Notes under the pieces: model-generated | The model's input: the letters and a program-made list of their open reading frames with translations, nothing else | What the model was told of the DNA's origin: nothing | Databases searched by the model: none | Translations under genes and position numbers: made by a program | NCBI RefSeq assembly: GCF_030540765.1 | Contig: NZ_JAUOEL010000006.1 | Span: forward strand, 186,001-250,000 | Length of the DNA stretch: 64,000 bases | DNA from: Flavivirga jejuensis | GTDB lineage: Bacteria; Bacteroidota; Bacteroidia; Flavobacteriales; Flavobacteriaceae | Direction: 5' to 3' | Shown: positions 1-64,000 of the stretch, one piece after another | Layout: each line of letters starts with the position of its first letter | Numbering within the stretch: the first letter of the stretch is position 1

Positions 1-205
1 CGGTGCCTTTAATACCATCACCATAATCATTAGCTAGATTAGATAATATTTGAAAACTTAAAGTGGTTAAAATCGCAAGAATGCCAATTTTCCACTCAAA
101 AAAACCATTATATTCTGCTAAACATGATGCTAAAATAATACCAGAGATAGATAAGGGTAACGTCCTTAAACGCATTGTAGAAATCCAAAGGGATACTTTC
201 TTCAT
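1..205 (-). CDS. menA: 1,4-dihydroxy-2-naphthoate polyprenyltransferase, N-terminal part
   Basis: Partial gene: the ATG is at 205 and the reading frame runs off the window start, giving about 68 residues. The visible part begins MKKVSLWISTMRLRTLPLSI, has a first hydrophobic segment, and ends with NDYGDGIKG, the first Asp-rich prenyl-diphosphate/Mg binding motif of UbiA-family prenyltransferases. MenA attaches the isoprenoid tail to 1,4-dihydroxy-2-naphthoate in the membrane, making demethylmenaquinone. Only one base separates its start from the menB stop, so the two menaquinone genes are almost certainly cotranscribed. Identity rests on the motif and the menB neighbour; the C-terminal half is not visible. 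Confidence 0.88.
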   Translation of the reverse strand, partial: MKKVSLWISTMRLRTLPLSISGIILASCLAEYNGFFEWKIGILAILTTLSFQILSNLANDYGDGIKGT

Positions 206-206
206 A

Positions 207-1046
207 TTATGGAATCCATTTTTTAACAAAATTAGGCTTACGTTTTTCAAGAAAAGCATTTCTTCCTTCAATAGCTTCTTCTGTCATGTAAGCTAAACGA
301 GTCGCTTCTCCTGCAAATACTTGCTGACCAACCATACCATCGTCTGTTAAATTCATAGCGAATTTAAGCATCTTTATGGATGTTGGTGATTTTGCCAATA
401 TTTCTTGTGCCCACTCATAGGCAGTTACTTCTAATTCATCATGAGGTACTACGGCGTTTACCATGCCCATGTCTAAAGCTTCTTGTGCAGAATAATTTCT
501 TCCTAAGAAAAATATTTCACGCGCTTTTTTCTGTCCGACCATTTTTGCTAAATAAGCAGAACCATATCCTCCATCAAAACTAGTAACATCGGCATCTGTT
601 TGCTTAAAAATAGCATGTTCCTTACTTGCTAATGTTAAATCGCAAACAACATGTAAACTATGTCCGCCTCCTACTGCCCATCCTGGTACAACCGCAATAA
701 CTGCTTTTGGCATGAACCGAATTAAACGCTGAACTTCTAAAATATTTAAACGATGATACCCATCTTCTCCTACATAACCTTGATGTCCTCTTGCTTTTTG
801 ATCGCCTCCACTGCAAAAGGAATAAACACCATCTTTGGTTGAAGGCCCTTCAGCAGATAATAATACAACACCTATGTTAACATCTTCATTAGCATCATAA
901 AAAGCATCATATAATTCACTAGTAGTTTTTGGTCTAAAAGCATTACGTACGTCTGGCCTGTTAAAAGCAATACGTGCCACGCCATGACACTTTTTATAAG
1001 TGATATCTTGATATTCTTTAACTGTAACCCAATTCTCTTGGTTCAT
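207..1046 (-). CDS. menB: 1,4-dihydroxy-2-naphthoyl-CoA synthase
   Basis: Crotonase-fold enzyme that closes the second ring of the naphthoquinone from o-succinylbenzoyl-CoA. Visible family features are NRPDVRNAF near the N-terminus, CSGGDQKARGHQGYVG (about residues 78-92), the oxyanion region GWAVGGGHSLH (about 122-132), SFDGGYGSAYLA (about 156-167) and the C-terminal EGRNAFLEKRKPNF. The residue after KQT is Asp (about 151). Bicarbonate-dependent MenB enzymes have Gly there, so this looks like the bicarbonate-independent type. I start at the ATG at 1046 (279 aa). The frame extends 18 nt further to a TTG, which adds residues not usual for the family. It leads into menA one base downstream. Confidence 0.96.
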   Translation of the reverse strand: MNQENWVTVKEYQDITYKKCHGVARIAFNRPDVRNAFRPKTTSELYDAFYDANEDVNIGVVLLSAEGPSTKDGVYSFCSGGDQKARGHQGYVGEDGYHRLNILEVQRLIRFMPKAVIAVVPGWAVGGGHSLHVVCDLTLASKEHAIFKQTDADVTSFDGGYGSAYLAKMVGQKKAREIFFLGRNYSAQEALDMGMVNAVVPHDELEVTAYEWAQEILAKSPTSIKMLKFAMNLTDDGMVGQQVFAGEATRLAYMTEEAIEGRNAFLEKRKPNFVKKWIP

Positions 1047-1100
1047 TTTTGTTATTTTAGTCAAAAATAAATTTTATTTCATTAAATCGCTTACTTCACC

Positions 1101-2216
1101 ATGAAAAATAAATATTTCGCTGCTGTTTTTATTTTATTCACATGTTTAACTCATTCTCAACATTATGATTTTAAGACCATTATAGATCTTGAAACTACAA
1201 ATGTGATTAGCCAGGACCATACAGGGACTTGTTGGAGTTTTTCTACTTCGTCTTTTCTTGAAAGTGAAATAATTCGTATAACGGGTGATCAAATTGATTT
1301 ATCTGAAATGTATAACGTGCGCCATGCCTATATTAACAAATCATGGAACTATATTATGAGGCAAGGAAAAACACAATTTAGTGAAGGAGGCTTAGCACAC
1401 GATGTAATTCATTCTATTTCGGAACATGGTTTTGTACCAAATGCTGCATACACTGGTTTAATGAATGGACGTACGAAACATGACCATTCCAAATTAGTAG
1501 ATACTTTAAAAAGTACTTTAGATAACTATATAAAAGCACCTAAATCTTTTAACTGGAAAAAGCATGTTAATGCTATTTTAGATTCTTATCTCGGTAGTAA
1601 TGTTACAAGTTTTAATTATAAAGGTGTTGCTTATACCCCTGCATCTTTTATGAAGAAAACAAAGATTATCCCTGAAGATTACGTTACTATAACCTCTTTT
1701 TCGCATAAACCTTTTTATACAAATTTTATCTTGAACATTCCTGATAACTTTTCTAATGGTGCTTTTTTTAATGTAAAATTAGATGAACTAATACATATTG
1801 TAAATAATGCTTTAGAAAAAGGATTTACTATTGAATTAGATTGCGATGTTAGCGAGAAAACATTTTCGTCGAAACATGGATTAGCAATCCTTCCCAAGGA
1901 TGGTATAAATTTAGAAGATGCGTTTATAAACATATCTGAAGAAAAGCAAGTAACTCAGGAATTGAGGCAACAAGAATTTGAGAACTATAATACCACAGAC
2001 GATCATTTAATGCACATTACCGGGGTATTAAAAGATCAAAATGGAACAACCTATTATAAAGTAAAAAATTCTTGGGGAACAAATCCTAAAAGAGTTAACA
2101 ATGGAGGATATATTTATATGAGTGAAGCATACTTTAAGTTAAAAACCATTTCTGTAATGTTACACAAAAAGGCTATTCCTAAAAAAGTATTTAAAATCCT
2201 CAAAAAAAGTACTTAA
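1101..2216 (+). CDS. secreted C1-family (papain/bleomycin-hydrolase-like) cysteine peptidase
   Basis: A 371-residue protein with an N-terminal signal peptide (about residues 1-20, ending THSQ). The oxyanion Gln and catalytic Cys appear as Q38 and C44 in SQDHTGTCWSFS. The catalytic His is probably H302 (DDHLMH) and the Asn is N323 in KNSWG, which gives a complete C1 triad. The layout and the HITGV...KVKNSWG block resemble bleomycin hydrolase/aminopeptidase C (C1B) rather than a papain zymogen, but unlike cytosolic aminopeptidase C it is exported. The likely role is periplasmic or extracellular peptide degradation. It is divergent from menB and has no obvious operon partner. Confidence 0.85.
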   Translation: MKNKYFAAVFILFTCLTHSQHYDFKTIIDLETTNVISQDHTGTCWSFSTSSFLESEIIRITGDQIDLSEMYNVRHAYINKSWNYIMRQGKTQFSEGGLAHDVIHSISEHGFVPNAAYTGLMNGRTKHDHSKLVDTLKSTLDNYIKAPKSFNWKKHVNAILDSYLGSNVTSFNYKGVAYTPASFMKKTKIIPEDYVTITSFSHKPFYTNFILNIPDNFSNGAFFNVKLDELIHIVNNALEKGFTIELDCDVSEKTFSSKHGLAILPKDGINLEDAFINISEEKQVTQELRQQEFENYNTTDDHLMHITGVLKDQNGTTYYKVKNSWGTNPKRVNNGGYIYMSEAYFKLKTISVMLHKKAIPKKVFKILKKST

Positions 2217-2404
2217 AATTTTGAGAAAAGTATAAATATTTAATACAAAAAATATCAGAGTAATAAAAATAAACAAATACGTACAAGTACGTATTGTTTT
2301 GTAGTAATTAGTTTGTTAATTTTGTTAACTATTTAAGTTTTATCGGTTTAATATGTTTTTTGCCGATAATTTTCGTACTTTGCCGACGTTCAATACCCAA
2401 AACT

Positions 2405-2569
2405 ATGTTAATCTCAATTATTATTTCCCTCACAGTACTTGTAATTATTAATTTTTTATTGCTAAAATTTAGTTCTAATAAAATTAATAGACCCCAAAAA
2501 ACAAACAAGAAACCCGTGGTGCTTACCATTCAACGGGAGTCTGAGAGACTTGCTCCAACAGGGAGTTAG
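2405..2569 (+). CDS. small single-pass membrane protein, unknown function
   Basis: A 54-residue frame starting at ATG 2405: one strongly hydrophobic segment (about residues 2-19, LISIIISLTVLVIINFLLL), then a basic linker (NRPQKTNKKP), then a tail ending ERLAPTGS. Topology would be N-terminal anchor with a short soluble tail. A TACTTTG element (2379-2385), close to the flavobacterial -7 box, lies upstream. The last 47 bp overlap the 3-prime end of ung in antisense. The composition (TM, basic linker, defined tail) looks like a real protein, but I know no function. It could still be a chance frame, since part of it overlaps another gene. Confidence 0.5.
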   Translation: MLISIIISLTVLVIINFLLLKFSSNKINRPQKTNKKPVVLTIQRESERLAPTGS

Positions 2570-3188
2570 TTTTACTAAAATGTTTGTTATTAAACCAATA
2601 GCCTCTGTTAGCGCTTAAAGGAGAAGGATGCCCCGAAGTCAATATTTTATGCTTATCTGCATTTATTAATTTCACTTTTTGTTTTGCATAACCGCCCCAA
2701 AGTAAAAACACTATATTTTCTTTAGTGTCACTTATCGTTTTTATAGTCGCATCTGTAAAGGTCTCCCATCCTCTTTTTTGATGACTACCAGCCTGGTGAG
2801 CCCTCACAGTTAATGTTGCATTCAACAATAGTACACCTTGGTCTGCCCAACGCATCAGATTACCGCTTTCTGGATATGGAATTCCTAAATCTGTTTCTAC
2901 CTCTTTAAATATATTAATTAGCGAAGGCGGGTGACTAATCCCTTTATTTACAGAAAAACACAGGCCATTTGCTTGTCCCACTCCATGGTAAGGATCTTGA
3001 CCTATAATTACAACCTTCACATCATTAAAATGACAATGATTAAAGGCATTAAATATTTGACTTCCTGGCGGGAAACACGTTTGAGATTTATATTCTGCTT
3101 TAACAAAATCCACTAAATTTTTAAAATAAGGCTTACTAAACTCTTTTTCTAAATAAGGTTTCCAGCTTTCGTGAATATCTACGTTCAT
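2523..3188 (-). CDS. ung: uracil-DNA glycosylase, family 1
   Basis: Removes uracil from DNA to start base-excision repair. The 221 residues match the usual family-1 length. The water-activating loop GQDPYHG is at residues 63-69 with catalytic D65, NGLCFSV follows as the uracil-binding Phe region, and the minor-groove loop HPSPLS is at 187-192 with H187. ATG start at 3188. It follows holA by 7 bp in the same direction, so the two DNA-metabolism genes probably share a transcript. Its 3-prime end overlaps the small membrane ORF on the other strand. Confidence 0.97.
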   Translation of the reverse strand: MNVDIHESWKPYLEKEFSKPYFKNLVDFVKAEYKSQTCFPPGSQIFNAFNHCHFNDVKVVIIGQDPYHGVGQANGLCFSVNKGISHPPSLINIFKEVETDLGIPYPESGNLMRWADQGVLLLNATLTVRAHQAGSHQKRGWETFTDATIKTISDTKENIVFLLWGGYAKQKVKLINADKHKILTSGHPSPLSANRGYWFNNKHFSKTNSLLEQVSQTPVEW

Positions 3189-3195
3189 CTTAATT

Positions 3196-4203
3196 TTAAT
3201 TGGATAATATTTTTACTAATAATTCTTTTAACAAATCCCCTTGAGGAACAGAACTAGCGCCTACTCCTTTGCTTTTTACATCAAACTGTCGCAATGTAGA
3301 AACTACCGAACTTACTTTTCGCATAGGATACTGTCTTGCAGCTTCAATGTATTCTTTTACAAAATAAGGATTGACTTTTAAAGCAGATGCTACATTTCGT
3401 GGAGATTTATCACTTAATCCATGAAAATGAAGCAATTGTGAAAAGAAATTAAACAATAGAGATACCGTGACTACCATAGGATTGTCTTTTGGATTTTCAG
3501 CAAAATAATGAACAATTCGATAGGCTTTCATCGTATTTCTTTCACCAATAGCCTTACGTAATTCAAAATTATTATAGTCCTTACTAATTCCTATATTTTC
3601 TTCTATATGATCTGGTGAAATTTGAGTTCCTTTTGGTAAAATAATTTGAAGCTTTTCTAACTCATTATTTATTTTACTCAAATCCGTTCCCAAAAATTCA
3701 ACAAGCATTTGTGCTGCTTTGGGAGATATTGTATAGTTTTTAGAAGCCAAAACACGACGAATCCAGTCTGCTACCTGGTTTTCGTATAGTTTTTTACTTT
3801 CGTAAACAATTCCTGTTTTTTTAAGAGTTTTATATAGTGATTTCCGTTTGTCGATCTTTTTATACTTGTAATTAACGACTAATACAGTGGTAGGTTGTGG
3901 ATTTTCTGCATAGGAGGCTAGCTTCTCAATAGTACGCGATAAATCTTGTGCTTCCTTAACAATAACCACCTGATATTCAGCCATCATAGGATACCGTTTT
4001 GCATTACCAACAATATCCTCTATCGATACATCCCGACCATATAAAACCATTTGATTAAAACCACGCTCTTCTTCTGCTAAAACAGTACTTTCAATAAAAT
4101 CGGATATCTTATCAATATAATAAGATTCCTCTCCCATTAAAAAGTAAATGGGTTTTAATTGTTTGTTCTTTATATCGGTAACTAATTGTTTGACTTCGTC
4201 CAA
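3196..4203 (-). CDS. holA: DNA polymerase III subunit delta
   Basis: Clamp-loader subunit that opens the beta sliding clamp. The 335-residue protein shows the HolA pattern: KPIYFLMGEESYYIDKISD at the N-terminus (degenerate AAA+ ATPase region without a real Walker A), ERGFNQMVLYGRDV, RYPMMAEYQVVIVKEAQDL, and a C-terminal helical collar domain. The start is a TTG at 4203 giving (M)DEVKQLVTDIK. An in-frame TAA lies 9 nt upstream and the next in-frame ATG is inside the conserved FLMGEE block, so TTG is effectively forced. It runs into ung 7 bp downstream and is divergent from the HsdR-N-like gene. Confidence 0.93.
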   Translation of the reverse strand: MDEVKQLVTDIKNKQLKPIYFLMGEESYYIDKISDFIESTVLAEEERGFNQMVLYGRDVSIEDIVGNAKRYPMMAEYQVVIVKEAQDLSRTIEKLASYAENPQPTTVLVVNYKYKKIDKRKSLYKTLKKTGIVYESKKLYENQVADWIRRVLASKNYTISPKAAQMLVEFLGTDLSKINNELEKLQIILPKGTQISPDHIEENIGISKDYNNFELRKAIGERNTMKAYRIVHYFAENPKDNPMVVTVSLLFNFFSQLLHFHGLSDKSPRNVASALKVNPYFVKEYIEAARQYPMRKVSSVVSTLRQFDVKSKGVGASSVPQGDLLKELLVKILSN

Positions 4204-4280
4204 ACTATCTTAAATTTTCAAATTCTAAGCTCTAAATTCCAAATAAAAACAGCTGTTTATCTGGATTTAGTACTTGAATA

Positions 4281-4311
4281 TTGTGATTTCTGGTTTTGTA
4301 GCTTAACTTTG
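4281..4311 (+). promoter_or_regulatory. flavobacterial-type promoter upstream of the HsdR-N-like gene
   Basis: TAACTTTG at 4304-4311 matches the Bacteroidota -7 consensus TAnnTTTG exactly, with TTG at 4281-4283 about 20 nt upstream as a -33 element. It lies 20 nt before the ATG at 4332. Confidence 0.5.
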
Positions 4312-4331
4312 AAAAAAATCAGTACGCATTA

Positions 4332-4787
4332 ATGCAAACACTCAATTTTCCAAAGTTTTCGTTTCGATTCAAAAATAGCGAAAATAAAATTTCTATTTTC
4401 GATTGTATTCGTAAAAAATTTGTGATTTTACAACCTGAAGAATGGGTACGCCAACACTGTGTTCAATATTTAATACATAACAAAGGATATCCTATATCTT
4501 TAATTAATGTTGAAAAAGAACTCATTGTTAACTCTTTAAAAAAACGATATGATATTGTAATATATAATCCTAATGGGAGTATTCATTTAATTGTAGAATG
4601 CAAAGCACCTAAAATTGTTATTAATCAAGACACATTCGATCAAATAGCACGTTATAATTTAGAATTAAATGCTACATATTTAATGGTTACTAATGGGTTA
4701 AATCACTATTATTGCCAAATGGATTTTGAAAAGGAACGCTATAATTTTTTAAAAGAAATCCCTAGCTTTATTAAAGAGGTGCGGTGA
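4332..4787 (+). CDS. stand-alone type I restriction HsdR N-terminal-like (PD-(D/E)XK) protein
   Basis: A 151-residue protein consisting only of a restriction-endonuclease-like fold. The nuclease signature is visible as D74 (KRYDIVIYN) and E89-C90-K91 (LIVECKAPK), with an N-terminal helix carrying EEWVRQHCVQYLI. There is no helicase/translocase part and no methylase or specificity gene nearby, so it is not a restriction system on its own. It is divergently transcribed from holA. I infer a nuclease or DNA-binding role in DNA maintenance; the actual substrate cannot be read from sequence. Confidence 0.75.
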   Translation: MQTLNFPKFSFRFKNSENKISIFDCIRKKFVILQPEEWVRQHCVQYLIHNKGYPISLINVEKELIVNSLKKRYDIVIYNPNGSIHLIVECKAPKIVINQDTFDQIARYNLELNATYLMVTNGLNHYYCQMDFEKERYNFLKEIPSFIKEVR

Positions 4788-4790
4788 TTG

Positions 4791-4832
4791 GTGTTCAGTG
4801 TTCAGTGTTCAGTGTTCAGTGTTCAGTGTTCA
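4791..4832 (+). repeat. six tandem copies of a 7-bp unit GTGTTCA
   Basis: GTGTTCA repeats perfectly six times (42 bp) starting 4 nt after the TGA stop of the HsdR-N-like gene. The same unit in reverse orientation (TGAACAC) occurs at 63006-63033. The unit length is 7, so copy-number change here would not affect a reading frame. It could act on the 3-prime end of the upstream transcript. Confidence 0.9.
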
Positions 4833-4867
4833 AAATAAAATAAACTTTTAAACTATAAATTTTAAAC

Positions 4868-5857
4868 TTGAAAATAGCCGTTGTTATATTAAATTGGAAT
4901 GGAAAAAAGCTTTTAGAACAATTTTTACCTTCAATAATCGAACATTCGGAAGAAGCGATTGTGTATGTGGCAGATAATGCCTCGACCGATGATTCTGTTT
5001 CTTTTGTAAAAACGACTTACCCATCTATAAAAATAATCCAAAATAAAGAAAACGGTGGGTATGCGAAAGGATATAATGATGCTCTAAAACATATAGAAGC
5101 CGATGTTTTTTGTTTACTAAATAGCGATGTAGAAGTTACCAAAAACTGGTTAGCCCCTATTATCGAAGTCTTTAAAAAAGAAGAGAATACCGCCATAATT
5201 CAACCTAAATTATTAGATTATAAAAAGAAAGATTATTTTGAATATGCTGGTGCTGCTGGTGGCTTTATAGATAAATACGGCTACCCTTATTGCAGAGGTC
5301 GTATTTTTGATACCATAGAAAAAGACAAAAATCAATATAACGACACTACCGAAATATTTTGGGCTTCGGGGGCATGTTTTTTTATTAGAAAAGAAGTATT
5401 TCAACAACTTAATGGACTAGATGAGTCTTTTTTTGCACATATGGAAGAAATAGATTTGTGTTGGCGTGCAAAGAATTTTGGGTATCATATAAAGTATGTT
5501 GGAACATCTGAGGTTTATCATGTAGGAGGTGCCACACTAAATAATGTTAATCCTAAAAAAACATATCTAAATTTTAGAAATAGCTTGTTTACATTAACTA
5601 AAAATGCAAAAGGCATATTATTCTTTTTAATAACAGTTCGATTAATTTTAGACGGTATTGCAGGAATAAAGTTTCTAATAGATTTTAAACCAAAGCATAC
5701 TATGGCTATTATTAAAGCACATTTTAGTTTTTATAATAGCTTGATTAACTTGTTAAAACAACGAAAATCCACAAAAAATAAAATAAAATACTACCAGAAA
5801 ACGTCTATAGTACTGGATTATTTCGTAAATAAAAAGAACATTTACAGAAGCTTATAA
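4868..5857 (+). CDS. family 2 glycosyltransferase
   Basis: A 329-residue GT-A-fold glycosyltransferase of the rhamnosyltransferase-like GT2 group. It begins KIAVVILNWNG, has the nucleotide-binding DNASTDDS (about 36-43), the metal-binding region LNSDVEV (about 84-90), and the acceptor/base region EEIDLCWRAKNFG. A hydrophobic C-terminal stretch (about 250-275) suggests membrane association. The start is TTG at 4868, which directly precedes the conserved KIAVVILNWNG. No other polysaccharide genes are adjacent, so the acceptor (LPS, glycoprotein) is unknown. Confidence 0.9.
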   Translation: MKIAVVILNWNGKKLLEQFLPSIIEHSEEAIVYVADNASTDDSVSFVKTTYPSIKIIQNKENGGYAKGYNDALKHIEADVFCLLNSDVEVTKNWLAPIIEVFKKEENTAIIQPKLLDYKKKDYFEYAGAAGGFIDKYGYPYCRGRIFDTIEKDKNQYNDTTEIFWASGACFFIRKEVFQQLNGLDESFFAHMEEIDLCWRAKNFGYHIKYVGTSEVYHVGGATLNNVNPKKTYLNFRNSLFTLTKNAKGILFFLITVRLILDGIAGIKFLIDFKPKHTMAIIKAHFSFYNSLINLLKQRKSTKNKIKYYQKTSIVLDYFVNKKNIYRSL

Positions 5858-5909
5858 TTATAGTTAATAAAAGTTTTGTTAACATTATAAAAATTAAGTG
5901 TTTTTTACA

Positions 5910-5917
5910 TATTTTTG
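5910..5917 (+). promoter_or_regulatory. candidate -7 promoter element for the OmpA-like lipoprotein gene
   Basis: TATTTTTG matches TAnnTTTG and lies about 42 nt before the ATG at 5960. I see no convincing -33 TTG at the right distance. Confidence 0.35.
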
Positions 5918-5959
5918 TCTAATTAAAATTATAAGGAAATTTAACCCACATATTACATT

Positions 5960-6802
5960 ATGAAAAAAGTACTATTAGTTAGTTTATTATCTACAACGCT
6001 TTTATTAAGCTCTTGCGTTTCTAAAAAACAATTTACAGAATTAGAAACAAAACAAAAGGAAACAGAGGATTTACTTAACTCTACAACTGTAAAATTAAAT
6101 TCTTGTGTAACAGACAAAGCATCTGCAACCGCAAGGGTCACTGCTTTAGAAGAACAAATAGCAGATTTACGCAAAAACAATGACAATTTACAGGTTTTAT
6201 CTGCTAAAGGAGCTAGTAACATAGAGAAGACTTTAGAAAGCATTAAAGAAAAAGATCTAAAAATTACTCGTTTACAAGATGCTATCACTAAAAAAGACAG
6301 TGTTACTTTAGCTTTAGTTACAAGCTTTAAACGTGAAGTTGGTATTAACGATCCAGATATTGAAGTTAATGTAGAAAAAGGTGTTGTATTTATTTCTATT
6401 GCTGATAAATTATTATTTAAAAGCGGTAGCTATAATGTAACTAGTAAAGCTAAAGATGTACTTGCAAAAGTAGCTAAAGTAGTAAATAGCAAACCAGATT
6501 TCGAATGTATGGTAGAAGGTCATACAGATAACGTTCCTTACAGCAAATCTCCTTTAATTGATAACTGGGATTTAAGTGTAAAACGTTCTACATCTATCAT
6601 TAGAGTATTAGAAACTTTAGATGTAAACCCTGGTCGTTTAATAGCTGCTGGTCGTAGTTCTTATGTACCGTTAGTTGATAATGATACTGCAGAAAACAAA
6701 TCAAAAAACAGACGTACACGTATTGTTGTACTTCCTAAAATCGATCAGTTCTACGACATGATTGAAAAAGAAATGAAAAACTTAGAAGCTGGAGGAAACT
6801 AA
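5960..6802 (+). CDS. OmpA/MotB-domain outer-membrane lipoprotein
   Basis: A 280-residue lipoprotein: signal peptide with lipobox LLSSC (Cys19), then a coiled-coil region (about 25-115, heptad-like TELETKQKETEDL and later segments), then an OmpA C-terminal peptidoglycan-binding domain. The latter is seen as LLFKSGSYNVT, VEGHTDNVPY, WDLSVKRSTSIIRVL, AAGRSSYVPL and NKSKNRRTRIVV. It probably tethers the outer membrane to peptidoglycan. It is monocistronic, with its own promoter-like box and a strong terminator directly downstream. Confidence 0.92.
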   Translation: MKKVLLVSLLSTTLLLSSCVSKKQFTELETKQKETEDLLNSTTVKLNSCVTDKASATARVTALEEQIADLRKNNDNLQVLSAKGASNIEKTLESIKEKDLKITRLQDAITKKDSVTLALVTSFKREVGINDPDIEVNVEKGVVFISIADKLLFKSGSYNVTSKAKDVLAKVAKVVNSKPDFECMVEGHTDNVPYSKSPLIDNWDLSVKRSTSIIRVLETLDVNPGRLIAAGRSSYVPLVDNDTAENKSKNRRTRIVVLPKIDQFYDMIEKEMKNLEAGGN

Positions 6803-6825
6803 TTCAGTTTTAAAATATATTTAAG

Positions 6826-6855
6826 AAAGCCCAACTATAAAGTTGGGCTTTTTTT
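6826..6855 (+). terminator. intrinsic terminator after the OmpA-like gene
   Basis: Perfect 11-bp stem AAAGCCCAACT/AGTTGGGCTTT with a 4-nt loop, followed by a T-run. It ends before the ATG at 6907, which argues against starting the next gene further upstream. Confidence 0.92.
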
Positions 6856-6906
6856 ATGATCTTATCAAAAAGGCTGTTCCAAACTCTCTTAACCAAAATT
6901 AAAAAA

Positions 6907-7890
6907 ATGACTGTTTTCCCTGTTACAACTTCCACCCTATCTGCAAAAGAATTAGGAGAATTTATAAAAGACAAATACCAATTGAATGCCAATTTTAATT
7001 GTGAATTATTTAGGACGGGAATGAATCATACATATTTTCTTTCCGACAATAAAACAAAATATGCCTTAAGAGTTTACAGTCATAATTGGAGATCAAAATC
7101 CGAAATTCTTGAAGAGATAGCACTTTTGAATTTGCTAAAAGAGAATAACTTAAGTGTGTCTTTCCCAATTCAAGATAAAAACGGCAATTTTATACAAGAA
7201 ATAAATGCTCCAGAAGGTATTAGACATGTCGTGCTTTTTTCGTTTGCCAAAGGGTCAAAAATTAGATTTATGGATAAAGAAACTTGTTTCTCTATCGGCT
7301 CACTTATGGCAAAAATCCACAAACTGACTTTAAACAAATCTATTGATAGGGTATCTTATAACAAACATTCGCTTTTAGAATTACCGTACGAGCATTTAAA
7401 ACAATTCTTTTCCGAAACATTGCCTGAAATGAAATTTATTAAAGAAGTGGGTAAATCTTTTCAAGAACCCGACTTCGAAAATACTCATAACGGCATCGTA
7501 CATATGGACATTTGGTATGATAATATGGCTGTAGCAAATAAAAAGAAAATAACAATATTCGATTTTGACTTTTGTGGAAACGGATGGCAGATATTAGATA
7601 TTGGATACTTCTGCAAACAATTATTCCATATAGAAACCGACAAAAGAGACTATGAATTAAAAGCACAAAGTTTTTTAGATGGTTACCAAAGCGTCAAGCA
7701 ACTATCAAACAAAGACTTGAAATTAATCCCAAAAGCAGGATTAGCCGTTTTTGTTTTCTATCTCGGGGTGCAAGCACAAAGGTTTGATTGGTCGAATATA
7801 TTTCTATCTGAAAATTATCTAAAAATGGTTGTTGGGAAATTGAAGTCTTGGATTGAATATAACAATGAAGAAGAAAACAAGCCTGTTTAA
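6907..7890 (+). CDS. aminoglycoside-phosphotransferase/homoserine-kinase-fold small-molecule kinase
   Basis: A 327-residue protein kinase-like (APH/choline kinase) enzyme. Its signature is the catalytic loop HMDIWYDNM (H199, D201, N206) and the Mg-binding DFDFCG (D219/D221). The N-lobe ends YALRVYSH, with Arg where many relatives use Lys. The layout resembles ThrB-type homoserine kinase and YihE/CotH-like phosphotransferases more than antibiotic-resistance enzymes. I use ATG 6907. A further 51 nt upstream is open, but it overlaps the terminator of the preceding gene and adds non-conserved residues. The substrate is unknown. Confidence 0.78.
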   Translation: MTVFPVTTSTLSAKELGEFIKDKYQLNANFNCELFRTGMNHTYFLSDNKTKYALRVYSHNWRSKSEILEEIALLNLLKENNLSVSFPIQDKNGNFIQEINAPEGIRHVVLFSFAKGSKIRFMDKETCFSIGSLMAKIHKLTLNKSIDRVSYNKHSLLELPYEHLKQFFSETLPEMKFIKEVGKSFQEPDFENTHNGIVHMDIWYDNMAVANKKKITIFDFDFCGNGWQILDIGYFCKQLFHIETDKRDYELKAQSFLDGYQSVKQLSNKDLKLIPKAGLAVFVFYLGVQAQRFDWSNIFLSENYLKMVVGKLKSWIEYNNEEENKPV

Positions 7891-7992
7891 ACAGTAAACT
7901 AAAAGGTATTAACTTAGATTCTGCTAAAAATTGAGTTTCGCCATACGCAATAAACATGGGCTAATAAACCATTATTTACACCTCAACCTCAG

Positions 7993-8613
7993 TTAAAAGA
8001 TTTCCAAGCTCCCCTTACCTTCTCTAAGGATAATAGGTTCGTCTTCAGACAAATCAATAACAGTAGATGCTTCATTATCTCCATAACCCCCATCAATGAC
8101 TAAATCAACTAAATTCTCCCATTTTTCTAAAATAAGCTCTGGGTCTGTAGTATATTCAATAACCTCATCATCATCATGTATAGAAGTCGATATAATGGGA
8201 TTACCAAGAAGTTTAACTATTTCTAAAGCAATATTATTCTCTGGTACACGAATACCAACTGTTTTTCTTTTTTTAAACGGATTAGGTAAGGATTTTGATC
8301 CTGGAAGAATAAAGGTATAAGGGCCAGGAAGCGCTCTTTTTAAAATCTTAAAAATTGAGGTATCTATTTGTTTAACATAATCACTTAAATTACTTAAATC
8401 ATGACATATAAATGAAAAGTTAGCCTTTTCGAGTTTTATTCCTTTTATTTTGGCGATACGTTCTAAAGCCTTAATATTAGTAATATCACAGCCTAAACCA
8501 TAAACTGTATCTGTTGGATATATAATAATTCCACCACGTTTAAGAATAGCTACAACCTTTTCAATCTCCTTAGGATTGGGGTTTTCTTCATATATTCTAA
8601 AAAAATCAGCCAT
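7993..8613 (-). CDS. yciO: Sua5/YciO/YrdC-family protein, YciO type
   Basis: A 206-residue single YrdC-fold domain, the same length as E. coli YciO, with no Sua5 C-terminal domain. Visible blocks: IIYPTDTVYGLGCDI (ATP and bicarbonate/threonine pocket), ALERIAKIKGI, NFSFICHDLSNLSDYV, LPGPYTFIL, KRKTVGIRVPENNIA, PIISTSI, VDLVIDGGYG and STVIDLS. The family makes threonylcarbamoyl-adenylate for the t6A modification of tRNA. YciO members are less active than TsaC/Sua5, so another protein may do the main job in this cell. ATG at 8613; divergent from the esterase gene. Confidence 0.88.
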   Translation of the reverse strand: MADFFRIYEENPNPKEIEKVVAILKRGGIIIYPTDTVYGLGCDITNIKALERIAKIKGIKLEKANFSFICHDLSNLSDYVKQIDTSIFKILKRALPGPYTFILPGSKSLPNPFKKRKTVGIRVPENNIALEIVKLLGNPIISTSIHDDDEVIEYTTDPELILEKWENLVDLVIDGGYGDNEASTVIDLSEDEPIILREGKGSLEIF

Positions 8614-8660
8614 AATAATTATCTTGTAATATCGTTTACAAAGTAAATATTATTTTCGTT

Positions 8661-9524
8661 ATGAAAAATCTAAAATTGAGTTTCTTAAGTTTAATTTTTA
8701 CAATAACGCTCTTTAATTGCTCTAATGGAAGTACTGAAGAAGAAGATGTTAATAATTTAGATTCAAAAAAATACTATGAAGCTTTAAACATTTCATACGG
8801 AAACGATAGCAATCAAAAATTCGATTTATACCTGCCTGCAAACCGAAACTTAGACACTAAAATAATGATATTAGTACACGGCGGCGGATGGTCTTCTGGT
8901 GATAAAGAAGACATGAATCTTATCAAGGATTTGTTACAACAAGACTTCCCAAACTTAGCCATAGCAAATATTAATTATAGATTAGCCGATACTAATAATA
9001 AGCCATATCCCATGCAAATTGAAGATATTACTTCTATTATTAACTACTTAAAAAGTAATAAAGTAAAATATACCATTTCTGAAAATATTGGTTTTATTGG
9101 TACGAGTGCTGGTGCTCATTTATCATTATTATGGAGCTATGCTTTTGATGATGATAATACAAATATGGTTTGTAGTATAGTTGGGCCAACTAATTTTACA
9201 GATCCAGCATATTTAAATAATACAAATCCAGATTTACAAGAATTACTGGATTTATATAGTATAAACCCAGAAACATCGTACTTAGAAGAAGTCAGCCCCT
9301 TGCATCGTGTAACCAATTTGTCGCCTCCCACCATTTTATTCTATGGCGGACAAGATCCTTTAGTACCAACGACTCAAGGAACAGATATGCGTGATAAGCT
9401 AGTAAGTTTAGAAGTACCCCATGAGTTTACACTATATCCAGATGCTGGTCATGGGTGGGTAGGACTTGAGCTAATAGATACCTGGACAAAACTTAAAGCT
9501 TTTATTGAGATATACTTAAATTAG
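8661..9524 (+). CDS. lipoprotein alpha/beta-hydrolase esterase (BD-FAE/HSL-like)
   Basis: A 287-residue lipoprotein (lipobox LFNC, Cys20) with an alpha/beta-hydrolase domain. The oxyanion-hole motif is HGGGW (73-77), the nucleophile elbow is GTSAG (Ser149), and the acid and base appear to be D232 (GGQDPLVP) and H264 (DAGHGW), so the triad looks complete. HGGGW points to the carboxylesterase/hormone-sensitive-lipase side of the fold, which includes carbohydrate esterases of Bacteroidota. It probably works at the cell surface or in the periplasm on acyl esters. Its stop overlaps that of the convergent gene by 4 bp. Confidence 0.82.
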   Translation: MKNLKLSFLSLIFTITLFNCSNGSTEEEDVNNLDSKKYYEALNISYGNDSNQKFDLYLPANRNLDTKIMILVHGGGWSSGDKEDMNLIKDLLQQDFPNLAIANINYRLADTNNKPYPMQIEDITSIINYLKSNKVKYTISENIGFIGTSAGAHLSLLWSYAFDDDNTNMVCSIVGPTNFTDPAYLNNTNPDLQELLDLYSINPETSYLEEVSPLHRVTNLSPPTILFYGGQDPLVPTTQGTDMRDKLVSLEVPHEFTLYPDAGHGWVGLELIDTWTKLKAFIEIYLN

Positions 9525-10177
9525 CGCCTTCCACCGCCATTAGGAGGACCTCCTTGTCCGCCAGATCTCATTTGATTAGTCTGGTTTGATGCTTGTTTGG
9601 GCTTCAAAGCTTCTTTAACGGCTTCCTCATATTTCGCCCATCTTACATATTGCTTTTCATTTAATATCGCTTCTAAAGTTTTATTCAACTTTTGAGCTTC
9701 CTTTTTTACAGCTTCTCTGGCTGGTTTGATTTTTTCTTTTGCTAATGCTCTAGCTTTACTCATTATGTCACTTTCTCCATCATTGCTATCCCCTATACGT
9801 TGATTACCTCTATCTTGACCACGACTAGCCATTGAAGCTTTCATAATAGCATTCATATGTACATTTAAAGTATCGAAATTATCTTTATTTAATAATCCAA
9901 TTTCTTGAACTTTTCTATTATAATTTGCTATTGCTTTTCTAACATTAAGAATTAATTCTTCATTTTTCTTTTTAAGTTTTAATTTTTTAATAACAGTAGC
10001 GTCATCATAGGCAAAAATACCTGCCATTTTTGAAGCATCAAATTCTTCTACTTCTCTTTGAGGTCTTTCTTGCATTTGACCGCCTCTCGAGCCTCGTTGT
10101 CCACCACCACCGCCAGGTGGTTGAGAATACGTTATGCTAAAACTTAACGTGCAGATTAATAATAGAAGTGTTCTCAT
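9521..10177 (-). CDS. secreted Gly/Arg-flanked helical protein, unknown
   Basis: A 218-residue protein with a clear signal peptide (residues 1-18, ending ITYSQ). A Gly/Arg/Gln-rich low-complexity segment (about 19-42) follows, then a mostly helical, Lys/Glu-rich middle (about 45-195: AYDDATVIKKLKLKKKNEEL, KIKPAREAVKKEAQKLNKTL, LNEKQYVRWAKYEEAVKEAL), and a Gly-rich tail. The KQY-x-RW-x-KYEE block recalls the helical LTXXQ-like periplasmic proteins (Spy/CpxP type) common in flavobacteria, but I cannot assign the family firmly. It is convergent with the esterase gene. Confidence 0.65.
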   Translation of the reverse strand: MRTLLLLICTLSFSITYSQPPGGGGGQRGSRGGQMQERPQREVEEFDASKMAGIFAYDDATVIKKLKLKKKNEELILNVRKAIANYNRKVQEIGLLNKDNFDTLNVHMNAIMKASMASRGQDRGNQRIGDSNDGESDIMSKARALAKEKIKPAREAVKKEAQKLNKTLEAILNEKQYVRWAKYEEAVKEALKPKQASNQTNQMRSGGQGGPPNGGGRR

Positions 10178-10315
10178 GATATAAATGTTTTTATTAGATT
10201 ATCTATTTGATTTTTATGTTTAGATGCTTAATTGAATAAAAACTTTCGGTTTAACTTCAAATTTTACCATAAATAATCATAACCTATTAATATTAAGTAT
10301 TTAAAAATGCTAAAT

Positions 10316-10506
10316 AAAGGAGGTAGAGCCATAGAGGTATTTTACTGGTTTCATACCCAATCAAGTTGCCCACAAGGTTTTGACCTAAAAAGGTCAAAAA
10401 CCAAAATTCTGTATTTTTCCTCTCCCAGAACTGCCAAAAAAGGCAGTTCTGACCTTTCCAAAGGAGAAGTGACATCAGAAACCCAGACGCAGAGCATCGA
10501 GGAATA
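10316..10506 (+). repeat. dispersed hairpin-chain repeat element, copy 1
   Basis: A non-genic element of about 190 bp built of consecutive hairpins: GGTTTTGACCT/AGGTCAAAAACC (10376-10402), AGAACTGCC/GGCAGTTCT (10427-10450), and a CCTTTCCAAAGGAG fold. A second copy in opposite orientation lies at 61660-61830. Both begin with AGAGCCATAGAGGTATTT and share AGTTCTGACCT.TCCAAAGGAG. Both carry a short open frame reading GRAIEVF..FH, then SPRTA..SSDLSKGEV; this may simply reflect nucleotide conservation. It fills most of the gap between 10178 and 10566, and I see nothing else there. Confidence 0.8.
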
Positions 10507-10566
10507 GGAGTGCTTTAGATTAAATACAAAGAAGCATTATTATATCATATAATAGTTAACGTTAGA

Positions 10567-12900
10567 TTAACCTACAACCTCCAACTTAGCAAAACGTAAT
10601 AGTAGTTTTTTCACCCCACCATGCTGAAAGTTAATCTCAGCTTTAACATCTGCTCCAGTACCTTCAATTTTCATAACTTCTCCTGTTCCAAAACGAATAT
10701 GCTTAACAACATTCCCAACAACTAATTTACTATCAAATAAATTAGTATTCCCTCCTGTATCTGCTACTTTTTTTAGGTTTTTAGGTGCCGTTACTTGGAA
10801 TTTTTCAGGAGCTTTCTTTGCTGTGCTTCCTTTTTTTAACACAACTTGTTTGGCTGGCTTATATCTAATCTTATTAGGGGGAGCATCACCAAAAATATCG
10901 GCATCTAACATAGGGTTAAAGCGACGTTCTTCAATAGGCGTTAAAATTTCTAAATATTGCTCGTCAATTTCTTCTATAAAACGACTCGGTTCAGAATCAA
11001 CTAATTTACCCCAACGATATCTTGATAGTGCGTACGTTAAATATGCTTGTTTTTCGGCACGTGTTAATGCCACATAAAATAAGCGTCGCTCCTCCTCTAG
11101 TTCGCTACGTGTATTCATACTCATGGCACTAGGAAACAAATCTTCTTCCAAACCAACGATGTATACATACGGAAACTCTAAACCTTTAGCTAAATGGATC
11201 GTCATTAATGCCACATGGTCCGCATCGCCCTTGTCTGCATCTAAATCGGTAGATAAAGCAACATCTTCGAGGAATTCAGCCAAAGACCCTGTTGTATCGG
11301 CAATCTCTTTCTGTCCTTCCACAAAATCTTTCATACCATTTAAGAGCTCTTCAACATTCTCCATTCGGGTAACCCCCTCTGGCGTTCCGTCCTTATTAAA
11401 TTCTTTTATAAGACCACTTGTTTTTGTAACATGCTCTGCTAATTCAAACACATCTGCGGTTTGATTTATCACTTGAAAACTTTCTATCAAGGTTACAAAA
11501 TTCTGAAGTTTGGTTTTTGTTCCTGAATTAATTTTAACATCGGTCTTATCGATATTTTTCATAACCTCAAAAATGGTTCGATTATAACCATTTGCAGAAA
11601 CGATTAATTTGTCAATAGTGGTCTGACCAATACCACGAGGTGGAAAATTGATCACACGTTTTAAGGCCTCCTCATCAGCAGGATTAATAATCAATCTCAA
11701 ATAAGATAGTGTGTCTTTGATCTCTTTACGTTGATAAAACGATAAACCACCATAAATTCTATATGGAATACCGCGTTTCCGTAAGGCATCTTCAATAGAA
11801 CGTGATTGCGCATTGGTTCTGTATAAAATTGCAAAATCACTATTATTTAACTGATTTTGCATCTTATTATCTAAAATAGTACTCGCAACATAACGTCCCT
11901 CGTCACTATCCGTCAACGAGCGGTTTACTTTTACTTTAGGCCCTTCATCATTTGCGGTCCAAACAACCTTATCAAGTTTTGTTTCATTTTTATCAATAAT
12001 AGAATTCGCTGCGTTAACAATATTCTTTGTAGAACGGTAATTTTGCTCTAATCTAAATAATTTCACATCATCATAATCCTTCTGAAAATTCAAAATATTA
12101 TTAATATTAGCTCCACGGAACGCATAAATACTTTGTGCATCGTCACCTACCACACAAATATTTTGAAATTTATCAGACAATGCCCTTACTATTAAGTATT
12201 GTGAATGATTCGTATCTTGATACTCATCAACCAAAATATATCTAAAACGGTTTTGATATTTTGCTAAAACCTCTGGAAATCGTGTTAGTAATTCATTGGT
12301 TTTTAATAACAAATCATCAAAATCCATAGCTCCAGCTTTAAAACAACGCTCTACATATTCTTTATAGATATCGCCCATTCTAGGACGCCTTGCCATAGCA
12401 TCTGCTTCTTTAAGTTCTGGATTTTGAAAATAAGCACGCACCGTAATTAAACTATTTTTATACGACGAAATTCTAGAACGTACTTGCTTATACTTATAAA
12501 TATCTTTATCAAGATTCAATTCCTTAATAATAGATGCGATCAATCGATCAGAATCTTGAGTATCATATATAGTAAAATTGCTAGGATACCCTATCTTATC
12601 GGCTTCTATTCTCAAAATTTTGGCAAATACCGAGTGAAAAGTACCCATCCATAAATTCTTGGCTTCAGTAGTTCCAACAATAGTAGCAATACGCTCTTTC
12701 ATTTCGCGAGCGGCCTTATTTGTAAAGGTTAATGACAAAATATTAAAAGAGTCAATCCCTTTACTCATCATATAAGCAATACGATACGTAAGCACCCGTG
12801 TTTTTCCAGAACCCGCACCTGCAATAACAATCATAGGGCCATCAATCTGAATTGTGGGTTCTAATTGCGCTTCATTTAACTGACTTAAATACTTTTCCAA
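10567..12900 (-). CDS. pcrA: UvrD/PcrA-type 3-5 DNA helicase
   Basis: A 777-residue superfamily 1A helicase for nucleotide-excision repair and replication-fork clearance. Motifs in order: Walker A GAGSGKT (28-34), LTFTNKAAREMKERI, DEYQDTN (motif II), GDDAQSIYAFRGA (motif III), RLEQNYRST (IV), MTIHLAKGLEFPYVYIVGLE (V), LTRAEKQAYLTYA (VI). A C-terminal KOW/Tudor-like domain follows (VGNVVKHIRFGTGEVMKIEG). The start is TTG at 12900, giving (M)EKYLSQLNEAQ. An ATG at 12905 is out of frame, and the conserved N-terminus requires the TTG. Length and tail fit PcrA/UvrD rather than RecB or Rep. Confidence 0.93.
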   Translation of the reverse strand: MEKYLSQLNEAQLEPTIQIDGPMIVIAGAGSGKTRVLTYRIAYMMSKGIDSFNILSLTFTNKAAREMKERIATIVGTTEAKNLWMGTFHSVFAKILRIEADKIGYPSNFTIYDTQDSDRLIASIIKELNLDKDIYKYKQVRSRISSYKNSLITVRAYFQNPELKEADAMARRPRMGDIYKEYVERCFKAGAMDFDDLLLKTNELLTRFPEVLAKYQNRFRYILVDEYQDTNHSQYLIVRALSDKFQNICVVGDDAQSIYAFRGANINNILNFQKDYDDVKLFRLEQNYRSTKNIVNAANSIIDKNETKLDKVVWTANDEGPKVKVNRSLTDSDEGRYVASTILDNKMQNQLNNSDFAILYRTNAQSRSIEDALRKRGIPYRIYGGLSFYQRKEIKDTLSYLRLIINPADEEALKRVINFPPRGIGQTTIDKLIVSANGYNRTIFEVMKNIDKTDVKINSGTKTKLQNFVTLIESFQVINQTADVFELAEHVTKTSGLIKEFNKDGTPEGVTRMENVEELLNGMKDFVEGQKEIADTTGSLAEFLEDVALSTDLDADKGDADHVALMTIHLAKGLEFPYVYIVGLEEDLFPSAMSMNTRSELEEERRLFYVALTRAEKQAYLTYALSRYRWGKLVDSEPSRFIEEIDEQYLEILTPIEERRFNPMLDADIFGDAPPNKIRYKPAKQVVLKKGSTAKKAPEKFQVTAPKNLKKVADTGGNTNLFDSKLVVGNVVKHIRFGTGEVMKIEGTGADVKAEINFQHGGVKKLLLRFAKLEVVG

Positions 12901-13033
12901 ACCATAAAAATTTTATGACGTGAAAATAACCATTGTTATGCTTTTAATTAAAGGGAATTATTAATAATTATAAACAATTATAGCTTGCATCTTCTTTTTG
13001 AATATCTTTAAGCTTCAAAATTTTAATAACATT

Positions 13034-14305
13034 ATGAGATACTTTTTTTTAATATTTATTTTCTTTGGAATATCCATTACCCATGGGCAAAATGGTTTAG
13101 AGCAACAATACATAGACATTGAAAGTAAAGTTATTGAATGGAGGCATCATTTTCATCAAAACCCAGAGTTGTCAAACAGAGAGTTTAAAACAGCAAAAAA
13201 AATTGCTAAACATTTAAAATCATTAGGTATTGAAGTTCAAACTGGTATTGCCCATACAGGGGTTGTTGGTATTTTAAAAGGAAAACAACCTGGAAAAGTA
13301 ATTGCGCTACGTGCAGATATGGATGCCTTACCTGTTACCGAGCGCAATGATTTACCTTTTAAGTCTGAAGTAACCACCACATTTTTAAATACAGAAACAG
13401 GTGTTATGCATGCATGTGGACATGATACGCATACAGCCATATTAATGGGCGTTGCCGAAATCCTGTCCAAAAACAAAAAGAACATCAAAGGTACGGTTAA
13501 GTTTATTTTTCAACCTGCCGAAGAAGGTCCACCGCCAGGAGAAGAAGGTGGCGCAAAACTTATGATCAAAGAAGGTGTTTTAGAAAACCCTAAGGTAGAT
13601 GCTATATTTGGATTACATATTCGTTCTAATTACGAAGTTGGAACAATCTACTATAAAAAAGGAGGCATCATGGCTTCTGTAGAGCGTTTTGTTATTAATG
13701 TTAAGGGGAAACAAACGCATGGAGGCAGACCTTGGCAAGGCGTAGATCCTATTTTAATCTCTGCTAAAATTATTGATGGCTTACAAACCATAATTAGTAG
13801 AGAGTCCAAATTAGTAGATGAAGCAGCCGTTATTACTGTTGGAAAAATTACGGCTGGTACACGTTTTAATATTATTCCCGAAACAGCAGAACTTATTGGT
13901 ACAGTAAGAACTTTAGATCCTGCAATGAAGTCTCATATAGAACGTAGAATGACCGAAATGACCAGTGCTATTGCAAAGGCATATGGAGGGACGGCTACTA
14001 TAGAATTTCAAAACAATACAGCGATTACTTATAATGATTTTGATCTGGTAGACAAAATGTTACCTAGTTTACAAAAAGTTGCTGGTGTTAAAAATGTACG
14101 ACTAAGAAAAGCAACTACAGGAGGTGAAGATTTTTCATATTACCAAGAGTTAATACCTGGTTTCTTCTTTTTTTTAGGAGGTATGACACCTGGAAACACC
14201 AAAGCTTTTCCGCATCATACTCCTGACTTTAAAATAGATGATAGCGGCATGCTTCTAGGTGTAAAAACATTAACTCAAATAACTTTTGATTTTTTAAATA
14301 ATTAG
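13034..14305 (+). CDS. secreted M20D amidohydrolase/peptidase
   Basis: A 423-residue dizinc hydrolase of the hippurate hydrolase/IAA-amino-acid hydrolase type. It starts at ATG 13034 with a signal peptide (MRYFFLIFIFFGISITHGQ); the frame is open to a TTG at 12998 but that adds no useful signal. Metal and catalytic residues: HACGHDTH (C128, H130), QPAEEG (E163, E164), the LRADMDALP block, and a C-terminal GGEDFSYY. The family removes an acyl or aminoacyl group from amide-linked conjugates. Two bp separate it from the glutamate-synthase-like gene, so they form an operon with it and the small membrane protein. Confidence 0.9.
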   Translation: MRYFFLIFIFFGISITHGQNGLEQQYIDIESKVIEWRHHFHQNPELSNREFKTAKKIAKHLKSLGIEVQTGIAHTGVVGILKGKQPGKVIALRADMDALPVTERNDLPFKSEVTTTFLNTETGVMHACGHDTHTAILMGVAEILSKNKKNIKGTVKFIFQPAEEGPPPGEEGGAKLMIKEGVLENPKVDAIFGLHIRSNYEVGTIYYKKGGIMASVERFVINVKGKQTHGGRPWQGVDPILISAKIIDGLQTIISRESKLVDEAAVITVGKITAGTRFNIIPETAELIGTVRTLDPAMKSHIERRMTEMTSAIAKAYGGTATIEFQNNTAITYNDFDLVDKMLPSLQKVAGVKNVRLRKATTGGEDFSYYQELIPGFFFFLGGMTPGNTKAFPHHTPDFKIDDSGMLLGVKTLTQITFDFLNN

Positions 14306-14306
14306 T

Positions 14307-15881
14307 ATGAATAACGTCATGGATTTTTTATCAAATATCCCCTGGTGGGGCTGGGTTTTAATCGGTTTAACCCTAGTAGCTATACGTGATGTCTTTTTTC
14401 AAAAAAGTCATACTATTAGCCATAACTTCCCTGTAATTGGACATTTACGCTATTGGTTAGAAAGCATTGGACCAGAAATGCGTCAATACTTTGTAGCTAA
14501 TAATAGAGAAGAACTACCCTTTAACCGTATAGAACGTGGTTGGATTTATGCGTCGGCAAAAAAAGAAAATAATTACGAAGGTTTTGGAACCGATAGAGAT
14601 ATTTATGAGCATCAACACATGTTTATTAATAATGCTATGATGCCATTTCAAATTGGTAAGGACCATCCGAATACTATAGACAAAACCTTCTTGCCCTGTG
14701 CTAAAGTTATTGGTGCGTTTAATAAGCGCAAAAAACCTTTTCGTCCAGCATCTGTTATTAATGTATCTGCGATGAGTTTTGGTTCACTTTCTGCAAAAGC
14801 GGTAGAATCGTTAAATAAAGGTATAAAAATAGCTGATGCATATCATAATACGGGTGAAGGCGGCTTATCTCCTTATCACAGTCACGGAGGCGATGTGGTC
14901 TTTCATTTTGGTACGGGTTATTTCGGTGTTCGCGCAGAAGATGGCGGGTTCTCTATGGAAAAAATGAAGCAACTAGTTAAGGAAAACCCTTTTATTAGAG
15001 CTATTGAAGTAAAGCTATCCCAAGGCGCAAAACCAGGCAAGGGTGGTGTATTACCAGGTGCTAAAATCACTAAGGAAATCGCAACCATTCGTGGCGTTGA
15101 AGCTGGGAAAGATGTCCTATCACCTCCTAATCACAAAGCATTCTCTAATGTCCCAGAAATGGTAGATTTTATAGAAAGAATTGCTGAAGCTACAGGATTG
15201 CCTGTAGGTATTAAAGCTGCTATTGGTAAACTAGAACAATGGGAAGAACTTGCAGATATTATGTTAAAAACAGGAAAAGGGCCCGATTTTATTACTGTTG
15301 ATGGTGGCGAAGGTGGTACTGGTGCAGCACCTCCAAGTTTTGCAGATCATGTATCGCTCCCCTGGGTTTATGGATTTGGGAATCTATATAAACTTTTTAA
15401 ATACAAAGGGCTATCTGAACGTATCGTTTTTATTGGTAGCGGAAAACTAGGATTTCCTGCCAAAGCCGCTATGGCATTTGCCATGGGAATAGATTGTATT
15501 AATGTAGCACGTGAAGCGATGATGAGTATTGGTTGTATTCAAGCACAAGTATGTCATACAAATAGATGTCCAAGTGGTGTAGCAACACAAAGTAAATGGT
15601 TACAAAATGGTATCGATCCAACTTTAAAATCGGAACGGTTAGCACAATACTTTAAGACTTTTAAAAAAGAATTAGTAGAGATTACACATGCCGCAGGGTA
15701 TGAACACCCCTGTCAGTTTAAAATGAATGATATCGAAATTAATGTTGATGATTATAACCTTTCAAAGGAATTAGACAGAACCTTTATGTATAAAAAAACA
15801 CCTGTACCATTTATTAGTATGCAAAATTTAAAAGATTGTCTATATTTGGGTGGAAATTATAACAAAACCCAAACCGACTAA
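14307..15881 (+). CDS. FMN-binding glutamate synthase family protein, membrane-anchored
   Basis: A 524-residue protein: one N-terminal transmembrane helix (about 10-30, WWGWVLIGLTLVAI), then a glutamate-synthase central/FMN (beta/alpha)8 domain. Visible are NVSAMSFGSLS, GEGGLSPYH, KPGKGGVLPGAK, the FMN site TVDGGEGGTGAAPPSF, GSGKLGFPAKAAMAFAMG, and the Cys cluster CIQAQVCHTNRCPSG, likely an iron-sulfur site as in GltB. It lacks the glutaminase domain, so it cannot make glutamate from glutamine alone. These proteins are common in bacteria and their reaction is not settled. Second gene of the M20 operon. Confidence 0.88.
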   Translation: MNNVMDFLSNIPWWGWVLIGLTLVAIRDVFFQKSHTISHNFPVIGHLRYWLESIGPEMRQYFVANNREELPFNRIERGWIYASAKKENNYEGFGTDRDIYEHQHMFINNAMMPFQIGKDHPNTIDKTFLPCAKVIGAFNKRKKPFRPASVINVSAMSFGSLSAKAVESLNKGIKIADAYHNTGEGGLSPYHSHGGDVVFHFGTGYFGVRAEDGGFSMEKMKQLVKENPFIRAIEVKLSQGAKPGKGGVLPGAKITKEIATIRGVEAGKDVLSPPNHKAFSNVPEMVDFIERIAEATGLPVGIKAAIGKLEQWEELADIMLKTGKGPDFITVDGGEGGTGAAPPSFADHVSLPWVYGFGNLYKLFKYKGLSERIVFIGSGKLGFPAKAAMAFAMGIDCINVAREAMMSIGCIQAQVCHTNRCPSGVATQSKWLQNGIDPTLKSERLAQYFKTFKKELVEITHAAGYEHPCQFKMNDIEINVDDYNLSKELDRTFMYKKTPVPFISMQNLKDCLYLGGNYNKTQTD

Positions 15882-15887
15882 TTTACT

Positions 15888-16409
15888 ATGGATTCACAAA
15901 GAATTTTAGATTTATTTTTATTCACTATCCCATCATTAATAACAGGTCTTATTGCCTATTATTTTTTTAAAGAACATACCAAAAATGAAGATGGTCGTAG
16001 GCGATTTTTATTAAAAAAAGATTTACAAGTAACCGCCATGCCTTTACGCTTACAAGCCTATGAAAGAATGGCTTTATTTTTAGAACGCATCACACCATCT
16101 AAATTATTAATTAGAACGACTCCATTGTCCTCAAATAAAGAAGATTACGAGTCTTTACTTATACATAGCATTGAACAAGAATTCGAACATAATTTATCAC
16201 AGCAAATATATATTAGCGATAAGTGCTGGAGCATAATTACTACAGCCAAAAATGCTACGATTCAACTTATTAGAAAAGCTAATTTGCTTGAAAAAACAGA
16301 TACAGCAAATAAGCTGAGAGAAGTTATTTTAACCGAAATGATGGAACGACGTTCACCTAGTGATGCAGCACTTTCTTTTATTAAAGAAGAAGTGTCTGGT
16401 TTGTGGTAA
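15888..16409 (+). CDS. small single-pass membrane protein, unknown
   Basis: A 173-residue protein with one N-terminal transmembrane segment (about 7-27, LFLFTIPSLITGLIAYYFF) and a long soluble helical domain (AMPLRLQAYERMALFLERITPSKLLIR, LIHSIEQEFEHNLSQQIYISD). Only 6 bp separate it from the FMN oxidoreductase gene, so it is the last gene of that three-gene operon. The sequence looks like a conserved Bacteroidota membrane protein of unknown role; I recognise no enzymatic motif. It may assist the membrane-anchored oxidoreductase (inference from position only). Confidence 0.75.
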   Translation: MDSQRILDLFLFTIPSLITGLIAYYFFKEHTKNEDGRRRFLLKKDLQVTAMPLRLQAYERMALFLERITPSKLLIRTTPLSSNKEDYESLLIHSIEQEFEHNLSQQIYISDKCWSIITTAKNATIQLIRKANLLEKTDTANKLREVILTEMMERRSPSDAALSFIKEEVSGLW

Positions 16410-16421
16410 AAAAAAGAAAAT

Positions 16422-16470
16422 CCTTTTTAAAGTTACCGCTAAAGTTTATTTTAAGTGGTAACTTAAAAGG
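16422..16470. terminator. hairpin between convergent transcripts
   Basis: CCTTTTTAAAGTTACC pairs with GGTAACTTAAAAGG around an 18-nt loop, with a 2-nt bulge. It sits between the stop of the small membrane protein gene and the stop of the patatin gene, so it may serve both strands. A-rich sequence lies on the left side (T-run in the minus transcript). Confidence 0.55.
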
Positions 16471-16507
16471 AAAGAATAACAGTTTCAAAAACATCAGACA
16501 CGTTTTT

Positions 16508-17422
16508 TCAACCATCAATACGCAACTCGTTTGAACGGGCTTCGTTACATTTCTCTTTAGCATAATCATACCCCTGTTGCCACCATGACGTCATTAGTTT
16601 TTTATTAAAAATCAATGAATTTTCAATAAGCTTAGAAGGCGTATAATATAAATTAAGCTTTACATTTTTATTTTTTGCTGCTAATTTCCCAATAGTAATA
16701 TCACTACGTTCCACTTGATCTAACAGGTGACTAAACAAATTAATCATTAGTGAAAATGGATTTTTACCCAATACTTTATTATACTCCATATTTTCTGACT
16801 CTAAAACGACCGCATCAACTTCGGTGGCTCCTCTTAATATAGCTTCTCTAATAGGTACAACGCATCCTAAACCGCCATCGGCATACTCAAAACCATTTCT
16901 TTTAACTAAAGACATAAACGGAATATAATTACAAGAAATCCATATCCAATCGCAAAACTCATCATAACTAAAATCTTTTATAGACTTATACTCGACTCTA
17001 TTTTTAGACAGGTTCGAAACCGTTACCACAACATCATCCTTAGTGTCTTTAATTAAGTTATATTCATCTTTAGTAAAATGCTTTTTAAGATACCCCTTTA
17101 ATGCTTTACTCTCACCAAAGGTTCGTTTCATTTTAATGAATTGCCAAGCCGTATTTATAAAATCGATTGATACAAATTCTCGTTTTCCTTTTTTACGCAT
17201 CACAAAAGGATTTACGCTAAAAATATTACTCTGGTTCACATTCGTAAAGACCTTTTTGATCTTATCTATTTCACCAGCTGCCAAATGTGGCACTAACAAA
17301 CTTCCTGTAGAAGTTCCTAAATACATATCGTAATCCCTCCCTTCTTCTTGTATTAAATACTGCGCTACACCACCTGCATACGCACCTTTACTACCTCCTC
17401 CTGAAATTACTAATGCTTTCAT
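16508..17422 (-). CDS. patatin-like phospholipase
   Basis: A 304-residue cytosolic patatin-fold lipid acyl hydrolase. The oxyanion motif is GGGSKG near residue 8, the nucleophile is Ser in GTSTGS (about 38-43), and the dyad Asp lies in DGGLG, preceded by the typical ISCNYIPFM. Length and lack of a signal peptide fit the small bacterial patatins (RssA/YchK-like). It hydrolyses acyl chains from phospholipid or related esters; the specific substrate is unknown. It is convergent with the operon to its left. Confidence 0.9.
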   Translation of the reverse strand: MKALVISGGGSKGAYAGGVAQYLIQEEGRDYDMYLGTSTGSLLVPHLAAGEIDKIKKVFTNVNQSNIFSVNPFVMRKKGKREFVSIDFINTAWQFIKMKRTFGESKALKGYLKKHFTKDEYNLIKDTKDDVVVTVSNLSKNRVEYKSIKDFSYDEFCDWIWISCNYIPFMSLVKRNGFEYADGGLGCVVPIREAILRGATEVDAVVLESENMEYNKVLGKNPFSLMINLFSHLLDQVERSDITIGKLAAKNKNVKLNLYYTPSKLIENSLIFNKKLMTSWWQQGYDYAKEKCNEARSNELRIDG

Positions 17423-17520
17423 AATTTATTTTTCTAATCGTAAATATAGACAAGAAGCTATAATCAATCGTTTAATATATTATTAAATATTAAAATAATT
17501 GCTAATGTGATGCCCTGTAC

Positions 17521-17590
17521 TTACTGTAAATTTTCTTGACACTTTTCTTCACAATAATTTACCCACGTTACATAACCATTCAATGTTTTC
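17521..17590 (-). pseudogene. relic of an M1 aminopeptidase C-terminal end
   Basis: On the minus strand one frame reads YVTWVNYCEEKCQENLQ and then stop. The nearby M1 peptidase reads YLMWIRSCGEKCQENLQQ near its C-terminus. Aligned without gaps, bases 17521-17580 match 24601-24660 at about 44 of 60 positions by eye, in the same frame and orientation. The Gln codon CAA of the intact gene is a TAA here. Similarity fades beyond about 17590, and no upstream M1 coding sequence remains. The rest of the 17423-17676 gap shows nothing else I can name. Confidence 0.6.
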
Positions 17591-17676
17591 ATCCATAAAT
17601 TATGCTTTTTATAGAATAAACGATCACTAAACAGTTAGTAATCTATACTTTAGCGAAACTAACCAATTTTACTTAC

Positions 17677-20600
17677 ATGAAAAAGAGCTATTTTCTCACT
17701 CTTTCGTTTTTTTGTATCATTATTTCAATTTTTTCTTTAAACAAATTCGAAATTAAAAAAGGACTAAAAAACAATATAAATATTAAAAACAGCACATTTT
17801 TCTCCAGTAATATTCCAAATTTAATCGCACCTCCCACTGTAGATTTTAATTTTTCTAACAATTTATGCTCTGGGCAAAGTATCTCTTTTACCTCTATCGT
17901 TACGGGTGATGGTGGATTTGATTATACCTGGAATTTTGGAGACGGAGAGACGTCCACACAACAAAACCCAAATCATACTTTTGAAGCTACAGGTTGTAAT
18001 ACTAGAAACTTTAGTGTATCACTTACTGTTACAGATGTTAATGGTTTATCAACCACAGATACACAAACAATAACAGTGCTAGAAAAACCAAGTATTTCAT
18101 TCTTTGATACCAATCCAGGAGTAGCAGGTGCATTTAACAACTGTGGCAATACAAATTCAAGCTCTGACTATTTAGTTGAAGTTGGCAACAATTCTACTTC
18201 TAATTCATGTATTAATTCTTATGATATCGATTGGGGAGACTCTAATACTCAAACCAACGTTACATTTCCTCTTTCACATAATTATTCAGGATTTGGAACC
18301 TACGAAATGAAAATTACCGCTAACGGCAGTAATGGTTGTTCCAATACGGTTACAAATTATGTTAAGAATGCAACAAATCCTTCTGGTGGTATATCTGGTC
18401 CAGGAAATACACAAAACCTGTGTGCTCCTACGGCAAGTTTACAATTCGAAATAACTAATTGGGGATTAAACACGACTGATACAACTTACGAGATAGACTT
18501 TGGTGATGGTGCAACTATTTCCTATACTCAGTCAGACTTAGTAACATCTTCTTTTTATAATGCTTCAAATCCATCTGCTTCGTTACCTTTTCCTATAGCT
18601 CCCCATTCATATACAACATCAAATTGCCCAAATGAATACACTGCAAGGCTTTGGATTAGGAATGCTTGTGCGCCTACCCCTAATCCAGCAACCCTTCCAA
18701 ATATTTTAGTCTTAATAAGTCCAGATACAAGTTTTACAGCTCCTGATTCTGAATGCGTAAACACCTCTGCTGAGTTTATTAATACAACAACCCCTGGTTT
18801 TGGATTTAATTGCTCATCTGATGTAACTTTTACATGGGATTTTGGTGATGGTTCCACCCCTACTGTAGTGAATGGTTATCAAAATGTAAATCACACATTT
18901 TTAAATTCGGGAACCTATACAGTAACTCTGACTGCCGATAATGGTATTTGTGAAAAAGCATCTTACGTTCAAAATATATGTATTGAGCCACCACTCACTC
19001 CAATCTTCACAACAAATACTAATGACGGTTGTAGTCCATTAAATATCAATATTACAAATTCAACTGATGAAACAGATAGTTGCCAACCGCCAATATACTT
19101 ATGGGAAGTTACATATACGACTAGTTATTGTGGTTCAACTCCAGCAATATGGAATTTTACAAATGGTACTGATGAAAACTCACCAACCCCATCTTTTAAC
19201 TTCCAAACTCCTGGAACATACACTTTAAAATTAACAGCATCCAATTCTTGCGGTGGCTTCTCTACATTTCAGGATATTATTGTAAAACAACCTCCAACAG
19301 TAAACATTGTTGCTATTCCAGATTTTTGTGGTTCAGCAAGCATAAACCCAGTAGCGAATGTAGTGAGTTGTGCACCAGCATCAGAAACCTTAACTTATAG
19401 TTGGAGTTTTCCTGGAGGAACGCCTGCTAGCTCAACTGCTTTAAATCCAGGAACGATAAATTATACGACTCCAGGAAGTCATCAAGTTTCCTTTAGTGTT
19501 TCAAACAGTTGCACCACCACTACAACAGATACCGAAAATTTTGTTATCAACCTCATTCCAACAATAACCAATACTAATTTAACGCAGAGCATTTGTTCTG
19601 GAACAGATACTGCCGAAGTTATTTTAGCATCAAACATTACCAACACAACATATACCTGGACTGCTTCTGCTCCTTCTGGTGTTACAGGCTTTATTGCTTC
19701 TGGTAGCACAAATACAATTCCCATTCAGACTATTTCCAATTCTAATAGCACATCAGAAGATGTTACTTTTACGATAACACCATCTGTTGGAAGTTGTGCA
19801 GGAACTCCAGTAAATCTAATTATAACGGTAGATCCAGCGCCCTTATTTACAACACAACCACAAGCAGAAACAATTTGTTTAAATGGTTCCATAAATCCTT
19901 TATCAGTTATTGTAAATGGTCCAGGAACACCAACCTATCAATGGTATAGCAATACAGTTAACAACACAACAACGGGTACTATTATAACAAATGAAACAAC
20001 AGCAACGTACACACCGCCCAACACTCCTGTAGGTATCAATTTTTACTACTGTGTGGTATCTTTTACATCTGGTACTGGTGGTTGTAACAAAATAACATCT
20101 AATACAGCTCGTGTAGAAGTTGTAAACGGTATCCAAATTGATACACAACCTATTGCCTCCCAAAATATTTGTAATGGTGGTGCTATTGATACCGCTTTAT
20201 CTGTTACGCATTCTGGAGGCACAGGAACTATTACGTATCAATGGTATACAAACACAATAAATTCTAATACAGGAGGAACCAGTATTACCGGAGCAACAAA
20301 TTCTAGTTATATCCCTCCAACTTTTACAGTCTCAGGAAATTATTACTATTATGTAACTATAAACCTAAGTGGAAGCGGTTGCAGCCCTGTTACTAGTAAT
20401 GTATCTGAAGTTATAGTCGTAAACGATCCTACCATAACCTCACAACCCATAGTTTCACAAACATTATGTCAAGGAACGACACCGCAGAACCTTGAGGTGG
20501 TAGCTACTGGTGGTTTAGGGACTATATATAATTACCAATGGTACAGCAATACTACAAACAGTAATTCTGGAGGTACTCCAATAACAGGCGCTACCAATAG

Positions 20601-23532
20601 CAGCTTTACACCTCCAACAACTACAGTTGGTACGCTTTATTATTATTCTGTTATTACACAACCAGATCCAGGTTGTAGTGTGATTAGCGATACATCTGTT
20701 CTTACCATAAACCAAGCGCCTACATTTACATCACAACCCATTACTGAAACTATTTGTTTTGGAGAAACCTTTAACACGCTATCTGTAGGATACGCAAATG
20801 GTGTTGGTACACCAACCTATCAATGGTATTCAAATTCTGTAAATACAACTACTACAGGCACAGCTTTAACTGGTGAAACAAATCCAACATATATACCGCC
20901 TTCAAGCTCGATTGGAACGATTTATTATTATGCCATTATCACATTTTCTTCTGGAGGTTGTACCGAGATCACGTCTCAAATTTCAGAACAAACAGTGAAT
21001 CAAACACCAGCCATTACCGCTAAAACAGATACTATTTGTAGCGGTATCACATTCAATATTACGCCAGATGCCTCAAGTGGAGACACGGTTCCAACAGGTA
21101 CGCTATACACTTGGACAAACCCTGTAATAAGCCCTGCAGGAGCTATAACTGGTGCTTCCAACGAAACAACACCCCAAAGTAATATTAGTCAAACGTTAAT
21201 AAACAACACGACAAATATTGCCACTGTAACCTATACAGTGACTCCCGTTTCTGGGATTTGTACTGGCGCAAATTTTACTATAGTCATAACTGTTAATCCA
21301 TCCATTAGCATAGCAGATACCATAATAGACAGTCCTTGTTATTTAGCTAACTCTGGTTCTATAGACATCTCAATAAGCGGCGGTGTCCCATTTACAGTGG
21401 GAAGTCCTTATCAAATATCATGGACAGGCCCTAACGGATATACCAATTCTAATGAAGATATTTTTAATTTAGAACCTGGTGATTACACGGTGGTTATTAA
21501 TGATAACGGCGGTTGTCCGTTCACAGATACACTGACCATTCTAGAACCTGACGAATTAATCTTTAGCACTATTGACTTTGATCCTGAAACTATTTCTTGT
21601 TTTGCTGCTAATGATGGCACTATCGGTATTGAAATTTCTGGAGGCACAACACCTTATCAATACAATTGGACACGCAATGGGAATCCTTTTGATACTACTG
21701 AAGATCTATCAAACCTTGGTCCAGGAGATTATCAAATATCTGTTACAGATGCAAACAATTGCCCCTCTATTGTCAATAATTTTCAAATTATTGAACCCCC
21801 AGAATTACAAGTTAGCTTAATGAATCAAGTTGATATTATTTGCTTTGGTGATGCTACTGGCGAAATTAGTATTAGCACCGTAGGAGGAAGACAAATTGAA
21901 GTATCTACAGGTGTTTTTGACTATACTTATGCATGGACAGGTCCAAACGGATATACAAGTACGATACAAAACCCTACAGGCTTAATAGCAGGAACCTATA
22001 ATTTAACAGTGACTGATAAATCCAATTGCACAGATACCTTAGAAGTTATTTTGAATCAAACTGATGAAATAATAATAGATTACACCGATACAGAAATTGA
22101 ATGTTATGGTGATAATAATGCTTCTATAACAATCGATAATATTTCGGGTGGAAATTCGCCCTATACGATACAATGGAGCAATCTTGGTTCGGGGTCTGTT
22201 CAAAATAATTTATCAGCAGGCACATACATTATTACTATCACAGATGATACCAACTGTGAAAAACAAGCAACAATCGTTATTGATGAAGCTCCAGAGTTTT
22301 CAATTACTCCAGATGTTAAGCAAGTATCTTGTTTTGGAGAAAATGACGCTAGTATTTCATTAAATTTAGTTGGTGGTATTGATCCCATAACACTTGCCTG
22401 GAGTGACGACCCTGCTGCGGGTGTTGAACGAAACAACCTGAGTCCAGGCACTTATTCTGTAACCATTACAGATGGTACGCCTTGTACTATTACAGAAACC
22501 TTTACCATTATACAACCTGATCCATTAAATCTTTCTGCAAATACAACTGATGCATTAGATTGTGACGATGCCAATAGTGGCGCCATTAACTTAATTGTAA
22601 CTGGCGGTACACTTCCATTAAATTATTCATGGTCTAACGGTGCTACAACAGAAGACTTAAACAATATCCCTCCTGGAGACTATTTGGTGGTTATAACTGA
22701 TGCCAATAATTGTGAGATATCCGAAACCTGGACTATTAACCGATTTGATCCGCTTACTATAGATGTAGACACCATCACAGATTTCGATTGTATCACCCGA
22801 AATGTAGAACAGACCTTTGTAGCCAGGGTTACTGGGGGTATTCCACCCTATCAAATAAGTTGGTCTAGCGGTACCATAAGTGGTGTTAATAATGAGATCA
22901 TGAACACAGATCAAGATGGTTTAATAACTATAGATGTTATTGATAGCTTCGGTTGCACAACCAGTTTTTCACACCAAGTAGATATCCCTATTTTAGGAGA
23001 TGCTGATTTTGAGTTAAACTCAATAGGCTTTACTTCTTATGGTATATATTCAAAAAAAGATCCTATTCAATTTACAAATACAGCTGTTGGTGATTATAGG
23101 TCTATACTTTGGGATTTTGGAGATGGGAATTTTTCAGATGAAGACAACCCAATACATACCTATACAACAGAAGGTGATTATACAGTTACCCAGACCGTAA
23201 CATATCCTTTTGGGTGCGTTTACAATAAAATGATCACTCTAAAGGTAGAAAAAGGCTATAGTCTTATAATGCCAAATGCGTTCACACCAAATAGTGACGC
23301 TATGAACGATCATTTTTCGCCAGCTTTTATAGCTTTAAATAATATGGTCTTAGATATTTATGACACTTGGGGAAGCATCGTTTATTCCGAAACAGGTGAT
23401 GATATTGATGGTTGGAACGGAAAAATAAAAGATGCAGATGCTGAAAATGGTAATTATTATTATACGTTTTCAGGTGAGACCTTTTATGGTGAGACCATAA
23501 CATCAGAAGGTGTTATAGTACTAATAAAATAA
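17677..23532 (+). CDS. giant PKD/Ig-like/SprB-repeat surface protein with type B T9SS sorting domain
   Basis: A 1951-residue surface adhesin-like protein. After a signal anchor (about 1-22) come PKD-type domains (WNFGDGE, WDFGDGS and related, about residues 50-640). Four Ig-like repeats of 97-99 aa follow, starting near 724, 821, 920 and 1017 (each with TQP/SQP, an early Cys, YQWYSN and a YYY strand). Seven SprB-like repeats of 75-90 aa (about 1210-1780: Cys-x5-G-x-I, SGG-x-PY, LPGDYxVxITDxNxC) follow, then a last PKD (WDFGDGN). The gliding-motility C-terminal domain ends it (MPNAFTPNSDAMNDHF ... IDGWNGK ... GEGVIVLIK-like), the type B signal for T9SS secretion. Probable role: cell-surface adhesion or gliding. 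Partner PorP/SprF gene lies 6 bp downstream. Confidence 0.93.
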   Translation: MKKSYFLTLSFFCIIISIFSLNKFEIKKGLKNNINIKNSTFFSSNIPNLIAPPTVDFNFSNNLCSGQSISFTSIVTGDGGFDYTWNFGDGETSTQQNPNHTFEATGCNTRNFSVSLTVTDVNGLSTTDTQTITVLEKPSISFFDTNPGVAGAFNNCGNTNSSSDYLVEVGNNSTSNSCINSYDIDWGDSNTQTNVTFPLSHNYSGFGTYEMKITANGSNGCSNTVTNYVKNATNPSGGISGPGNTQNLCAPTASLQFEITNWGLNTTDTTYEIDFGDGATISYTQSDLVTSSFYNASNPSASLPFPIAPHSYTTSNCPNEYTARLWIRNACAPTPNPATLPNILVLISPDTSFTAPDSECVNTSAEFINTTTPGFGFNCSSDVTFTWDFGDGSTPTVVNGYQNVNHTFLNSGTYTVTLTADNGICEKASYVQNICIEPPLTPIFTTNTNDGCSPLNINITNSTDETDSCQPPIYLWEVTYTTSYCGSTPAIWNFTNGTDENSPTPSFNFQTPGTYTLKLTASNSCGGFSTFQDIIVKQPPTVNIVAIPDFCGSASINPVANVVSCAPASETLTYSWSFPGGTPASSTALNPGTINYTTPGSHQVSFSVSNSCTTTTTDTENFVINLIPTITNTNLTQSICSGTDTAEVILASNITNTTYTWTASAPSGVTGFIASGSTNTIPIQTISNSNSTSEDVTFTITPSVGSCAGTPVNLIITVDPAPLFTTQPQAETICLNGSINPLSVIVNGPGTPTYQWYSNTVNNTTTGTIITNETTATYTPPNTPVGINFYYCVVSFTSGTGGCNKITSNTARVEVVNGIQIDTQPIASQNICNGGAIDTALSVTHSGGTGTITYQWYTNTINSNTGGTSITGATNSSYIPPTFTVSGNYYYYVTINLSGSGCSPVTSNVSEVIVVNDPTITSQPIVSQTLCQGTTPQNLEVVATGGLGTIYNYQWYSNTTNSNSGGTPITGATNSSFTPPTTTVGTLYYYSVITQPDPGCSVISDTSVLTINQAPTFTSQPITETICFGETFNTLSVGYANGVGTPTYQWYSNSVNTTTTGTALTGETNPTYIPPSSSIGTIYYYAIITFSSGGCTEITSQISEQTVNQTPAITAKTDTICSGITFNITPDASSGDTVPTGTLYTWTNPVISPAGAITGASNETTPQSNISQTLINNTTNIATVTYTVTPVSGICTGANFTIVITVNPSISIADTIIDSPCYLANSGSIDISISGGVPFTVGSPYQISWTGPNGYTNSNEDIFNLEPGDYTVVINDNGGCPFTDTLTILEPDELIFSTIDFDPETISCFAANDGTIGIEISGGTTPYQYNWTRNGNPFDTTEDLSNLGPGDYQISVTDANNCPSIVNNFQIIEPPELQVSLMNQVDIICFGDATGEISISTVGGRQIEVSTGVFDYTYAWTGPNGYTSTIQNPTGLIAGTYNLTVTDKSNCTDTLEVILNQTDEIIIDYTDTEIECYGDNNASITIDNISGGNSPYTIQWSNLGSGSVQNNLSAGTYIITITDDTNCEKQATIVIDEAPEFSITPDVKQVSCFGENDASISLNLVGGIDPITLAWSDDPAAGVERNNLSPGTYSVTITDGTPCTITETFTIIQPDPLNLSANTTDALDCDDANSGAINLIVTGGTLPLNYSWSNGATTEDLNNIPPGDYLVVITDANNCEISETWTINRFDPLTIDVDTITDFDCITRNVEQTFVARVTGGIPPYQISWSSGTISGVNNEIMNTDQDGLITIDVIDSFGCTTSFSHQVDIPILGDADFELNSIGFTSYGIYSKKDPIQFTNTAVGDYRSILWDFGDGNFSDEDNPIHTYTTEGDYTVTQTVTYPFGCVYNKMITLKVEKGYSLIMPNAFTPNSDAMNDHFSPAFIALNNMVLDIYDTWGSIVYSETGDDIDGWNGKIKDADAENGNYYYTFSGETFYGETITSEGVIVLIK

Positions 23533-23538
23533 ACACGA

Positions 23539-24534
23539 ATGAAAGTAAAATTTATCATCATTATCATAATCTGTTCTTATTATTCAAAAGTTAATGCTCA
23601 AGATCCTATTTTCTCTCAATATTTTTTGGTTCCCGAAACAATGAACCCTGGCTTTTCAGGCTTTGAGGACGCTACATATTTTGGATTAATTCACAGAACA
23701 CAATGGCCTAGCTTAAACCTAAGAGTTGATACTGAATATGCTTTCGTTAATTCTTCGATCGAAGATGTAGGTGGTATTGGTTTTAGCATTTTAAATCAGC
23801 ATGAAAATAATACCAACTATAATTATTTACAAGGTAATGTCAGTTTTGCATATCATGTAAGATTAGCAAACGATTGGTATTTTAGACCTGCCGTTGAGCT
23901 TGGTTTTGGCACGAAGTCTTTTAATTTTGGAAACCTAGTCTTAGCAGACCAAATTAATATTAATTCGGAAACTATAACCCCCTTTTCTTCAGATGCTTTT
24001 GCTTTAAATGCAAACAGGAATGTAACCTTTTTTGATTTTAACGCTGGTTTTGTTTTTGATAAAAAAAATACACGTAATGATACCGATTTATGGCTAGGCG
24101 CCTCTATTAAACATTTAAATAAACCCAATATTTCTTTTGTAGAAAATGGCAACGTGCCTTTAGACATCTTTTATTCCATACATGCCAATTATAAGTTCCC
24201 TTACTTTGATTATAACGACATGCTTATTTCTGTTAATTATATGCAGCAAGGGCAGTATAACAGATTAGATATAGGAACCACAGTAAAACTTGAAAAACTC
24301 ATGTTAGGCGCTATGGCTGTTACCAATCCAGCAAAAAACAGTTTAAATAGTCATTTATTAACTTCGATTAACGCCTTTGTAGGATTAGAATTTGAACAGT
24401 TACGTTTTGGTTTTTCCTATGATTTAAATACGTCTAAAATTGGTAGAACCGATGGCGTTTACGAACTTTCAATCACCTATTTAACGGGTTGCTTAATTTG
24501 TAGAAATCCAGCAAATTTAGAAAGACGTAAATAA
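23539..24534 (+). CDS. PorP/SprF-family type IX secretion outer-membrane protein
   Basis: A 331-residue beta-barrel protein with signal peptide (MKVKFIIIIIICSYYSKVNAQ) and the family start QDPIFSQYFLVPETMNPGFSG, then GLIHRTQWPSL and many amphipathic strands, ending FGFSYDLNTSKIGRTDGVYELSITY. PorP/SprF proteins are usually encoded just after a type B CTD substrate and are needed for its secretion and surface attachment. The 6-bp spacing to the giant adhesin gene fits that pairing. It converges with the M1 peptidase gene with only 3 bp between stops and no terminator hairpin visible. Confidence 0.93.
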   Translation: MKVKFIIIIIICSYYSKVNAQDPIFSQYFLVPETMNPGFSGFEDATYFGLIHRTQWPSLNLRVDTEYAFVNSSIEDVGGIGFSILNQHENNTNYNYLQGNVSFAYHVRLANDWYFRPAVELGFGTKSFNFGNLVLADQININSETITPFSSDAFALNANRNVTFFDFNAGFVFDKKNTRNDTDLWLGASIKHLNKPNISFVENGNVPLDIFYSIHANYKFPYFDYNDMLISVNYMQQGQYNRLDIGTTVKLEKLMLGAMAVTNPAKNSLNSHLLTSINAFVGLEFEQLRFGFSYDLNTSKIGRTDGVYELSITYLTGCLICRNPANLERRK

Positions 24535-24537
24535 AAG

Positions 24538-26493
24538 CTACTTAACTTTTAACATCTCTTTTGCAAACTTTGAAAATTGCCAATTATGGTGTTTTGTGGC
24601 TTGTTGCAAATTTTCTTGACACTTCTCGCCACAGGAACGTATCCACATTAAATAACGAAATGCATTCATGCGAATTTCAAAACCGTATTTTGAACTTGTA
24701 TAATCTAATAATTCTTCAAAAAAGGCCTTACTATTTTCGGGTTCAAAATCGTTTGAAGCTAAAGCTAGTGTTAACCAAAGAGCTCTAACGTTTTTATCAT
24801 TAAACCCTTGAATATTCCTGGTTTTTTCTAAATATTTATTTTGCTCTTCAGGAAAACTATTCCATAGTCCAAATAAAGCAGTTTCTATAGTTATATAAGA
24901 TGCATCATCAAGAAGTGTTTCATAATCTTTTTTGAGTGTTTCAGGAACTTTAGAAAGTGTTTTTGCAATCGCTTGCCGCACTTTTAAGGAATTCTTAAAA
25001 TTTTCTTTTTGTAATCGATTTGATAGTTGTGAGACCACTTTTATTTTAGCTTCATCCGAAATTCCATGTAACATATATTCTTTGCATTTGGATGTGTACG
25101 CCTCACAATCAACCATTAAATATTCTTGTATAAAAACTGACTTTTTAAGACTTTCTAAAGCAGCATCATAATCAAACCGCTTAGCTTTTAACCAAAGCGA
25201 TACAAACGCATCTAAATCCTGCCCACTCACCTGCTCCACTTCATTTATAAAATCATCTGTTTCTACATTTTTAAATTGATTTTTATTTAGATAGTTTTTC
25301 ATAGCAGTCTTAAAAGCGACATCGCCTACCTTCTCACGTAACATATGCAATACCCAAGCACCCTTTTTATAAAATGTCGTGCTGCTTGATTTTGGATCTA
25401 AAAGGGAGGTACTTTGTCTTGCTTTATGTTGATTTAATAATTCTTGAGCATATTCGTAAAGCCTCCAGTAGTAATAATTATCCCCAAACACCTCTCGTTC
25501 TGCTAACAAAGCATAATAAGTAGCAAAACCTTCTTGCAACCAATGATGTGTTCCAGAAGTTTCGGTCACCAAATCTCCAAACCATTGATGTGCTAACTCG
25601 TGCGCATTAACATTTACATAATTTTTATCTACAAAGGCTATTGAATCAATTACAAAAGCATCAGAGAAAATAGTGGTACTTGTATTTTCCATACCAGCAT
25701 ATAAAAAATCTTTCACTGGTACCTGTTTGTAATTTTGCCAAGGATATGGTACACCAATTTCTTCTTCTAAAAAATCGAACATCTGTTTGGTATAACGATA
25801 TGTAGGTTCAAATTTTAATGAATCTTCAGGATAGTAATACATTTCTAGAGGAATACCACTTTTAGAAACTTCAATCTTTTTAGTGTATTTACCAATGGCT
25901 AAAGCGACTAAGTAACTAGACATAGGGTGTTGCATATCGTAGTACCACTTTTTTTTATCTAAATAATCTTCAGTTTTAATTAACTTTCCGTTAGAAATAA
26001 CCTCGTAACCTTTATCAAAGACTACAGTTAGATCAAACTGAATTTTATCATTCATATCATCAATACTCGGCAACCAATTACTGGTGTATTTCCCTTGACC
26101 TTGTGTCCAAATCTGTTTATTCCCCTTTTTATTATCCCAGTCAATAAAATATATAGCCTTTTTAGAAGTCGTTTTCCATGTAATATTTAATTTATGACTG
26201 CTATTTGCTTTAAAAGGGTACTTTATAATAAGTTGTTTTCCATTATATAAACTATCAATAAACTGTCCATCTAATATATGTTCTATTTTATCAAAGCCTT
26301 TAGCATCAATATAAATGGAGTCTGTATCTTTTAAAATCTCAAACTCATACAAAACAGTTCCAATAACTTCTTTCTTTAGTAAGTCACCAAAAGCAATAGC
26401 CACTTTTGCTGTTTTAAAATCAACATATTCAGTTTGCTGAGAAGTAGCAATAGAAACAACCAATAAAAAGAAAATAATGAGTCTTAATTTCAT
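24538..26493 (-). CDS. secreted M1-family metallo-aminopeptidase
   Basis: A 651-residue zinc aminopeptidase with signal peptide (MKLRLIIFFLLVVSIATSQ). The exopeptidase motif appears as AGMEN (266-270, replacing GAMEN). The zinc site is HELAH (298-302) with the third ligand E321 in LQEGFATYY, exactly 18 residues on. A C-terminal HEAT-like helical domain follows (about 470-651), containing the CGEKCQ pair of cysteines. It trims N-terminal residues of peptides in the periplasm or outside. A relic of the same C-terminal sequence lies at 17521-17590 on the other side of the adhesin cassette. Confidence 0.93.
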   Translation of the reverse strand: MKLRLIIFFLLVVSIATSQQTEYVDFKTAKVAIAFGDLLKKEVIGTVLYEFEILKDTDSIYIDAKGFDKIEHILDGQFIDSLYNGKQLIIKYPFKANSSHKLNITWKTTSKKAIYFIDWDNKKGNKQIWTQGQGKYTSNWLPSIDDMNDKIQFDLTVVFDKGYEVISNGKLIKTEDYLDKKKWYYDMQHPMSSYLVALAIGKYTKKIEVSKSGIPLEMYYYPEDSLKFEPTYRYTKQMFDFLEEEIGVPYPWQNYKQVPVKDFLYAGMENTSTTIFSDAFVIDSIAFVDKNYVNVNAHELAHQWFGDLVTETSGTHHWLQEGFATYYALLAEREVFGDNYYYWRLYEYAQELLNQHKARQSTSLLDPKSSSTTFYKKGAWVLHMLREKVGDVAFKTAMKNYLNKNQFKNVETDDFINEVEQVSGQDLDAFVSLWLKAKRFDYDAALESLKKSVFIQEYLMVDCEAYTSKCKEYMLHGISDEAKIKVVSQLSNRLQKENFKNSLKVRQAIAKTLSKVPETLKKDYETLLDDASYITIETALFGLWNSFPEEQNKYLEKTRNIQGFNDKNVRALWLTLALASNDFEPENSKAFFEELLDYTSSKYGFEIRMNAFRYLMWIRSCGEKCQENLQQATKHHNWQFSKFAKEMLKVK

Positions 26494-27109
26494 ATATCGA
26501 ATATAGCAAACTTTGATCCAAATTTTAATATACTAACTATTTAAAAATGGAAAATATAGAAATAGGAAATCCTATTATTGGAAACAAATGTCTGAATTAG
26601 GCTTATTCAACTGACTAGTAGACCTCTACCCTCGCAGGGATAACAAAGCAATTAATTGAGGCATCGCCTAGTGGTGTTCTTTTCAATTAAACAAACTAAA
26701 CCATGGACTGGAAGTCCATAGGTTCGTTTTGGCAGACTGAAAGTCTGCTTCGTGAAATATGGTAAAACTGAATTCGTGTCAAAAGTTTTTAGAAGCTGAA
26801 AGCGACATGCACTAAAGTACATAGTTTTAACTCCATTTGAGACCAATAAAAGGTAACAAAACAGCCTAAGACACTAAAAACCAATCATTTTGTCTTATTT
26901 TCCTACCATTTAAGCGAGTATATAAGTTATAACGAAAATAATATTGTAATTTATGTAAGAAAAATAATATTAAACAGCAGATTGACAATACAATAACAAT
27001 CGTATCTCTTGAACTATATTATATAATTCAAATCTGATGTGATATTTATTCCAAAATGTTGATCTAAGCCATATATTAATTCATAAAATTAATTAATAGC
27101 CAATAAAAA
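26494..27109. other. non-coding stretch with REP-like palindromes
   Basis: No credible gene. A frame on the minus strand (26652-26846) is open but crosses the palindromes below and has no family likeness. From 26590 to 26850 the sequence looks like a dispersed-repeat remnant. The remainder to 27109 is plain AT-rich sequence in which I see nothing. Confidence 0.5.
26703..26748. repeat. pair of REP-like palindromes
   Basis: Two 17-nt perfect hairpins lie 12 nt apart: ATGGACT-GGA-AGTCCAT (26703-26719) and GCAGACT-GAA-AGTCTGC (26732-26748). Each has a 7-bp stem and a 3-nt GRA loop with the shared core GACT-GRA-AGTC. This regular design is typical of repetitive extragenic palindromes mobilised by TnpA-REP-like transposases. 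No such transposase is in the window. Confidence 0.6.
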
Positions 27110-27192
27110 ATTATAACTGAGTCTATAGAGCAAGCTCATATAGTTATAATTTAAACCGCAACAAATATTATTATTATTTGTTGCGGTTTTAT
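27110..27192 (+). ncRNA. candidate small RNA 3-prime end with intrinsic terminator
   Basis: A hairpin AATTATAACT/AGTTATAATT (about 27110-27151, with an inner GAG/CTC pairing) is followed at once by a perfect 15-bp stem AAACCGCAACAAATA/TATTTGTTGCGGTTT (27153-27189, loop TTATTAT) and T-rich sequence. This is a strong plus-strand terminator, but no plus-strand gene lies upstream until 24534, and the genes between are on the minus strand. It therefore may end an unannotated short RNA. I cannot identify a promoter or a known RNA family. Confidence 0.4.
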
Positions 27193-27368
27193 GATTATAT
27201 TGTTCCATCCTTCTTGTATTGTAGCAGCACTAATTAACTGCAATCGTGCGTTCAAAAGAAATAAAAAATTCTTAAAACTGACTATCCTGAAAAACCATAG
27301 GGTTATTCATAAAAGAACAAAAGTCTTTTCGTTTTATGTTTTAACCGAAAAAACTTAAATTCGCTTTT

Positions 27369-29471
27369 ATGTCTACAAAGCTTCAAACTCCTATAGATTA
27401 CTTAAAAGGCGTTGGTCCTAACAGAGCCGATTTGCTACGTAAGGAGTTAGGTATTCATACATATCAGGATTTAATTAATTTATTTCCAAATAGATATATA
27501 GACAAAACGCAGTATTATAAAATCAATCAACTGCAACGAAATAACGCAGATGTTCAAATAATTGGTAAAATTATCGCCTTTAAAGAAGTGGCTCAAAAAC
27601 GCGGTAAGCGCTTAGTTGGGACTTTTCAGGATGACACTGGCACTATGGAATTGGTTTGGTTTAGGGGACAAAAATGGATTCGAGAAAACTTAAAACGAAA
27701 CAAAGCGTATGTTATTTTTGGAAAAACCAATTGGTTTAGTGGCAAGTTTAGTATGCCACACCCAGAGATTGAAGGCTTGGAGGAGCACAAGGCAAATTTA
27801 AGTTCTGCAATGCAACCTGTATACCCTTCAACAGAAAAACTATCAAATAGTGGTATTTCAAATCGTGTGATTAATAAAATCATGCAACAGCTCTTTTTAG
27901 AAACTGGTAAAAAATTTACCGAAACGTTACCAGAAAACTTACTTACAGAACTCAAATTAATCCCGAAAAATGAAGCGCTTTTTAATGTGCATTTTCCGAT
28001 GAGTCAGGAGCTACTTTCCAAAGCTCAATTTCGATTAAAATTTGAAGAATTATTTTATATTCAGTTACAACTTATCATCAAAAATTTAATTCATAAATCA
28101 AAAATAAAAGGATTTCCTTTTGAAAAAGTTGACACCTATTTCAATACCTTTTTTAAAGAGCATTTACCTTTCGATTTAACTGGTGCACAGAAACGTGTTT
28201 TAAAAGAAATTCGTGCCGATTTAGGCAGCAATGCCCAAATGAATAGACTCTTACAAGGTGATGTTGGATCTGGCAAGACCATAGTAGCACTTATGTCAAT
28301 GTTAATAGCACTTGACAATGGTTTTCAAGCTTGTTTAATGGCTCCGACTGAAATTTTGTCAGTCCAACACTATAACGGATTAATCGAACTATGTAAAGAA
28401 CTGAATATCAATATAAAAAAACTCACAGGTTCAACTAAAACTTCAGAAAGAAAAAAAATTCATGAGAGTTTAGAAAATGGCGAATTACAGATCCTTGTTG
28501 GCACACATGCGCTACTTGAAGATAAGGTTAAATTCAAAAATTTAGGACTCGCAATCATAGATGAACAACATCGATTTGGGGTTGCACAACGAAGTAAATT
28601 GTGGAAGAAAAATATGTCACCTCCTCATATTTTAGTGATGACAGCAACACCAATTCCTAGAACTTTAGCCATGTCTGTTTATGGCGATTTAGATATCTCA
28701 ACAATTGACGAATTACCACCTGGTAGACAGTCTATAAAAACGGTGCATCGCTATGATAAAAATCGGTTGAATGTCTTCAAATTTATTCGAGATGAAATAA
28801 CAAAAGGAAGACAGGTTTATATTGTATATCCACTAATTCAAGAAAACGAAAAAATGGATTATAAAGATCTCATGGATGGTTACGAAAGTATTTCCAGAGA
28901 TTTTCCATTACCCGATTATCAAATATCCATAGTGCATGGAAAAATGAAACCTGCCGATAAGGAGTACGAAATGCAACGCTTTATAAAAGGAGAAACTCAA
29001 ATTATGGTAGCAACGACTGTTATTGAAGTAGGTGTTAATGTGCCTAATGCCTCTGTGATGATTATTGAAAGCGCAGAACGTTTTGGTTTATCGCAATTGC
29101 ACCAGCTTCGCGGTCGTGTGGGACGTGGCGCAGAGCAGAGTTATTGTATTTTAATGACGAGTCATAAACTTAGTAGTGATAGCAAGACACGTTTAGAAAC
29201 TATGGTAAGAACCAGCGATGGTTTTGAGATCGCCGAAGTAGATCTTCGTTTACGCGGTCCAGGAGATATTATGGGAACACAACAAAGTGGCGTATTAAAC
29301 CTTAAAATAGCAGATATCATAAAGGATCATGACATTTTGCAACTGGCAAGACATCATGCAAAAAACATACTTAAAAACGATGCGACACTATCCTCTACGA
29401 ACAACAAAGTAATCTTAGAAGCCTATAAAGCATTAGGTAAATACAAAAATATCTGGAATTACATCTCTTGA
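27369..29471 (+). CDS. recG: ATP-dependent DNA helicase RecG
   Basis: A 700-residue branch-migration helicase for stalled forks and Holliday junctions. N-terminal wedge/OB domain: LKGVGPNRADLLRKELGI and the IGKIIAFKEV...LVGTFQDDTG strands. Helicase motifs: Walker A GDVGSGKT (about 297-304), LMAPTEIL, VGTHALLED, DEQHRFGVAQR (about 398-408), TATPIPRTLAM, VYGDLDISTIDELPPGRQ, TTVIEVGVNVPNASVMIIE, QLRGRVGRG, and the C-terminal RLRGPGDIMGTQQSG. All motifs are intact. ATG at 27369. MiaE follows 49 bp downstream in the same direction. Confidence 0.97.
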   Translation: MSTKLQTPIDYLKGVGPNRADLLRKELGIHTYQDLINLFPNRYIDKTQYYKINQLQRNNADVQIIGKIIAFKEVAQKRGKRLVGTFQDDTGTMELVWFRGQKWIRENLKRNKAYVIFGKTNWFSGKFSMPHPEIEGLEEHKANLSSAMQPVYPSTEKLSNSGISNRVINKIMQQLFLETGKKFTETLPENLLTELKLIPKNEALFNVHFPMSQELLSKAQFRLKFEELFYIQLQLIIKNLIHKSKIKGFPFEKVDTYFNTFFKEHLPFDLTGAQKRVLKEIRADLGSNAQMNRLLQGDVGSGKTIVALMSMLIALDNGFQACLMAPTEILSVQHYNGLIELCKELNINIKKLTGSTKTSERKKIHESLENGELQILVGTHALLEDKVKFKNLGLAIIDEQHRFGVAQRSKLWKKNMSPPHILVMTATPIPRTLAMSVYGDLDISTIDELPPGRQSIKTVHRYDKNRLNVFKFIRDEITKGRQVYIVYPLIQENEKMDYKDLMDGYESISRDFPLPDYQISIVHGKMKPADKEYEMQRFIKGETQIMVATTVIEVGVNVPNASVMIIESAERFGLSQLHQLRGRVGRGAEQSYCILMTSHKLSSDSKTRLETMVRTSDGFEIAEVDLRLRGPGDIMGTQQSGVLNLKIADIIKDHDILQLARHHAKNILKNDATLSSTNNKVILEAYKALGKYKNIWNYIS

Positions 29472-29520
29472 TCTTGGTGAGTAACTACTTATAATGTTAC
29501 TTTTACAAAAAAAAACGACT

Positions 29521-30102
29521 ATGCTTGGTTTAAAACTAGAAACGGATCCGCGTTGGGTAAATATTGTAGAATCAAATATTGAAGAAATTCTAACCGATCA
29601 TGCATGGTGTGAACAAAAAGCCGCTTCTAACGCTATCACTATAATTACTTTAAATTCTGAATATACCGATCTGGTTACCGATCTGTTACTTTTAGCTCAA
29701 GAAGAGCTGGAACATTTCCAAATGGTTCATGATATTATAAAAAAACGTGGCTACAAACTGGGTAGAGAGCGCAAAGACAGTTATGTAAACGAGCTTTATA
29801 AATTTATGAATAAAGGTGGAAACAGACTGCAGTGCATGGTAGACAGGCTTTTATTTTCTGCCATGATCGAAGCCAGAAGTTGCGAGCGTTTTAAACTATT
29901 ATCTAAAGAGATAAAAGATCCCGAACTTTCTAAATTCTATCATGATCTTATGATTAGCGAAGCTGGACATTACACAACCTTTATAGGGTTTGCACGTAAA
30001 TATGGAAAAGATATTGATGTAGATAAACGTTGGAAAGAGCTCGTAGAATTTGAAAGTATAGTAATAAAAAACTACGGAAAAGCCGAAACTATACATGGAT
30101 AA
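29521..30102 (+). CDS. miaE: tRNA-(2-methylthio-N6-isopentenyl adenosine37) hydroxylase
   Basis: A 193-residue non-heme diiron monooxygenase of the MiaE family, which hydroxylates the isopentenyl group of ms2i6A37 in tRNA. Iron ligands appear in the ferritin-like helices: E31 (WCEQKAA), E62-x-x-H65 (QEELEHF), E117 (MIEARSCERF) and E147-x-x-H150 (SEAGHY). The frame is open 27 nt further upstream. I choose ATG 29521 because it yields MLGLKLETDPRW, the usual start, and the upstream codons are a poly-A stretch. Likely cotranscribed with recG. Confidence 0.93.
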   Translation: MLGLKLETDPRWVNIVESNIEEILTDHAWCEQKAASNAITIITLNSEYTDLVTDLLLLAQEELEHFQMVHDIIKKRGYKLGRERKDSYVNELYKFMNKGGNRLQCMVDRLLFSAMIEARSCERFKLLSKEIKDPELSKFYHDLMISEAGHYTTFIGFARKYGKDIDVDKRWKELVEFESIVIKNYGKAETIHG

Positions 30103-30128
30103 AAAAGCTCAACCTAAAAAGGTTGAGC
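30101..30128 (-). terminator. intrinsic terminator for the DUF2911 gene
   Basis: GCTCAACC/GGTTGAGC hairpin (30107-30114 with 30121-30128) with an A6 run at 30101-30106, which reads as T6 on the minus strand. It sits between the miaE stop and the DUF2911-TPR stop, so the T-run fits the minus-strand gene best. Confidence 0.75.
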
Positions 30129-30145
30129 CAATTAATTACTGTTTG

Positions 30146-30169
30146 TTGATTGATTGATTGATTGATTGA
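30146..30169. repeat. TTGA microsatellite, six units
   Basis: (TTGA)6, 24 bp, lies between the terminator hairpin and the stop codon (30177-30179) of the DUF2911 gene. It is in the 3-prime untranslated part, so length variation would not change a protein. Confidence 0.9.
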
Positions 30170-30176
30170 TGATTTC

Positions 30177-31268
30177 TTATAAGGCTCCTAGTTCTCCTAA
30201 AAGTTTTTCTGAATTTGCTTTTACATTTGCAGATGGATTAAGTGATAATGATTTCTTTAAATACTTAATGGCATTTTTCTTATCTCCCATCGTTTTATAG
30301 CACTCCCCTAAACTATCATATGAGTTTGCATCTTTCGGGTTATTTGCTACGTTTAACTTAAAATATTTTAAAGCACGCTCGTAGTCTTTTGCTGCCATCA
30401 TTTGATAACCGATAGTATTCAATTGGTTTTTGTTTGCCATTGTTGAAGCTTCATCCATTAGTGCAGCATATTCTTGAGTATTTCCAAGTTTATTTAATAT
30501 TTGTCCTTTAATAGCTAAGTTATTAAACGTTTTTTGGCTGTAAAAATTACCTGAAATCGCACCATTTATCCAGCCTAAAGCCTCATTTAAATCACCTCCA
30601 TTATTTAACGAGAAACGAGCTATATTCTCCCAGTTTTGTCTATTAAAACCTAAATTACCAGTGGATTTATCTCTAAACTCATTTAAAACAATATTTGTAA
30701 CATCGAATGCTACTTTAAAAGGAATTTCTTTTTTCTCCCACACAAGAGAAACTATTGCAAATGTTGGTGCTATGCTATTAACCTCGTAAGTTAATAACTC
30801 TTTATGTGCCGCAGACTTAGTCTTAACATCTACGCGTAACGCATCATTAGAGGCATCATAAAAGTAACTTCCCCAAGCATTCACATCATGAGACAAAATT
30901 ATGGTTGCGTTGTCTGCATCTTTCAATACGACATGAAAACCATAGGTTCCAGCTTTAATAGCTTTTCCTTCCAGTTTAGCATCGTGGGTAAAAGTTATAA
31001 TAGTATTCTCATTGGCTCCTGCCCGCCAAGGCGCAGCCGTTGCTGTTCCAAAACCTAAATTATTCATTCCGTAAGGAACCAATTTTCCCCATATTTCTCG
31101 ACCATTCACACTTGGTCTGGAATATGTTATTGAAACATCCGAAATACCTACACGCTGAGACATAGTCGCTTGTTGACTAGCGCGTGGTGTATTTAACTGA
31201 GCAAATGTGCTAAAACTTAAAAAAAGCAAAAAACACATAAATAATCTAGTGAGGTAGTTAGTTGTCAT
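30177..31268 (-). CDS. periplasmic DUF2911 protein with C-terminal TPR
   Basis: A 363-residue secreted protein. The signal peptide ends TFAQ (about residue 24). A DUF2911 domain follows: QRVGISDVSITYSRPSVNGREIWGKLVPYG, PWRAGANENTIITF, AGTYGFHVVL and WGSYFYD. The C-terminal third (about 225-355) is TPR-like, with LKYFKLNVANNPKDANSYDSLGECYKTMGDKKNAIKYLKKSLSLNP as a clear repeat. This architecture is common in Bacteroidota; the function is unknown, and a protein-binding role is inferred from the TPR. Monocistronic, with its own terminator. Confidence 0.87.
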   Translation of the reverse strand: MTTNYLTRLFMCFLLFLSFSTFAQLNTPRASQQATMSQRVGISDVSITYSRPSVNGREIWGKLVPYGMNNLGFGTATAAPWRAGANENTIITFTHDAKLEGKAIKAGTYGFHVVLKDADNATIILSHDVNAWGSYFYDASNDALRVDVKTKSAAHKELLTYEVNSIAPTFAIVSLVWEKKEIPFKVAFDVTNIVLNEFRDKSTGNLGFNRQNWENIARFSLNNGGDLNEALGWINGAISGNFYSQKTFNNLAIKGQILNKLGNTQEYAALMDEASTMANKNQLNTIGYQMMAAKDYERALKYFKLNVANNPKDANSYDSLGECYKTMGDKKNAIKYLKKSLSLNPSANVKANSEKLLGELGAL

Positions 31269-31437
31269 TTTGTTTTATTTTTTGATTGATTATGTTTTTC
31301 AAGGTATGTACAAATCTCATTTACAGGTGTTAGCGTTTTGTTAAAGAATCGCGTTTGACTGTTAATTAACATAATTTAAGAGTTTTAGATCTGTTATTTA
31401 CTTCTTATAAAACAGTACCTTAATCAAATAGAATTTT

Positions 31438-31445
31438 TAACTTTG
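31438..31445 (+). promoter_or_regulatory. candidate -7 promoter element upstream of mutS2
   Basis: TAACTTTG, an exact TAnnTTTG match, 26 nt before the ATG at 31472. The -33 region is not obvious. Confidence 0.4.
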
Positions 31446-31471
31446 TTCACTTATACCTCGATGAAAAAAGA

Positions 31472-33640
31472 ATGATAAACATTCATAACAAAACATTAAA
31501 AGACCTAGAGTTTTCAACAGTTCTACAACAAGTAAGTGAACACTGTGTAACACCACTAGGAAACAAAAAGGCCTTATTAACAGCTCCTTACAAAACTAAG
31601 GAGACACTTCTTAATGCGCTACAATTAACCAATGAATACCTGTCGTCTTTTTATAACGACAATCGTATTCCTAATCATGGTTTTGATACTATAGAAAAGG
31701 AAATTAAGCTCTTACGCATTGAAAATACTTATTTAGAAGTACATGCATTAAAAAAAATAGTTTCAATTTCATTAACTACAAATGAGATTGTTACTTATTT
31801 AAAAAAGTTTGAAGAGTATTATCCGAAGCTTAACGAATATGCCTCACATATAGAGGTCACCAAAGTAATTATTGAAAAAGTAGATGCTATTGTAGATCGT
31901 TTTGGAGATATAAAAGATAATGCCTCTAGCCTACTTTATGAGTTACGCCAATCTATTAATAAGATAAAAGGTAAAATTAATGCTAGTTTCTCATCAGCTC
32001 TAAACATGTATCACAATCTTGAATATTTAGATGATATTCGGGAATCTGTAGTAGATAACAAACGTGTGCTCGCCGTAAAAGCAATGTATCGTCGTAAAGT
32101 AAAAGGTGCTATTATGGGAGGAAGCAAAACGGGCAGCATTGTTTATATAGAACCAGAAACGACCTTACAACACTCACGAGAGCTTAATAATTTAGAATAT
32201 GAAGAGCAAGAAGAAGTGATTCGTATTTTAAAAGACGTTACTAATTATATACGTCCGTTTTTATCATTATTAGAAAACTATCAAACATTCTTAATAGACA
32301 TTGATGTTATTTCAGCAAAAGCGAAATATGCGCGATCTATGAATGCAATTCTTCCTGAGATATCGGAAGATAAAAGCATGTACTTACGAGACGCTTACCA
32401 TCCTTTATTATATTTAAATAATTTAGAACAAAAAGAAACCACTTTTCCACAATCCGTAAGACTAAAACAAGATAGTAGAATTATTGTAATCTCAGGGCCT
32501 AACGCTGGTGGAAAAAGTATTACTCTAAAAACAGTTGGTTTACTACAAGTCATGCTACAAAGTGGTCTATTAATTCCAGTACATGAGCGTAGTAAGGTTT
32601 GCTTATTCGATAGAATTTTAAGCGATATTGGAGATAATCAATCTATAGAAAACCATTTAAGTACCTATAGTTATCGCTTAAAACAAATGAATTACTTTTT
32701 AAAGAAATGCAATAAGAATACCCTCTTTTTAATAGATGAGTTTGGTACAGGAAGTGATCCTGAACTTGGTGGTGCTTTGGCTGAAACATTTTTAGAGGAG
32801 TTTTACCATAGAGAAGCTTTTGGTATCATAACAACACATTATTCTAATTTAAAAATCTTAGCAAACGAGTTACCTCATATGCTTAATGCGAATATGCTTT
32901 TTGATGAACGCACTCTCGAACCTCTTTTTAAATTAATTATCGGACAAGCGGGAAGCTCATTTACCTTTGAAGTGGCTCAGAAAAATGGCATTCCTTATAG
33001 TTTAATAAATCGTTCTAAAAAGAAGATTGAACGTAGTAAAGTACGTTTTGATGCGACTATAGCCAAACTTCAAAAAGAACGTTCTCGTTTGGAGAAAACA
33101 GAGGAATCGTTAAAGATCAATGAAAAGAAAAAAATAGAAGAAGCTGATAAGCTAGAAGAGATCAATTCTAAAATTCAAAAGAAATTAGAAAGCTATCAAG
33201 AATTATATGACAGCAATCAGCGTTTAATTTATCTCGGACAAAAAGTAAACGATATTGCCGAAAAATACTTCGATAACAAGCAGAAACGTGCCCTTATGGA
33301 TGAGCTTTTTAAAGTAGTCCAAATTGAGAATTCCAAACGGAAAAAAGTGACTAAAAAACAGAAAAAAGTCATAAAAGTTAAAGAAGCCCAAGTAAAAAAA
33401 GAAGTTGAAAAAGTTGTAACCGTAATACGTAAAAAGAAAAAAGAAGCAAAGAAAAAAGCTATTGAAACCCCGAAACCAAAGGTTATTTTAAAAATTGGAG
33501 ACCGCGTACGTATGGAAGATGGTCGTGCTATTGGTAGTATTGATAAAATTGAAAAAAATAAGGCTATTGTGAATTATGGCATTTTTACGACTAATGTAAA
33601 TATCGATCAATTAGAGCTGGTAGAAGCTGTAAAAAAATAA
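31472..33640 (+). CDS. mutS2: MutS2-type DNA mismatch-repair-like ATPase lacking Smr
   Basis: A 722-residue MutS2 family protein. N-terminal core and clamp helices (LKDLEFSTVLQQVSEHCVTPLG, SSLLYELRQSINKIKGKI, YRRKVKGAIMGGSKTGSIVYIEPE) lead to the ABC ATPase: Walker A GPNAGGKS (about 343-350), LLQSGLLIPVHERSK, DIGDNQSIENHLSTYS, Walker B LFLIDEFGTGSDPELGGAL and ITTHYSNL. A long coiled coil rich in Lys/Glu follows, then a KOW-like linker (IGDRVRMEDGRAIGSI). The protein ends there: the Smr nuclease domain usual for MutS2 (about 780 aa in most bacteria) is absent. ATG 31472 is used because ATG 31461 is out of frame. Confidence 0.9.
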   Translation: MINIHNKTLKDLEFSTVLQQVSEHCVTPLGNKKALLTAPYKTKETLLNALQLTNEYLSSFYNDNRIPNHGFDTIEKEIKLLRIENTYLEVHALKKIVSISLTTNEIVTYLKKFEEYYPKLNEYASHIEVTKVIIEKVDAIVDRFGDIKDNASSLLYELRQSINKIKGKINASFSSALNMYHNLEYLDDIRESVVDNKRVLAVKAMYRRKVKGAIMGGSKTGSIVYIEPETTLQHSRELNNLEYEEQEEVIRILKDVTNYIRPFLSLLENYQTFLIDIDVISAKAKYARSMNAILPEISEDKSMYLRDAYHPLLYLNNLEQKETTFPQSVRLKQDSRIIVISGPNAGGKSITLKTVGLLQVMLQSGLLIPVHERSKVCLFDRILSDIGDNQSIENHLSTYSYRLKQMNYFLKKCNKNTLFLIDEFGTGSDPELGGALAETFLEEFYHREAFGIITTHYSNLKILANELPHMLNANMLFDERTLEPLFKLIIGQAGSSFTFEVAQKNGIPYSLINRSKKKIERSKVRFDATIAKLQKERSRLEKTEESLKINEKKKIEEADKLEEINSKIQKKLESYQELYDSNQRLIYLGQKVNDIAEKYFDNKQKRALMDELFKVVQIENSKRKKVTKKQKKVIKVKEAQVKKEVEKVVTVIRKKKKEAKKKAIETPKPKVILKIGDRVRMEDGRAIGSIDKIEKNKAIVNYGIFTTNVNIDQLELVEAVKK

Positions 33641-33710
33641 GAATTTTAAGACAAAAATATTCTTCTTAAAAATTTACTTATTTTTACATAAAAAAATTGG
33701 TTAACCAGTT

Positions 33711-34592
33711 ATGAGAAATTTTAAAATAGAACACTTATTATTCTTGTTTTTATTAAGCAGCTCATTAATCTTTTCTTGTAGTTCATCAAAAGATAAAAGC
33801 ATTGATGACCTTAATGAAAATATTATTGAAGAAGAAGAGGAAGAGATAGAAAGTAAAATAACCTGGAAAAACTGGTACCTCTCTGTTCCTATTAATAATG
33901 GTGATGGTAAAGCGACATCCATTTTTTACGAAGCTATAGAAAAAGAGGCTCTAACGACTGAACAATCTAAATATTTCTATAAAAATAACGACGGTAGTTA
34001 TACTATGTTTACCAAATTTACAGGCTTCACAACCTCCGGACTATCGGCTTTAAATGATAAATATTGCAGAACCGAACTTAGAGAATTTTGGAAAGGCAAC
34101 CAAAGTACTCAAGACAATTGGTATATGAATAGCGGTACTCATATTTTGGAAACAACACTCCATGTAGATTTTGTAGAAGGTAATGGTCGTACTATAATAG
34201 CCCAAATACATGGAAAAGAAACAACAGGTCTTAGTGGGGCTCCTGCAACAGTTAAAATACGTTGGAATAGCGGTATGATTCAAGTTGATTACTATACGAA
34301 ACCAGACCCTGGAGAACCTTGGACAAGTGCTTTTGATGATAAAATAGATGTAGCTCGCGTAGATAACGAAGTGTTTACATTTAAAATCAAAATTGAAAAC
34401 GGTAAATTTTATTATGCATTAGAGTGTGAAGCCAAAAACTTAAATATTGACTACACTTTGGTATTTGATTATGTTGGAAACGGATACGCACATCAAAACT
34501 ATTTTAAGACAGGGAATTACTTTGGCTGGAATGCAGATTATGAAAAAACGGCTCAAGTGACCTTACATGCTGTTAAAACTGATCATTTTTAG
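33711..34592 (+). CDS. alginate lyase lipoprotein, polysaccharide lyase family 7
   Basis: A 293-residue PL7 lyase that cleaves alginate by beta-elimination. The three diagnostic beta-strand motifs are present: RTELRE (120-125), QIHG (Q165-I-H167) and YFKTGNY (264-270). Q165, H167, R120/R124 and the YFK Tyr make the usual active site. The N-terminus is a lipoprotein signal (FSCSSSKD, Cys23) followed by an acidic linker (IEEEEEEIES), which suits display on the cell surface. The QIH (not QVH) variant often goes with guluronate preference, but that is only suggestive. No SusC/SusD pair or other alginate genes are adjacent. Confidence 0.93.
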   Translation: MRNFKIEHLLFLFLLSSSLIFSCSSSKDKSIDDLNENIIEEEEEEIESKITWKNWYLSVPINNGDGKATSIFYEAIEKEALTTEQSKYFYKNNDGSYTMFTKFTGFTTSGLSALNDKYCRTELREFWKGNQSTQDNWYMNSGTHILETTLHVDFVEGNGRTIIAQIHGKETTGLSGAPATVKIRWNSGMIQVDYYTKPDPGEPWTSAFDDKIDVARVDNEVFTFKIKIENGKFYYALECEAKNLNIDYTLVFDYVGNGYAHQNYFKTGNYFGWNADYEKTAQVTLHAVKTDHF

Positions 34593-34593
34593 G

Positions 34594-34708
34594 TAAACTA
34601 AAAAAAGTAACTTTTATTAGAAAAAAACTATTTACAACGAATAAAAGTTTAGACCAATTAGAATTATTGGCCGAAGCAAAAAGTAAAAACCGCATGCGCG
34701 TAAACTAG
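34594..34708 (+). pseudogene. fragment of a lost gene, possibly a WbuC-like cupin N-terminus
   Basis: After the lyase stop, one frame without an ATG reads KLFTTNKSLDQLELLAEAK and then SKNRMRVN before TAG at 34706. The block LDQL..LAEAKSKNRMRVN resembles the start of small cupin metalloproteins of the WbuC type, which continue with an N-F-H motif that is missing here. Protein-like sequence that stops abruptly next to the accessory region suggests a truncated gene. The family assignment is from memory of the motif and weak. Confidence 0.35.
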
Positions 34709-34725
34709 ATATAACATGATTCCGA

Positions 34726-36636
34726 TTATAAATCATTATCAAAACCAAGCCAACGCTGTTTTTTGTTTTTATCTATAGTGAATACATGTTCTTCTTTTCC
34801 TTTAGTAAGGTTTCTTAACCATAACAAAGAATTTTCTGGAATATTGTAATAAAGCACCGTATCCTTAGCAACTCGTGAGCCTAAACTTCTCCAATTTTTG
34901 TCCCAATAAAACAGTTCATATTCTTCACCAATATTGATATGGTTATCATCATTTCTTACTTGAAATTCAATTGAATCTATATGTTCGGGAGTTTTAAACT
35001 TCCACCCTAATGAAAAATCTGTACCTCCAGAAAGGGATAAAGGATCATCATCAAAAGCACCGTTTTCCCATATTAATTCTAGGTTATTCTTTTTGTAAAC
35101 CGTTCCTGTTAATAGTTTTCCATTAACACCATAAAAAGCCAACTTTGCTAAAAATGATTCTTTTTTATTTGAATAAAAACGGACGTATTTGAATTTTTCT
35201 TTTGAACGTAATTTTATTGTATTTATATGAGTACTATTAAAATTAGTTATTTCATATAAGGTTTTTGCACTATTAAAATCCTTTTTGTTGCTTCCTTGAA
35301 ATACGCCTCCATTTATACTTTTGATCCAATTTATTTTTGATTTATTTCTTGGGGTACTTAATCCTATTTTTCTGGTTAGACTAACTGAATCTAAAGTGGA
35401 TAGATTAGGTTTAAAAAAATGAACTTTTTTTGTATTATCAATATAGAATGGATAATTCACTGGAATATTATTGTCATTTTCTTGATTAGTTGCCATATAT
35501 AATACATTGACTCCAACATTATTATATACATTTTCTTTACCGTTATATTTCCCTAAAGCAATTGGTTTCCAGACATTATTAATATCAAAAACGCATAGTA
35601 AAGGGAGAGAATTTGGTACATCAAATACATTTTTAATTTTAATATTTAAAGTAGGTACATATTCTGCTGTAACATCTTGTTGAAATTGAGATAGCGTATT
35701 TTCTATTTTTTGATGACAATATACTCCCCTATTCACTTTAGGAATACTTTCTTCTTTAAAAGAAATTTTTAAATCTGTTTTCCCATTTACTTGAGTTGAA
35801 TATTCCTCTTTATCATATCTTGTGTAAATCCAAGAATGTCCAAAGGAAGGATGATTACCCCAGTGTAGCACCATATCTTTTGCACAAATAATTCCAATAG
35901 CTCTAAAAACATTGACTAAATAATTTACAGCATCATCGCACAATCCTAATTTCGACTTTTCAATTTGACTAGTACTTAATGGAACAGGGTAATATTTTCC
36001 AATTTTGGTCATATTTATATGTCCAAATTCTGAAGTTATAGAATCTACTACAAATCTTAATGATGCTCCTTTATCTAAATAATTGTATACCCACTTATAC
36101 TTTTTAAATAATTTTTCACGACTGTTTTCTTCTATGGGTTCATTAGTACTTTTGTATGGTAAAATATAATTACAAAAATCATCAAAGGATGCTCTCTTAT
36201 TTTTCGGAATTCTCTTCCACGCTTCAAATGATAATTCAATATTTTTAATTATAAAATTGGAAGTTAAAACCTTAATATCAGAAATTAATTCAGTTTTTTT
36301 AGAAATCGTTTTTGACACAGAATCTAAAATTTTTCCAAAAATTTCACGACGCACATCACTTTTAGGGTAGTTGTAAATACTATCAAAAGCGCCTTCAAAC
36401 CCTTTTATTGTTTTATAAGAGGCATGTTTGTGCATGTTTTTAATAAGAAACACAGCTGCTTTGTATTTAAGGCTATCATCGGGGTTTACCTTATAAAGGT
36501 TCAATACTTTTTCCAATTCAGGTCTATTATCACCTGCTTCTATTAATGCCAATTCTAAACCTTTAGGAATATCTGAGCATGAAATTATTAAAAACGTGCA
36601 GAAAGTAAAAAAGTAATTGTATAAATATTTCATCAT
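34726..36636 (-). CDS. transglutaminase-like lipoprotein, copy A
   Basis: A 636-residue lipoprotein (lipobox IISC, Cys20). The N-terminal helical part (SDIPKGLELALIEAGDNRPELEKVL, YKAAVFLIKNM, GFEGAFDSI) precedes a transglutaminase/papain-like core: C233 in LGLCDDAVNYLVNVFRAIG and H267 in FGHSWIYTRY give Cys and His of a possible triad. The C-terminal half is beta-rich, with a discoidin-like stretch (KYVRFYSNKKESFLAKLAF, DFSLGWKF, IDSIEFQVRNDDNHINIGEEYELFYW) that could bind sugar. It is a tandem paralogue of the next gene upstream. It is the last gene of the long minus-strand region; no partner function is known. Confidence 0.72.
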   Translation of the reverse strand: MMKYLYNYFFTFCTFLIISCSDIPKGLELALIEAGDNRPELEKVLNLYKVNPDDSLKYKAAVFLIKNMHKHASYKTIKGFEGAFDSIYNYPKSDVRREIFGKILDSVSKTISKKTELISDIKVLTSNFIIKNIELSFEAWKRIPKNKRASFDDFCNYILPYKSTNEPIEENSREKLFKKYKWVYNYLDKGASLRFVVDSITSEFGHINMTKIGKYYPVPLSTSQIEKSKLGLCDDAVNYLVNVFRAIGIICAKDMVLHWGNHPSFGHSWIYTRYDKEEYSTQVNGKTDLKISFKEESIPKVNRGVYCHQKIENTLSQFQQDVTAEYVPTLNIKIKNVFDVPNSLPLLCVFDINNVWKPIALGKYNGKENVYNNVGVNVLYMATNQENDNNIPVNYPFYIDNTKKVHFFKPNLSTLDSVSLTRKIGLSTPRNKSKINWIKSINGGVFQGSNKKDFNSAKTLYEITNFNSTHINTIKLRSKEKFKYVRFYSNKKESFLAKLAFYGVNGKLLTGTVYKKNNLELIWENGAFDDDPLSLSGGTDFSLGWKFKTPEHIDSIEFQVRNDDNHINIGEEYELFYWDKNWRSLGSRVAKDTVLYYNIPENSLLWLRNLTKGKEEHVFTIDKNKKQRWLGFDNDL

Positions 36637-36702
36637 TTTAAATTTGTGTTATCTTTTATCCAATACATACTAATTAAGTCTAGCTTATTTACCAACTTTA
36701 TC

Positions 36703-38613
36703 TTATAAATAATTATCAAACCCTAACCATCGTTGTTTTTTGTTTTTATCGATATAAAATACGTGCTCTTCTTTTCCTTTTGTAAGATTTCGTAACCATA
36801 ACAAAGAATTCTCAGGAGCATTATAATATAATACAGTATCTTTTGCAACTTGAGTCCCTAAACTTTTCCAATTTTTATTCCAATAAAAGAGTTCGTATTC
36901 GTCACCCATATTTATATGATTACCATCATTTCTAACTTGAAAATCAATAAACTTAATAGGTTTTGGCTCATTAAATTTAAGACCCAATGTGAAATTTTCA
37001 CCTCCTGAAAAAGATAAGGGGTCATTATCAAATGCACCATCACCCCATGAGTATTCAAAGTTGTTTTGTTTAATGACTTTACCAATTAATAGTTCCCTTT
37101 TCTCATCAAAGAAAGCTAACTTAGCAAAATAGGATTCTTTTCCATTTGAATTGAATCTTACATATTTAAATTTTTGTAATTCGTTTAATTCAATTGTTTG
37201 TAGATGTGTACTATTAAAATGGGATAATTCGTATATGATATTTGAATTATTGAAATCAGACGTGTTAGCCCCCTCAAAAAAACCTCCATTTAAAGAAGTG
37301 ATCCATTTTAACTTATTTCTATGCCTTGGAGTAGTTAGACCATATTTTCTTGTAAGTATTATAGAGTCCTGTTTAAATATAGTTGGTTCGAAATAGTGAA
37401 TTTGTTTATTTTTATTAATGTAGAAAGGATAATTAAAAGGAATAATTTCATTGTTTTGTAGTGTAGCTGCTATGTACAAGACATTTACCCCCAAATCGTC
37501 ATAGTGTATTAATTTCTTTTTATTTATTTCACCAAAACCTATCGGTATCCATTCGCGACTGATGTCAAAAACACATATTACAGGGTTTGAAAAAGGAGCA
37601 TTTAATTTATTTTCAACATCTATATCTATTGTCGGCACATATGTTCCAGTAACATCAAGTAAAAATGATAAAACATTAAATTTCTTTTGAGATGCAAATG
37701 TTAATCTATTAACTTTTGGAATGCTTTCTCCTATATATTCTATTTTGACATTTCTTTTTGCGAATACCTGAGTTGCATATTCATCGTCACCATACCTGAC
37801 ATAAATCCAAGAGTGCCCAGAAGAATGATGATTCCCCCAATGAGATATCATATCCTTGGTACAAATTATACCTAAAGCTCTAAAAACATGAACAAAATAA
37901 TTTACACCATCATCACATAATCCTATTCTAGACTTTTCAATTTGACTAATGCTTAATGGAATTGGGTAATATTTTCTTATTTGAGTCATATTTTCATGTC
38001 CAAATTCAGATGTGATAGAATCTACAACAGATATTAATGAAGTTCCTTTGTCTAGATAACTATAAACCCATGCATACTTTCTAAATAATTTTTCACGACT
38101 ATTTTCTTCTATAGGTTCATCATTATTTTTGTACGGTAAAATATAATTACAAAAATCATCAAAGGATGCTCTTTTATTTTTTGGGATTTTATTCCATGCC
38201 TCAAATGACAATTCAACATTATTGATTATGAAGTTAGAAGTTAAAACCTTAATATCAGAAACTAATTCAGTTCTTTTAGGAGTTGTATGTGTCATAGAAT
38301 CTAAAAGTTTTTCAAAAACATCTTTCCTAAACCTACTATTTGGATGGTTATTTATACTATCAAACGCACCCTCAAACCCTTTTATAGGTTTATAAGAAAA
38401 ATGATTGGGCATATTTTCTATGAGAAATAGTGCTGCTTTGTATTTAAGACTATCTCTAGGGTTTTCTTTATAAAAATTCAACACTTTTTCTAATTCATGT
38501 CTATTATCACCTGCTTCTTTTAATGCCAATTCTAAACTCTTAGGAATATCCGAACAAGAAACTATAGAAGTCAAACAGAAAATAAAAAAGCAATTATTTA
38601 TGTATTTCATCAT
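36703..38613 (-). CDS. transglutaminase-like lipoprotein, copy B
   Basis: A 636-residue lipoprotein (Cys20 in SIVSC), the same length as copy A and aligning end to end with it (shared SFEAWxxIPKNKRASFDDFCNYILPYK, GLCDDxVNY, GHSWIY, and the identical LLWLRNLTKGKEEHVF near the C-terminus). The possible catalytic Cys and His are kept. It lies 66 bp from copy A and 11 bp from the RND permease gene upstream, so cotranscription with the permease is likely. Duplication with both copies intact suggests selection for dose or for two substrates. The reaction (peptidase, crosslinking or binding only) is not evident. Confidence 0.72.
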   Translation of the reverse strand: MMKYINNCFFIFCLTSIVSCSDIPKSLELALKEAGDNRHELEKVLNFYKENPRDSLKYKAALFLIENMPNHFSYKPIKGFEGAFDSINNHPNSRFRKDVFEKLLDSMTHTTPKRTELVSDIKVLTSNFIINNVELSFEAWNKIPKNKRASFDDFCNYILPYKNNDEPIEENSREKLFRKYAWVYSYLDKGTSLISVVDSITSEFGHENMTQIRKYYPIPLSISQIEKSRIGLCDDGVNYFVHVFRALGIICTKDMISHWGNHHSSGHSWIYVRYGDDEYATQVFAKRNVKIEYIGESIPKVNRLTFASQKKFNVLSFLLDVTGTYVPTIDIDVENKLNAPFSNPVICVFDISREWIPIGFGEINKKKLIHYDDLGVNVLYIAATLQNNEIIPFNYPFYINKNKQIHYFEPTIFKQDSIILTRKYGLTTPRHRNKLKWITSLNGGFFEGANTSDFNNSNIIYELSHFNSTHLQTIELNELQKFKYVRFNSNGKESYFAKLAFFDEKRELLIGKVIKQNNFEYSWGDGAFDNDPLSFSGGENFTLGLKFNEPKPIKFIDFQVRNDGNHINMGDEYELFYWNKNWKSLGTQVAKDTVLYYNAPENSLLWLRNLTKGKEEHVFYIDKNKKQRWLGFDNYL

Positions 38614-38624
38614 GTTTTAGTTTA

Positions 38625-41600
38625 TTAAGTTTTTTTCAATATAAAAAGTGGTAAATAGATCACTATTCCTATTAAAGAAAATAGTAACCCTCCAATAGAC
38701 CCAGCTGCAAAAGAAAACCAAAAAGCTTCATTTTGTCCACTCCAAACAAAAGGTATTAAACCAACAATGGTTGATACTATAGTTAGAATTACTGGGATTA
38801 TTTTGTAATTATATGCTTTAAAATAAAGGAATTGTGCATTCTTTTTTGGGGATTGTCTTTTTAAATTGTTGTAGTCGTTAATAATATATAATGCCGAATT
38901 CACACTAATCCCGCATAGTAAAATAAAAGCCGCATAACCGCCTTGATCAAAATTAAAATCAAATAAACAAAAGGTTAAGAATACGCCAACAAAAGAAATA
39001 GGAATCATACTTATAATGGCAAAAGGTTGTTTTAAAGATTCTAATAGAACACTACATATAAAGAAAATAATAAAAATAACTACGAATAAATAATAGTACT
39101 GTTGCTTATCATTTTTATCCCAAGTATTATAGGATTTTTCAAGAACTTTATAGCCTATAGGTAATTTACTATTTAGCGTTTCAATATTACGATCTCTTAC
39201 CTTTTTTGCTAAAGGTTGTGTTCCTAAAAAATCATACGCTACTGTTAATCTATATTGTTGATTTGTTTTCTGAATGACATTCCCCGTTTTTCTTTTTTCA
39301 ATAGTTGCTAATTGGTCTAATTTATATTGCTTACTTTCAATAGAAATGGGTGTATGTTTTAAATCCCACACATTAAACTTCTTATAATCATCAGATACCA
39401 ATTTTACTTGTTGTAATTCATTATTTTGAATAATAGACGTTAATGTCCCTGAGTGTACTTGGTTATTTAAATAGCTGTAAACATGTGTTTTAGAAACACC
39501 TGCTATAGCTAGTTTTTCTAAGTCAAAATCTAAATAATATTCATTAAGTGCACTACTTCTCCAGCGGTTACCAGTAATCTCAGCGTCTTTAACTCTACCA
39601 GAAGAGTTTTCAACTAGTTGTTTTTTTAAAATTTCTGCAAAGCTGTATAATTTATCATAATTATAACCTTCCAATACTATACTATTATTTTTATACCCTG
39701 TGTGAAGAGCATTCGAAAAACCTCTTCCTACACCACTAACAGACCAATCTAAACCACCCAAACTAATAGCTTTAGATTCTAATAGACTTTTTAATGTATA
39801 TGGGAAGGCTCCAAATTCGAATTCATCTTTAAAATAAATAGAAATACTAGAATTTTTATAACTATTAATACGGGTCTCATAAAGTGCTACTTCTTCAAAG
39901 TGCCCTATATAGTTTTCCATTTTAATAACAACATCATTAAGTTGTTCAATGGTGCAGCCATCTGGCATGCTACCCGTTACTCTAAGCGTTGTTCGTTCTG
40001 GTTCGCTATAATATGAATTTTCAAAGACATCTTCTGTAAATAACCTTAAAGAACCTCCTAAAATTTTTTCTAAGGTAGGACGCATTTCTGTATTAAACCA
40101 TTCATTACCCAAAGTCTTATTATAGATACTTGTCAAATTATCATCTCCTTCCATGTCTTTGGGAAGCAAATGTAAAGGCAAGCCAAAACCTAAAATGAAA
40201 AATACTATAAATACCCATTTAAATGGTGGTTTTCGCATCCATCTTAGTATGTTCGTGTATTTTCTGGTAAATTTATAAATGCGGCGTTTTCGTTTTCTGG
40301 AGAATTTAATACGTTTTTGTTCTAAATTCATTTTCTCTAATAAAGCAGGAACATAATACAGAGATGTTAATAAAGACACACCAATATTGATGGCAATAAC
40401 CAAAGCAAAATCCCATAAATTATTACGTTGACTTTCTTCTAATAAAAAAATCACCATTAAAGCACCAATGGTTGTTAAAGTGGCCGCTAGAATTGCTAAA
40501 AATGCTTTTTTATCTCCTTTGTTTCGTAAGTGATCAATCATAATGATACTATTGTCTATGATGATACCAAACGAAATGGTGATACCTGCAAATGAATACA
40601 GTTGAAGTTCTACCTTAAACAGATAATAAAAAATAACAGCTACTAGAAGATTTGTTATAATACTTAGGAATAAAACCCCTAAATATTTGAAGCTTCTATT
40701 TATTAGAACAATTAAGACCAACAAAATTAAAAAAGAAAAAAAAGTCCTTAATTCAATTTTTTGTAGTTCTTCAACAATATATTCGGTGGTGTCTTGTGTT
40801 AGTTTTATAGAGTAACCCATCGGAAGATCCTTTTTTATGATATCTACAAGATTCCGAACCTCTTTTGCTAAGGCTATAGTATTAACACCTTTCTCTCCAT
40901 AAACAACCAGATTAACCGTGTTTAATCCATTAACTCTATAATAGTTATCTATGGCACCTTCTTTATACCTCGCTACGGCTAAATTCTCTAAATAAATAAT
41001 TCTGTTTTTTATTTTTTTTATGGGGATTTGCCCCCAAATAATAACATCATCTTCCAATTTATGTTTTAAAACTATAGCTATTTCTTGAATGGTTTCACTG
41101 TATTTTGATGTTAAAATACCATTCCCTAATGCTTGACTTTTTAAAAAGTCATTTATTGCTATTTCAATATCATTTACAGTGATGCCTAGTTGTATGAGTT
41201 TTTTGTTATCATATTCTAATACCCATTCAAAAGGAGCCGCACCATATACATTAATTTGATTAATCCCTTTAATATTTGACAATTTAGGAACCACATGATT
41301 TTCGGTATGTTTTTTAATAAGATAAGGACTCTCATTGGCATTAACACTATAAGAAATAATAGGCGTATTATTTTCGTTTGCACTACTTAAAGATAATTGT
41401 GGGTAACTAACACCTTCAGGAAGTTCCGAATAGCTTTGTCTTATTAAGTTTGCTATTTCAAAACGAACCATATCTATATCCGCATTTTTCTTAAAATCGA
41501 TAGAAATGGAACCACGTCCTTTATTAGATTCTGAGCTTATTTCTTTAATGTCTTTGATCGTATTAAAAACACCTTCTAGTTTAGAAGTTACTTCTTGTTC

Positions 41601-41765
41601 TATAACTTTGGCAGAAGCGTCCTGCCAGCTAAAATTTACATTTAAAGACGGTGCTTTTTTTGAAGGGGTTAACTGTATACTTAATAAGGGGATTAAACTG
41701 ACGCCGATTATGGAAAGACAAACAAAAATTAAAATAATAGAAAAAGAGGATGGTTTACGTTTCAT
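38625..41765 (-). CDS. RND-family efflux permease (first system)
   Basis: A 1046-residue inner-membrane resistance-nodulation-division permease, the usual HAE/CzcA length. It has 12 predicted membrane segments in two halves, porter domains with IRQSYSELPEGVSYPQLS and VYGEKGVNTIALAKEVR, and TM4 ITISFGIIIDNSIIMIDHLRNKG with the proton-relay Asp. No membrane-fusion or outer-membrane partner is adjacent; those lie with the second RND gene at 51.2-57.0 kb. It is 110 bp downstream of the signal peptidase gene and 11 bp upstream of the transglutaminase-like pair. The substrate is unknown; the context suggests a peptide or a metal. Confidence 0.9.
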   Translation of the reverse strand: MKRKPSSFSIILIFVCLSIIGVSLIPLLSIQLTPSKKAPSLNVNFSWQDASAKVIEQEVTSKLEGVFNTIKDIKEISSESNKGRGSISIDFKKNADIDMVRFEIANLIRQSYSELPEGVSYPQLSLSSANENNTPIISYSVNANESPYLIKKHTENHVVPKLSNIKGINQINVYGAAPFEWVLEYDNKKLIQLGITVNDIEIAINDFLKSQALGNGILTSKYSETIQEIAIVLKHKLEDDVIIWGQIPIKKIKNRIIYLENLAVARYKEGAIDNYYRVNGLNTVNLVVYGEKGVNTIALAKEVRNLVDIIKKDLPMGYSIKLTQDTTEYIVEELQKIELRTFFSFLILLVLIVLINRSFKYLGVLFLSIITNLLVAVIFYYLFKVELQLYSFAGITISFGIIIDNSIIMIDHLRNKGDKKAFLAILAATLTTIGALMVIFLLEESQRNNLWDFALVIAINIGVSLLTSLYYVPALLEKMNLEQKRIKFSRKRKRRIYKFTRKYTNILRWMRKPPFKWVFIVFFILGFGLPLHLLPKDMEGDDNLTSIYNKTLGNEWFNTEMRPTLEKILGGSLRLFTEDVFENSYYSEPERTTLRVTGSMPDGCTIEQLNDVVIKMENYIGHFEEVALYETRINSYKNSSISIYFKDEFEFGAFPYTLKSLLESKAISLGGLDWSVSGVGRGFSNALHTGYKNNSIVLEGYNYDKLYSFAEILKKQLVENSSGRVKDAEITGNRWRSSALNEYYLDFDLEKLAIAGVSKTHVYSYLNNQVHSGTLTSIIQNNELQQVKLVSDDYKKFNVWDLKHTPISIESKQYKLDQLATIEKRKTGNVIQKTNQQYRLTVAYDFLGTQPLAKKVRDRNIETLNSKLPIGYKVLEKSYNTWDKNDKQQYYYLFVVIFIIFFICSVLLESLKQPFAIISMIPISFVGVFLTFCLFDFNFDQGGYAAFILLCGISVNSALYIINDYNNLKRQSPKKNAQFLYFKAYNYKIIPVILTIVSTIVGLIPFVWSGQNEAFWFSFAAGSIGGLLFSLIGIVIYLPLFILKKT

Positions 41766-41875
41766 CTGTTTGTTTTTGTAAGACGTAATTTGCCAATAAT
41801 CATTTCAGTTAGTATTAACTTTATGGTTATGGTTCTTTTCATATTTCAATTCTTGTTTTATTTTTTGTAATATTA

Positions 41876-43003
41876 TTAATTTACAGTTTTAAATAGTCTA
41901 TCCCATCTAAATTTGTCTTGATAATTAGAAAACAGGACACATTGTACTTTACCGACTATTTGCTCTTCGGGTACTGGTCCCAAGTATCTAGAATCCTTAG
42001 AGTTTTTTCTATTATCACCCAACATGAAGTAATAATTTTTCTTAAAAATATAATGATTTTCTTTTTCCCCATTTATTAAGTATACTCCTCTAATGTTTTT
42101 TATTTTGACTCCTTCATAAGCATAAATCAATTTTTTATAAAGAAGATAGTTTTTGGGATTTAAGTTAATTCTCATCTCTTTTTTAGGAATTATATAAGGT
42201 CCATATTCGTCCCAACTCCATTTGTTATGTTTAGATTTCGGATAAGCATTAAGAGGAGGTGTTACTATTTTTATGCCTTTTATTAAATTTAATCCTACGA
42301 GTTTGTTTTTATCTTGGATTGATAATGTAGCTATAAAATGATCTTGTTTTGTTCTGTTATATTCAATATTTAAACCTAGGGAATCTAATTTATTATTGAA
42401 TGTTTTTCTGTCATTAACTTTGAATTCGTACTTATTAAGTATTAGGTTAGATGGATACAATAATTTATTATTTATATAGACATCTCCTTGTTTTATAATT
42501 ATTGTGTCTCCTGCAATAGCCATACAACGCTTTACATAGGTGTTTTTATTTATATCAAACACCATGATATCGCCATTTTTTATAATTGTAGTACCAGATA
42601 GTCGCTTATATTTCCACCAATTTGAGTTCATGGAGGCTCTTGTCTTGTCATTTAAATAGAAAGCAATATTAACCCAAGGAATTTCAAAAGGAGAACGCGG
42701 TAGTTTTGGTCCATACTTTAATTTATTTACGATTATAACATCACCATAATATAAAGTATTATTCATTGAAGAGCTGGGTATTTTATAAATATCGAATAGA
42801 AGTATTTTGATACTTACAGATGCTGAAAATATTAAAAATAAAAAATAAATATTTTTTGTGTATTTATAAAAAACAGGATGTTTAATAAACCTTATTAGAT
42901 GAAATAAACCAAAGAGTAATAGCATTATTAAAGATAACCACCAAAGCCCAAATAGAAATAAAATAAAGCTCAAAATGATAAAAAATAATGATTGTACTTT
43001 CAT
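41876..43003 (-). CDS. S26-family type I signal peptidase, accessory copy
   Basis: A 375-residue membrane peptidase. Two or three N-terminal membrane segments (about 4-33 and 52-70) precede the catalytic Ser in KIPSSSMNNTL (S79, just before Met) and the general-base Lys in YVKRCMAIAGD (K158). The C-terminal box MLGDNRKNSKDSRYLGPVPEEQIVGK is complete. A long insert between K158 and that box (about 175-320) is typical of Bacteroidota members. It lies between an RND permease and a TonB receptor, in a locus with AxA-containing peptide precursors, so it may process them; this is inference. A housekeeping LepB is expected elsewhere. Confidence 0.88.
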   Translation of the reverse strand: MKVQSLFFIILSFILFLFGLWWLSLIMLLLFGLFHLIRFIKHPVFYKYTKNIYFLFLIFSASVSIKILLFDIYKIPSSSMNNTLYYGDVIIVNKLKYGPKLPRSPFEIPWVNIAFYLNDKTRASMNSNWWKYKRLSGTTIIKNGDIMVFDINKNTYVKRCMAIAGDTIIIKQGDVYINNKLLYPSNLILNKYEFKVNDRKTFNNKLDSLGLNIEYNRTKQDHFIATLSIQDKNKLVGLNLIKGIKIVTPPLNAYPKSKHNKWSWDEYGPYIIPKKEMRINLNPKNYLLYKKLIYAYEGVKIKNIRGVYLINGEKENHYIFKKNYYFMLGDNRKNSKDSRYLGPVPEEQIVGKVQCVLFSNYQDKFRWDRLFKTVN

Positions 43004-43172
43004 GAATTAAGTGATTATATCTATTTTAATCTGGACCATTCCTAGCCAATCATCGCTTTTTTTAACATCTATCTTTTTTAGTTATTCATAATAAATCTCT
43101 ATGTAGCTCTGGTTATTTATAGATATTTTATTAGCAACGAATTCTATTTATTATTCCCTTTTTATAAATATA

Positions 43173-45392
43173 TTAAAATTTATATTCGATTATTCCTTTG
43201 ATGAAAAATGGAGTTCCTGGTGTGAAATGTATTTCTTCTACTGGAATTGTTTCATTTTGTAATCTTGATTCTGTGGCAAATTGAGTTTCATTCCATTTCG
43301 TATTCAAAAGGTTTTGAACCTGTAGTTGAAAGCTCAGTTTTTTCCAGTTATAGCCCATATTAAAATCAATAACTGAATATCCTTCAGCAATAATAGAGTT
43401 GTCTTCATTGGCAGGTCTATCTTTAATAAACCTTAAATTAGCTCCTCCATAAATCCCAAATTCATGTTTAATATTAAGTCCGCTTGCCAAAATAAAATCT
43501 GGAGCTAAAGGAATATAATCTTCTCCTACTTCTTCTTCTGTTGCTCTAGCATATGTATAATTAGTATCTAAATTCCAGTACAACCAATCTATTGGTTGAT
43601 ACCTTAGACTAAAATCAAGACCTTGTCTTCTTGTTTTTCCACTAGGTTCTACTATTCCTGCATCCCCTACATAGACAAACTCTTGTTCTAAAAACAAATA
43701 CCAGTATGCTGTATTTATTAACAATTGCTGGGTAGGTTTCCATATAAAACCTGAATCAAAACCATAAGCAGCAGGAAGCGTTTTTCTTCCTGCTTGAGTA
43801 ACAACAACGCGTGTATCGTTAGAATGAAATCCTTTGCCGCTTTTTAAATAAATCTGTAGGTTATCAGAATAATTATACAGCACATTTAATTTAGGGCTAA
43901 TAATTCTTTTAGAAGATGTTTGAGTTTTATAATTTGGTAATAAAGCATCATTATATTGAAAATTAAAAGAATCAAACCGTAAACCAGGGTTAACAGCCCA
44001 TTTACCCAAATTAAAAATGGCTTTGAAGTAAACCCCTAAATTAGTTTCATGAATATTACCTAACTGTATTTCTTCTAATGTTTCGCTTCTATTTACAGTA
44101 TGAGAAAGTTCATTATTAAAACTTTGATCGTTTCTTAAGGTTATCCCTGCTTGCCAATTACCATCTACATTATTAATAGAAAATAATTTGCTATATTCAC
44201 TATTTAATCCAAAAATATTTCTATTTTCTTTTTGCTTGATTTGATCACCGTTTACTGGGTCTTCAAGGAAAAAAGTGAAGTTTGAATATAATTCAAAATT
44301 ATACCTACTGTAATACAAACTGTTTTTTATAACGGATTGCTCATCTATATATTTGTCATAATTAACTAAAACATTGGTTCTATTTGTATACCCTCCTTCT
44401 GTATCATCGATAGCCCCAAACCGCGTAATCAGACCATTACCTACAGCTCTTTGTGGAATTTGTCCCGATGCATCCCACTTACTTGAGAAATGTGATACTG
44501 TTAGACCAACTTTATCTTCGTTCGAAACATTTCCTGTATATTTTCCAAATATATTAGTTCTATTAAAGTTTTGAGAACTTTCAAAAAAACCATCATTAGC
44601 AAGTTGCTCCATGGCTATATAACTATCGTTCTTGTCGTTGTCTAATAATTTAAACATGCCCAAAAGACGACTCGTACCAAACTTACCTAATTCCATTTTT
44701 ATCAAGTTATTGGTTACATTTCGTTTTGTTTTAAAATTAACATAACCAGCCGTATTAAAATTTCCTTGATCGGCATAGTAAGCACCTTTATCAAAATCAA
44801 TTACATTCAACGTTTCCGAAATAACAAAATGTAAATCTGAATACCCTTGCCCATGTGCATGCGATACCATATTTACAGGTAAACCATCAACATTAATACT
44901 AATATCGGTACCATGATCAATATCAAAACCTCTTAAAAAAATTTGTTCTGCTTTCCCTCCTCCTGCATGTTGACCAATAAAAAGACCTGGGACTTTCCTC
45001 AAAATATCTTGCGATGAATTAACAGGATTCAATTCTATATCTATTGCTGTAATTAGGTTTAGGGCATTTATTTTAGGAGAGAGAACCACCTCTTTTAGAG
45101 AAATAGATTTTTCTTTTAAAATTATAATAATAGGAGAAGAAAGAGAATTAATAATTGTATTGTTAATTTCATATCCAATATGAGATACTTTAAGAGTATC
45201 ACCAACATTTATGTCCTCAAGAACAAATTCCCCCTTTTTATTACTATGTGTATGATGTTTAGTAGCAAGGTCTAATATTTGCACATCAGAGATAGATTCT
45301 TTTTCGGTGTTAATAACCTTTCCTTTTAAAGATTGTCCAAAAGTATATGATTGTAATAGTAGTAAAGTAACTGTGATTATTATTTGTTTCAA
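43173..45392 (-). CDS. TonB-dependent receptor with His-containing plug motif
   Basis: A 739-residue outer-membrane receptor: signal peptide, a carboxypeptidase-regulatory-like domain (about 22-95, LKGKVINTEKESISDVQIL), plug (DILRKVPGLFIGQHAGGGKAEQ, FLRGFDIDHGTDI, VDGLPVNMVSHAHGQGYSDL) and a 22-strand barrel ending VQNLLNTKW ... FFIKGIIEYKF. The HAHGQGYSDLHF plug motif defines a receptor group I associate with small, possibly metal-related ligands; the ligand is not known. The start is TTG at 45392, which immediately precedes the signal peptide KQIIITVTLLLL. No SusD partner. It is the only receptor in the accessory locus. Confidence 0.88.
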   Translation of the reverse strand: MKQIIITVTLLLLQSYTFGQSLKGKVINTEKESISDVQILDLATKHHTHSNKKGEFVLEDINVGDTLKVSHIGYEINNTIINSLSSPIIIILKEKSISLKEVVLSPKINALNLITAIDIELNPVNSSQDILRKVPGLFIGQHAGGGKAEQIFLRGFDIDHGTDISINVDGLPVNMVSHAHGQGYSDLHFVISETLNVIDFDKGAYYADQGNFNTAGYVNFKTKRNVTNNLIKMELGKFGTSRLLGMFKLLDNDKNDSYIAMEQLANDGFFESSQNFNRTNIFGKYTGNVSNEDKVGLTVSHFSSKWDASGQIPQRAVGNGLITRFGAIDDTEGGYTNRTNVLVNYDKYIDEQSVIKNSLYYSRYNFELYSNFTFFLEDPVNGDQIKQKENRNIFGLNSEYSKLFSINNVDGNWQAGITLRNDQSFNNELSHTVNRSETLEEIQLGNIHETNLGVYFKAIFNLGKWAVNPGLRFDSFNFQYNDALLPNYKTQTSSKRIISPKLNVLYNYSDNLQIYLKSGKGFHSNDTRVVVTQAGRKTLPAAYGFDSGFIWKPTQQLLINTAYWYLFLEQEFVYVGDAGIVEPSGKTRRQGLDFSLRYQPIDWLYWNLDTNYTYARATEEEVGEDYIPLAPDFILASGLNIKHEFGIYGGANLRFIKDRPANEDNSIIAEGYSVIDFNMGYNWKKLSFQLQVQNLLNTKWNETQFATESRLQNETIPVEEIHFTPGTPFFIKGIIEYKF

Positions 45393-45699
45393 TTTGTAGA
45401 GCTTATTTTTTTAGTTCTCAGTCTATTTTTTGAAGTATAATTACCCACATCAATACCCTAACTTTTATTAGATAGTTTAAATTTATGGGATGGTATATTC
45501 TAAGGTTATTTCTCTAAACGAACTAAAGGATTTTTATTTATTCTTTTATTAAAGGAATCTTAATAGTGTACAAGTACCTATATTATTCTTATTATTTATT
45601 TGTTGATAACAAAACATTTTTTGTATAAAAACGTTCTTTTATTAATTTCTTTTTAGTAAAAAAAGGTGCATTTATATCAAAGTAGAAACATCTTGTTAT
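45393..45699. other. 307-bp gap without a gene
   Basis: AT-rich; no open frame of note on either strand. No clear hairpin or TAnnTTTG element on the minus strand. It may hold the promoter of the TonB receptor gene, but I cannot point to it. Confidence 0.5.
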
Positions 45700-46179
45700 T
45701 TAATTCTCGTCTATATATTTTTCATTAATAGCATTTATAAAAATATCATCCTCTTTCGCTTTGTTTATGATTAAGACTTCCCCTTCAATTGTTAATTTTA
45801 CTGGAGAATCTTCACCATTGTAATACACTGTTATTGGTTTATTAAATTTTCCGGGAGTTTCAGCATCATAAAATACATTAATTTCCCCTATTTCATTTGG
45901 CGGTATTTGGCCCTTTGGCCATTCAGGTACAGTACATCCACAAATTGTTTTTACATCCTTTATCTGTAAAGGTTCTTGTCCTGTATTTAAAAATTTAAAA
46001 ACAAAATTAACTTCTTGTTTTACAGGAATTTTATTGAAATCGTAGAGCTTTGTTTCAAAAACGATATTGGTATTATGTAATGCACCATTTTTTTTTTTAC
46101 ATGAATAAAAGAACACGGTGCATGTAATTGTAAATAGAATTATTATGATGCCTTTGCTATTTTTTTTAATTGTATTCAT
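45700..46179 (-). CDS. DUF1573 lipoprotein
   Basis: A 159-residue lipoprotein (lipobox FFYSC, Cys27) with an Ig-like DUF1573 domain: FVFKFLNTGQEPLQIKDVKTICGCTVPEWPKGQI and GEINVFYDAETPGKF. The paired cysteines of ICGCTVP are the family signature. I use ATG 46179; the frame is open 15 nt further to a GTG. DUF1573 proteins are common companions of 6-bladed propeller lipoproteins and peptide precursors in Bacteroidota. Their role is unknown; the Cys pair might handle a thiol or metal. It follows peptide gene P1 by 76 bp. Confidence 0.88.
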   Translation of the reverse strand: MNTIKKNSKGIIIILFTITCTVFFYSCKKKNGALHNTNIVFETKLYDFNKIPVKQEVNFVFKFLNTGQEPLQIKDVKTICGCTVPEWPKGQIPPNEIGEINVFYDAETPGKFNKPITVYYNGEDSPVKLTIEGEVLIINKAKEDDIFINAINEKYIDEN

Positions 46180-46255
46180 TAATAATATTTTCACTTTTAA
46201 AAACTAGGAGTATTATATAATTTGTTTACTATTTTAAAAAACCACTATCGTTAGT

Positions 46256-46495
46256 TTAATCACAAGGACAAGACATCAAATTAGTACTTTTACAATAATA
46301 CCCTCCTAAACCAAAACTACAGGGCCCATGATTATGATCAGAACCTTCTCCATGAGCTTGAGCACTTTTTAAACTAAAAGAAAGCAAATCAATACTATTA
46401 CTGTTTTTTTTAATGCTGTTTGAATTTGTTGATAATCCAACGGCCAGCAAACAAACAAATGTACTTGCTGCTAAAAATTTTACTGTTTTTTTCAT
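46256..46495 (-). CDS. secreted peptide precursor P1 (AQA-leader family)
   Basis: A 79-residue precursor: hydrophobic segment (about 6-22), a Ser/Asn-rich spacer, then the leader signature SIDLLSFSLKSAQA (34-47) followed by HGEG. The mature part would be about 32 residues, with H48, H54, H56 and C59, C68, C76, C78. P1, P2 and P4 share MKKxxKxLAxSxxVC and S(V/I)DLLxFSLKxAQA, and diverge after it, as expected of leader plus variable core. ATG 46495 gives this leader; the frame continues open for 51 nt more. The layout (membrane segment, spacer, AxA just before GE) parallels NVEALA-type peptides of Bacteroides. Confidence 0.75.
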   Translation of the reverse strand: MKKTVKFLAASTFVCLLAVGLSTNSNSIKKNSNSIDLLSFSLKSAQAHGEGSDHNHGPCSFGLGGYYCKSTNLMSCPCD

Positions 46496-46572
46496 TTTAT
46501 AGTTGTTATTAAGGTTATAAATAATACTATTATTTATTAAAAACATACCGTTTTTTAGGTGGTAAGTTATTT

Positions 46573-47691
46573 CTATTTAGAATTTATTAATTCTGTAATA
46601 CAAACTATATGTCCTCCTTTATCTATATGCTCGTTAAAATCTTCAGGAACATCATTAGTTTCACCTCCTATTACAGTTAATATATCACTATTTATATAGG
46701 TTATTATTTTAGAATCTTCTGTAATTCCTAACGGAAAATTAATATCTTTAATAGAATAATTTTTATAGTTATTTATATAAATATTTTTTGAATTTATATT
46801 ATAGACAAAGCTGTGAAATGCTTTACTAGATTTTATATTTCCGAGTATTAACCCATTAGAAATTATGGGTACAGAAAGCAGATAGCAATAATCTTTTTCT
46901 ATAGATCTACTCATATTTTTCTTATCTGTTTCAGGAAAGTTTAGTTTGCCAAAATCAAAAATATAACTTCTTTCTATTTCACCTGTTTTGGATAGTTGAT
47001 GAACATTATTATCAATTATTCTATTGTATACAAACCCCTTTTCATTTTCTATTAGATGATAATTAAAAACATAGTTCTCATCTACATATTTTGTGTATTC
47101 TAATAAACTTGATGTTTTTTCAAAAGACTTTGAAGTTGTTATGAGTTGATCTCCTTCAAATTGGGAATGATTATATGCAGATAGCCCAAACAAATATTGT
47201 TCGTTATCAAGTAATGTAAATATATCCGTTTCAAAAGGAATTTTTTTATCTTCTACAAAATTTCCTAAAGAATCATACCAATATAGTTTTTCTCGATTTC
47301 CGTCTAATATTATGATGTTTCCTGTATCATTCACATGAAAATCATTAATCGTTGCATATTCTCCTGGGCCATTACCAAATTTACCTATTTTCCTAACAAA
47401 CTTCCCTTCCATATCAAAAACAAGAAGTTTTTTATAATTCTCGTCCATTATATAAATAAAGTTGTTTTTCACCGTGATTTTTGTTATCACACCAAATATT
47501 GATTCAGTAACATAATCTTCTAATTTTATAAATTTTGTTTTTTTTATATATTTTGAAGTTTCTTTAAAATTTTCATTCTCAAGAGAAACGTTAATTACTT
47601 CTCCCTGTATATTATGTTTTTCTACTTTCGTATTACAAGACGATACGAACAAAAAAAGTATCAGAGTAAATAAAAGATGTTTGATTTTCAT
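46573..47691 (-). CDS. 6-bladed beta-propeller lipoprotein, copy 1
   Basis: A 372-residue lipoprotein (lipobox VSSC, Cys19) with a propeller of the NHL-like 6-bladed group. Seen are the KITVKNNFIYIMDENYKKLLVFD strand set, VRKIGKFGNGPGEYATINDFHV (diagnostic GxGPGEY), IILDGNREKLYWYD and similar repeats. It ends CITELINSK. It shares most of its sequence with copy 2 (48052-49182), including both ends. It sits between peptide genes P2 (41 bp upstream) and P1 (77 bp downstream). Such lipoproteins accompany small peptide precursors in Bacteroidota; a binding or sensing role at the membrane is inferred. Confidence 0.86.
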   Translation of the reverse strand: MKIKHLLFTLILFLFVSSCNTKVEKHNIQGEVINVSLENENFKETSKYIKKTKFIKLEDYVTESIFGVITKITVKNNFIYIMDENYKKLLVFDMEGKFVRKIGKFGNGPGEYATINDFHVNDTGNIIILDGNREKLYWYDSLGNFVEDKKIPFETDIFTLLDNEQYLFGLSAYNHSQFEGDQLITTSKSFEKTSSLLEYTKYVDENYVFNYHLIENEKGFVYNRIIDNNVHQLSKTGEIERSYIFDFGKLNFPETDKKNMSRSIEKDYCYLLSVPIISNGLILGNIKSSKAFHSFVYNINSKNIYINNYKNYSIKDINFPLGITEDSKIITYINSDILTVIGGETNDVPEDFNEHIDKGGHIVCITELINSK

Positions 47692-47732
47692 TTATTGTAA
47701 TTTTATTAAAAATAGATATTAAGTTTGATTCA

Positions 47733-47963
47733 TTAATTACAAGAACAATGAGTTGAACCACAATAAGCTGGTCCAAAAGTTCCATCATGACATGGCCCAT
47801 GGTTATTACTAGAACCTTCACCATGAGCTTGTGCACTTTTTAAACTAAAACTAAGTAAATCAACACTATTATTGCTTTTATTAGTATTTGAACTAGTTGT
47901 TAATCCAATAGTCATCATACAAACTAATGTACTTGTTGCCAATACTTTTATTGTTTTTTTCAT
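47733..47963 (-). CDS. secreted peptide precursor P2 (AQA-leader family)
   Basis: A 76-residue precursor. Hydrophobic segment about 6-22, spacer rich in Ser/Asn/Thr, leader signature SVDLLSFSLKSAQA (33-46), then HGEG. The core of about 30 residues has H47, H55, H59, H72 and C58, C68, C73, C75. The cysteine spacing HGPC-x9-C-x4-C-x-C is close to P1 (HGPC-x8-C-x7-C-x-C). It lies between the two propeller genes, 88 bp after copy 2 and 41 bp before copy 1. The 5-prime flanks of P1 and P2 are also alike (AATAACAA.TATAAA before the ATG), which supports module duplication. Confidence 0.76.
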   Translation of the reverse strand: MKKTIKVLATSTLVCMMTIGLTTSSNTNKSNNSVDLLSFSLKSAQAHGEGSSNNHGPCHDGTFGPAYCGSTHCSCN

Positions 47964-48051
47964 TTTATATTGTTATTAGGTTTATATATAAATAATACTA
48001 TCTAATTAGTTATTATTAAAAAATAGATTTTTAAGTGATAAAAAGTTATTC

Positions 48052-49182
48052 CTATTTAGAACCTATTAATTCTGTAATACAAATTATATGCCCTCCAGCA
48101 TCTAGATATTCTTTATATTCATCAGGAAAATTAATATTTATTTCGGCGGCTATTAGAGAAAAGAGACCACTATTTGTGTAGGATATAATCTTTGAATCAT
48201 CGGTTATTCCTATAGGAAAATTAACATCTTTAATTGCATAATTTTCAAAATTATTTAGATATATTTCTTTTGTCTTTATATCATAAATAAAACTAAAAAA
48301 TAATTTTCCAAATTTCAGATTGCCAAACATTAAACCATGAGAAATCAGCGGAACAGAGAATAGATGACAATATTTCTCATTTAAATTTTTTTCGATGTTT
48401 TTCTTTGCTTCATCAGGATAATTGAGGTTTCCAAAATCAAAAGTATACGTTTTTTCTAGTTTACCTGTTTTTGATAATTGATGTACATTATTATCAATTG
48501 GTCTATTATATAAAATACTCTTATCGCCCTCGACAAAATAATAATCAAAACTGAAATTATCATCCACATATTTTGAATATTCAAAAAAAGCATCTACTTT
48601 ATCAAAGGATTTCGTGGTTGTTATAATTTGATTCCCCTCATACTTGTAGCGATTATATGATGCCAATCCAAACAAATATTGATCATTCTCAAGTATTGTG
48701 AAAGTATCGGCTTCAAAAGGATATTTTTTGTCTTTCAAAAATTTCCCAGAGGAATCATACCAATACAATTTCTCTCTATTCCCATCTAAAATAATAGTAT
48801 TCCCTATAGAATCCACATGAAAATCGGTTAAGTTTTGATATTCTCCTGGTCCATTTCCACGTGTACCTATTTTTCTAACAAACTTACCTTGCAAGTCAAA
48901 AACTAATAGTTTTTTATAATTACTATCCATTATATAGAGAAGGTTGTTTTTTACTGTAATTTTATTCGCCATCCCAAATATGGATTCAGCAACATGTTCT
49001 TCTAATTTTATAAGTTCTGTATGGTTTATATATTTTGAAATGTTTTTAACATTTTCGAAGTTAGCTTCATCCAGTAAGACTTTAATTATTTCTCCATGAT
49101 GGTTAGCCTTATCTTTTTTTTTTTCACAAGACAATAAGGTTATAAAAACTGATAGGGTAAAAAATAAATGTTTGATTTTCAT
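48052..49182 (-). CDS. 6-bladed beta-propeller lipoprotein, copy 2
   Basis: A 376-residue lipoprotein (lipobox LLSC, Cys19), paralogous over its full length with copy 1: MKIKHLFFTL start, KLEEHVAESIFGMANKITVK, VRKIGTRGNGPGEYQNLTDF, ILDGNREKLYWYDSSG, RPIDNNVHQLSKTGKLEKTY and the CITELIGSK end. It is transcribed with the peptide genes on either side. Copies 1 and 2 differ most in the middle blades, which may reflect different ligands. Function unknown; see copy 1. Confidence 0.86.
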   Translation of the reverse strand: MKIKHLFFTLSVFITLLSCEKKKDKANHHGEIIKVLLDEANFENVKNISKYINHTELIKLEEHVAESIFGMANKITVKNNLLYIMDSNYKKLLVFDLQGKFVRKIGTRGNGPGEYQNLTDFHVDSIGNTIILDGNREKLYWYDSSGKFLKDKKYPFEADTFTILENDQYLFGLASYNRYKYEGNQIITTTKSFDKVDAFFEYSKYVDDNFSFDYYFVEGDKSILYNRPIDNNVHQLSKTGKLEKTYTFDFGNLNYPDEAKKNIEKNLNEKYCHLFSVPLISHGLMFGNLKFGKLFFSFIYDIKTKEIYLNNFENYAIKDVNFPIGITDDSKIISYTNSGLFSLIAAEININFPDEYKEYLDAGGHIICITELIGSK

Positions 49183-49188
49183 ATGTTA

Positions 49189-49310
49189 TTATTTTATAGA
49201 GGAACTATGATTTATCTTGATAATTATAGTTCCTCTATATGATTCATAATCATCACTACCTTCGCTATAAGCCTGAGTATTTTCAAACTTATACTTAGGA
49301 CATTAACGCT
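49189..49310 (-). pseudogene. relic of an AQA-leader peptide gene
   Basis: On the minus strand one frame reads SVNVLSISLK, matching SVDLLSFSLK of the intact precursors. A shift of frame then continues as NTQAYSEGSDDYESYRGT, matching SAQAHGEGSDHNHGP. The N-terminal half of the leader is missing and a frameshift separates the two parts, so it cannot make a precursor. It directly follows the P3 pseudogene, which suggests a tandem duplicate that has decayed. Confidence 0.55.
49195..49239 (-). other. inverted repeat upstream of propeller copy 2
   Basis: TAGAGGAACTAT (49197-49208) pairs with ATAGTTCCTCTA (49226-49237), about 13-14 bp counting flanking A/T pairs, with a 17-nt loop. It lies 13 nt before the ATG at 49182. 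No T-run follows, so it looks more like a transcript-processing or translation-control hairpin than a terminator. Confidence 0.45.
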
Positions 49311-49325
49311 TTTTTATTTAGACAC

Positions 49326-49546
49326 TTAAAAACAAGAAATATCATTTGTATTCCTACACCCATACCAAAAACTCATTGGGCCATGCCCGTGAGTCCCATG
49401 CTCTCCATGAGCTTGGACACTCTTTAAACTAAGAGAAAGTAAATCAACACTTTCAATATTTGTAATTGTGTTTGAGTTTAATGTCAACCCTACAGCCATC
49501 AAACAAACGAATGCGCTTGCTGCCTATACTTTATTATTTTTTTCAT
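49326..49546 (-). pseudogene. decayed AQA-leader peptide gene P3
   Basis: It begins MKKIIK like P4, but one A is missing after codon 5, and a TTG Leu codon is TAG. In the corrected frame it reads AASAFVCLMAVGLTLN, then SVDLLSLSLKSVQAHGE, then a core GTHGHGPMSFWYGCRNTND with only two Cys (HGPC has become HGPM). Both lesions are clear by comparison with P4 at 49621-49857. Unless there is programmed frameshifting plus readthrough, no precursor is made. A sequencing error could explain the missing A but not the TAG. Confidence 0.7.
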
Positions 49547-49561
49547 TACGTTATTATTATT

Positions 49562-49591
49562 AAATTAAGGGGTTTTTACACCCCTTAATTT
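49562..49591 (-). terminator. hairpin between peptide gene P4 and the P3 pseudogene
   Basis: AAATTAAGGGG (49562-49572) pairs with CCCCTTAATTT (49581-49591), an 11-bp perfect stem with an 8-nt loop, about 30 nt after the P4 stop. The following minus-strand bases are A/T mixed rather than a clean T-run, so it may be a partial terminator that makes P4 more abundant than the downstream genes. Confidence 0.55.
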
Positions 49592-49620
49592 TATTGAAGT
49601 AATTTACTGGTAGACGACTA

Positions 49621-49857
49621 TTAGGAGCAACTATTAGCATTCGCCGCTATGCAGCCACGAATCAACTTTTTTGGTCCATGTGAGTGATTACCAGCATTTT
49701 CTCCATCAGCTTGAGCATTCTTTAAACTAAAATTAAGTAAATCAACACTATTACTATTTGTAGTTGTGTTTAAATTTGTAGTTGTATTTGTTGTCAATGT
49801 AACTGCCATTAAACAAACTAATGCACTTGCTGCCAATACTTTTATTATTTTTTTCAT
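49621..49857 (-). CDS. secreted peptide precursor P4 (AQA-leader family)
   Basis: A 78-residue precursor and the first gene of the peptide array. Hydrophobic segment about 6-22, spacer TTNTTTNLNTTTNSN, leader signature SVDLLNFSLKNAQA (37-50), then DGEN. Its core is different: 28 residues with H58 and H60, a basic stretch KKLIRG and only two Cys (C69, C77). This fits a conserved leader joined to a variable product. It is followed by a hairpin and the decayed copies P3 and relic. The upstream 586 bp contain no gene and probably the promoter of the array. Confidence 0.73.
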   Translation of the reverse strand: MKKIIKVLAASALVCLMAVTLTTNTTTNLNTTTNSNSVDLLNFSLKNAQADGENAGNHSHGPKKLIRGCIAANANSCS

Positions 49858-50443
49858 TATGTTATTGTATTTATATTATTAAAATATTATTTATTACAAA
49901 AGTCTTTTAGGAAATACTACCTTTGCAAAATATTAAACATTCTATTTTTCTTATATAGATTATTTAGTCTAAAAAAACTTAAAAGACTTCCTCTGGGCAT
50001 TTATTGGGTTTATATCATAAGCTCTTTTTTAAGTTAAACAATATGTGATTATATTTTTAATTTTTATAAATGCTTAGAGGTTTTAGCTTTAATCGATTAA
50101 TATGGAAAATTGTCTTACAAATAAAGCTATTTTAAGGGACAAATTCTGACACTTTGTTGCTCAGCTGTAAAAATATTTATTATTTTTTGTACAATAATTT
50201 ATTTTGTAATCTTCCTTTATTGAGCAATTTTATTTCTAAACAAACATTAATAGACCTTTTATATTCAATCAGTCTTCAAGTAAGTTGCTAACCTTGTTAA
50301 TAAGGAAGTTTTAGTTTTGTTTAAATTTATAAATAGAATTAGCTTGACTAGGGAATTGTTCTCCAAAAAACAACTTTAGTTTTATAGAACCATTTAGGGA
50401 TATAAACATTTGATTTATATTTTAAAATAATGGAGTTGTTATG
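49858..50443. other. 586-bp regulatory gap upstream of the peptide array
   Basis: No open frame with coding character on either strand and no peptide-gene relic recognised. It contains one copy of the 18-bp GGACAAATT motif (50137-50154). The minus strand reads GACTTTTG about 30 nt before the P4 ATG, one base off TAnnTTTG, with a TTTTG about 21 nt further up, so a weak promoter is possible there. Confidence 0.45.
50137..50154. promoter_or_regulatory. candidate operator, 18-bp motif copy 1
   Basis: GGACAAATTCTGACACTT matches GGACAAATTTCGTCACTT at 50989-51006 in 15 of 18 positions. The two copies flank the HGWYW lipoprotein gene, and the second abuts the end of the small HTH gene. Binding by that regulator is inference. 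Confidence 0.4.
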
Positions 50444-50896
50444 TTATGATCCTAAGTTTACTATACCAATAACACTATATTTTCCTTTGGTAAAGAGTTT
50501 AATGGTGATGTCCTTATCACTTTCATTTTTCCAATACCATCCATGAGAGCCAATATAAGGAATTGTTATTTTTCCCTTTACACTATTTGAGTTTCCAATG
50601 GCATAACTCTCATCATAGTTTTTTGGGAAATTTTCTTTATTTTCAGGATCACCATGAAAATCATAATATAACGGCGCATTAGATATCCATTTATATTCCA
50701 ACTTTTCGTCCTTGTCAATTTTAAATTTATACTCTAAGTTTTTATTAGCTTTCACTACGATGCTTACAATATTATTAACTTGTTCTAATTTGTGAGTTCC
50801 ATCTGGATTATGTTCATGGCTATGCTCTTTTGTTTTATTATCTATACAAGATGTTATCATAAAGATGAAAATTATACTGAATATTAATCTTGCCAT
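50444..50896 (-). CDS. HGWYW-motif lipoprotein (membrane-anchor family)
   Basis: A 150-residue lipoprotein (lipobox ITSC, Cys17). A His-rich stretch follows the lipid anchor (HSHEHNPDGTHK), then a single beta domain with LEYKWISNAPLYYDFHGDPEN and IPYIGSHGWYWKNESDKDITIKLFTKGKY. The DFHG ... GSHGWYW-N pair is the signature of a family often annotated as transmembrane anchor protein and found near metal-resistance genes in other bacteria (from general knowledge). The His cluster supports metal binding. It lies between the peptide array and the HTH/efflux operon, each separated by a longer gap. Confidence 0.72.
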   Translation of the reverse strand: MARLIFSIIFIFMITSCIDNKTKEHSHEHNPDGTHKLEQVNNIVSIVVKANKNLEYKFKIDKDEKLEYKWISNAPLYYDFHGDPENKENFPKNYDESYAIGNSNSVKGKITIPYIGSHGWYWKNESDKDITIKLFTKGKYSVIGIVNLGS

Positions 50897-50988
50897 AATT
50901 ATATTTTTTTGGTTATAATTTTAAAAATAATAGAATCCATACATCTCATGTAATAATAAAAATCTATAACAAATTTAAAAGGATAAGA

Positions 50989-51006
50989 GGACAAATTTCG
51001 TCACTT
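50989..51006. promoter_or_regulatory. candidate operator, 18-bp motif copy 2
   Basis: GGACAAATTTCGTCACTT, 15/18 identical to the copy at 50137-50154. It lies 92 bp upstream of the lipoprotein start (50896) and overlaps the last 2 bp of the HTH gene. Confidence 0.4.
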
Positions 51007-51208
51007 AACTATTTTTAATATAATATATGTATCTAACTCTGCAGAAATAAATATTATAGCCCTCTTCACGTAAACTAGCTATCATTCTTTTTATAGTTCT
51101 TACACTACATTCATAATCATTTGCTACTTTTTCTAAAGACCGTAATCGTTCTTGTTCAATTAAATAAATCAAGTGCTTTTCCTTTTCTTTTCTTTCAGAA
51201 TATGTCAT
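51005..51208 (-). CDS. small helix-turn-helix DNA-binding protein
   Basis: A 67-residue protein that is almost entirely a winged-helix/DeoR-like HTH: ERLRSLEKVANDYECSVRTIKRMIASLREEG (about 20-50), with the recognition helix VRTIKRMIASLR and a C-terminal wing of aromatic residues. It follows the TolC gene by 33 bp, so it is probably made with the efflux operon. A regulator of this small type could control the peptide array or the operon; the duplicated 18-bp motif next to it is the best candidate site. Confidence 0.75.
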   Translation of the reverse strand: MTYSERKEKEKHLIYLIEQERLRSLEKVANDYECSVRTIKRMIASLREEGYNIYFCRVRYIYYIKNS

Positions 51209-51241
51209 TTGGGTTATATTTTATTCTGTTAATTATTATTT

Positions 51242-52798
51242 TTAATCATCTAAGATGGCATTGAAATCGTGTTTCAAATTAGTATCGTTTATAAAATTAA
51301 AAAGTGTTAGTTGTTGTACTTCATAATAGAGCGTCCAATAACTCTGCAAACTTTGTATATAATTTTCAGTGGCTAATTGCCATGCCTGTCTAGAACTGCT
51401 TAGGTTCAATAAATCTACTTGACCAGACAAAAATCGTTTTTCAGTTATTCTATAAGATTCTCTTGAAATTTCGCTAGTCCGTAATGTACCCAGCACCAAT
51501 TCTTTTTGAAGGTTAAAATCGTTAACCTTTATAGTGATATTTTGTTTATAAGTGTCTTTATCCTGTTGCAGTTCAATATCAACAACATCTTTATTCATTT
51601 TTGCGGTTTTAATATTCCCTTTTCGTTCGCCCCAATCTAGAATGGGAATATTTAATTGAATAGCAACCATTTGCTGTTCTAAAAAATTACCGTAAACCGC
51701 ATTAAATGTATCGGCTTGTTGGTTTAGTCCATAACTAGCGGTTAAGGATAGATCGAAACGGTTTTCTTTTATGGCTTGGTCTAAATCTCTTAGTGCTTCT
51801 ATTTCCCGTAATTTTAAATTTAAAATATCTGGATTGTTAGTATTCGCATAATTAATAGCGTCATTAACATCTATTTGTAAATTTGAAATTAATTCGGGTA
51901 ATTCTGGAACCGTTTTAGAAGGGAGATCATCTCTTAAAAACAATATGAATTCGGCTTCCGCTTTTTCTAAAACTTGTTCGTTTTGAGTTAGGTTTGTATT
52001 CGCATTATACACATCCAACTCTAAATTAAGTAAATCGTCTTTTTCTATAGATCCTATGGTGTAACGCTGTTTACCCATTTTAAATAGTTTTTCAGCAGAC
52101 ACTTTATTTTCTTGTGCTATCTCCATTTTTTTACTGGCTAATGCCCAATTAAAAAATAAACTGACTGTTTTTAAATTGATAGCCTGTAGCTCGTATATAA
52201 AATCTTGTTTTGCCTTTTCGTATTCAAGAGGTGCTGTTTTATGTTGCCATTTAAATTCATTAAAGGCCATTAAAGGTTGTATAAGACCTATGCTAACTGG
52301 AGTTGCATTATAACTCTCATTAGCCAAAGCACCGAAATTTTCTAACCTATTGAAGGTAGAATTTATAAACAAACTAGTTCCCGTAGCCCCTATGTTTTGA
52401 GTCGCTGAAAGATTAGCATAGCTGTTTAAATTTTGTTGCGATCTGTAAACATCTATATTTTGCTCAGAATCATAACGTTGTATCACCGACCTGTTATAAG
52501 TTAATGGGTTTAGGGTTAAATCTACTTTGGGTAATAAACTAGACTCAAATGATTTAAACTCCCAGTAACTTACACCATATTCGCGTTTGGCTTTAAAAGC
52601 GTCCAATGAATTTTTAATGGCTAAATTTAAAACATCATGGAGTGTAACACGTTGCTTGGTTTGTAATGGTATATCAGTTTGTTGTGAAAATGTTACATAG
52701 CTATTTAAAATAAAACAAGCACTGATACCAATTTGTAATATGTTCCAAACAGGTAGCATCCTAAAAAAGCATATATCGTTTAATTTATTTCTTAGCAT
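51242..52798 (-). CDS. TolC-family outer-membrane efflux channel
   Basis: A 518-residue TolC-type channel protein: signal sequence ending VTFSQQ (about residue 40), VTLHDVLNLAIKNSLDAFKAK, long alpha-barrel helices with LKTVSLFFNWALASKKMEIA, EKLFKMGKQRYTIGSIEKDDLL, VAIQLNIPILDWGERKGNIKTAK and ITEKRFLSGQVDLLNLSSSRQAW. ATG 52798 overlaps the RND gene end by 14 bp. An internal ATG at 52759 gives a tidier signal peptide and would leave a 25-bp gap; either start is possible. Last structural gene of a complete tripartite RND operon. Confidence 0.9.
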   Translation of the reverse strand: MLRNKLNDICFFRMLPVWNILQIGISACFILNSYVTFSQQTDIPLQTKQRVTLHDVLNLAIKNSLDAFKAKREYGVSYWEFKSFESSLLPKVDLTLNPLTYNRSVIQRYDSEQNIDVYRSQQNLNSYANLSATQNIGATGTSLFINSTFNRLENFGALANESYNATPVSIGLIQPLMAFNEFKWQHKTAPLEYEKAKQDFIYELQAINLKTVSLFFNWALASKKMEIAQENKVSAEKLFKMGKQRYTIGSIEKDDLLNLELDVYNANTNLTQNEQVLEKAEAEFILFLRDDLPSKTVPELPELISNLQIDVNDAINYANTNNPDILNLKLREIEALRDLDQAIKENRFDLSLTASYGLNQQADTFNAVYGNFLEQQMVAIQLNIPILDWGERKGNIKTAKMNKDVVDIELQQDKDTYKQNITIKVNDFNLQKELVLGTLRTSEISRESYRITEKRFLSGQVDLLNLSSSRQAWQLATENYIQSLQSYWTLYYEVQQLTLFNFINDTNLKHDFNAILDD

Positions 52799-55700
52799 AG
52801 ATTTTGTTTTTAGCTAGGTAATAATAACATAGCGGAATAAAATATAAACTGACTAACGTCCCCAATAGCATACCTCCTATTAAAGCTATGGCCAATGGTG
52901 CTTGTAATTCTGCTCCTAATCCACTAGAAAATAACAAAGGAACAAGCGCTAATATGGTAGTTAAACTCGTCATAAGTATAGGTTTTAAACGGCGTTGCCC
53001 TGCTACCAGAAGGGCTTTCATTAAAGAACAGCCTTTACGTTGCAGTTGAATAATAGTATCTACTTTTAAAATGGAATCGTTAATGATGATACCGCACATA
53101 ACTACAATACCTATCATAGACATTAAATTAATACTCATACCAAATAGTTTTAAAAACAAAAAGGCTCCTGCTAAATCTAATGGGACTTCTATAAGTATGA
53201 TTAAGGGAATTAAAAAAGATTCAAATTGAGAGGCCAAAATAAAGTAGAGTAATACTAAAGAAATAAGCAGTACAATTTTTAATTCACCTATTAATTCTTG
53301 ATTTGAAAAAAAGCGTCCGCTAAAATTAACATCGTACCATTTGTTATTTGATATGATGTCTTTTACCCTGTCCATTGTAGACGCAATATTATTATCATTT
53401 ATTTGCAGTTCTAAAGGAAAATATTCACCTTCCTTACCGCCACTAATAGTTTTTAAATCTTTAGACGTTGCGATTTTAACAAAGTCTTGCACATGAAATA
53501 CGGCGCTATCCTTGGACGCTATCATGGTCTCACTTAATACCGCTTCAATATTTTTTGTGGTGCTCCCTAAAATAACGGGCACAAAACTCTGATTATCTAT
53601 AATGGACACTATTTCTCGTTCATTAAAGGCACTTTTTAGAGTGTTAAATAGCGTATTACTATCCACACCATAAGTCATAAGCTTTTCTTTATCGGCGACT
53701 AACGTCATATAGTCTTGCCATGCAATAGGCTTTAATTCTAAATTATTAAGATTCTGCTGCACCAGATACCACACATTTTGAAGTTGTACGTTTTGAGAAC
53801 TTCCTAAATTTTCAACATGTCTAAGACGTGCTATTAAAGGGGCGTCATCTTCAGAAAATATTAAATTAAAAATGTTATCAACTGCTTTATAGTCATGAAG
53901 CGCTATAGGGTATTTATTAAGTATAAAAGGACTTATATCATTTTGAATTTTGGCTAATGATTCGGGGTTTTTACATTGTAAATAAATAGTGGTTTCAGAG
54001 GTTTTTGCTTCGGTGTCTTTATCTAATACAAATTGTTGGGTTCCTACAAGCGCTGTATGGTTAATTGTATTATCGTCTACAAGCTCTAAGAGTTCTAAAA
54101 CGCGGCGTTTATTCTCTTCTACGTTTATTTGATTATTCCAATCTATTTTCAACAAGGTTTCAGACCTTGAAAAATTAGGCATGGTCGTTTTTGGTAGCAT
54201 CATAAATAATCCTATAGCTACTATTAACAACAGCAAACAAAAACCCCAAGATATCCTTTGTTTACGCATCACCCATCTAAACCCTTTTTCATATAAAGCC
54301 GCATAATCAAGCGTGTTCGCATGGGTAAGAAAACGACTTATACTACCAACTTTTTTTGTGTCTTTAAAATGAAATAAGCGATATAGAACAGGTAATAAAG
54401 TAATGGAAACAAGTAACGATGCGAATAGACCCGTAGTTACTGCTATGGCCTGATCGTAAAATAAAGCACCACTTATACCACTTAAAAAAACCAATGGTAA
54501 AAATACGGCACAGGTTGTTAGCGCAGAACTAAGCAAAGGTTTTAAAACTTCATTAGCACCCAAAATACAGGCTTTTGATAACGACTCCCCTTGTTCTCTA
54601 AATTGTGTAATATTATCGATAACAATAATGGAGTTATCTATCATTAACCCAATCCCTAAAACCAAACCAGAGAGGGAGATGATATTAATAGAAATACCAA
54701 ACAGTTGAAAAAAGAGTAAACAAATAATTATAGATATTGGAATGGTAATACCTATTAATAAAGGGGATTTAACATTTTTTAAAAACAAAAACATAACGCC
54801 AAAGGCTAAAAGGATACCCCATAGTAAACTTTGGAATAAATTATTGATGGCATAGTCTAATAGTTTCGTTTGGTCTCTACTAATGGAAAAATCGATGTTT
54901 GGATAATCTTCCTCTAAATAGTTTAAAAGTGTATTTAAGGAATCTTTCAAATCCCCCATGCGAGCATCACTTTGCTTAATAATAGCCATCGTAATAGCTT
55001 CTTTACTATTAGAAAGTACCAAACCGGTTCTATTTTGCGGATGCTCTAATACTTGTGCTAATGCTTTAAGTTGAAAAAGTCTGTTATTTTTATTGATGTA
55101 AATATTTTCAATCTCTTGAATATTGTTTAATGATGTACCTAAGCGTACATCGTATTGATATTGATTGTCTTTAATCAATAAACTCCCAATTTCTAAATCG
55201 TGTGTTTTAATGGTAGCTTCTAATTCATCCAAACTGATATTTAGAGCACTTAGTTTATTATAGTCTGGGATTATTAAAATCTCTGAAGCAACTAAACCAC
55301 TAACATCTACCATGGCGACTTCACTAATCTGTTCGATGCGTTTACGAATCACATGATTTGCAAACTGGTTAAAATCAACAAACTCTTGCGTTACTGGATA
55401 TAAGTGACTTTGAGAAGATGCTTTTGTTTTTTTAGAATCCGATTTTAAAGTCATATTTAAATAAAACACAGGGATGTCGGTAGCACTGGCTTTAATAACT
55501 TTTGGGCGCTTTATCGTATTTGGGAAACTTCCCATAGCCCGATCAATTTTCTCATTAACTTCAATAAATGAGTAATCTATTTTAGTCCCGTGATTAAAAC
55601 GTAACCTTAGTATGGCCTTTTCACTACTAGTCTCTGTTTTTATATCTTTTAAATGACTTACTTGCATTAAATTTCGACGTAGCTGCTTAACCACAACATC

Positions 55701-55874
55701 TTCTAATTGTCTTGCCGACATATTTTCTGCAGAAACTTGTACTGTTATCTCTGGTATATCAATATCTGGCATTAAAGACACAGGTATAAATCCAAAGGCA
55801 TACAAACCTAAAATAAGGATGCCTAAGGTGGTCATTAAAACAGCTATGGGTTTATGGATTAGAAATTTTACCAT
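52785..55874 (-). CDS. RND-family efflux permease (second system)
   Basis: A 1029-residue inner-membrane RND permease: MVKFLIHKPIAVLMTTLGILILGLYAFGFIPVSLMPDIDIPEITV, porter strands, TM4 GIGLMIDNSIIVIDNITQ, large periplasmic loops, and TM10-12 GIVVMCGIIINDSILKVDTIIQ ... MTSLTTILALVPLLF. It has a full partner set: adaptor (36 bp upstream) and TolC (overlapping downstream). It is only distantly similar to the first RND permease at 38625-41765. The CusA/CzcA-style Met/Asp/Glu metal relay cannot be judged reliably by eye, so metal or drug or peptide export remain open. Confidence 0.91.
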   Translation of the reverse strand: MVKFLIHKPIAVLMTTLGILILGLYAFGFIPVSLMPDIDIPEITVQVSAENMSARQLEDVVVKQLRRNLMQVSHLKDIKTETSSEKAILRLRFNHGTKIDYSFIEVNEKIDRAMGSFPNTIKRPKVIKASATDIPVFYLNMTLKSDSKKTKASSQSHLYPVTQEFVDFNQFANHVIRKRIEQISEVAMVDVSGLVASEILIIPDYNKLSALNISLDELEATIKTHDLEIGSLLIKDNQYQYDVRLGTSLNNIQEIENIYINKNNRLFQLKALAQVLEHPQNRTGLVLSNSKEAITMAIIKQSDARMGDLKDSLNTLLNYLEEDYPNIDFSISRDQTKLLDYAINNLFQSLLWGILLAFGVMFLFLKNVKSPLLIGITIPISIIICLLFFQLFGISINIISLSGLVLGIGLMIDNSIIVIDNITQFREQGESLSKACILGANEVLKPLLSSALTTCAVFLPLVFLSGISGALFYDQAIAVTTGLFASLLVSITLLPVLYRLFHFKDTKKVGSISRFLTHANTLDYAALYEKGFRWVMRKQRISWGFCLLLLIVAIGLFMMLPKTTMPNFSRSETLLKIDWNNQINVEENKRRVLELLELVDDNTINHTALVGTQQFVLDKDTEAKTSETTIYLQCKNPESLAKIQNDISPFILNKYPIALHDYKAVDNIFNLIFSEDDAPLIARLRHVENLGSSQNVQLQNVWYLVQQNLNNLELKPIAWQDYMTLVADKEKLMTYGVDSNTLFNTLKSAFNEREIVSIIDNQSFVPVILGSTTKNIEAVLSETMIASKDSAVFHVQDFVKIATSKDLKTISGGKEGEYFPLELQINDNNIASTMDRVKDIISNNKWYDVNFSGRFFSNQELIGELKIVLLISLVLLYFILASQFESFLIPLIILIEVPLDLAGAFLFLKLFGMSINLMSMIGIVVMCGIIINDSILKVDTIIQLQRKGCSLMKALLVAGQRRLKPILMTSLTTILALVPLLFSSGLGAELQAPLAIALIGGMLLGTLVSLYFIPLCYYYLAKNKIYAKK

Positions 55875-55910
55875 GAAAATATTATAGGTTAATATTTTTT
55901 GAGACTTTTA

Positions 55911-57035
55911 TTAATTACTTAGCATAGATTTAATAGAAACTTCAGTGTCGTGAGCTAAATTCAAATTACCAGAAACAATAATGGTGTCTCCTGGTTTTAA
56001 TGAGGCACTACTTTTATCTGGGTGGGGTATTACTGTGTATTCACTACTATTTTCATTGGTGGTTTGCACATAAGTCCAATAGGTTTTGCCAGATTTAAAT
56101 GTGAATAATACTTCTTGGTTCTGCCTTAAAATCACAGCGTCTTTGGGTACAACAAATTGATTTTCAATGTCTTTTTGAATACGAATTTTTACATTCATAC
56201 CCTCCATTAAATTCCCATCGTTTTTCACTTTGGCTTTTACCAAAATAGTCCCGTCTTTTTCTACTAATGGGTTTATGGTAACAATACGGCCTTCATAGCT
56301 TTTATTGAGAGCAAAAGGTTGCATTTGAATTTTAGTATTTATAGCTATTTCACCTACTTCAGATTCTATTAAATAAAATTCAACTTCAAAAATTGCATCA
56401 TTTATAAGTGTTATAACAGCTTCTCCTGCATTTATTTGTTCATATTGTTTCCTTTCAATATTGGCGACTTTACCATTAAAAGGAGCTTTTAGTTTTACTG
56501 CTTTTAAATTAAATTGAGCCGTTTTTAATTCATGTAATGCATCTTTATAGCCAGAGCGAATAGCCAACATATTATATTCTTTTGAAGGAATACTATCTTC
56601 ATTAAATGTTTCATAACCACGACCAATGAGTTTATCTTGAAATTCCAATTCGGTCTTTTTTAAATTGATTTCAGCTTTGGTAAAGGCTTGTTGGTAGGTA
56701 AAAGCTTTTAAAGACGCTAGTGTTTGTCCTTTTTTAACATAATCACCATTATTTACATATATTTTTTCAAGGGTTTCTGTGACTTCAAATTTTAAATCGT
56801 TTTTTTGAAGGGCCACCAATTTACCGTTACTTACGATTTCTTTTTTAAAAACACTTTTTTGAAGCACTATAACATCAACCTCGTTTTTTTCTGGGAGGTA
56901 TTGTTTTTTATCTATAATATCAGCTTCTTTTTCTTTATGTTTTGTCTGGGAACAATTTGTAAAAATAAATAAAGCTAATAGTATAAAAACGCGGATTAAT
57001 TCGTTTTGGTGAGCTACTCTTTGGGGTGGATGCAT
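55911..57035 (-). CDS. RND periplasmic adaptor (membrane-fusion) lipoprotein
   Basis: A 374-residue HlyD/AcrA-type adaptor with lipobox FTNC (Cys28). Domains in order: barrel-sandwich hybrid half (LEKIYVNNGDYVKKGQTLASL), alpha-helical hairpin (about 105-165, FTKAEINLKKTELEFQDKLIG), second half (KAPFNGKVANIERKQYEQINAGEAVITLI), beta-barrel (EVEFYLIESEVGEIAINTKIQM) and membrane-proximal domain (VPKDAVILRQNQEVLF). It links the RND pump at 52785-55874 to TolC. It follows the O-antigen-ligase-like gene by 4 bp, which makes that gene part of the same operon. Confidence 0.9.
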   Translation of the reverse strand: MHPPQRVAHQNELIRVFILLALFIFTNCSQTKHKEKEADIIDKKQYLPEKNEVDVIVLQKSVFKKEIVSNGKLVALQKNDLKFEVTETLEKIYVNNGDYVKKGQTLASLKAFTYQQAFTKAEINLKKTELEFQDKLIGRGYETFNEDSIPSKEYNMLAIRSGYKDALHELKTAQFNLKAVKLKAPFNGKVANIERKQYEQINAGEAVITLINDAIFEVEFYLIESEVGEIAINTKIQMQPFALNKSYEGRIVTINPLVEKDGTILVKAKVKNDGNLMEGMNVKIRIQKDIENQFVVPKDAVILRQNQEVLFTFKSGKTYWTYVQTTNENSSEYTVIPHPDKSSASLKPGDTIIVSGNLNLAHDTEVSIKSMLSN

Positions 57036-57039
57036 TAAT

Positions 57040-58929
57040 TTAATCGGTTTTATTATTATGGCGTTGTAAAATTATTTTCATTTCTGCTTGTATTTCTTTT
57101 ATTGCAGTGGATGGTATTTTTATGTCTTTATCTAGTATATTTTGAGCCATTTTAACAGCTTTAATTTTATCGCCATTTTCTTCGTATAATTTGGCTAGTA
57201 AATACATGGGGTAAAATCTAACAGGTATCATGTTGGCTCCATGTTGATACGCTCTTTCTGCCTTATCATATTGTTTTAAATTTTTGTAGCTGTCGCCCAA
57301 AGCCGTTTCTATGATCGTTGTATTTAAATGTAATTTGGCTTCCTCTAATATTTTTACAGCTTGCTTAGCTTGTTTGTTTATTGAAAGTGATTTACCATAA
57401 TTCATTAAAAAATCCCCATCTTTTTTTAATTCTGGATACACTTTTGCGTATGCTTGTATGGCACTTTCATAATCACCATATTGATGACTATTCAAAGCCG
57501 ATTTCCAAGTTTTTAAACTTTGCTCTAAAACAGTTGCGTAGTGTGCAACTTTAAAAATGCTAATAATACCGACAATGAAAATTATTATTTTGAATGGTAC
57601 TAAAAGCGGTTTGTTTGGTTTTAACTCCTTAAAAAATTCATATTTCTTAATAGCTATTGTAGATAACATGGCTAGAATTAATACTAGAATTAATTTAATT
57701 GGTAATATTTGCATGGGGTATGAAAAAAAGGCAAAACACCCTATGGCTAGTAAACCAGAGCTTAAAATAGCAAACATAGGCTTGTCACCTTTTTTAACCT
57801 TTATCTTGAATAAGGTATAAAGTAATAACCCTAAAAATACGGCTCCAATAAGTCCGTTTTCGACTATATATTGCAGCCATTCATTAAAGGCATAGTAGGT
57901 ATTATCGGCAACTAACGCTTCTTGAGTCTCACCATTTTTAACAAAATAGTTTGTTTGAGAATTCATATAGTGCGCTTTAAAACGATCGAACCCCACTCCA
58001 AAAAGAGGATTTTCTTTAATGACTTCTGTAGTAACTTTCCAGATGAATAATCGACCATCTGAAGACCCTTTTTTTAAATGATAAACACCAAATAATATTG
58101 AGCTAATGACAACAATAGAAACTATTGTTAGTATAGTCTTTTTTATTTTGTTCGTATTTCTTAAAAATTTATTTATAATAGAATATCGATATTCTATTAT
58201 AAGTATACTACTTAGACATACAGCTACCCAGGCAGCTCTTGATCGTGTAGCTGGTAATACAAGTATAATAGATGCCATACCTATAAGAGGTATATATTCA
58301 AAAACAACAGCTGCTAAACGCTTTACAATTTTTGACTTATTTTCAATTTGTAATAATCTAATATTGTGCTCTTTAAATAAATACATTCCTATTGCTATAG
58401 GCCAAACAGCTGTTAAAAAACCTGCATAAGGCCCTGGATTAAAAAAGCTGCCTGTTAGTGCAAACCCAGCATGGTTTGACGCGTAGTATCCTAATAATTG
58501 TAAGTTGCCATAAACGGCTTGAATAGAACCAGAAACAATTATAGCTAACAGAAGCCAAATAAAATTTTTGGAAGTTAGACCTCTTAATATTGTATATAAT
58601 AAGCCCAGCCCTACTAATTCTATAAATCGAATGGAAAACCCATAATTAGATTGTATAAAATACCTATTAAGACTAATAAAAATGAATATTATAGAAACAA
58701 AAATATCAATCTTTGATATTTTTAATGAAACTAGTTTGTTCTTGTTAAAGATTAGATTGAGTATATAAAAACTGAGTAGACCTAGTAAAGCATAAATAAA
58801 AAATAATGTCTTTGATGTAATAGTAGAATTAACATAATCTGTCTGGTTTATTGAAGGAATCACCAAAAAAAAAGTTGCTAGTAAAAGAATAAAATAGAAA
58901 CTATTTTTTTTACTCATATTTTGCATCAT
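57040..58929 (-). CDS. O-antigen-ligase-like (Wzy_C) membrane protein with C-terminal TPRs
   Basis: A 629-residue protein: about 12 membrane segments with the Wzy_C/WaaL region (GGFALTGSFFNPGPYAGFL-like, LPATRSRAAW with the conserved Arg, and the large periplasmic loop ENPLFGVGFDRFKAHYMNSQTNYF), then a C-terminal TPR domain (about 465-625, YESAIQAYAKVYPEL, QYDKAERAYQHGANM, KIKAVKMAQNILDKD). Family members transfer or polymerise glycans on the periplasmic face, onto lipid A or proteins. No glycan-synthesis genes are near. Its place at the head of the efflux operon hints that it may modify an exported product. Start ATG 58929 or 58926. Confidence 0.83.
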   Translation of the reverse strand: MMQNMSKKNSFYFILLLATFFLVIPSINQTDYVNSTITSKTLFFIYALLGLLSFYILNLIFNKNKLVSLKISKIDIFVSIIFIFISLNRYFIQSNYGFSIRFIELVGLGLLYTILRGLTSKNFIWLLLAIIVSGSIQAVYGNLQLLGYYASNHAGFALTGSFFNPGPYAGFLTAVWPIAIGMYLFKEHNIRLLQIENKSKIVKRLAAVVFEYIPLIGMASIILVLPATRSRAAWVAVCLSSILIIEYRYSIINKFLRNTNKIKKTILTIVSIVVISSILFGVYHLKKGSSDGRLFIWKVTTEVIKENPLFGVGFDRFKAHYMNSQTNYFVKNGETQEALVADNTYYAFNEWLQYIVENGLIGAVFLGLLLYTLFKIKVKKGDKPMFAILSSGLLAIGCFAFFSYPMQILPIKLILVLILAMLSTIAIKKYEFFKELKPNKPLLVPFKIIIFIVGIISIFKVAHYATVLEQSLKTWKSALNSHQYGDYESAIQAYAKVYPELKKDGDFLMNYGKSLSINKQAKQAVKILEEAKLHLNTTIIETALGDSYKNLKQYDKAERAYQHGANMIPVRFYPMYLLAKLYEENGDKIKAVKMAQNILDKDIKIPSTAIKEIQAEMKIILQRHNNKTD

Positions 58930-59237
58930 GTTTCTTTAAAAATTATTTTACTAAACAATGTCATTACTTGACCATTCTAATAAAATGATGTTATAAGAAG
59001 CATAACTTCAAATTAAAAATGTGGGTCAAAAATCATTATTAAAATAAAGGCACTAGGGAGAGACACATGACCTATTATTGATTGGCAAGATTATATAAAA
59101 ATTGCAAATTACGTATAACTTATCGTTCAAAAACTATAATTTATAGGTCTTTTCTACAAAATAACGATGTGGTTTGATAATAGTAAATCCAGGTTTATAA
59201 CCTTTTTAAATAGCCTTTAACATCGTATCTTTGCACT
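58930..59237. other. 308-bp gap between divergent genes
   Basis: No coding frame seen. It must hold the promoters of the efflux operon (minus strand) and of the DCC gene (plus strand); only the latter is recognisable (59226-59233). Confidence 0.5.
59226..59233 (+). promoter_or_regulatory. -7 promoter element of the DCC gene
   Basis: TATCTTTG, exact TAnnTTTG match followed by CAC, a very common flavobacterial form. A TTTT tract 18 nt upstream is the likely -33 element. It sits 5 nt before the ATG at 59238, so the transcript would be almost leaderless if this is the true promoter. Confidence 0.5.
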
Positions 59238-59657
59238 ATGAATTTAGAGTTGCCAAAACATAAAAAACTTATCTTATTCGATGGTGTTTGTAACCTTTGC
59301 AACAGCAGTGTGCAATATGTAATAAAGCATGATAAAAATAATATATTCTTGTTTGCTCCTTTACAAAGTGAGGTAGGTAAAAGCTTAATTGAACGTTTTA
59401 ATATAGATACCCAAAAAACGGATTCTATATTATTATATACTCCCGAAAATAATTTAGTATCAAAATCTACTGCGGCTTTAAAAATTGCAATACACTTAGG
59501 TTTTCCTCAAAATTTAATGGGTGTGTTTTTTATTATTCCACCATTTATTCGAAACTGGGTTTACAATTACATTGCAAAAAACCGTTATAAATGGTACGGT
59601 AAAAAGGATGCTTGTATGATTCCTACTCCTGAGTTGAAAAGTAAATTTTTAGGGTAG
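59238..59657 (+). CDS. DCC-family thiol-disulfide oxidoreductase
   Basis: A 139-residue protein of the DUF393/DCC family. It has the signature LFDGVCNLCNSSVQYVI with the Cys pair C18 and C21 (D15-G-V-C-x-x-C), then LFAPLQSEVGKSL, DSILLYTPENNLVSKSTAAL and a C-terminal YNYIAKNRYKWYGKKDAC. Thioredoxin-like fold; the family is assumed to do thiol-disulfide exchange, but few members have been tested. Monogenic with its own promoter element. Confidence 0.9.
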   Translation: MNLELPKHKKLILFDGVCNLCNSSVQYVIKHDKNNIFLFAPLQSEVGKSLIERFNIDTQKTDSILLYTPENNLVSKSTAALKIAIHLGFPQNLMGVFFIIPPFIRNWVYNYIAKNRYKWYGKKDACMIPTPELKSKFLG

Positions 59658-59772
59658 AGACTTACCTAATTCATAGAACCCTTTTACCAGTTCAAATATA
59701 GCTTACACTCATTTTTAGTTTTATAAAATGTCCAGTAATGATAGTTTTATTCAAAACTAAAAATAATCTATC

Positions 59773-61653
59773 ATGAAAAAGCTATTACTTTCTTTTTTAC
59801 TAATAACAACTTTAGGCTTCTCCTATAATTCTAATAATTCTAAACCAACATCATCATTTATAAATGAGGTTATTGTTTATATTAATGGGGCTCAAATAAC
59901 TCGAACTGCAAAAATTTCTTTGCCAGTAGGTACAACTCAATTTACTTTTAATAAACTCTCACCTAATATTCAAGAAAGCAGTATACAAATTTCTGGATTA
60001 AAGAGTGCTTCCATTCTATCCATAAATTATGGGATAAATTTTTTAACCAAGCAAAATAAAAGTAACCAGATTATAACGCTTCAAGATCAAATAAAGGTCT
60101 TAAATGAGGCTATAGAACTTGAGGATAATCTCATTTTAGGATATAAAGAGGAACTAAGTGTTATACAAACAAACCGACAATTAGGCAATGAAAATCAGGT
60201 GGTAAATCTGGTGAAACTTCAGGAATTTGCAACGTATTATAGAAAACGCATTACAGAGGTAAATAATTTAATTAATAAGTCTTTAAAAAAGAAGCGTTCC
60301 TATAATAAGCAGATTACAGAAATACAACAGCAATTAACTGAATTCAATGTTGATGATAAAGAACAAACTGGAGACATTACTGTAAAACTAAATACCAGTG
60401 TGCCACATCAATTAGAACTCGTTATAAAATATAATGTTACTGAAGCTGGTTGGTTTCCTGTATACAACCTAAAAGCAAATAGCATAAATACGCCCATAGA
60501 ATTAGGGTACAAGGCACATGTGTATCAAAAAACTGGAATAGATTGGAATAATATAAAACTCACGCTATCAACCAGTGATCCTAATACTAATAATATAAAA
60601 CCAGATGTAAATCCTAAATATTTAAACTTTATAAATAGGTACAGTAATTATAACAGCACTAATGCTACCAAAAATTATAATTATAAGTATAATCCATTTA
60701 TTAAAACGGTAAGTGGTATTGTTACTGATGAAACTGGATTACCCCTTCCTGGAGTAAATGTTATAGTAAAAGGCACGACCAATGGAGTGGCTACTGGTTT
60801 TGACGGTAAATACTCCATTAACACTAATGGTGGTAAAGAATTAGTGCTGTCGTATATAGGTTATATTACAGAAACTCTCCCCATACACTCTAGCATAATG
60901 AATGTAGCTATGGAAGCTGATGTATGCAGCCTTGATGAGGTTGTGGTTATAGGGTATGTAAGCAATAGTACTTCAAATACCAGATCAAGTACGTATAAAA
61001 AGAAAGAGAAAAAGCACACTTCTAATGGAGACATTATCGAAGATGGCATCACAACCAGACGTTTTGAAATAAAAAAGGAACATAGTATGCCCTCTGATGG
61101 TGAAATCACAGTTATCGAGATTGACAACTACTCTATTCCTGCTAAATATTCATACTATGCAGCTCCATTAGTCAATGAAAATGTTTTTCTTACAGCAAAA
61201 ATTGGAGATTGGGAACAATTTAACTTATTGCCTGGTGAAGCAAATATCTATTTTGAAGGGAGTTATTCTGGTAAAACAAATATCAATCCTCAAGCTACCA
61301 CCGACAGTCTTACGGTTTCATTAGGTGTAGATCCTAACGTCGTTATAAAACGCAATACTGTAAATAATTTTAAGAAAACGACATTTATTGGTAATAATAA
61401 AATTGTAAATAAAGCATTTGAGATCGAATTAAAAAACAATAAACGATCTCCTGTAGATCTTGTTTTGATTGATAGAATCCCAATCAGTCAAAACAAAGAG
61501 ATCAAAGTCGATGATATTGTTTATGGCACCGCTAATTATGATTCTAAAAAAGGATTGTTAGAATGGAAAGTTGATCTAGCATCAGATCAATCTGTCTCCT
61601 ATAAATTCTCATATTCCTTAAAATATCCAAAATATAAAAAGATCAACCTTTAA
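59773..61653 (+). CDS. secreted DUF4139/DUF4140 protein with inserted carboxypeptidase-regulatory domain
   Basis: A 626-residue protein with signal peptide (about 1-18). The DUF4140 N-terminal strand region (EVIVYINGAQITRTAKISLP) leads to a coiled coil (about 100-190) and the DUF4139 beta region (QLELVIKYNVTEAGWFPVYNL, HVYQKTGIDWNNIKLTLSTSDP). At about residues 312-396 it carries a carboxypeptidase-regulatory-like domain (VSGIVTDETGLPLPGVNVIV, FDGKYSI, SYIGY, LDEVVVIGYV), the block usual at the N-terminus of SusC receptors. The DUF4139 continues afterwards (YYAAPLVNENVFLTAKIGDWEQFNLLPGEANIYFEG ... NNKRSPVDLVLIDRIPIS). Function unknown; similar to mucoidy-inhibitor-like proteins. Confidence 0.85.
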   Translation: MKKLLLSFLLITTLGFSYNSNNSKPTSSFINEVIVYINGAQITRTAKISLPVGTTQFTFNKLSPNIQESSIQISGLKSASILSINYGINFLTKQNKSNQIITLQDQIKVLNEAIELEDNLILGYKEELSVIQTNRQLGNENQVVNLVKLQEFATYYRKRITEVNNLINKSLKKKRSYNKQITEIQQQLTEFNVDDKEQTGDITVKLNTSVPHQLELVIKYNVTEAGWFPVYNLKANSINTPIELGYKAHVYQKTGIDWNNIKLTLSTSDPNTNNIKPDVNPKYLNFINRYSNYNSTNATKNYNYKYNPFIKTVSGIVTDETGLPLPGVNVIVKGTTNGVATGFDGKYSINTNGGKELVLSYIGYITETLPIHSSIMNVAMEADVCSLDEVVVIGYVSNSTSNTRSSTYKKKEKKHTSNGDIIEDGITTRRFEIKKEHSMPSDGEITVIEIDNYSIPAKYSYYAAPLVNENVFLTAKIGDWEQFNLLPGEANIYFEGSYSGKTNINPQATTDSLTVSLGVDPNVVIKRNTVNNFKKTTFIGNNKIVNKAFEIELKNNKRSPVDLVLIDRIPISQNKEIKVDDIVYGTANYDSKKGLLEWKVDLASDQSVSYKFSYSLKYPKYKKINL

Positions 61654-61659
61654 TCTAAA

Positions 61660-61830
61660 AATTCTCCGACCCTTGGGGTCGGGGTTTCCAATTAACCTCT
61701 CCTTTGGAGAGGTCAGAACTGCAAAAAAAGGCAGTTCTGGGTGAGGCAAAATAACAAAATTCGATTTTTGCCTCTATAAAGGCAAAATGAAACTGGCGAA
61801 ATACCTCTATGGCTCTGCCGGGGATAGTCA
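61660..61830 (-). repeat. dispersed hairpin-chain repeat element, copy 2
   Basis: Inverted relative to copy 1 at 10316-10506. Consecutive hairpins: CCGACCC/GGGGTCGG, ACCTCTCC/GGAGAGGT, AGAACTGC/GCAGTTCT and TTTTGCCT/AAGGCAAAA. The end GAGCCATAGAGGTATTT is shared with copy 1. It starts only a few bases after the DUF4139 stop at 61653, so it lies between that gene and a terminator-like hairpin at 61861. Confidence 0.8.
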
Positions 61831-61860
61831 GTTTCAAGAATTTTTTTATTACTTAAAAAT

Positions 61861-61903
61861 CTCAAAGAAAATGATATAAAAATGATCTATCATTTTCTTT
61901 GAG
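61861..61903. terminator. long hairpin between convergent genes
   Basis: CTCAAAGAAAATGATA pairs perfectly with TATCATTTTCTTTGAG (16 bp, 11-nt loop), followed by GTTTTAC on the plus strand and ATTTTTAAG on the minus strand. Probably a bidirectional terminator for the DUF4139 and sulfurtransferase genes. The rest of 61904-62032 shows nothing. Confidence 0.65.
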
Positions 61904-62032
61904 GTTTTACTTCAAACTTCTTAAAATATTTTCTCGTGCCAATGTCTTTTTATAACCTAAGTTCGATGATAGGGTCGTAGATAAAAGTCAATAAATATGC
62001 TAGATTCAACTTTATAATTATCATAGTCTATA

Positions 62033-62851
62033 CTAATTAACCAAACTCCCCCACTCGGTCCAAGAACCATCATAAACCGATATGTTTTTATAACCAGAAA
62101 TAGTGGCTCCTAAAGCTAATACACATGCTGTTATCCCCGAACCACACGAAAAAATAATAGGGTCTTCTTTATCAGCCCTTTCACTAAGCGCTTTTTCAAT
62201 GGCTTCTTTAGGTTTTAGAACGCCATTATCTAACAGGTCTGTAAAAGGTAAATTCACCGAATTACGAATGTTTCCCATTCGTAAGCCTTCTCTTGGTTCT
62301 GGCTCTAAACTATTAAATCGACTTTCAGATCGCGCATCAATGATACGATGTGTTTTATTTTTTGAAGCTTGTTTTATATCATCAAAAAACCTCATATTTT
62401 CGGGCTTATAATTAGCTTCAAAATCACCCAATTCACCAGTATAGTTTTTCATGGCTTCAGTTTTATAGTTCGCTTTTTTCCAAGCAGGAAATCCCCCGTT
62501 TAAAATAGCTATATTATTATATCCGAAAGATCTAAATAACCACCAAACACGGGCACTCGAGTAAATCCCCTTATCATCATAAACAACTATGAGACTGTCC
62601 TTATTTATTCCTAAAGCTCTAGCTTCTTTTTGAAATTGTTCCTGTGCTGGAAATGTACTAGGAAATGGAGCATTAACGTCGCTAAATTTCTTTTTAATAT
62701 CAAAAAGTCGTGAATTTGGTATTTGAGTTTGTGATGGATCAAACACTTTATTTATAGTACCATCTAAAATAATTAGGTGGCTCGCTTCTAAATTATTGTG
62801 AAGCCATTCTACTGAAACTATGGGTGATGAAATTGAAATATTAGAGTTCAT
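62033..62851 (-). CDS. sseA: sulfurtransferase, 3-mercaptopyruvate type
   Basis: A 272-residue double-rhodanese-domain protein. The N-terminal inactive domain has VSVEWLHNNL, ILDGTI, LGINKDSLIVVYDDKG and ARVWWLFRSFGYNNIAILNGGFPAW. The C-terminal domain has RIIDARSESRFN and the active loop CGSGITA with Cys236; the CG(S/T)G(V/I)TA loop is the mercaptopyruvate rather than thiosulfate type. It moves sulfur from mercaptopyruvate to thiol or cyanide acceptors. Cytosolic; no signal. It is not linked to the peptide locus. Confidence 0.92.
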   Translation of the reverse strand: MNSNISISSPIVSVEWLHNNLEASHLIILDGTINKVFDPSQTQIPNSRLFDIKKKFSDVNAPFPSTFPAQEQFQKEARALGINKDSLIVVYDDKGIYSSARVWWLFRSFGYNNIAILNGGFPAWKKANYKTEAMKNYTGELGDFEANYKPENMRFFDDIKQASKNKTHRIIDARSESRFNSLEPEPREGLRMGNIRNSVNLPFTDLLDNGVLKPKEAIEKALSERADKEDPIIFSCGSGITACVLALGATISGYKNISVYDGSWTEWGSLVN

Positions 62852-63005
62852 TATTTTTTTATAAAAGCGTTAATACGCAAAGTTTTAAATTGAATACTAG
62901 TTACTTACACTGTTAAATACCAACCATTATGAGATGTCTCAATCGTCCCGCATTTCGACATGACAAAACGTTATTTTGATTATCATTTATCATATACTTC
63001 CAACT

Positions 63006-63033
63006 GAACACTGAACACTGAACACTGAACATT
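63006..63033 (-). repeat. tandem TGAACAC repeat
   Basis: Three perfect TGAACAC units (63006-63026) plus TGAACAT. This is the reverse complement of the GTGTTCA array at 4791-4832. It lies 13 bp past the stop of the symporter gene, so both arrays sit just beyond the 3-prime end of a gene. Confidence 0.88.
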
Positions 63034-63045
63034 AAAAAAAAGGTA

Positions 63046-64000
63046 TTATTTCACTTTTTCATAATTATCATCCCATTCTTTGGGTTTTGGATCATGTAGT
63101 TTGCCTAAAGATTTGGCAACCATCATAGATACAGTAGCATCTCCAGTTACGTTTACAACAGTTCTACACATATCTAACGGTCTGTCTACCGCAAAAATAA
63201 GTGCAAGTCCTATAGGCAATAGTTCTGCTGGAAAACCAATAGATTCTAAAACAATAACTAACATAACCATTCCTGCACTAGGTACTGCAGCACTACCTAT
63301 AGAAGCTAATAAAGCTGTAGCAATAATAACTAATTGATTTGTAAACGTTAAACCTTCGGGCCAGATAACTTGCATAATAAATACGGCTGCAATGCCTTGG
63401 TATAAACTTGTTCCGTCCATATTAACGGTAGCTCCAACTGGTAAAACAAACCCTGACACTTCCTTATCTACTCCAAGGTGCTCTTCTACACGTTCCATAG
63501 TAACTGGTAAGGTAGCAGCACTACTGCTGGTTGAAAAAGCTAATAATTGTGCGGGACTTATTTCTTTTAAAAACCACATAGGTGATTTTTTAGTATAAAC
63601 TTTTACTAAAATGAGGTAAAAACCAATCATTAAAATTAAACCACCTACAACACACAGAGCATAATTTAATAGTTTTAGAAGTATTTCGGTATCATCAAAA
63701 GCAATAATAACATTCGCCATTAAAGCAAATACAGCATAAGGTGCAAAAAGCATAATAAGGTCTACCATTTTCATAACGACCTCGTTTAACGAATCGAAAA
63801 AATTAACTAAAGGCTTCGCCTTTTTCTCAGGAATTAACAGCAAAGAAATACCAACAAATAAGGCAAAGAAAATAACTTGAAGCATCTTGGCATTACCTAA
63901 GGCTTGAAAAATATTACTTGGAAAAATATCAACTAATGCTTGTAAGGGGCCTGCATCTTTTTGTGCAGATGCTTTTGTTAACTTATCTGAAACACCAGCA
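63046..64000 (-). CDS. dicarboxylate/glutamate:cation symporter (DAACS), C-terminal part
   Basis: Partial: the stop is at 63046 and the frame runs past 64000 without a start; an internal Met at 63885 is not the start. The visible 318 residues carry the family hallmarks. These include hairpin 1 STSSSAATLP, transmembrane segment 7 NMDGTSLYQG, hairpin 2 GSAAVPSAGMVML and TM8 DRPLDMCRTVVNVTGDA with the substrate-binding Asp and the Na or H coordinating Asn and Asp. This is the GltP/GltT/DctA family that takes up glutamate, aspartate or C4-dicarboxylates. Sodium or proton coupling cannot be read. Confidence 0.93.
   Translation of the reverse strand, partial: AGVSDKLTKASAQKDAGPLQALVDIFPSNIFQALGNAKMLQVIFFALFVGISLLLIPEKKAKPLVNFFDSLNEVVMKMVDLIMLFAPYAVFALMANVIIAFDDTEILLKLLNYALCVVGGLILMIGFYLILVKVYTKKSPMWFLKEISPAQLLAFSTSSSAATLPVTMERVEEHLGVDKEVSGFVLPVGATVNMDGTSLYQGIAAVFIMQVIWPEGLTFTNQLVIIATALLASIGSAAVPSAGMVMLVIVLESIGFPAELLPIGLALIFAVDRPLDMCRTVVNVTGDATVSMMVAKSLGKLHDPKPKEWDDNYEKVK

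Follow-up and report, generated by a model that had tools for sequence, protein, structure and literature searches.

NVEALA proteins (PF14055), and the 6-bladed propeller proteins adjoining them, are annotated in gut bacteria with no function given. Their hydrophobic N-terminus leads through a linker into a hydrophobic/acidic stretch that closes with AxA; xE or xGE comes next, and then a variable, Cys-rich core. A known route for small peptides is that of the heat-stable enterotoxin, which passes through Sec, signal peptidase, disulfide formation and TolC exit, relying on host DsbA and a shared pump. The 64 kb window of Flavivirga jejuensis DNA analysed here carries precursors and propellers of the NVEALA-like layout, and its gene set is one copy of a conserved Bacteroidota set, apparently undescribed so far, that occurs both among flavobacteria and on plasmids from bacteria of the human gut. 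The job of this set looks to be the release, folding and export of small Cys-rich peptides. The route would be the same in outline as that of the enterotoxin, but here the peptide locus itself supplies a thioredoxin-like gene in many cassettes, the extra peptidase and often the RND set. All genes named in an earlier, sequence-only reading of the window were found in place, on the minus strand:

57040..58929, minus: Wzy_C membrane protein, TPR repeats at its C-terminus (PF04932, E 8e-20; TPR)
55911..57035, minus: HlyD-type periplasmic adaptor lipoprotein (32-86% identity to relatives adjoining the system in other genomes)
52785..55874, minus: RND permease 1 (RND1), MdtB-like (nearest solved sequence MdtB 9lyq, E 8e-78)
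51242..52798, minus: TolC-type outer-membrane channel (conserved, adjoins RND1 in other loci)
51005..51208, minus: small HTH protein, probable regulator (HTH_11, E 2.5e-6)
50444..50896, minus: HGWYW lipoprotein, local (no BLAST match in other loci)
49621..49857, minus: precursor P1, NAQA/DGEN junction, 2 core Cys
~49326..49546, minus: precursor P2, decayed, with an in-frame TAG and a start that reads by eye as shifted
~49249..49293, minus: possible further precursor fossil, marginal, TQAYSEGSD (tblastn E 0.38-1.1)
48052..49182, minus: 6-bladed propeller lipoprotein 1 (PF17170, E 1.5e-36)
47733..47963, minus: precursor P3, SAQA/HGEG junction, 4 core Cys
46573..47691, minus: 6-bladed propeller lipoprotein 2 (PF17170, E 4e-35)
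46256..46495, minus: precursor P4, SAQA/HGEG junction, 4 core Cys
45700..46194, minus: DUF1573 lipoprotein (PF07610, E 1.4e-31)
43173..45392, minus: TonB-dependent receptor, local (Plug domain; weak relatives FecA/BtuB)
41876..43003, minus: extra type I signal peptidase S26, Ser/Lys dyad (PF10502, E 1.9e-36)
38625..41765, minus: RND permease 2 (RND2), without an adjoining adaptor gene (ACR_tran, E 3e-87)
36703..38613, minus: transglutaminase-like lipoprotein a (structure model, invariant Cys233)
34726..36636, minus: transglutaminase-like lipoprotein b (66% identical to lipoprotein a)

The adaptor and the channel are taken by us to be members of the HlyD and TolC families.

Three intact precursors with a common leader (P1, P3 and P4), alternating with two propeller lipoproteins, were borne out, and DLL, FSLK, AQA and GE are among the invariant residues in their alignment. 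Two decayed copies had also been proposed; one (P2) is clearly decayed, but the second is marginal, and its 9-mer is matched equally well by one unrelated place in the window. A search of the whole genome with the precursors matched the places of P1-P4 (E 1.7e-47 to 1e-24) and no other at E <= 10. With a profile built from flavobacterial precursors of other genomes, the four window copies outrank all other window ORFs; with a profile of NVEALA precursors, P3 ranks first, P1 third and P4 third to fourth, behind an unrelated ORF. Judged by this ranking, and by a neighbourhood that recurs across genera and families, the arrangement is beyond chance.

The earlier claim that the window precursors have the same leader as NVEALA proteins stands as regards layout. 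Homology is likely but falls short of proof, because the PF14055 scores of P4 and P3 (11.6 and 13.2 bits) lie below the cut-off of 27 bits, the E values for the window precursors being 0.07 and 0.24; P1 is not listed in that scan and the genome itself gives no PF14055 match. Alignment of window and NVEALA leaders by hhalign reached 91.6% (E 8e-7), against 2-12% for controls, with unrelated lipoprotein N-termini reaching 85% among themselves. The motifs also differ, the window having DLLxFSLKxAQA where NVEALA proteins have DLALxNVEALA. The loci of NVEALA proteins (G870, G1013, G1094 and plasmids of P. vulgatus and P. dorei) have the same propeller, S26, Wzy_C/TPR and transglutaminase genes, but HlyD/RND/TolC are found together only in G870 and G1013, and G1094 has HlyD and TolC alone.

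The window Wzy_C/TPR protein, used as the probe for a survey, was found in 19 genomes, and NVEALA-type precursors lie near its gene in 17 of them. The exceptions are G1318 and G061, the latter having a broken Wzy_C and a fragmentary transglutaminase. An S26 signal peptidase is present in 16/19 of these loci, a transglutaminase-like lipoprotein in 14/19 genomes, and HlyD, RND1 and TolC all together in 13/19; for G018, G173 and G1318 the stretches read contain none of these three pump genes. Also part of the recurrent set are the Wzy_C/TPR protein, a transglutaminase-like lipoprotein and the second RND permease. The proposal of an undescribed peptide maturation and export locus is supported by this recurring set, the precursors co-occurring in other genomes with propeller, S26 and mostly RND genes. 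Absence of such co-occurrence, which the earlier reading had named as grounds for refutation, is thus not what the survey gave. The reading we favour, by a little over even odds, is that small cystine-rich peptides are produced and exported by a system conserved in Bacteroidota. A single recurrent set with S26, thioredoxin-like, transglutaminase-like and, for the majority of chromosomal loci, RND/TolC genes amounts to a testable pathway, which predicts the mature N-termini of the peptides.

The same genes, minus the pump, are found on independently annotated Phocaeicola plasmids, with no HlyD/RND/TolC genes on the plasmid stretches read. The annotation of one Phocaeicola vulgatus plasmid has, in one row, NVEALA, propeller, redoxin, lepB, O-antigen ligase, a hypothetical gene and transglutaminase, and additional NVEALA-propeller pairs occur on plasmids of gut Phocaeicola. 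A Bacteroides finegoldii plasmid carries Wzy_C, transglutaminase-like, DUF1573 and TlpA genes and a protein of the fulvocin C-related family NF033852 (E 5e-32). The names of BT0662 to BT0669 (PMC10434189) suggest a copy of the locus in Bacteroides thetaiotaomicron, a genetically tractable species. Tentatively, and with distinctly less than even confidence, the whole may be a partly plasmid-borne, class-wide weapon or signal system of disulfide-bonded micro-peptides, with a private S26, a private thioredoxin, a private two-permease RND/TolC pump, matched propellers and a repurposed Wzy_C. Equally tentative, within that reading, is the idea that plasmid copies borrow a chromosomal pump and that the system, with its unusual split leader, reaches gut Phocaeicola and Bacteroides. 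Should an antagonistic or signalling role apply, flavobacteria and the human gut would harbour a new class of secreted peptides.

In the proposed pathway, Sec would place the precursor in the inner membrane through its N-terminal hydrophobic segment, and the S26 of the locus would cut after AxA, freeing a peptide mostly of 28 to ~75 residues. Over the window and the other genomes, the leader ends in AxA in 40 of 44 precursors, a count that is not independent, because the sites were placed by eye. The next residue is E, Q, D or N in 32/44, which suits signal peptidase I sites. The distance from hydrophobic segment to AxA is 17-29 residues in all 36 measurable long-leader precursors, and S26 would cut this type that far past the segment. 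Ordinary signal peptides have 3-7 residues there, and the excess fits small membrane proteins with a permanent anchor, whose AxA is never cut and whose S26 serves other substrates. We regard this as quite improbable, given the residues after AxA, the extra S26 with intact dyad in most loci and the precursors of G131. In both loci of that genome, similarly Cys-rich cores follow short, ordinary-looking signal peptides despite nearby S26 genes; the long leader is therefore not what requires S26. The catalytic Ser/Lys dyad (S79 and K158) is invariant in 19/19 rows. Among 22 chosen genomes, an S26 besides the large housekeeping one is present in all 14 whose locus is intact, and only the housekeeping enzyme is present in G061, whose locus is decayed, and in five of seven comparison genomes. 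The suggested cut after AQA by the extra signal peptidase is plausible.

Cys makes up 8% of core residues in the 44 precursors, and the number of Cys is even in 38 of them (binomial p 5e-7 if independent). Precursors are followed by propellers and then, in 22 of 36 cassettes, by a thioredoxin-like CxxC protein, which points to disulfides. By the rule used, this protein is absent from the other 14, including both window cassettes; in the window, DUF1573 stands alone at its position, and elsewhere a DUF1573-type protein lies beside or together with it. CxxC was present in 17/19 hand-picked post-propeller proteins, the exceptions being one further protein and the window DUF1573. One such CxxC protein was modelled and has a thioredoxin-like fold (pLDDT 88), with a best VIA Z of 8.1 and thioredoxin or peroxiredoxin folds among the rows shown; the best Foldseek E is only 2.7e-3. 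We infer from composition and fold that the Cys, usually two, four or six, would be paired into disulfides with the aid of the thioredoxin-like or DUF1573 protein of the cassette.

The cassette types (precursor, propeller and CxxC protein) travel together. In each of the eight genomes that have multiple precursors and correctly placed cuts, similarity is higher among leaders than among cores, for example 67% vs 44% in the window and 73% vs 23% in G1307, and barely so in G582 (0.29 vs 0.26). Where propellers are similar, the adjoining cores resemble one another more than in within-genome shuffles at all seven cut-offs tried, the observed value being reached in 11 to 92 of 5000 shuffles, and leaders show no such excess in the same test. 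The match is confined to the most similar propellers, with core similarities low everywhere, and is not seen in a global rank correlation (rho -0.03). The propeller lipoprotein may be the cognate binding partner of the adjoining precursor, and self-protection or escort would be its most likely role.

The tandem precursor-propeller cassettes, the leaders more alike than cores, and the cores that track similar propellers where leaders do not would all suit antagonism, in which the peptides are bacteriocins, the propeller (with its thioredoxin-like neighbour, if it has one) confers immunity and the pump exports the toxin. Plasmid carriage with more NVEALA-propeller pairs in gut Phocaeicola points the same way, as does the NF033852 protein, whose plasmid neighbours in B. 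finegoldii include system genes. That protein is larger, however, and a test of 20 genomes found its family in just one, at a place outside the loci read there. The scanned precursors match no bacteriocin family above its cut-off, and usual immunity proteins are smaller than the propeller and thioredoxin-like proteins. On balance we hold antagonism to be somewhat unlikely. It amounts to the favoured pathway with a function assigned.

One lipoprotein partner per peptide would also fit signalling, adhesion or a surface scaffold, with exported or surface-held peptides that target sister cells or the envelope, the propellers serving as receptors. An HTH gene follows TolC in the window and in four other genomes (63-76% identical relatives in three, the fourth recognised by eye), which favours this idea, but an unsystematic look at the maps revealed no recurrent sensor kinase or TonB receptor. 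The suggestion that the peptide is sensed or taken back finds no support, because its basis, the TonB receptor and the HGWYW lipoprotein of the window, is unmatched by BLAST in the other loci read; these two genes are local additions outside the recurrent set. A signalling or structural role is rated unlikely.

The Wzy_C/TPR protein is probably not an ordinary O-antigen ligase, because the ligase histidine is missing. The O-antigen ligases and O-oligosaccharyltransferases 7tpg and 9rmk share PF04932 with it and give weak profile matches (E 0.005 and 0.001), but their acceptor-site His is replaced by Phe348 in the window, and by Phe (15) or Tyr (1) in all 16 system proteins aligned. A second check of the column gave Phe/Tyr in 7/7 system rows; His is kept in 12 of 15 other Wzy_C proteins from seven genomes. 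Two Arg columns aligning with the polymerase/ligase Arg of 7tpg are kept, in 15/16 and 16/16 rows. The two 636-aa lipoproteins (a and b) have no Pfam match above its cut-off. In a model of lipoprotein a (pLDDT 87.7), residues 130-431 match transglutaminases (VIA Z 8.8), with a best Foldseek E of 3e-4 and low TM-scores. Of the Cys and His checked in the catalytic core, Cys233 is invariant in 17/17 rows and His nearly so. This lipoprotein and the Wzy_C/TPR protein may form a functional pair. Cross-linking of the peptide by the former and/or glycosylation by the latter before export, making it a RiPP, would fit the invariant Cys, the conserved Arg columns and the recurrence of the pair near precursors. 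The loss of the ligase-type His in 16/16 proteins speaks against it. So do G127, with the Wzy_C(Phe)-transglutaminase pair, and G002, with the transglutaminase and S26, both without any precursor seen, so that the substrate of these proteins may be something else. We think modification of this kind improbable.

In the favoured pathway, HlyD/RND/TolC would export the peptide, perhaps with RND2 as a partner subunit as in MdtB/MdtC; this is the weakest step, because several loci have no pump genes nearby. As in MdtABC, an adaptor and TolC are combined in the window with two distinct RND subunits at a single locus, and MdtB is the nearest solved relative of RND1. Unlike in MdtABC, RND2 is not specifically MdtC-like, and the window permeases lie apart. 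RND1 and RND2 are 43-93% and 39-78% identical to their counterparts in other loci. The match of RND1 to the metal pump ZneA is much weaker (E 1e-56) than that to MdtB, which argues against metal handling, in which RND pumps would export the Cys/His peptides as metallophores or serve them as metal sinks. The window cores are His-rich, and the TonB receptor and HGWYW lipoprotein nearby would suit that role, but both genes are confined to the window. In iron-starved B. thetaiotaomicron, the presumed locus genes have second values of 0.113-0.437, read by us as p, in the portion of the data available (PMC10434189). We consider metal handling very improbable. Outside the window, the majority of cores are rich in Cys but have no clusters of His, and G870_3 is among the few with some His.

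The locus lies on contig C30 of the 6.0 Mb source genome (G000; sampled genomes carry handles in G, their contigs in C and the stretches read in L). Reading down the minus strand between 58,929 and 34,726, its genes come in this order:

First half, from 58,929, minus strand:
O-antigen-ligase-like membrane protein (Wzy_C/TPR)
HlyD
RND permease (RND1)
TolC
small HTH protein
HGWYW lipoprotein
intact short precursor P1
decayed precursor copy P2
Second half, to 34,726, minus strand:
propeller 1
intact short precursor P3
propeller 2
intact short precursor P4
DUF1573 protein
TonB receptor
extra type I signal peptidase (S26)
second RND permease (RND2)
transglutaminase-like lipoprotein
transglutaminase-like lipoprotein

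The HlyD and TolC labels go by sequence and gene order. A search of the genome itself found precursors at four places, all within this locus, and a fifth, fossil copy in the window is marginal. The analysis shows precursor anatomy, recurrence, composition and predicted folds, and the most economical reading of them is a dedicated pathway for a cystine-rich peptide with a cognate propeller, a reading that we infer at every mechanistic step and hold with slightly better than even confidence. The precursor would be inserted through Sec and cleaved by the private S26, a thioredoxin-like or DUF1573 protein would handle its disulfides, the HlyD/RND/TolC pump would export the peptide, and the propeller would be its partner. 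Re-uptake through the TonB receptor, envisaged in the sequence-only reading, was dropped as a general feature, since neither this receptor nor the HGWYW lipoprotein has a BLAST match in the other loci; both are local to the window, a point against the dedicated pathway.

Forty-four precursors were collected from 18 genomes (17 with precursors near the locus, and G131). In those measured, the best hydrophobic window begins at residue 4–12, and the gap from the hydrophobic segment to the end of an AxA motif is 17–29 residues in all 36 measurable long-leader precursors; one G173 precursor has a truncated start, and its gap is not measurable. A short hydrophobic/acidic stretch precedes AxA, e.g., LDLASLISLNTANA or SDLALxNVEALA. 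The AxA is exact in 40/44 and the next residue is E, Q, D or N in 32/44, both counts depending on our placement of the site. Leaders are short in all seven G131 precursors, so the long leader is not universal, which weakens the case for a dedicated pathway. The cores (the part after AxA) contain 8.2% Cys (180/2193 residues); 38 of the 44 have 2, 4 or 6 Cys (4 in 22) and six an odd number, the p value for this parity assuming an independence of the precursors that is not complete. A post hoc ORF rule (hydrophobic start, AxA at 36–52, gap of 15–30, two or more Cys) picked out 32 ORFs. Of these, 28 fall in the system spans with 1.5 kb margins (379 kb) and four outside (565 kb): three NVEALA genes with a propeller alongside, and one that appears spurious.

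Comparison by hhalign of the window leaders with other flavobacterial leaders (95%, E 5e-8) makes their homology well supported. Homology to the leaders of NVEALA proteins, a small-protein family of gut Bacteroidota (PF14055), is likely (92%, E 8e-7, where unrelated lipoprotein N-termini reach 85% among themselves). The window precursors fall below the Pfam NVEALA cut-off, which also tells against the dedicated pathway.

Several genes were tried as probes for related loci. A precursor profile matched 6/299 family genomes at E ≤ 0.01 and was convincing only in the source genome, the five other matches (E 0.002–0.007) being partial or carrying stops; the precursors are too short and variable for tracing relatives. 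The propeller (7/395 order genomes at E ≤ 1e-10) is too diverged to define the system, and PF14055 gave three matches in 296 phylum genomes, passing its cut-off in one. A transglutaminase scan of genome contigs returned two loci, both in Flavobacterium undicola, from a collection that perhaps lacks records close to the source genome. The working probe was a profile of the Wzy_C/TPR protein, which, counting the source genome in the first two sets, matched 9/299 family genomes (E ≤ 1e-100), 5/295 class genomes (E ≤ 1e-60) and 4/150 genomes of the genus g127 (E ≤ 1e-100). With F. undicola, reached via the transglutaminase-like lipoprotein, and G582, reached via the S26 gene, these make up 19 genomes. 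On contig 14 of F. undicola, a precursor of NVEALA layout (ending NLNVAHA-EGE) adjoins a Wzy_C/TPR gene whose product is 53% identical to that of the window. The system is sporadic, found in about 2–3% of sampled genomes, and within the class it occurs in no fewer than four families (f1, f25, f112 and f122). No description of it was found in the open-access papers searched, and 'undescribed' is limited to that literature.

Neighbourhoods of up to 40 kb around each match show a recurrent gene set, with identities to the window proteins from 93% (RND1, G207) down to 26–45% in genomes outside the family. Precursors occur near the locus in 17/19 genomes, the exceptions being G061 and G1318. The G061 locus is decayed, with a broken Wzy_C gene, a transglutaminase fragment and only the housekeeping S26 (L061–L062); in G1318 the genes just upstream are presumably transposase-like, judging from their sequence. 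An S26 gene is present in 16/19 loci (besides G061, the G153 genes are on other contigs and the F. undicola contig ends), and a transglutaminase-like gene in 14/19 (none seen in G152, G018 and G1138; that of G153 is on a separate contig, and that of G061 is a fragment). HlyD, RND1 and TolC are all present in 13/19 genomes; in G1094 just HlyD and TolC were seen, at the border of the stretch, the G061 locus is decayed, the contig end is reached in F. undicola, and G018, G173 and G1318 have no pump genes within the stretch read. RND2 was found in 12/19, on another contig in G153. The G153 genome has at least four precursor cassettes (a precursor with its adjoining propeller) and several S26 genes on different contigs, some very short (L059–L060, L121–L123), a hint that the assembly was broken by repeated copies. 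Several loci (G207, G173 twice, G1223 and L142) include a secreted protein of some 750–820 aa, encoded between the propeller/CxxC genes and either S26 or transglutaminase.

The S26 genes were counted in 22 chosen genomes. One beyond the large housekeeping gene was present in 14/14 genomes with an intact locus and absent from G061; of seven comparison genomes, five had the housekeeping gene only, G019 an extra 257-aa S26 outside such a locus, and G002 an extra one beside a transglutaminase-like gene. The Ser and Lys are kept in 19/19 rows. A KRC motif was discarded as a mark of the special enzymes, being also found in 17/19 housekeeping ones. That the long leader requires a dedicated S26 was rejected because G131 has short leaders despite S26 genes near both of its loci.

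Pairing each precursor with its propeller gave 36 pairs from 17 genomes, after three of the 44 precursors without a propeller in reach and five sharing one with a neighbour were dropped. Between genomes, cores whose propellers are similar were more alike than when propellers were shuffled within genomes: for the top 5, 10, 14, 20, 30, 40 and 60 pairs, the observed value was reached in 91, 16, 16, 11, 48, 21 and 92 of 5000 shuffles, seven cut-offs having been tried and the effect being confined to top-ranked pairs. Leader similarity showed no such effect, and core and propeller similarity were not correlated over all 593 inter-genome pairs. The test is based on low similarities and few informative genomes, and this too counts against a dedicated pathway. 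A fixed rule found a thioredoxin-like CxxC protein after the propeller in 22/36 cassettes, and the 14/36 without one are a further argument against that pathway; proteins picked by eye at this position had CxxC in 17/19, with three weak Redoxin matches. The one CxxC protein modelled has a thioredoxin-like fold (pLDDT 88). In the window, DUF1573 occupies this position, and G1307, G1225, G131 and G1138 have both kinds. Propeller and CxxC types co-vary (rho 0.71 over 221 pairs between genomes), and CxxC similarity is at least 0.39 in all ten pairs whose propeller similarity exceeds 0.3; shared descent of adjoining genes alone could also explain this.

In the gut-type genomes, six G870 precursors exceed the Pfam NVEALA cut-off, and those of G1013 and G1094, judged by layout and not by Pfam score, have the NVEALA arrangement too. 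These genomes and G1138, which are in the same class as the source genome, are presumably Bacteroidales, going by their NVEALA-type precursors and the Phocaeicola plasmids. A protein search found the Wzy_C/TPR protein in five plasmid records, four of which were inspected. The annotation of pPvulCL10_1 (Phocaeicola vulgatus CL10T00C06) lists, one after another:

NVEALA protein
6-bladed beta-propeller
redoxin-domain protein
signal peptidase I
O-antigen ligase family protein
hypothetical protein
transglutaminase-domain protein
propeller

The P. dorei plasmid repeats this order, and transposase genes lie at its redoxin gene. No precursor was recognised in the unannotated P. massiliensis record, which carries Wzy_C, S26, transglutaminase, a propeller and two CxxC proteins. 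B. finegoldii plasmid 9 (L141, 8600–17400) has a transglutaminase-like protein, DUF1573, a fulvocin C-related protein (NF033852, E 5e-32), TlpA and Wzy_C; NVEALA and S26 are absent from this stretch. Fulvocin-type proteins were rejected as members of the main set (1/20 genomes). More NVEALA–propeller pairs occur elsewhere on the Phocaeicola plasmids (L140, L143). Three further NVEALA precursors, from the P. vulgatus plasmid and outside the 44, have cores with 5, 6 and 6 Cys by eye. Gene names in PMC10434189 (BT0662, O-antigen ligase; BT0664, 6-bladed propeller; BT0667, signal peptidase I; BT0669, RND adaptor) suggest that BT0662–BT0669 of B. thetaiotaomicron is the same locus, as far as such names can indicate.

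None of the four plasmid stretches contains pump genes. For the plasmid copies and the three chromosomal loci without them in the stretch read, the pump would have to come from elsewhere. These absences argue against a dedicated pathway and lowered our confidence both in it and in the broader proposal, which stays tentative, of a class-wide, partly plasmid-borne weapon or signal system with a private S26, a thioredoxin and a two-permease pump. As to the role of the peptide, the immunity-like pairing of precursor and propeller, the carriage on plasmids and the fulvocin neighbour point towards antagonism, which we hold with fairly low confidence.

The closest solved relative of RND1 is MdtB. In the model of the transglutaminase-like lipoprotein (pLDDT 88), residues 130–431 match a transglutaminase-like core (Z 8.8) and residues 452–566 a C-terminal domain resembling one in the galactanase BT0290 (Z 10.1). 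In Wzy_C, Arg is kept in 15/16 and 16/16 rows at two columns aligned with Arg of 7tpg, and the histidine column holds Phe in 15 of the 16 system rows and Tyr in one; in a control set of 15 other Wzy_C proteins, drawn from seven genomes, 12 have His there. The only further protein with Phe at this column, a 600-aa Wzy_C protein of G127 (L167–L168, C11:1058001-1090000), adjoins a transglutaminase-like protein, with no recognised precursor, so the two apparently make up a pair that has another use as well, outside the peptide system. In G002 (L115, C6:72001-92000), five tandem secreted proteins, which we take to be GLPGLI-like, are followed by an 891-aa protein, DUF1573, the extra S26 (39%) and a transglutaminase-like lipoprotein (35%), so that enzymes as in the peptide system may here act on another type of substrate. 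On contig 25 of F. undicola (L026), a second transglutaminase copy lies beside a fragment resembling the start of the Wzy gene and beside a RiPP-like group, which comprises an M50-like protein, an HTTM protein, a TED-domain protein and a peptide of 54 aa with GSGG at its end.
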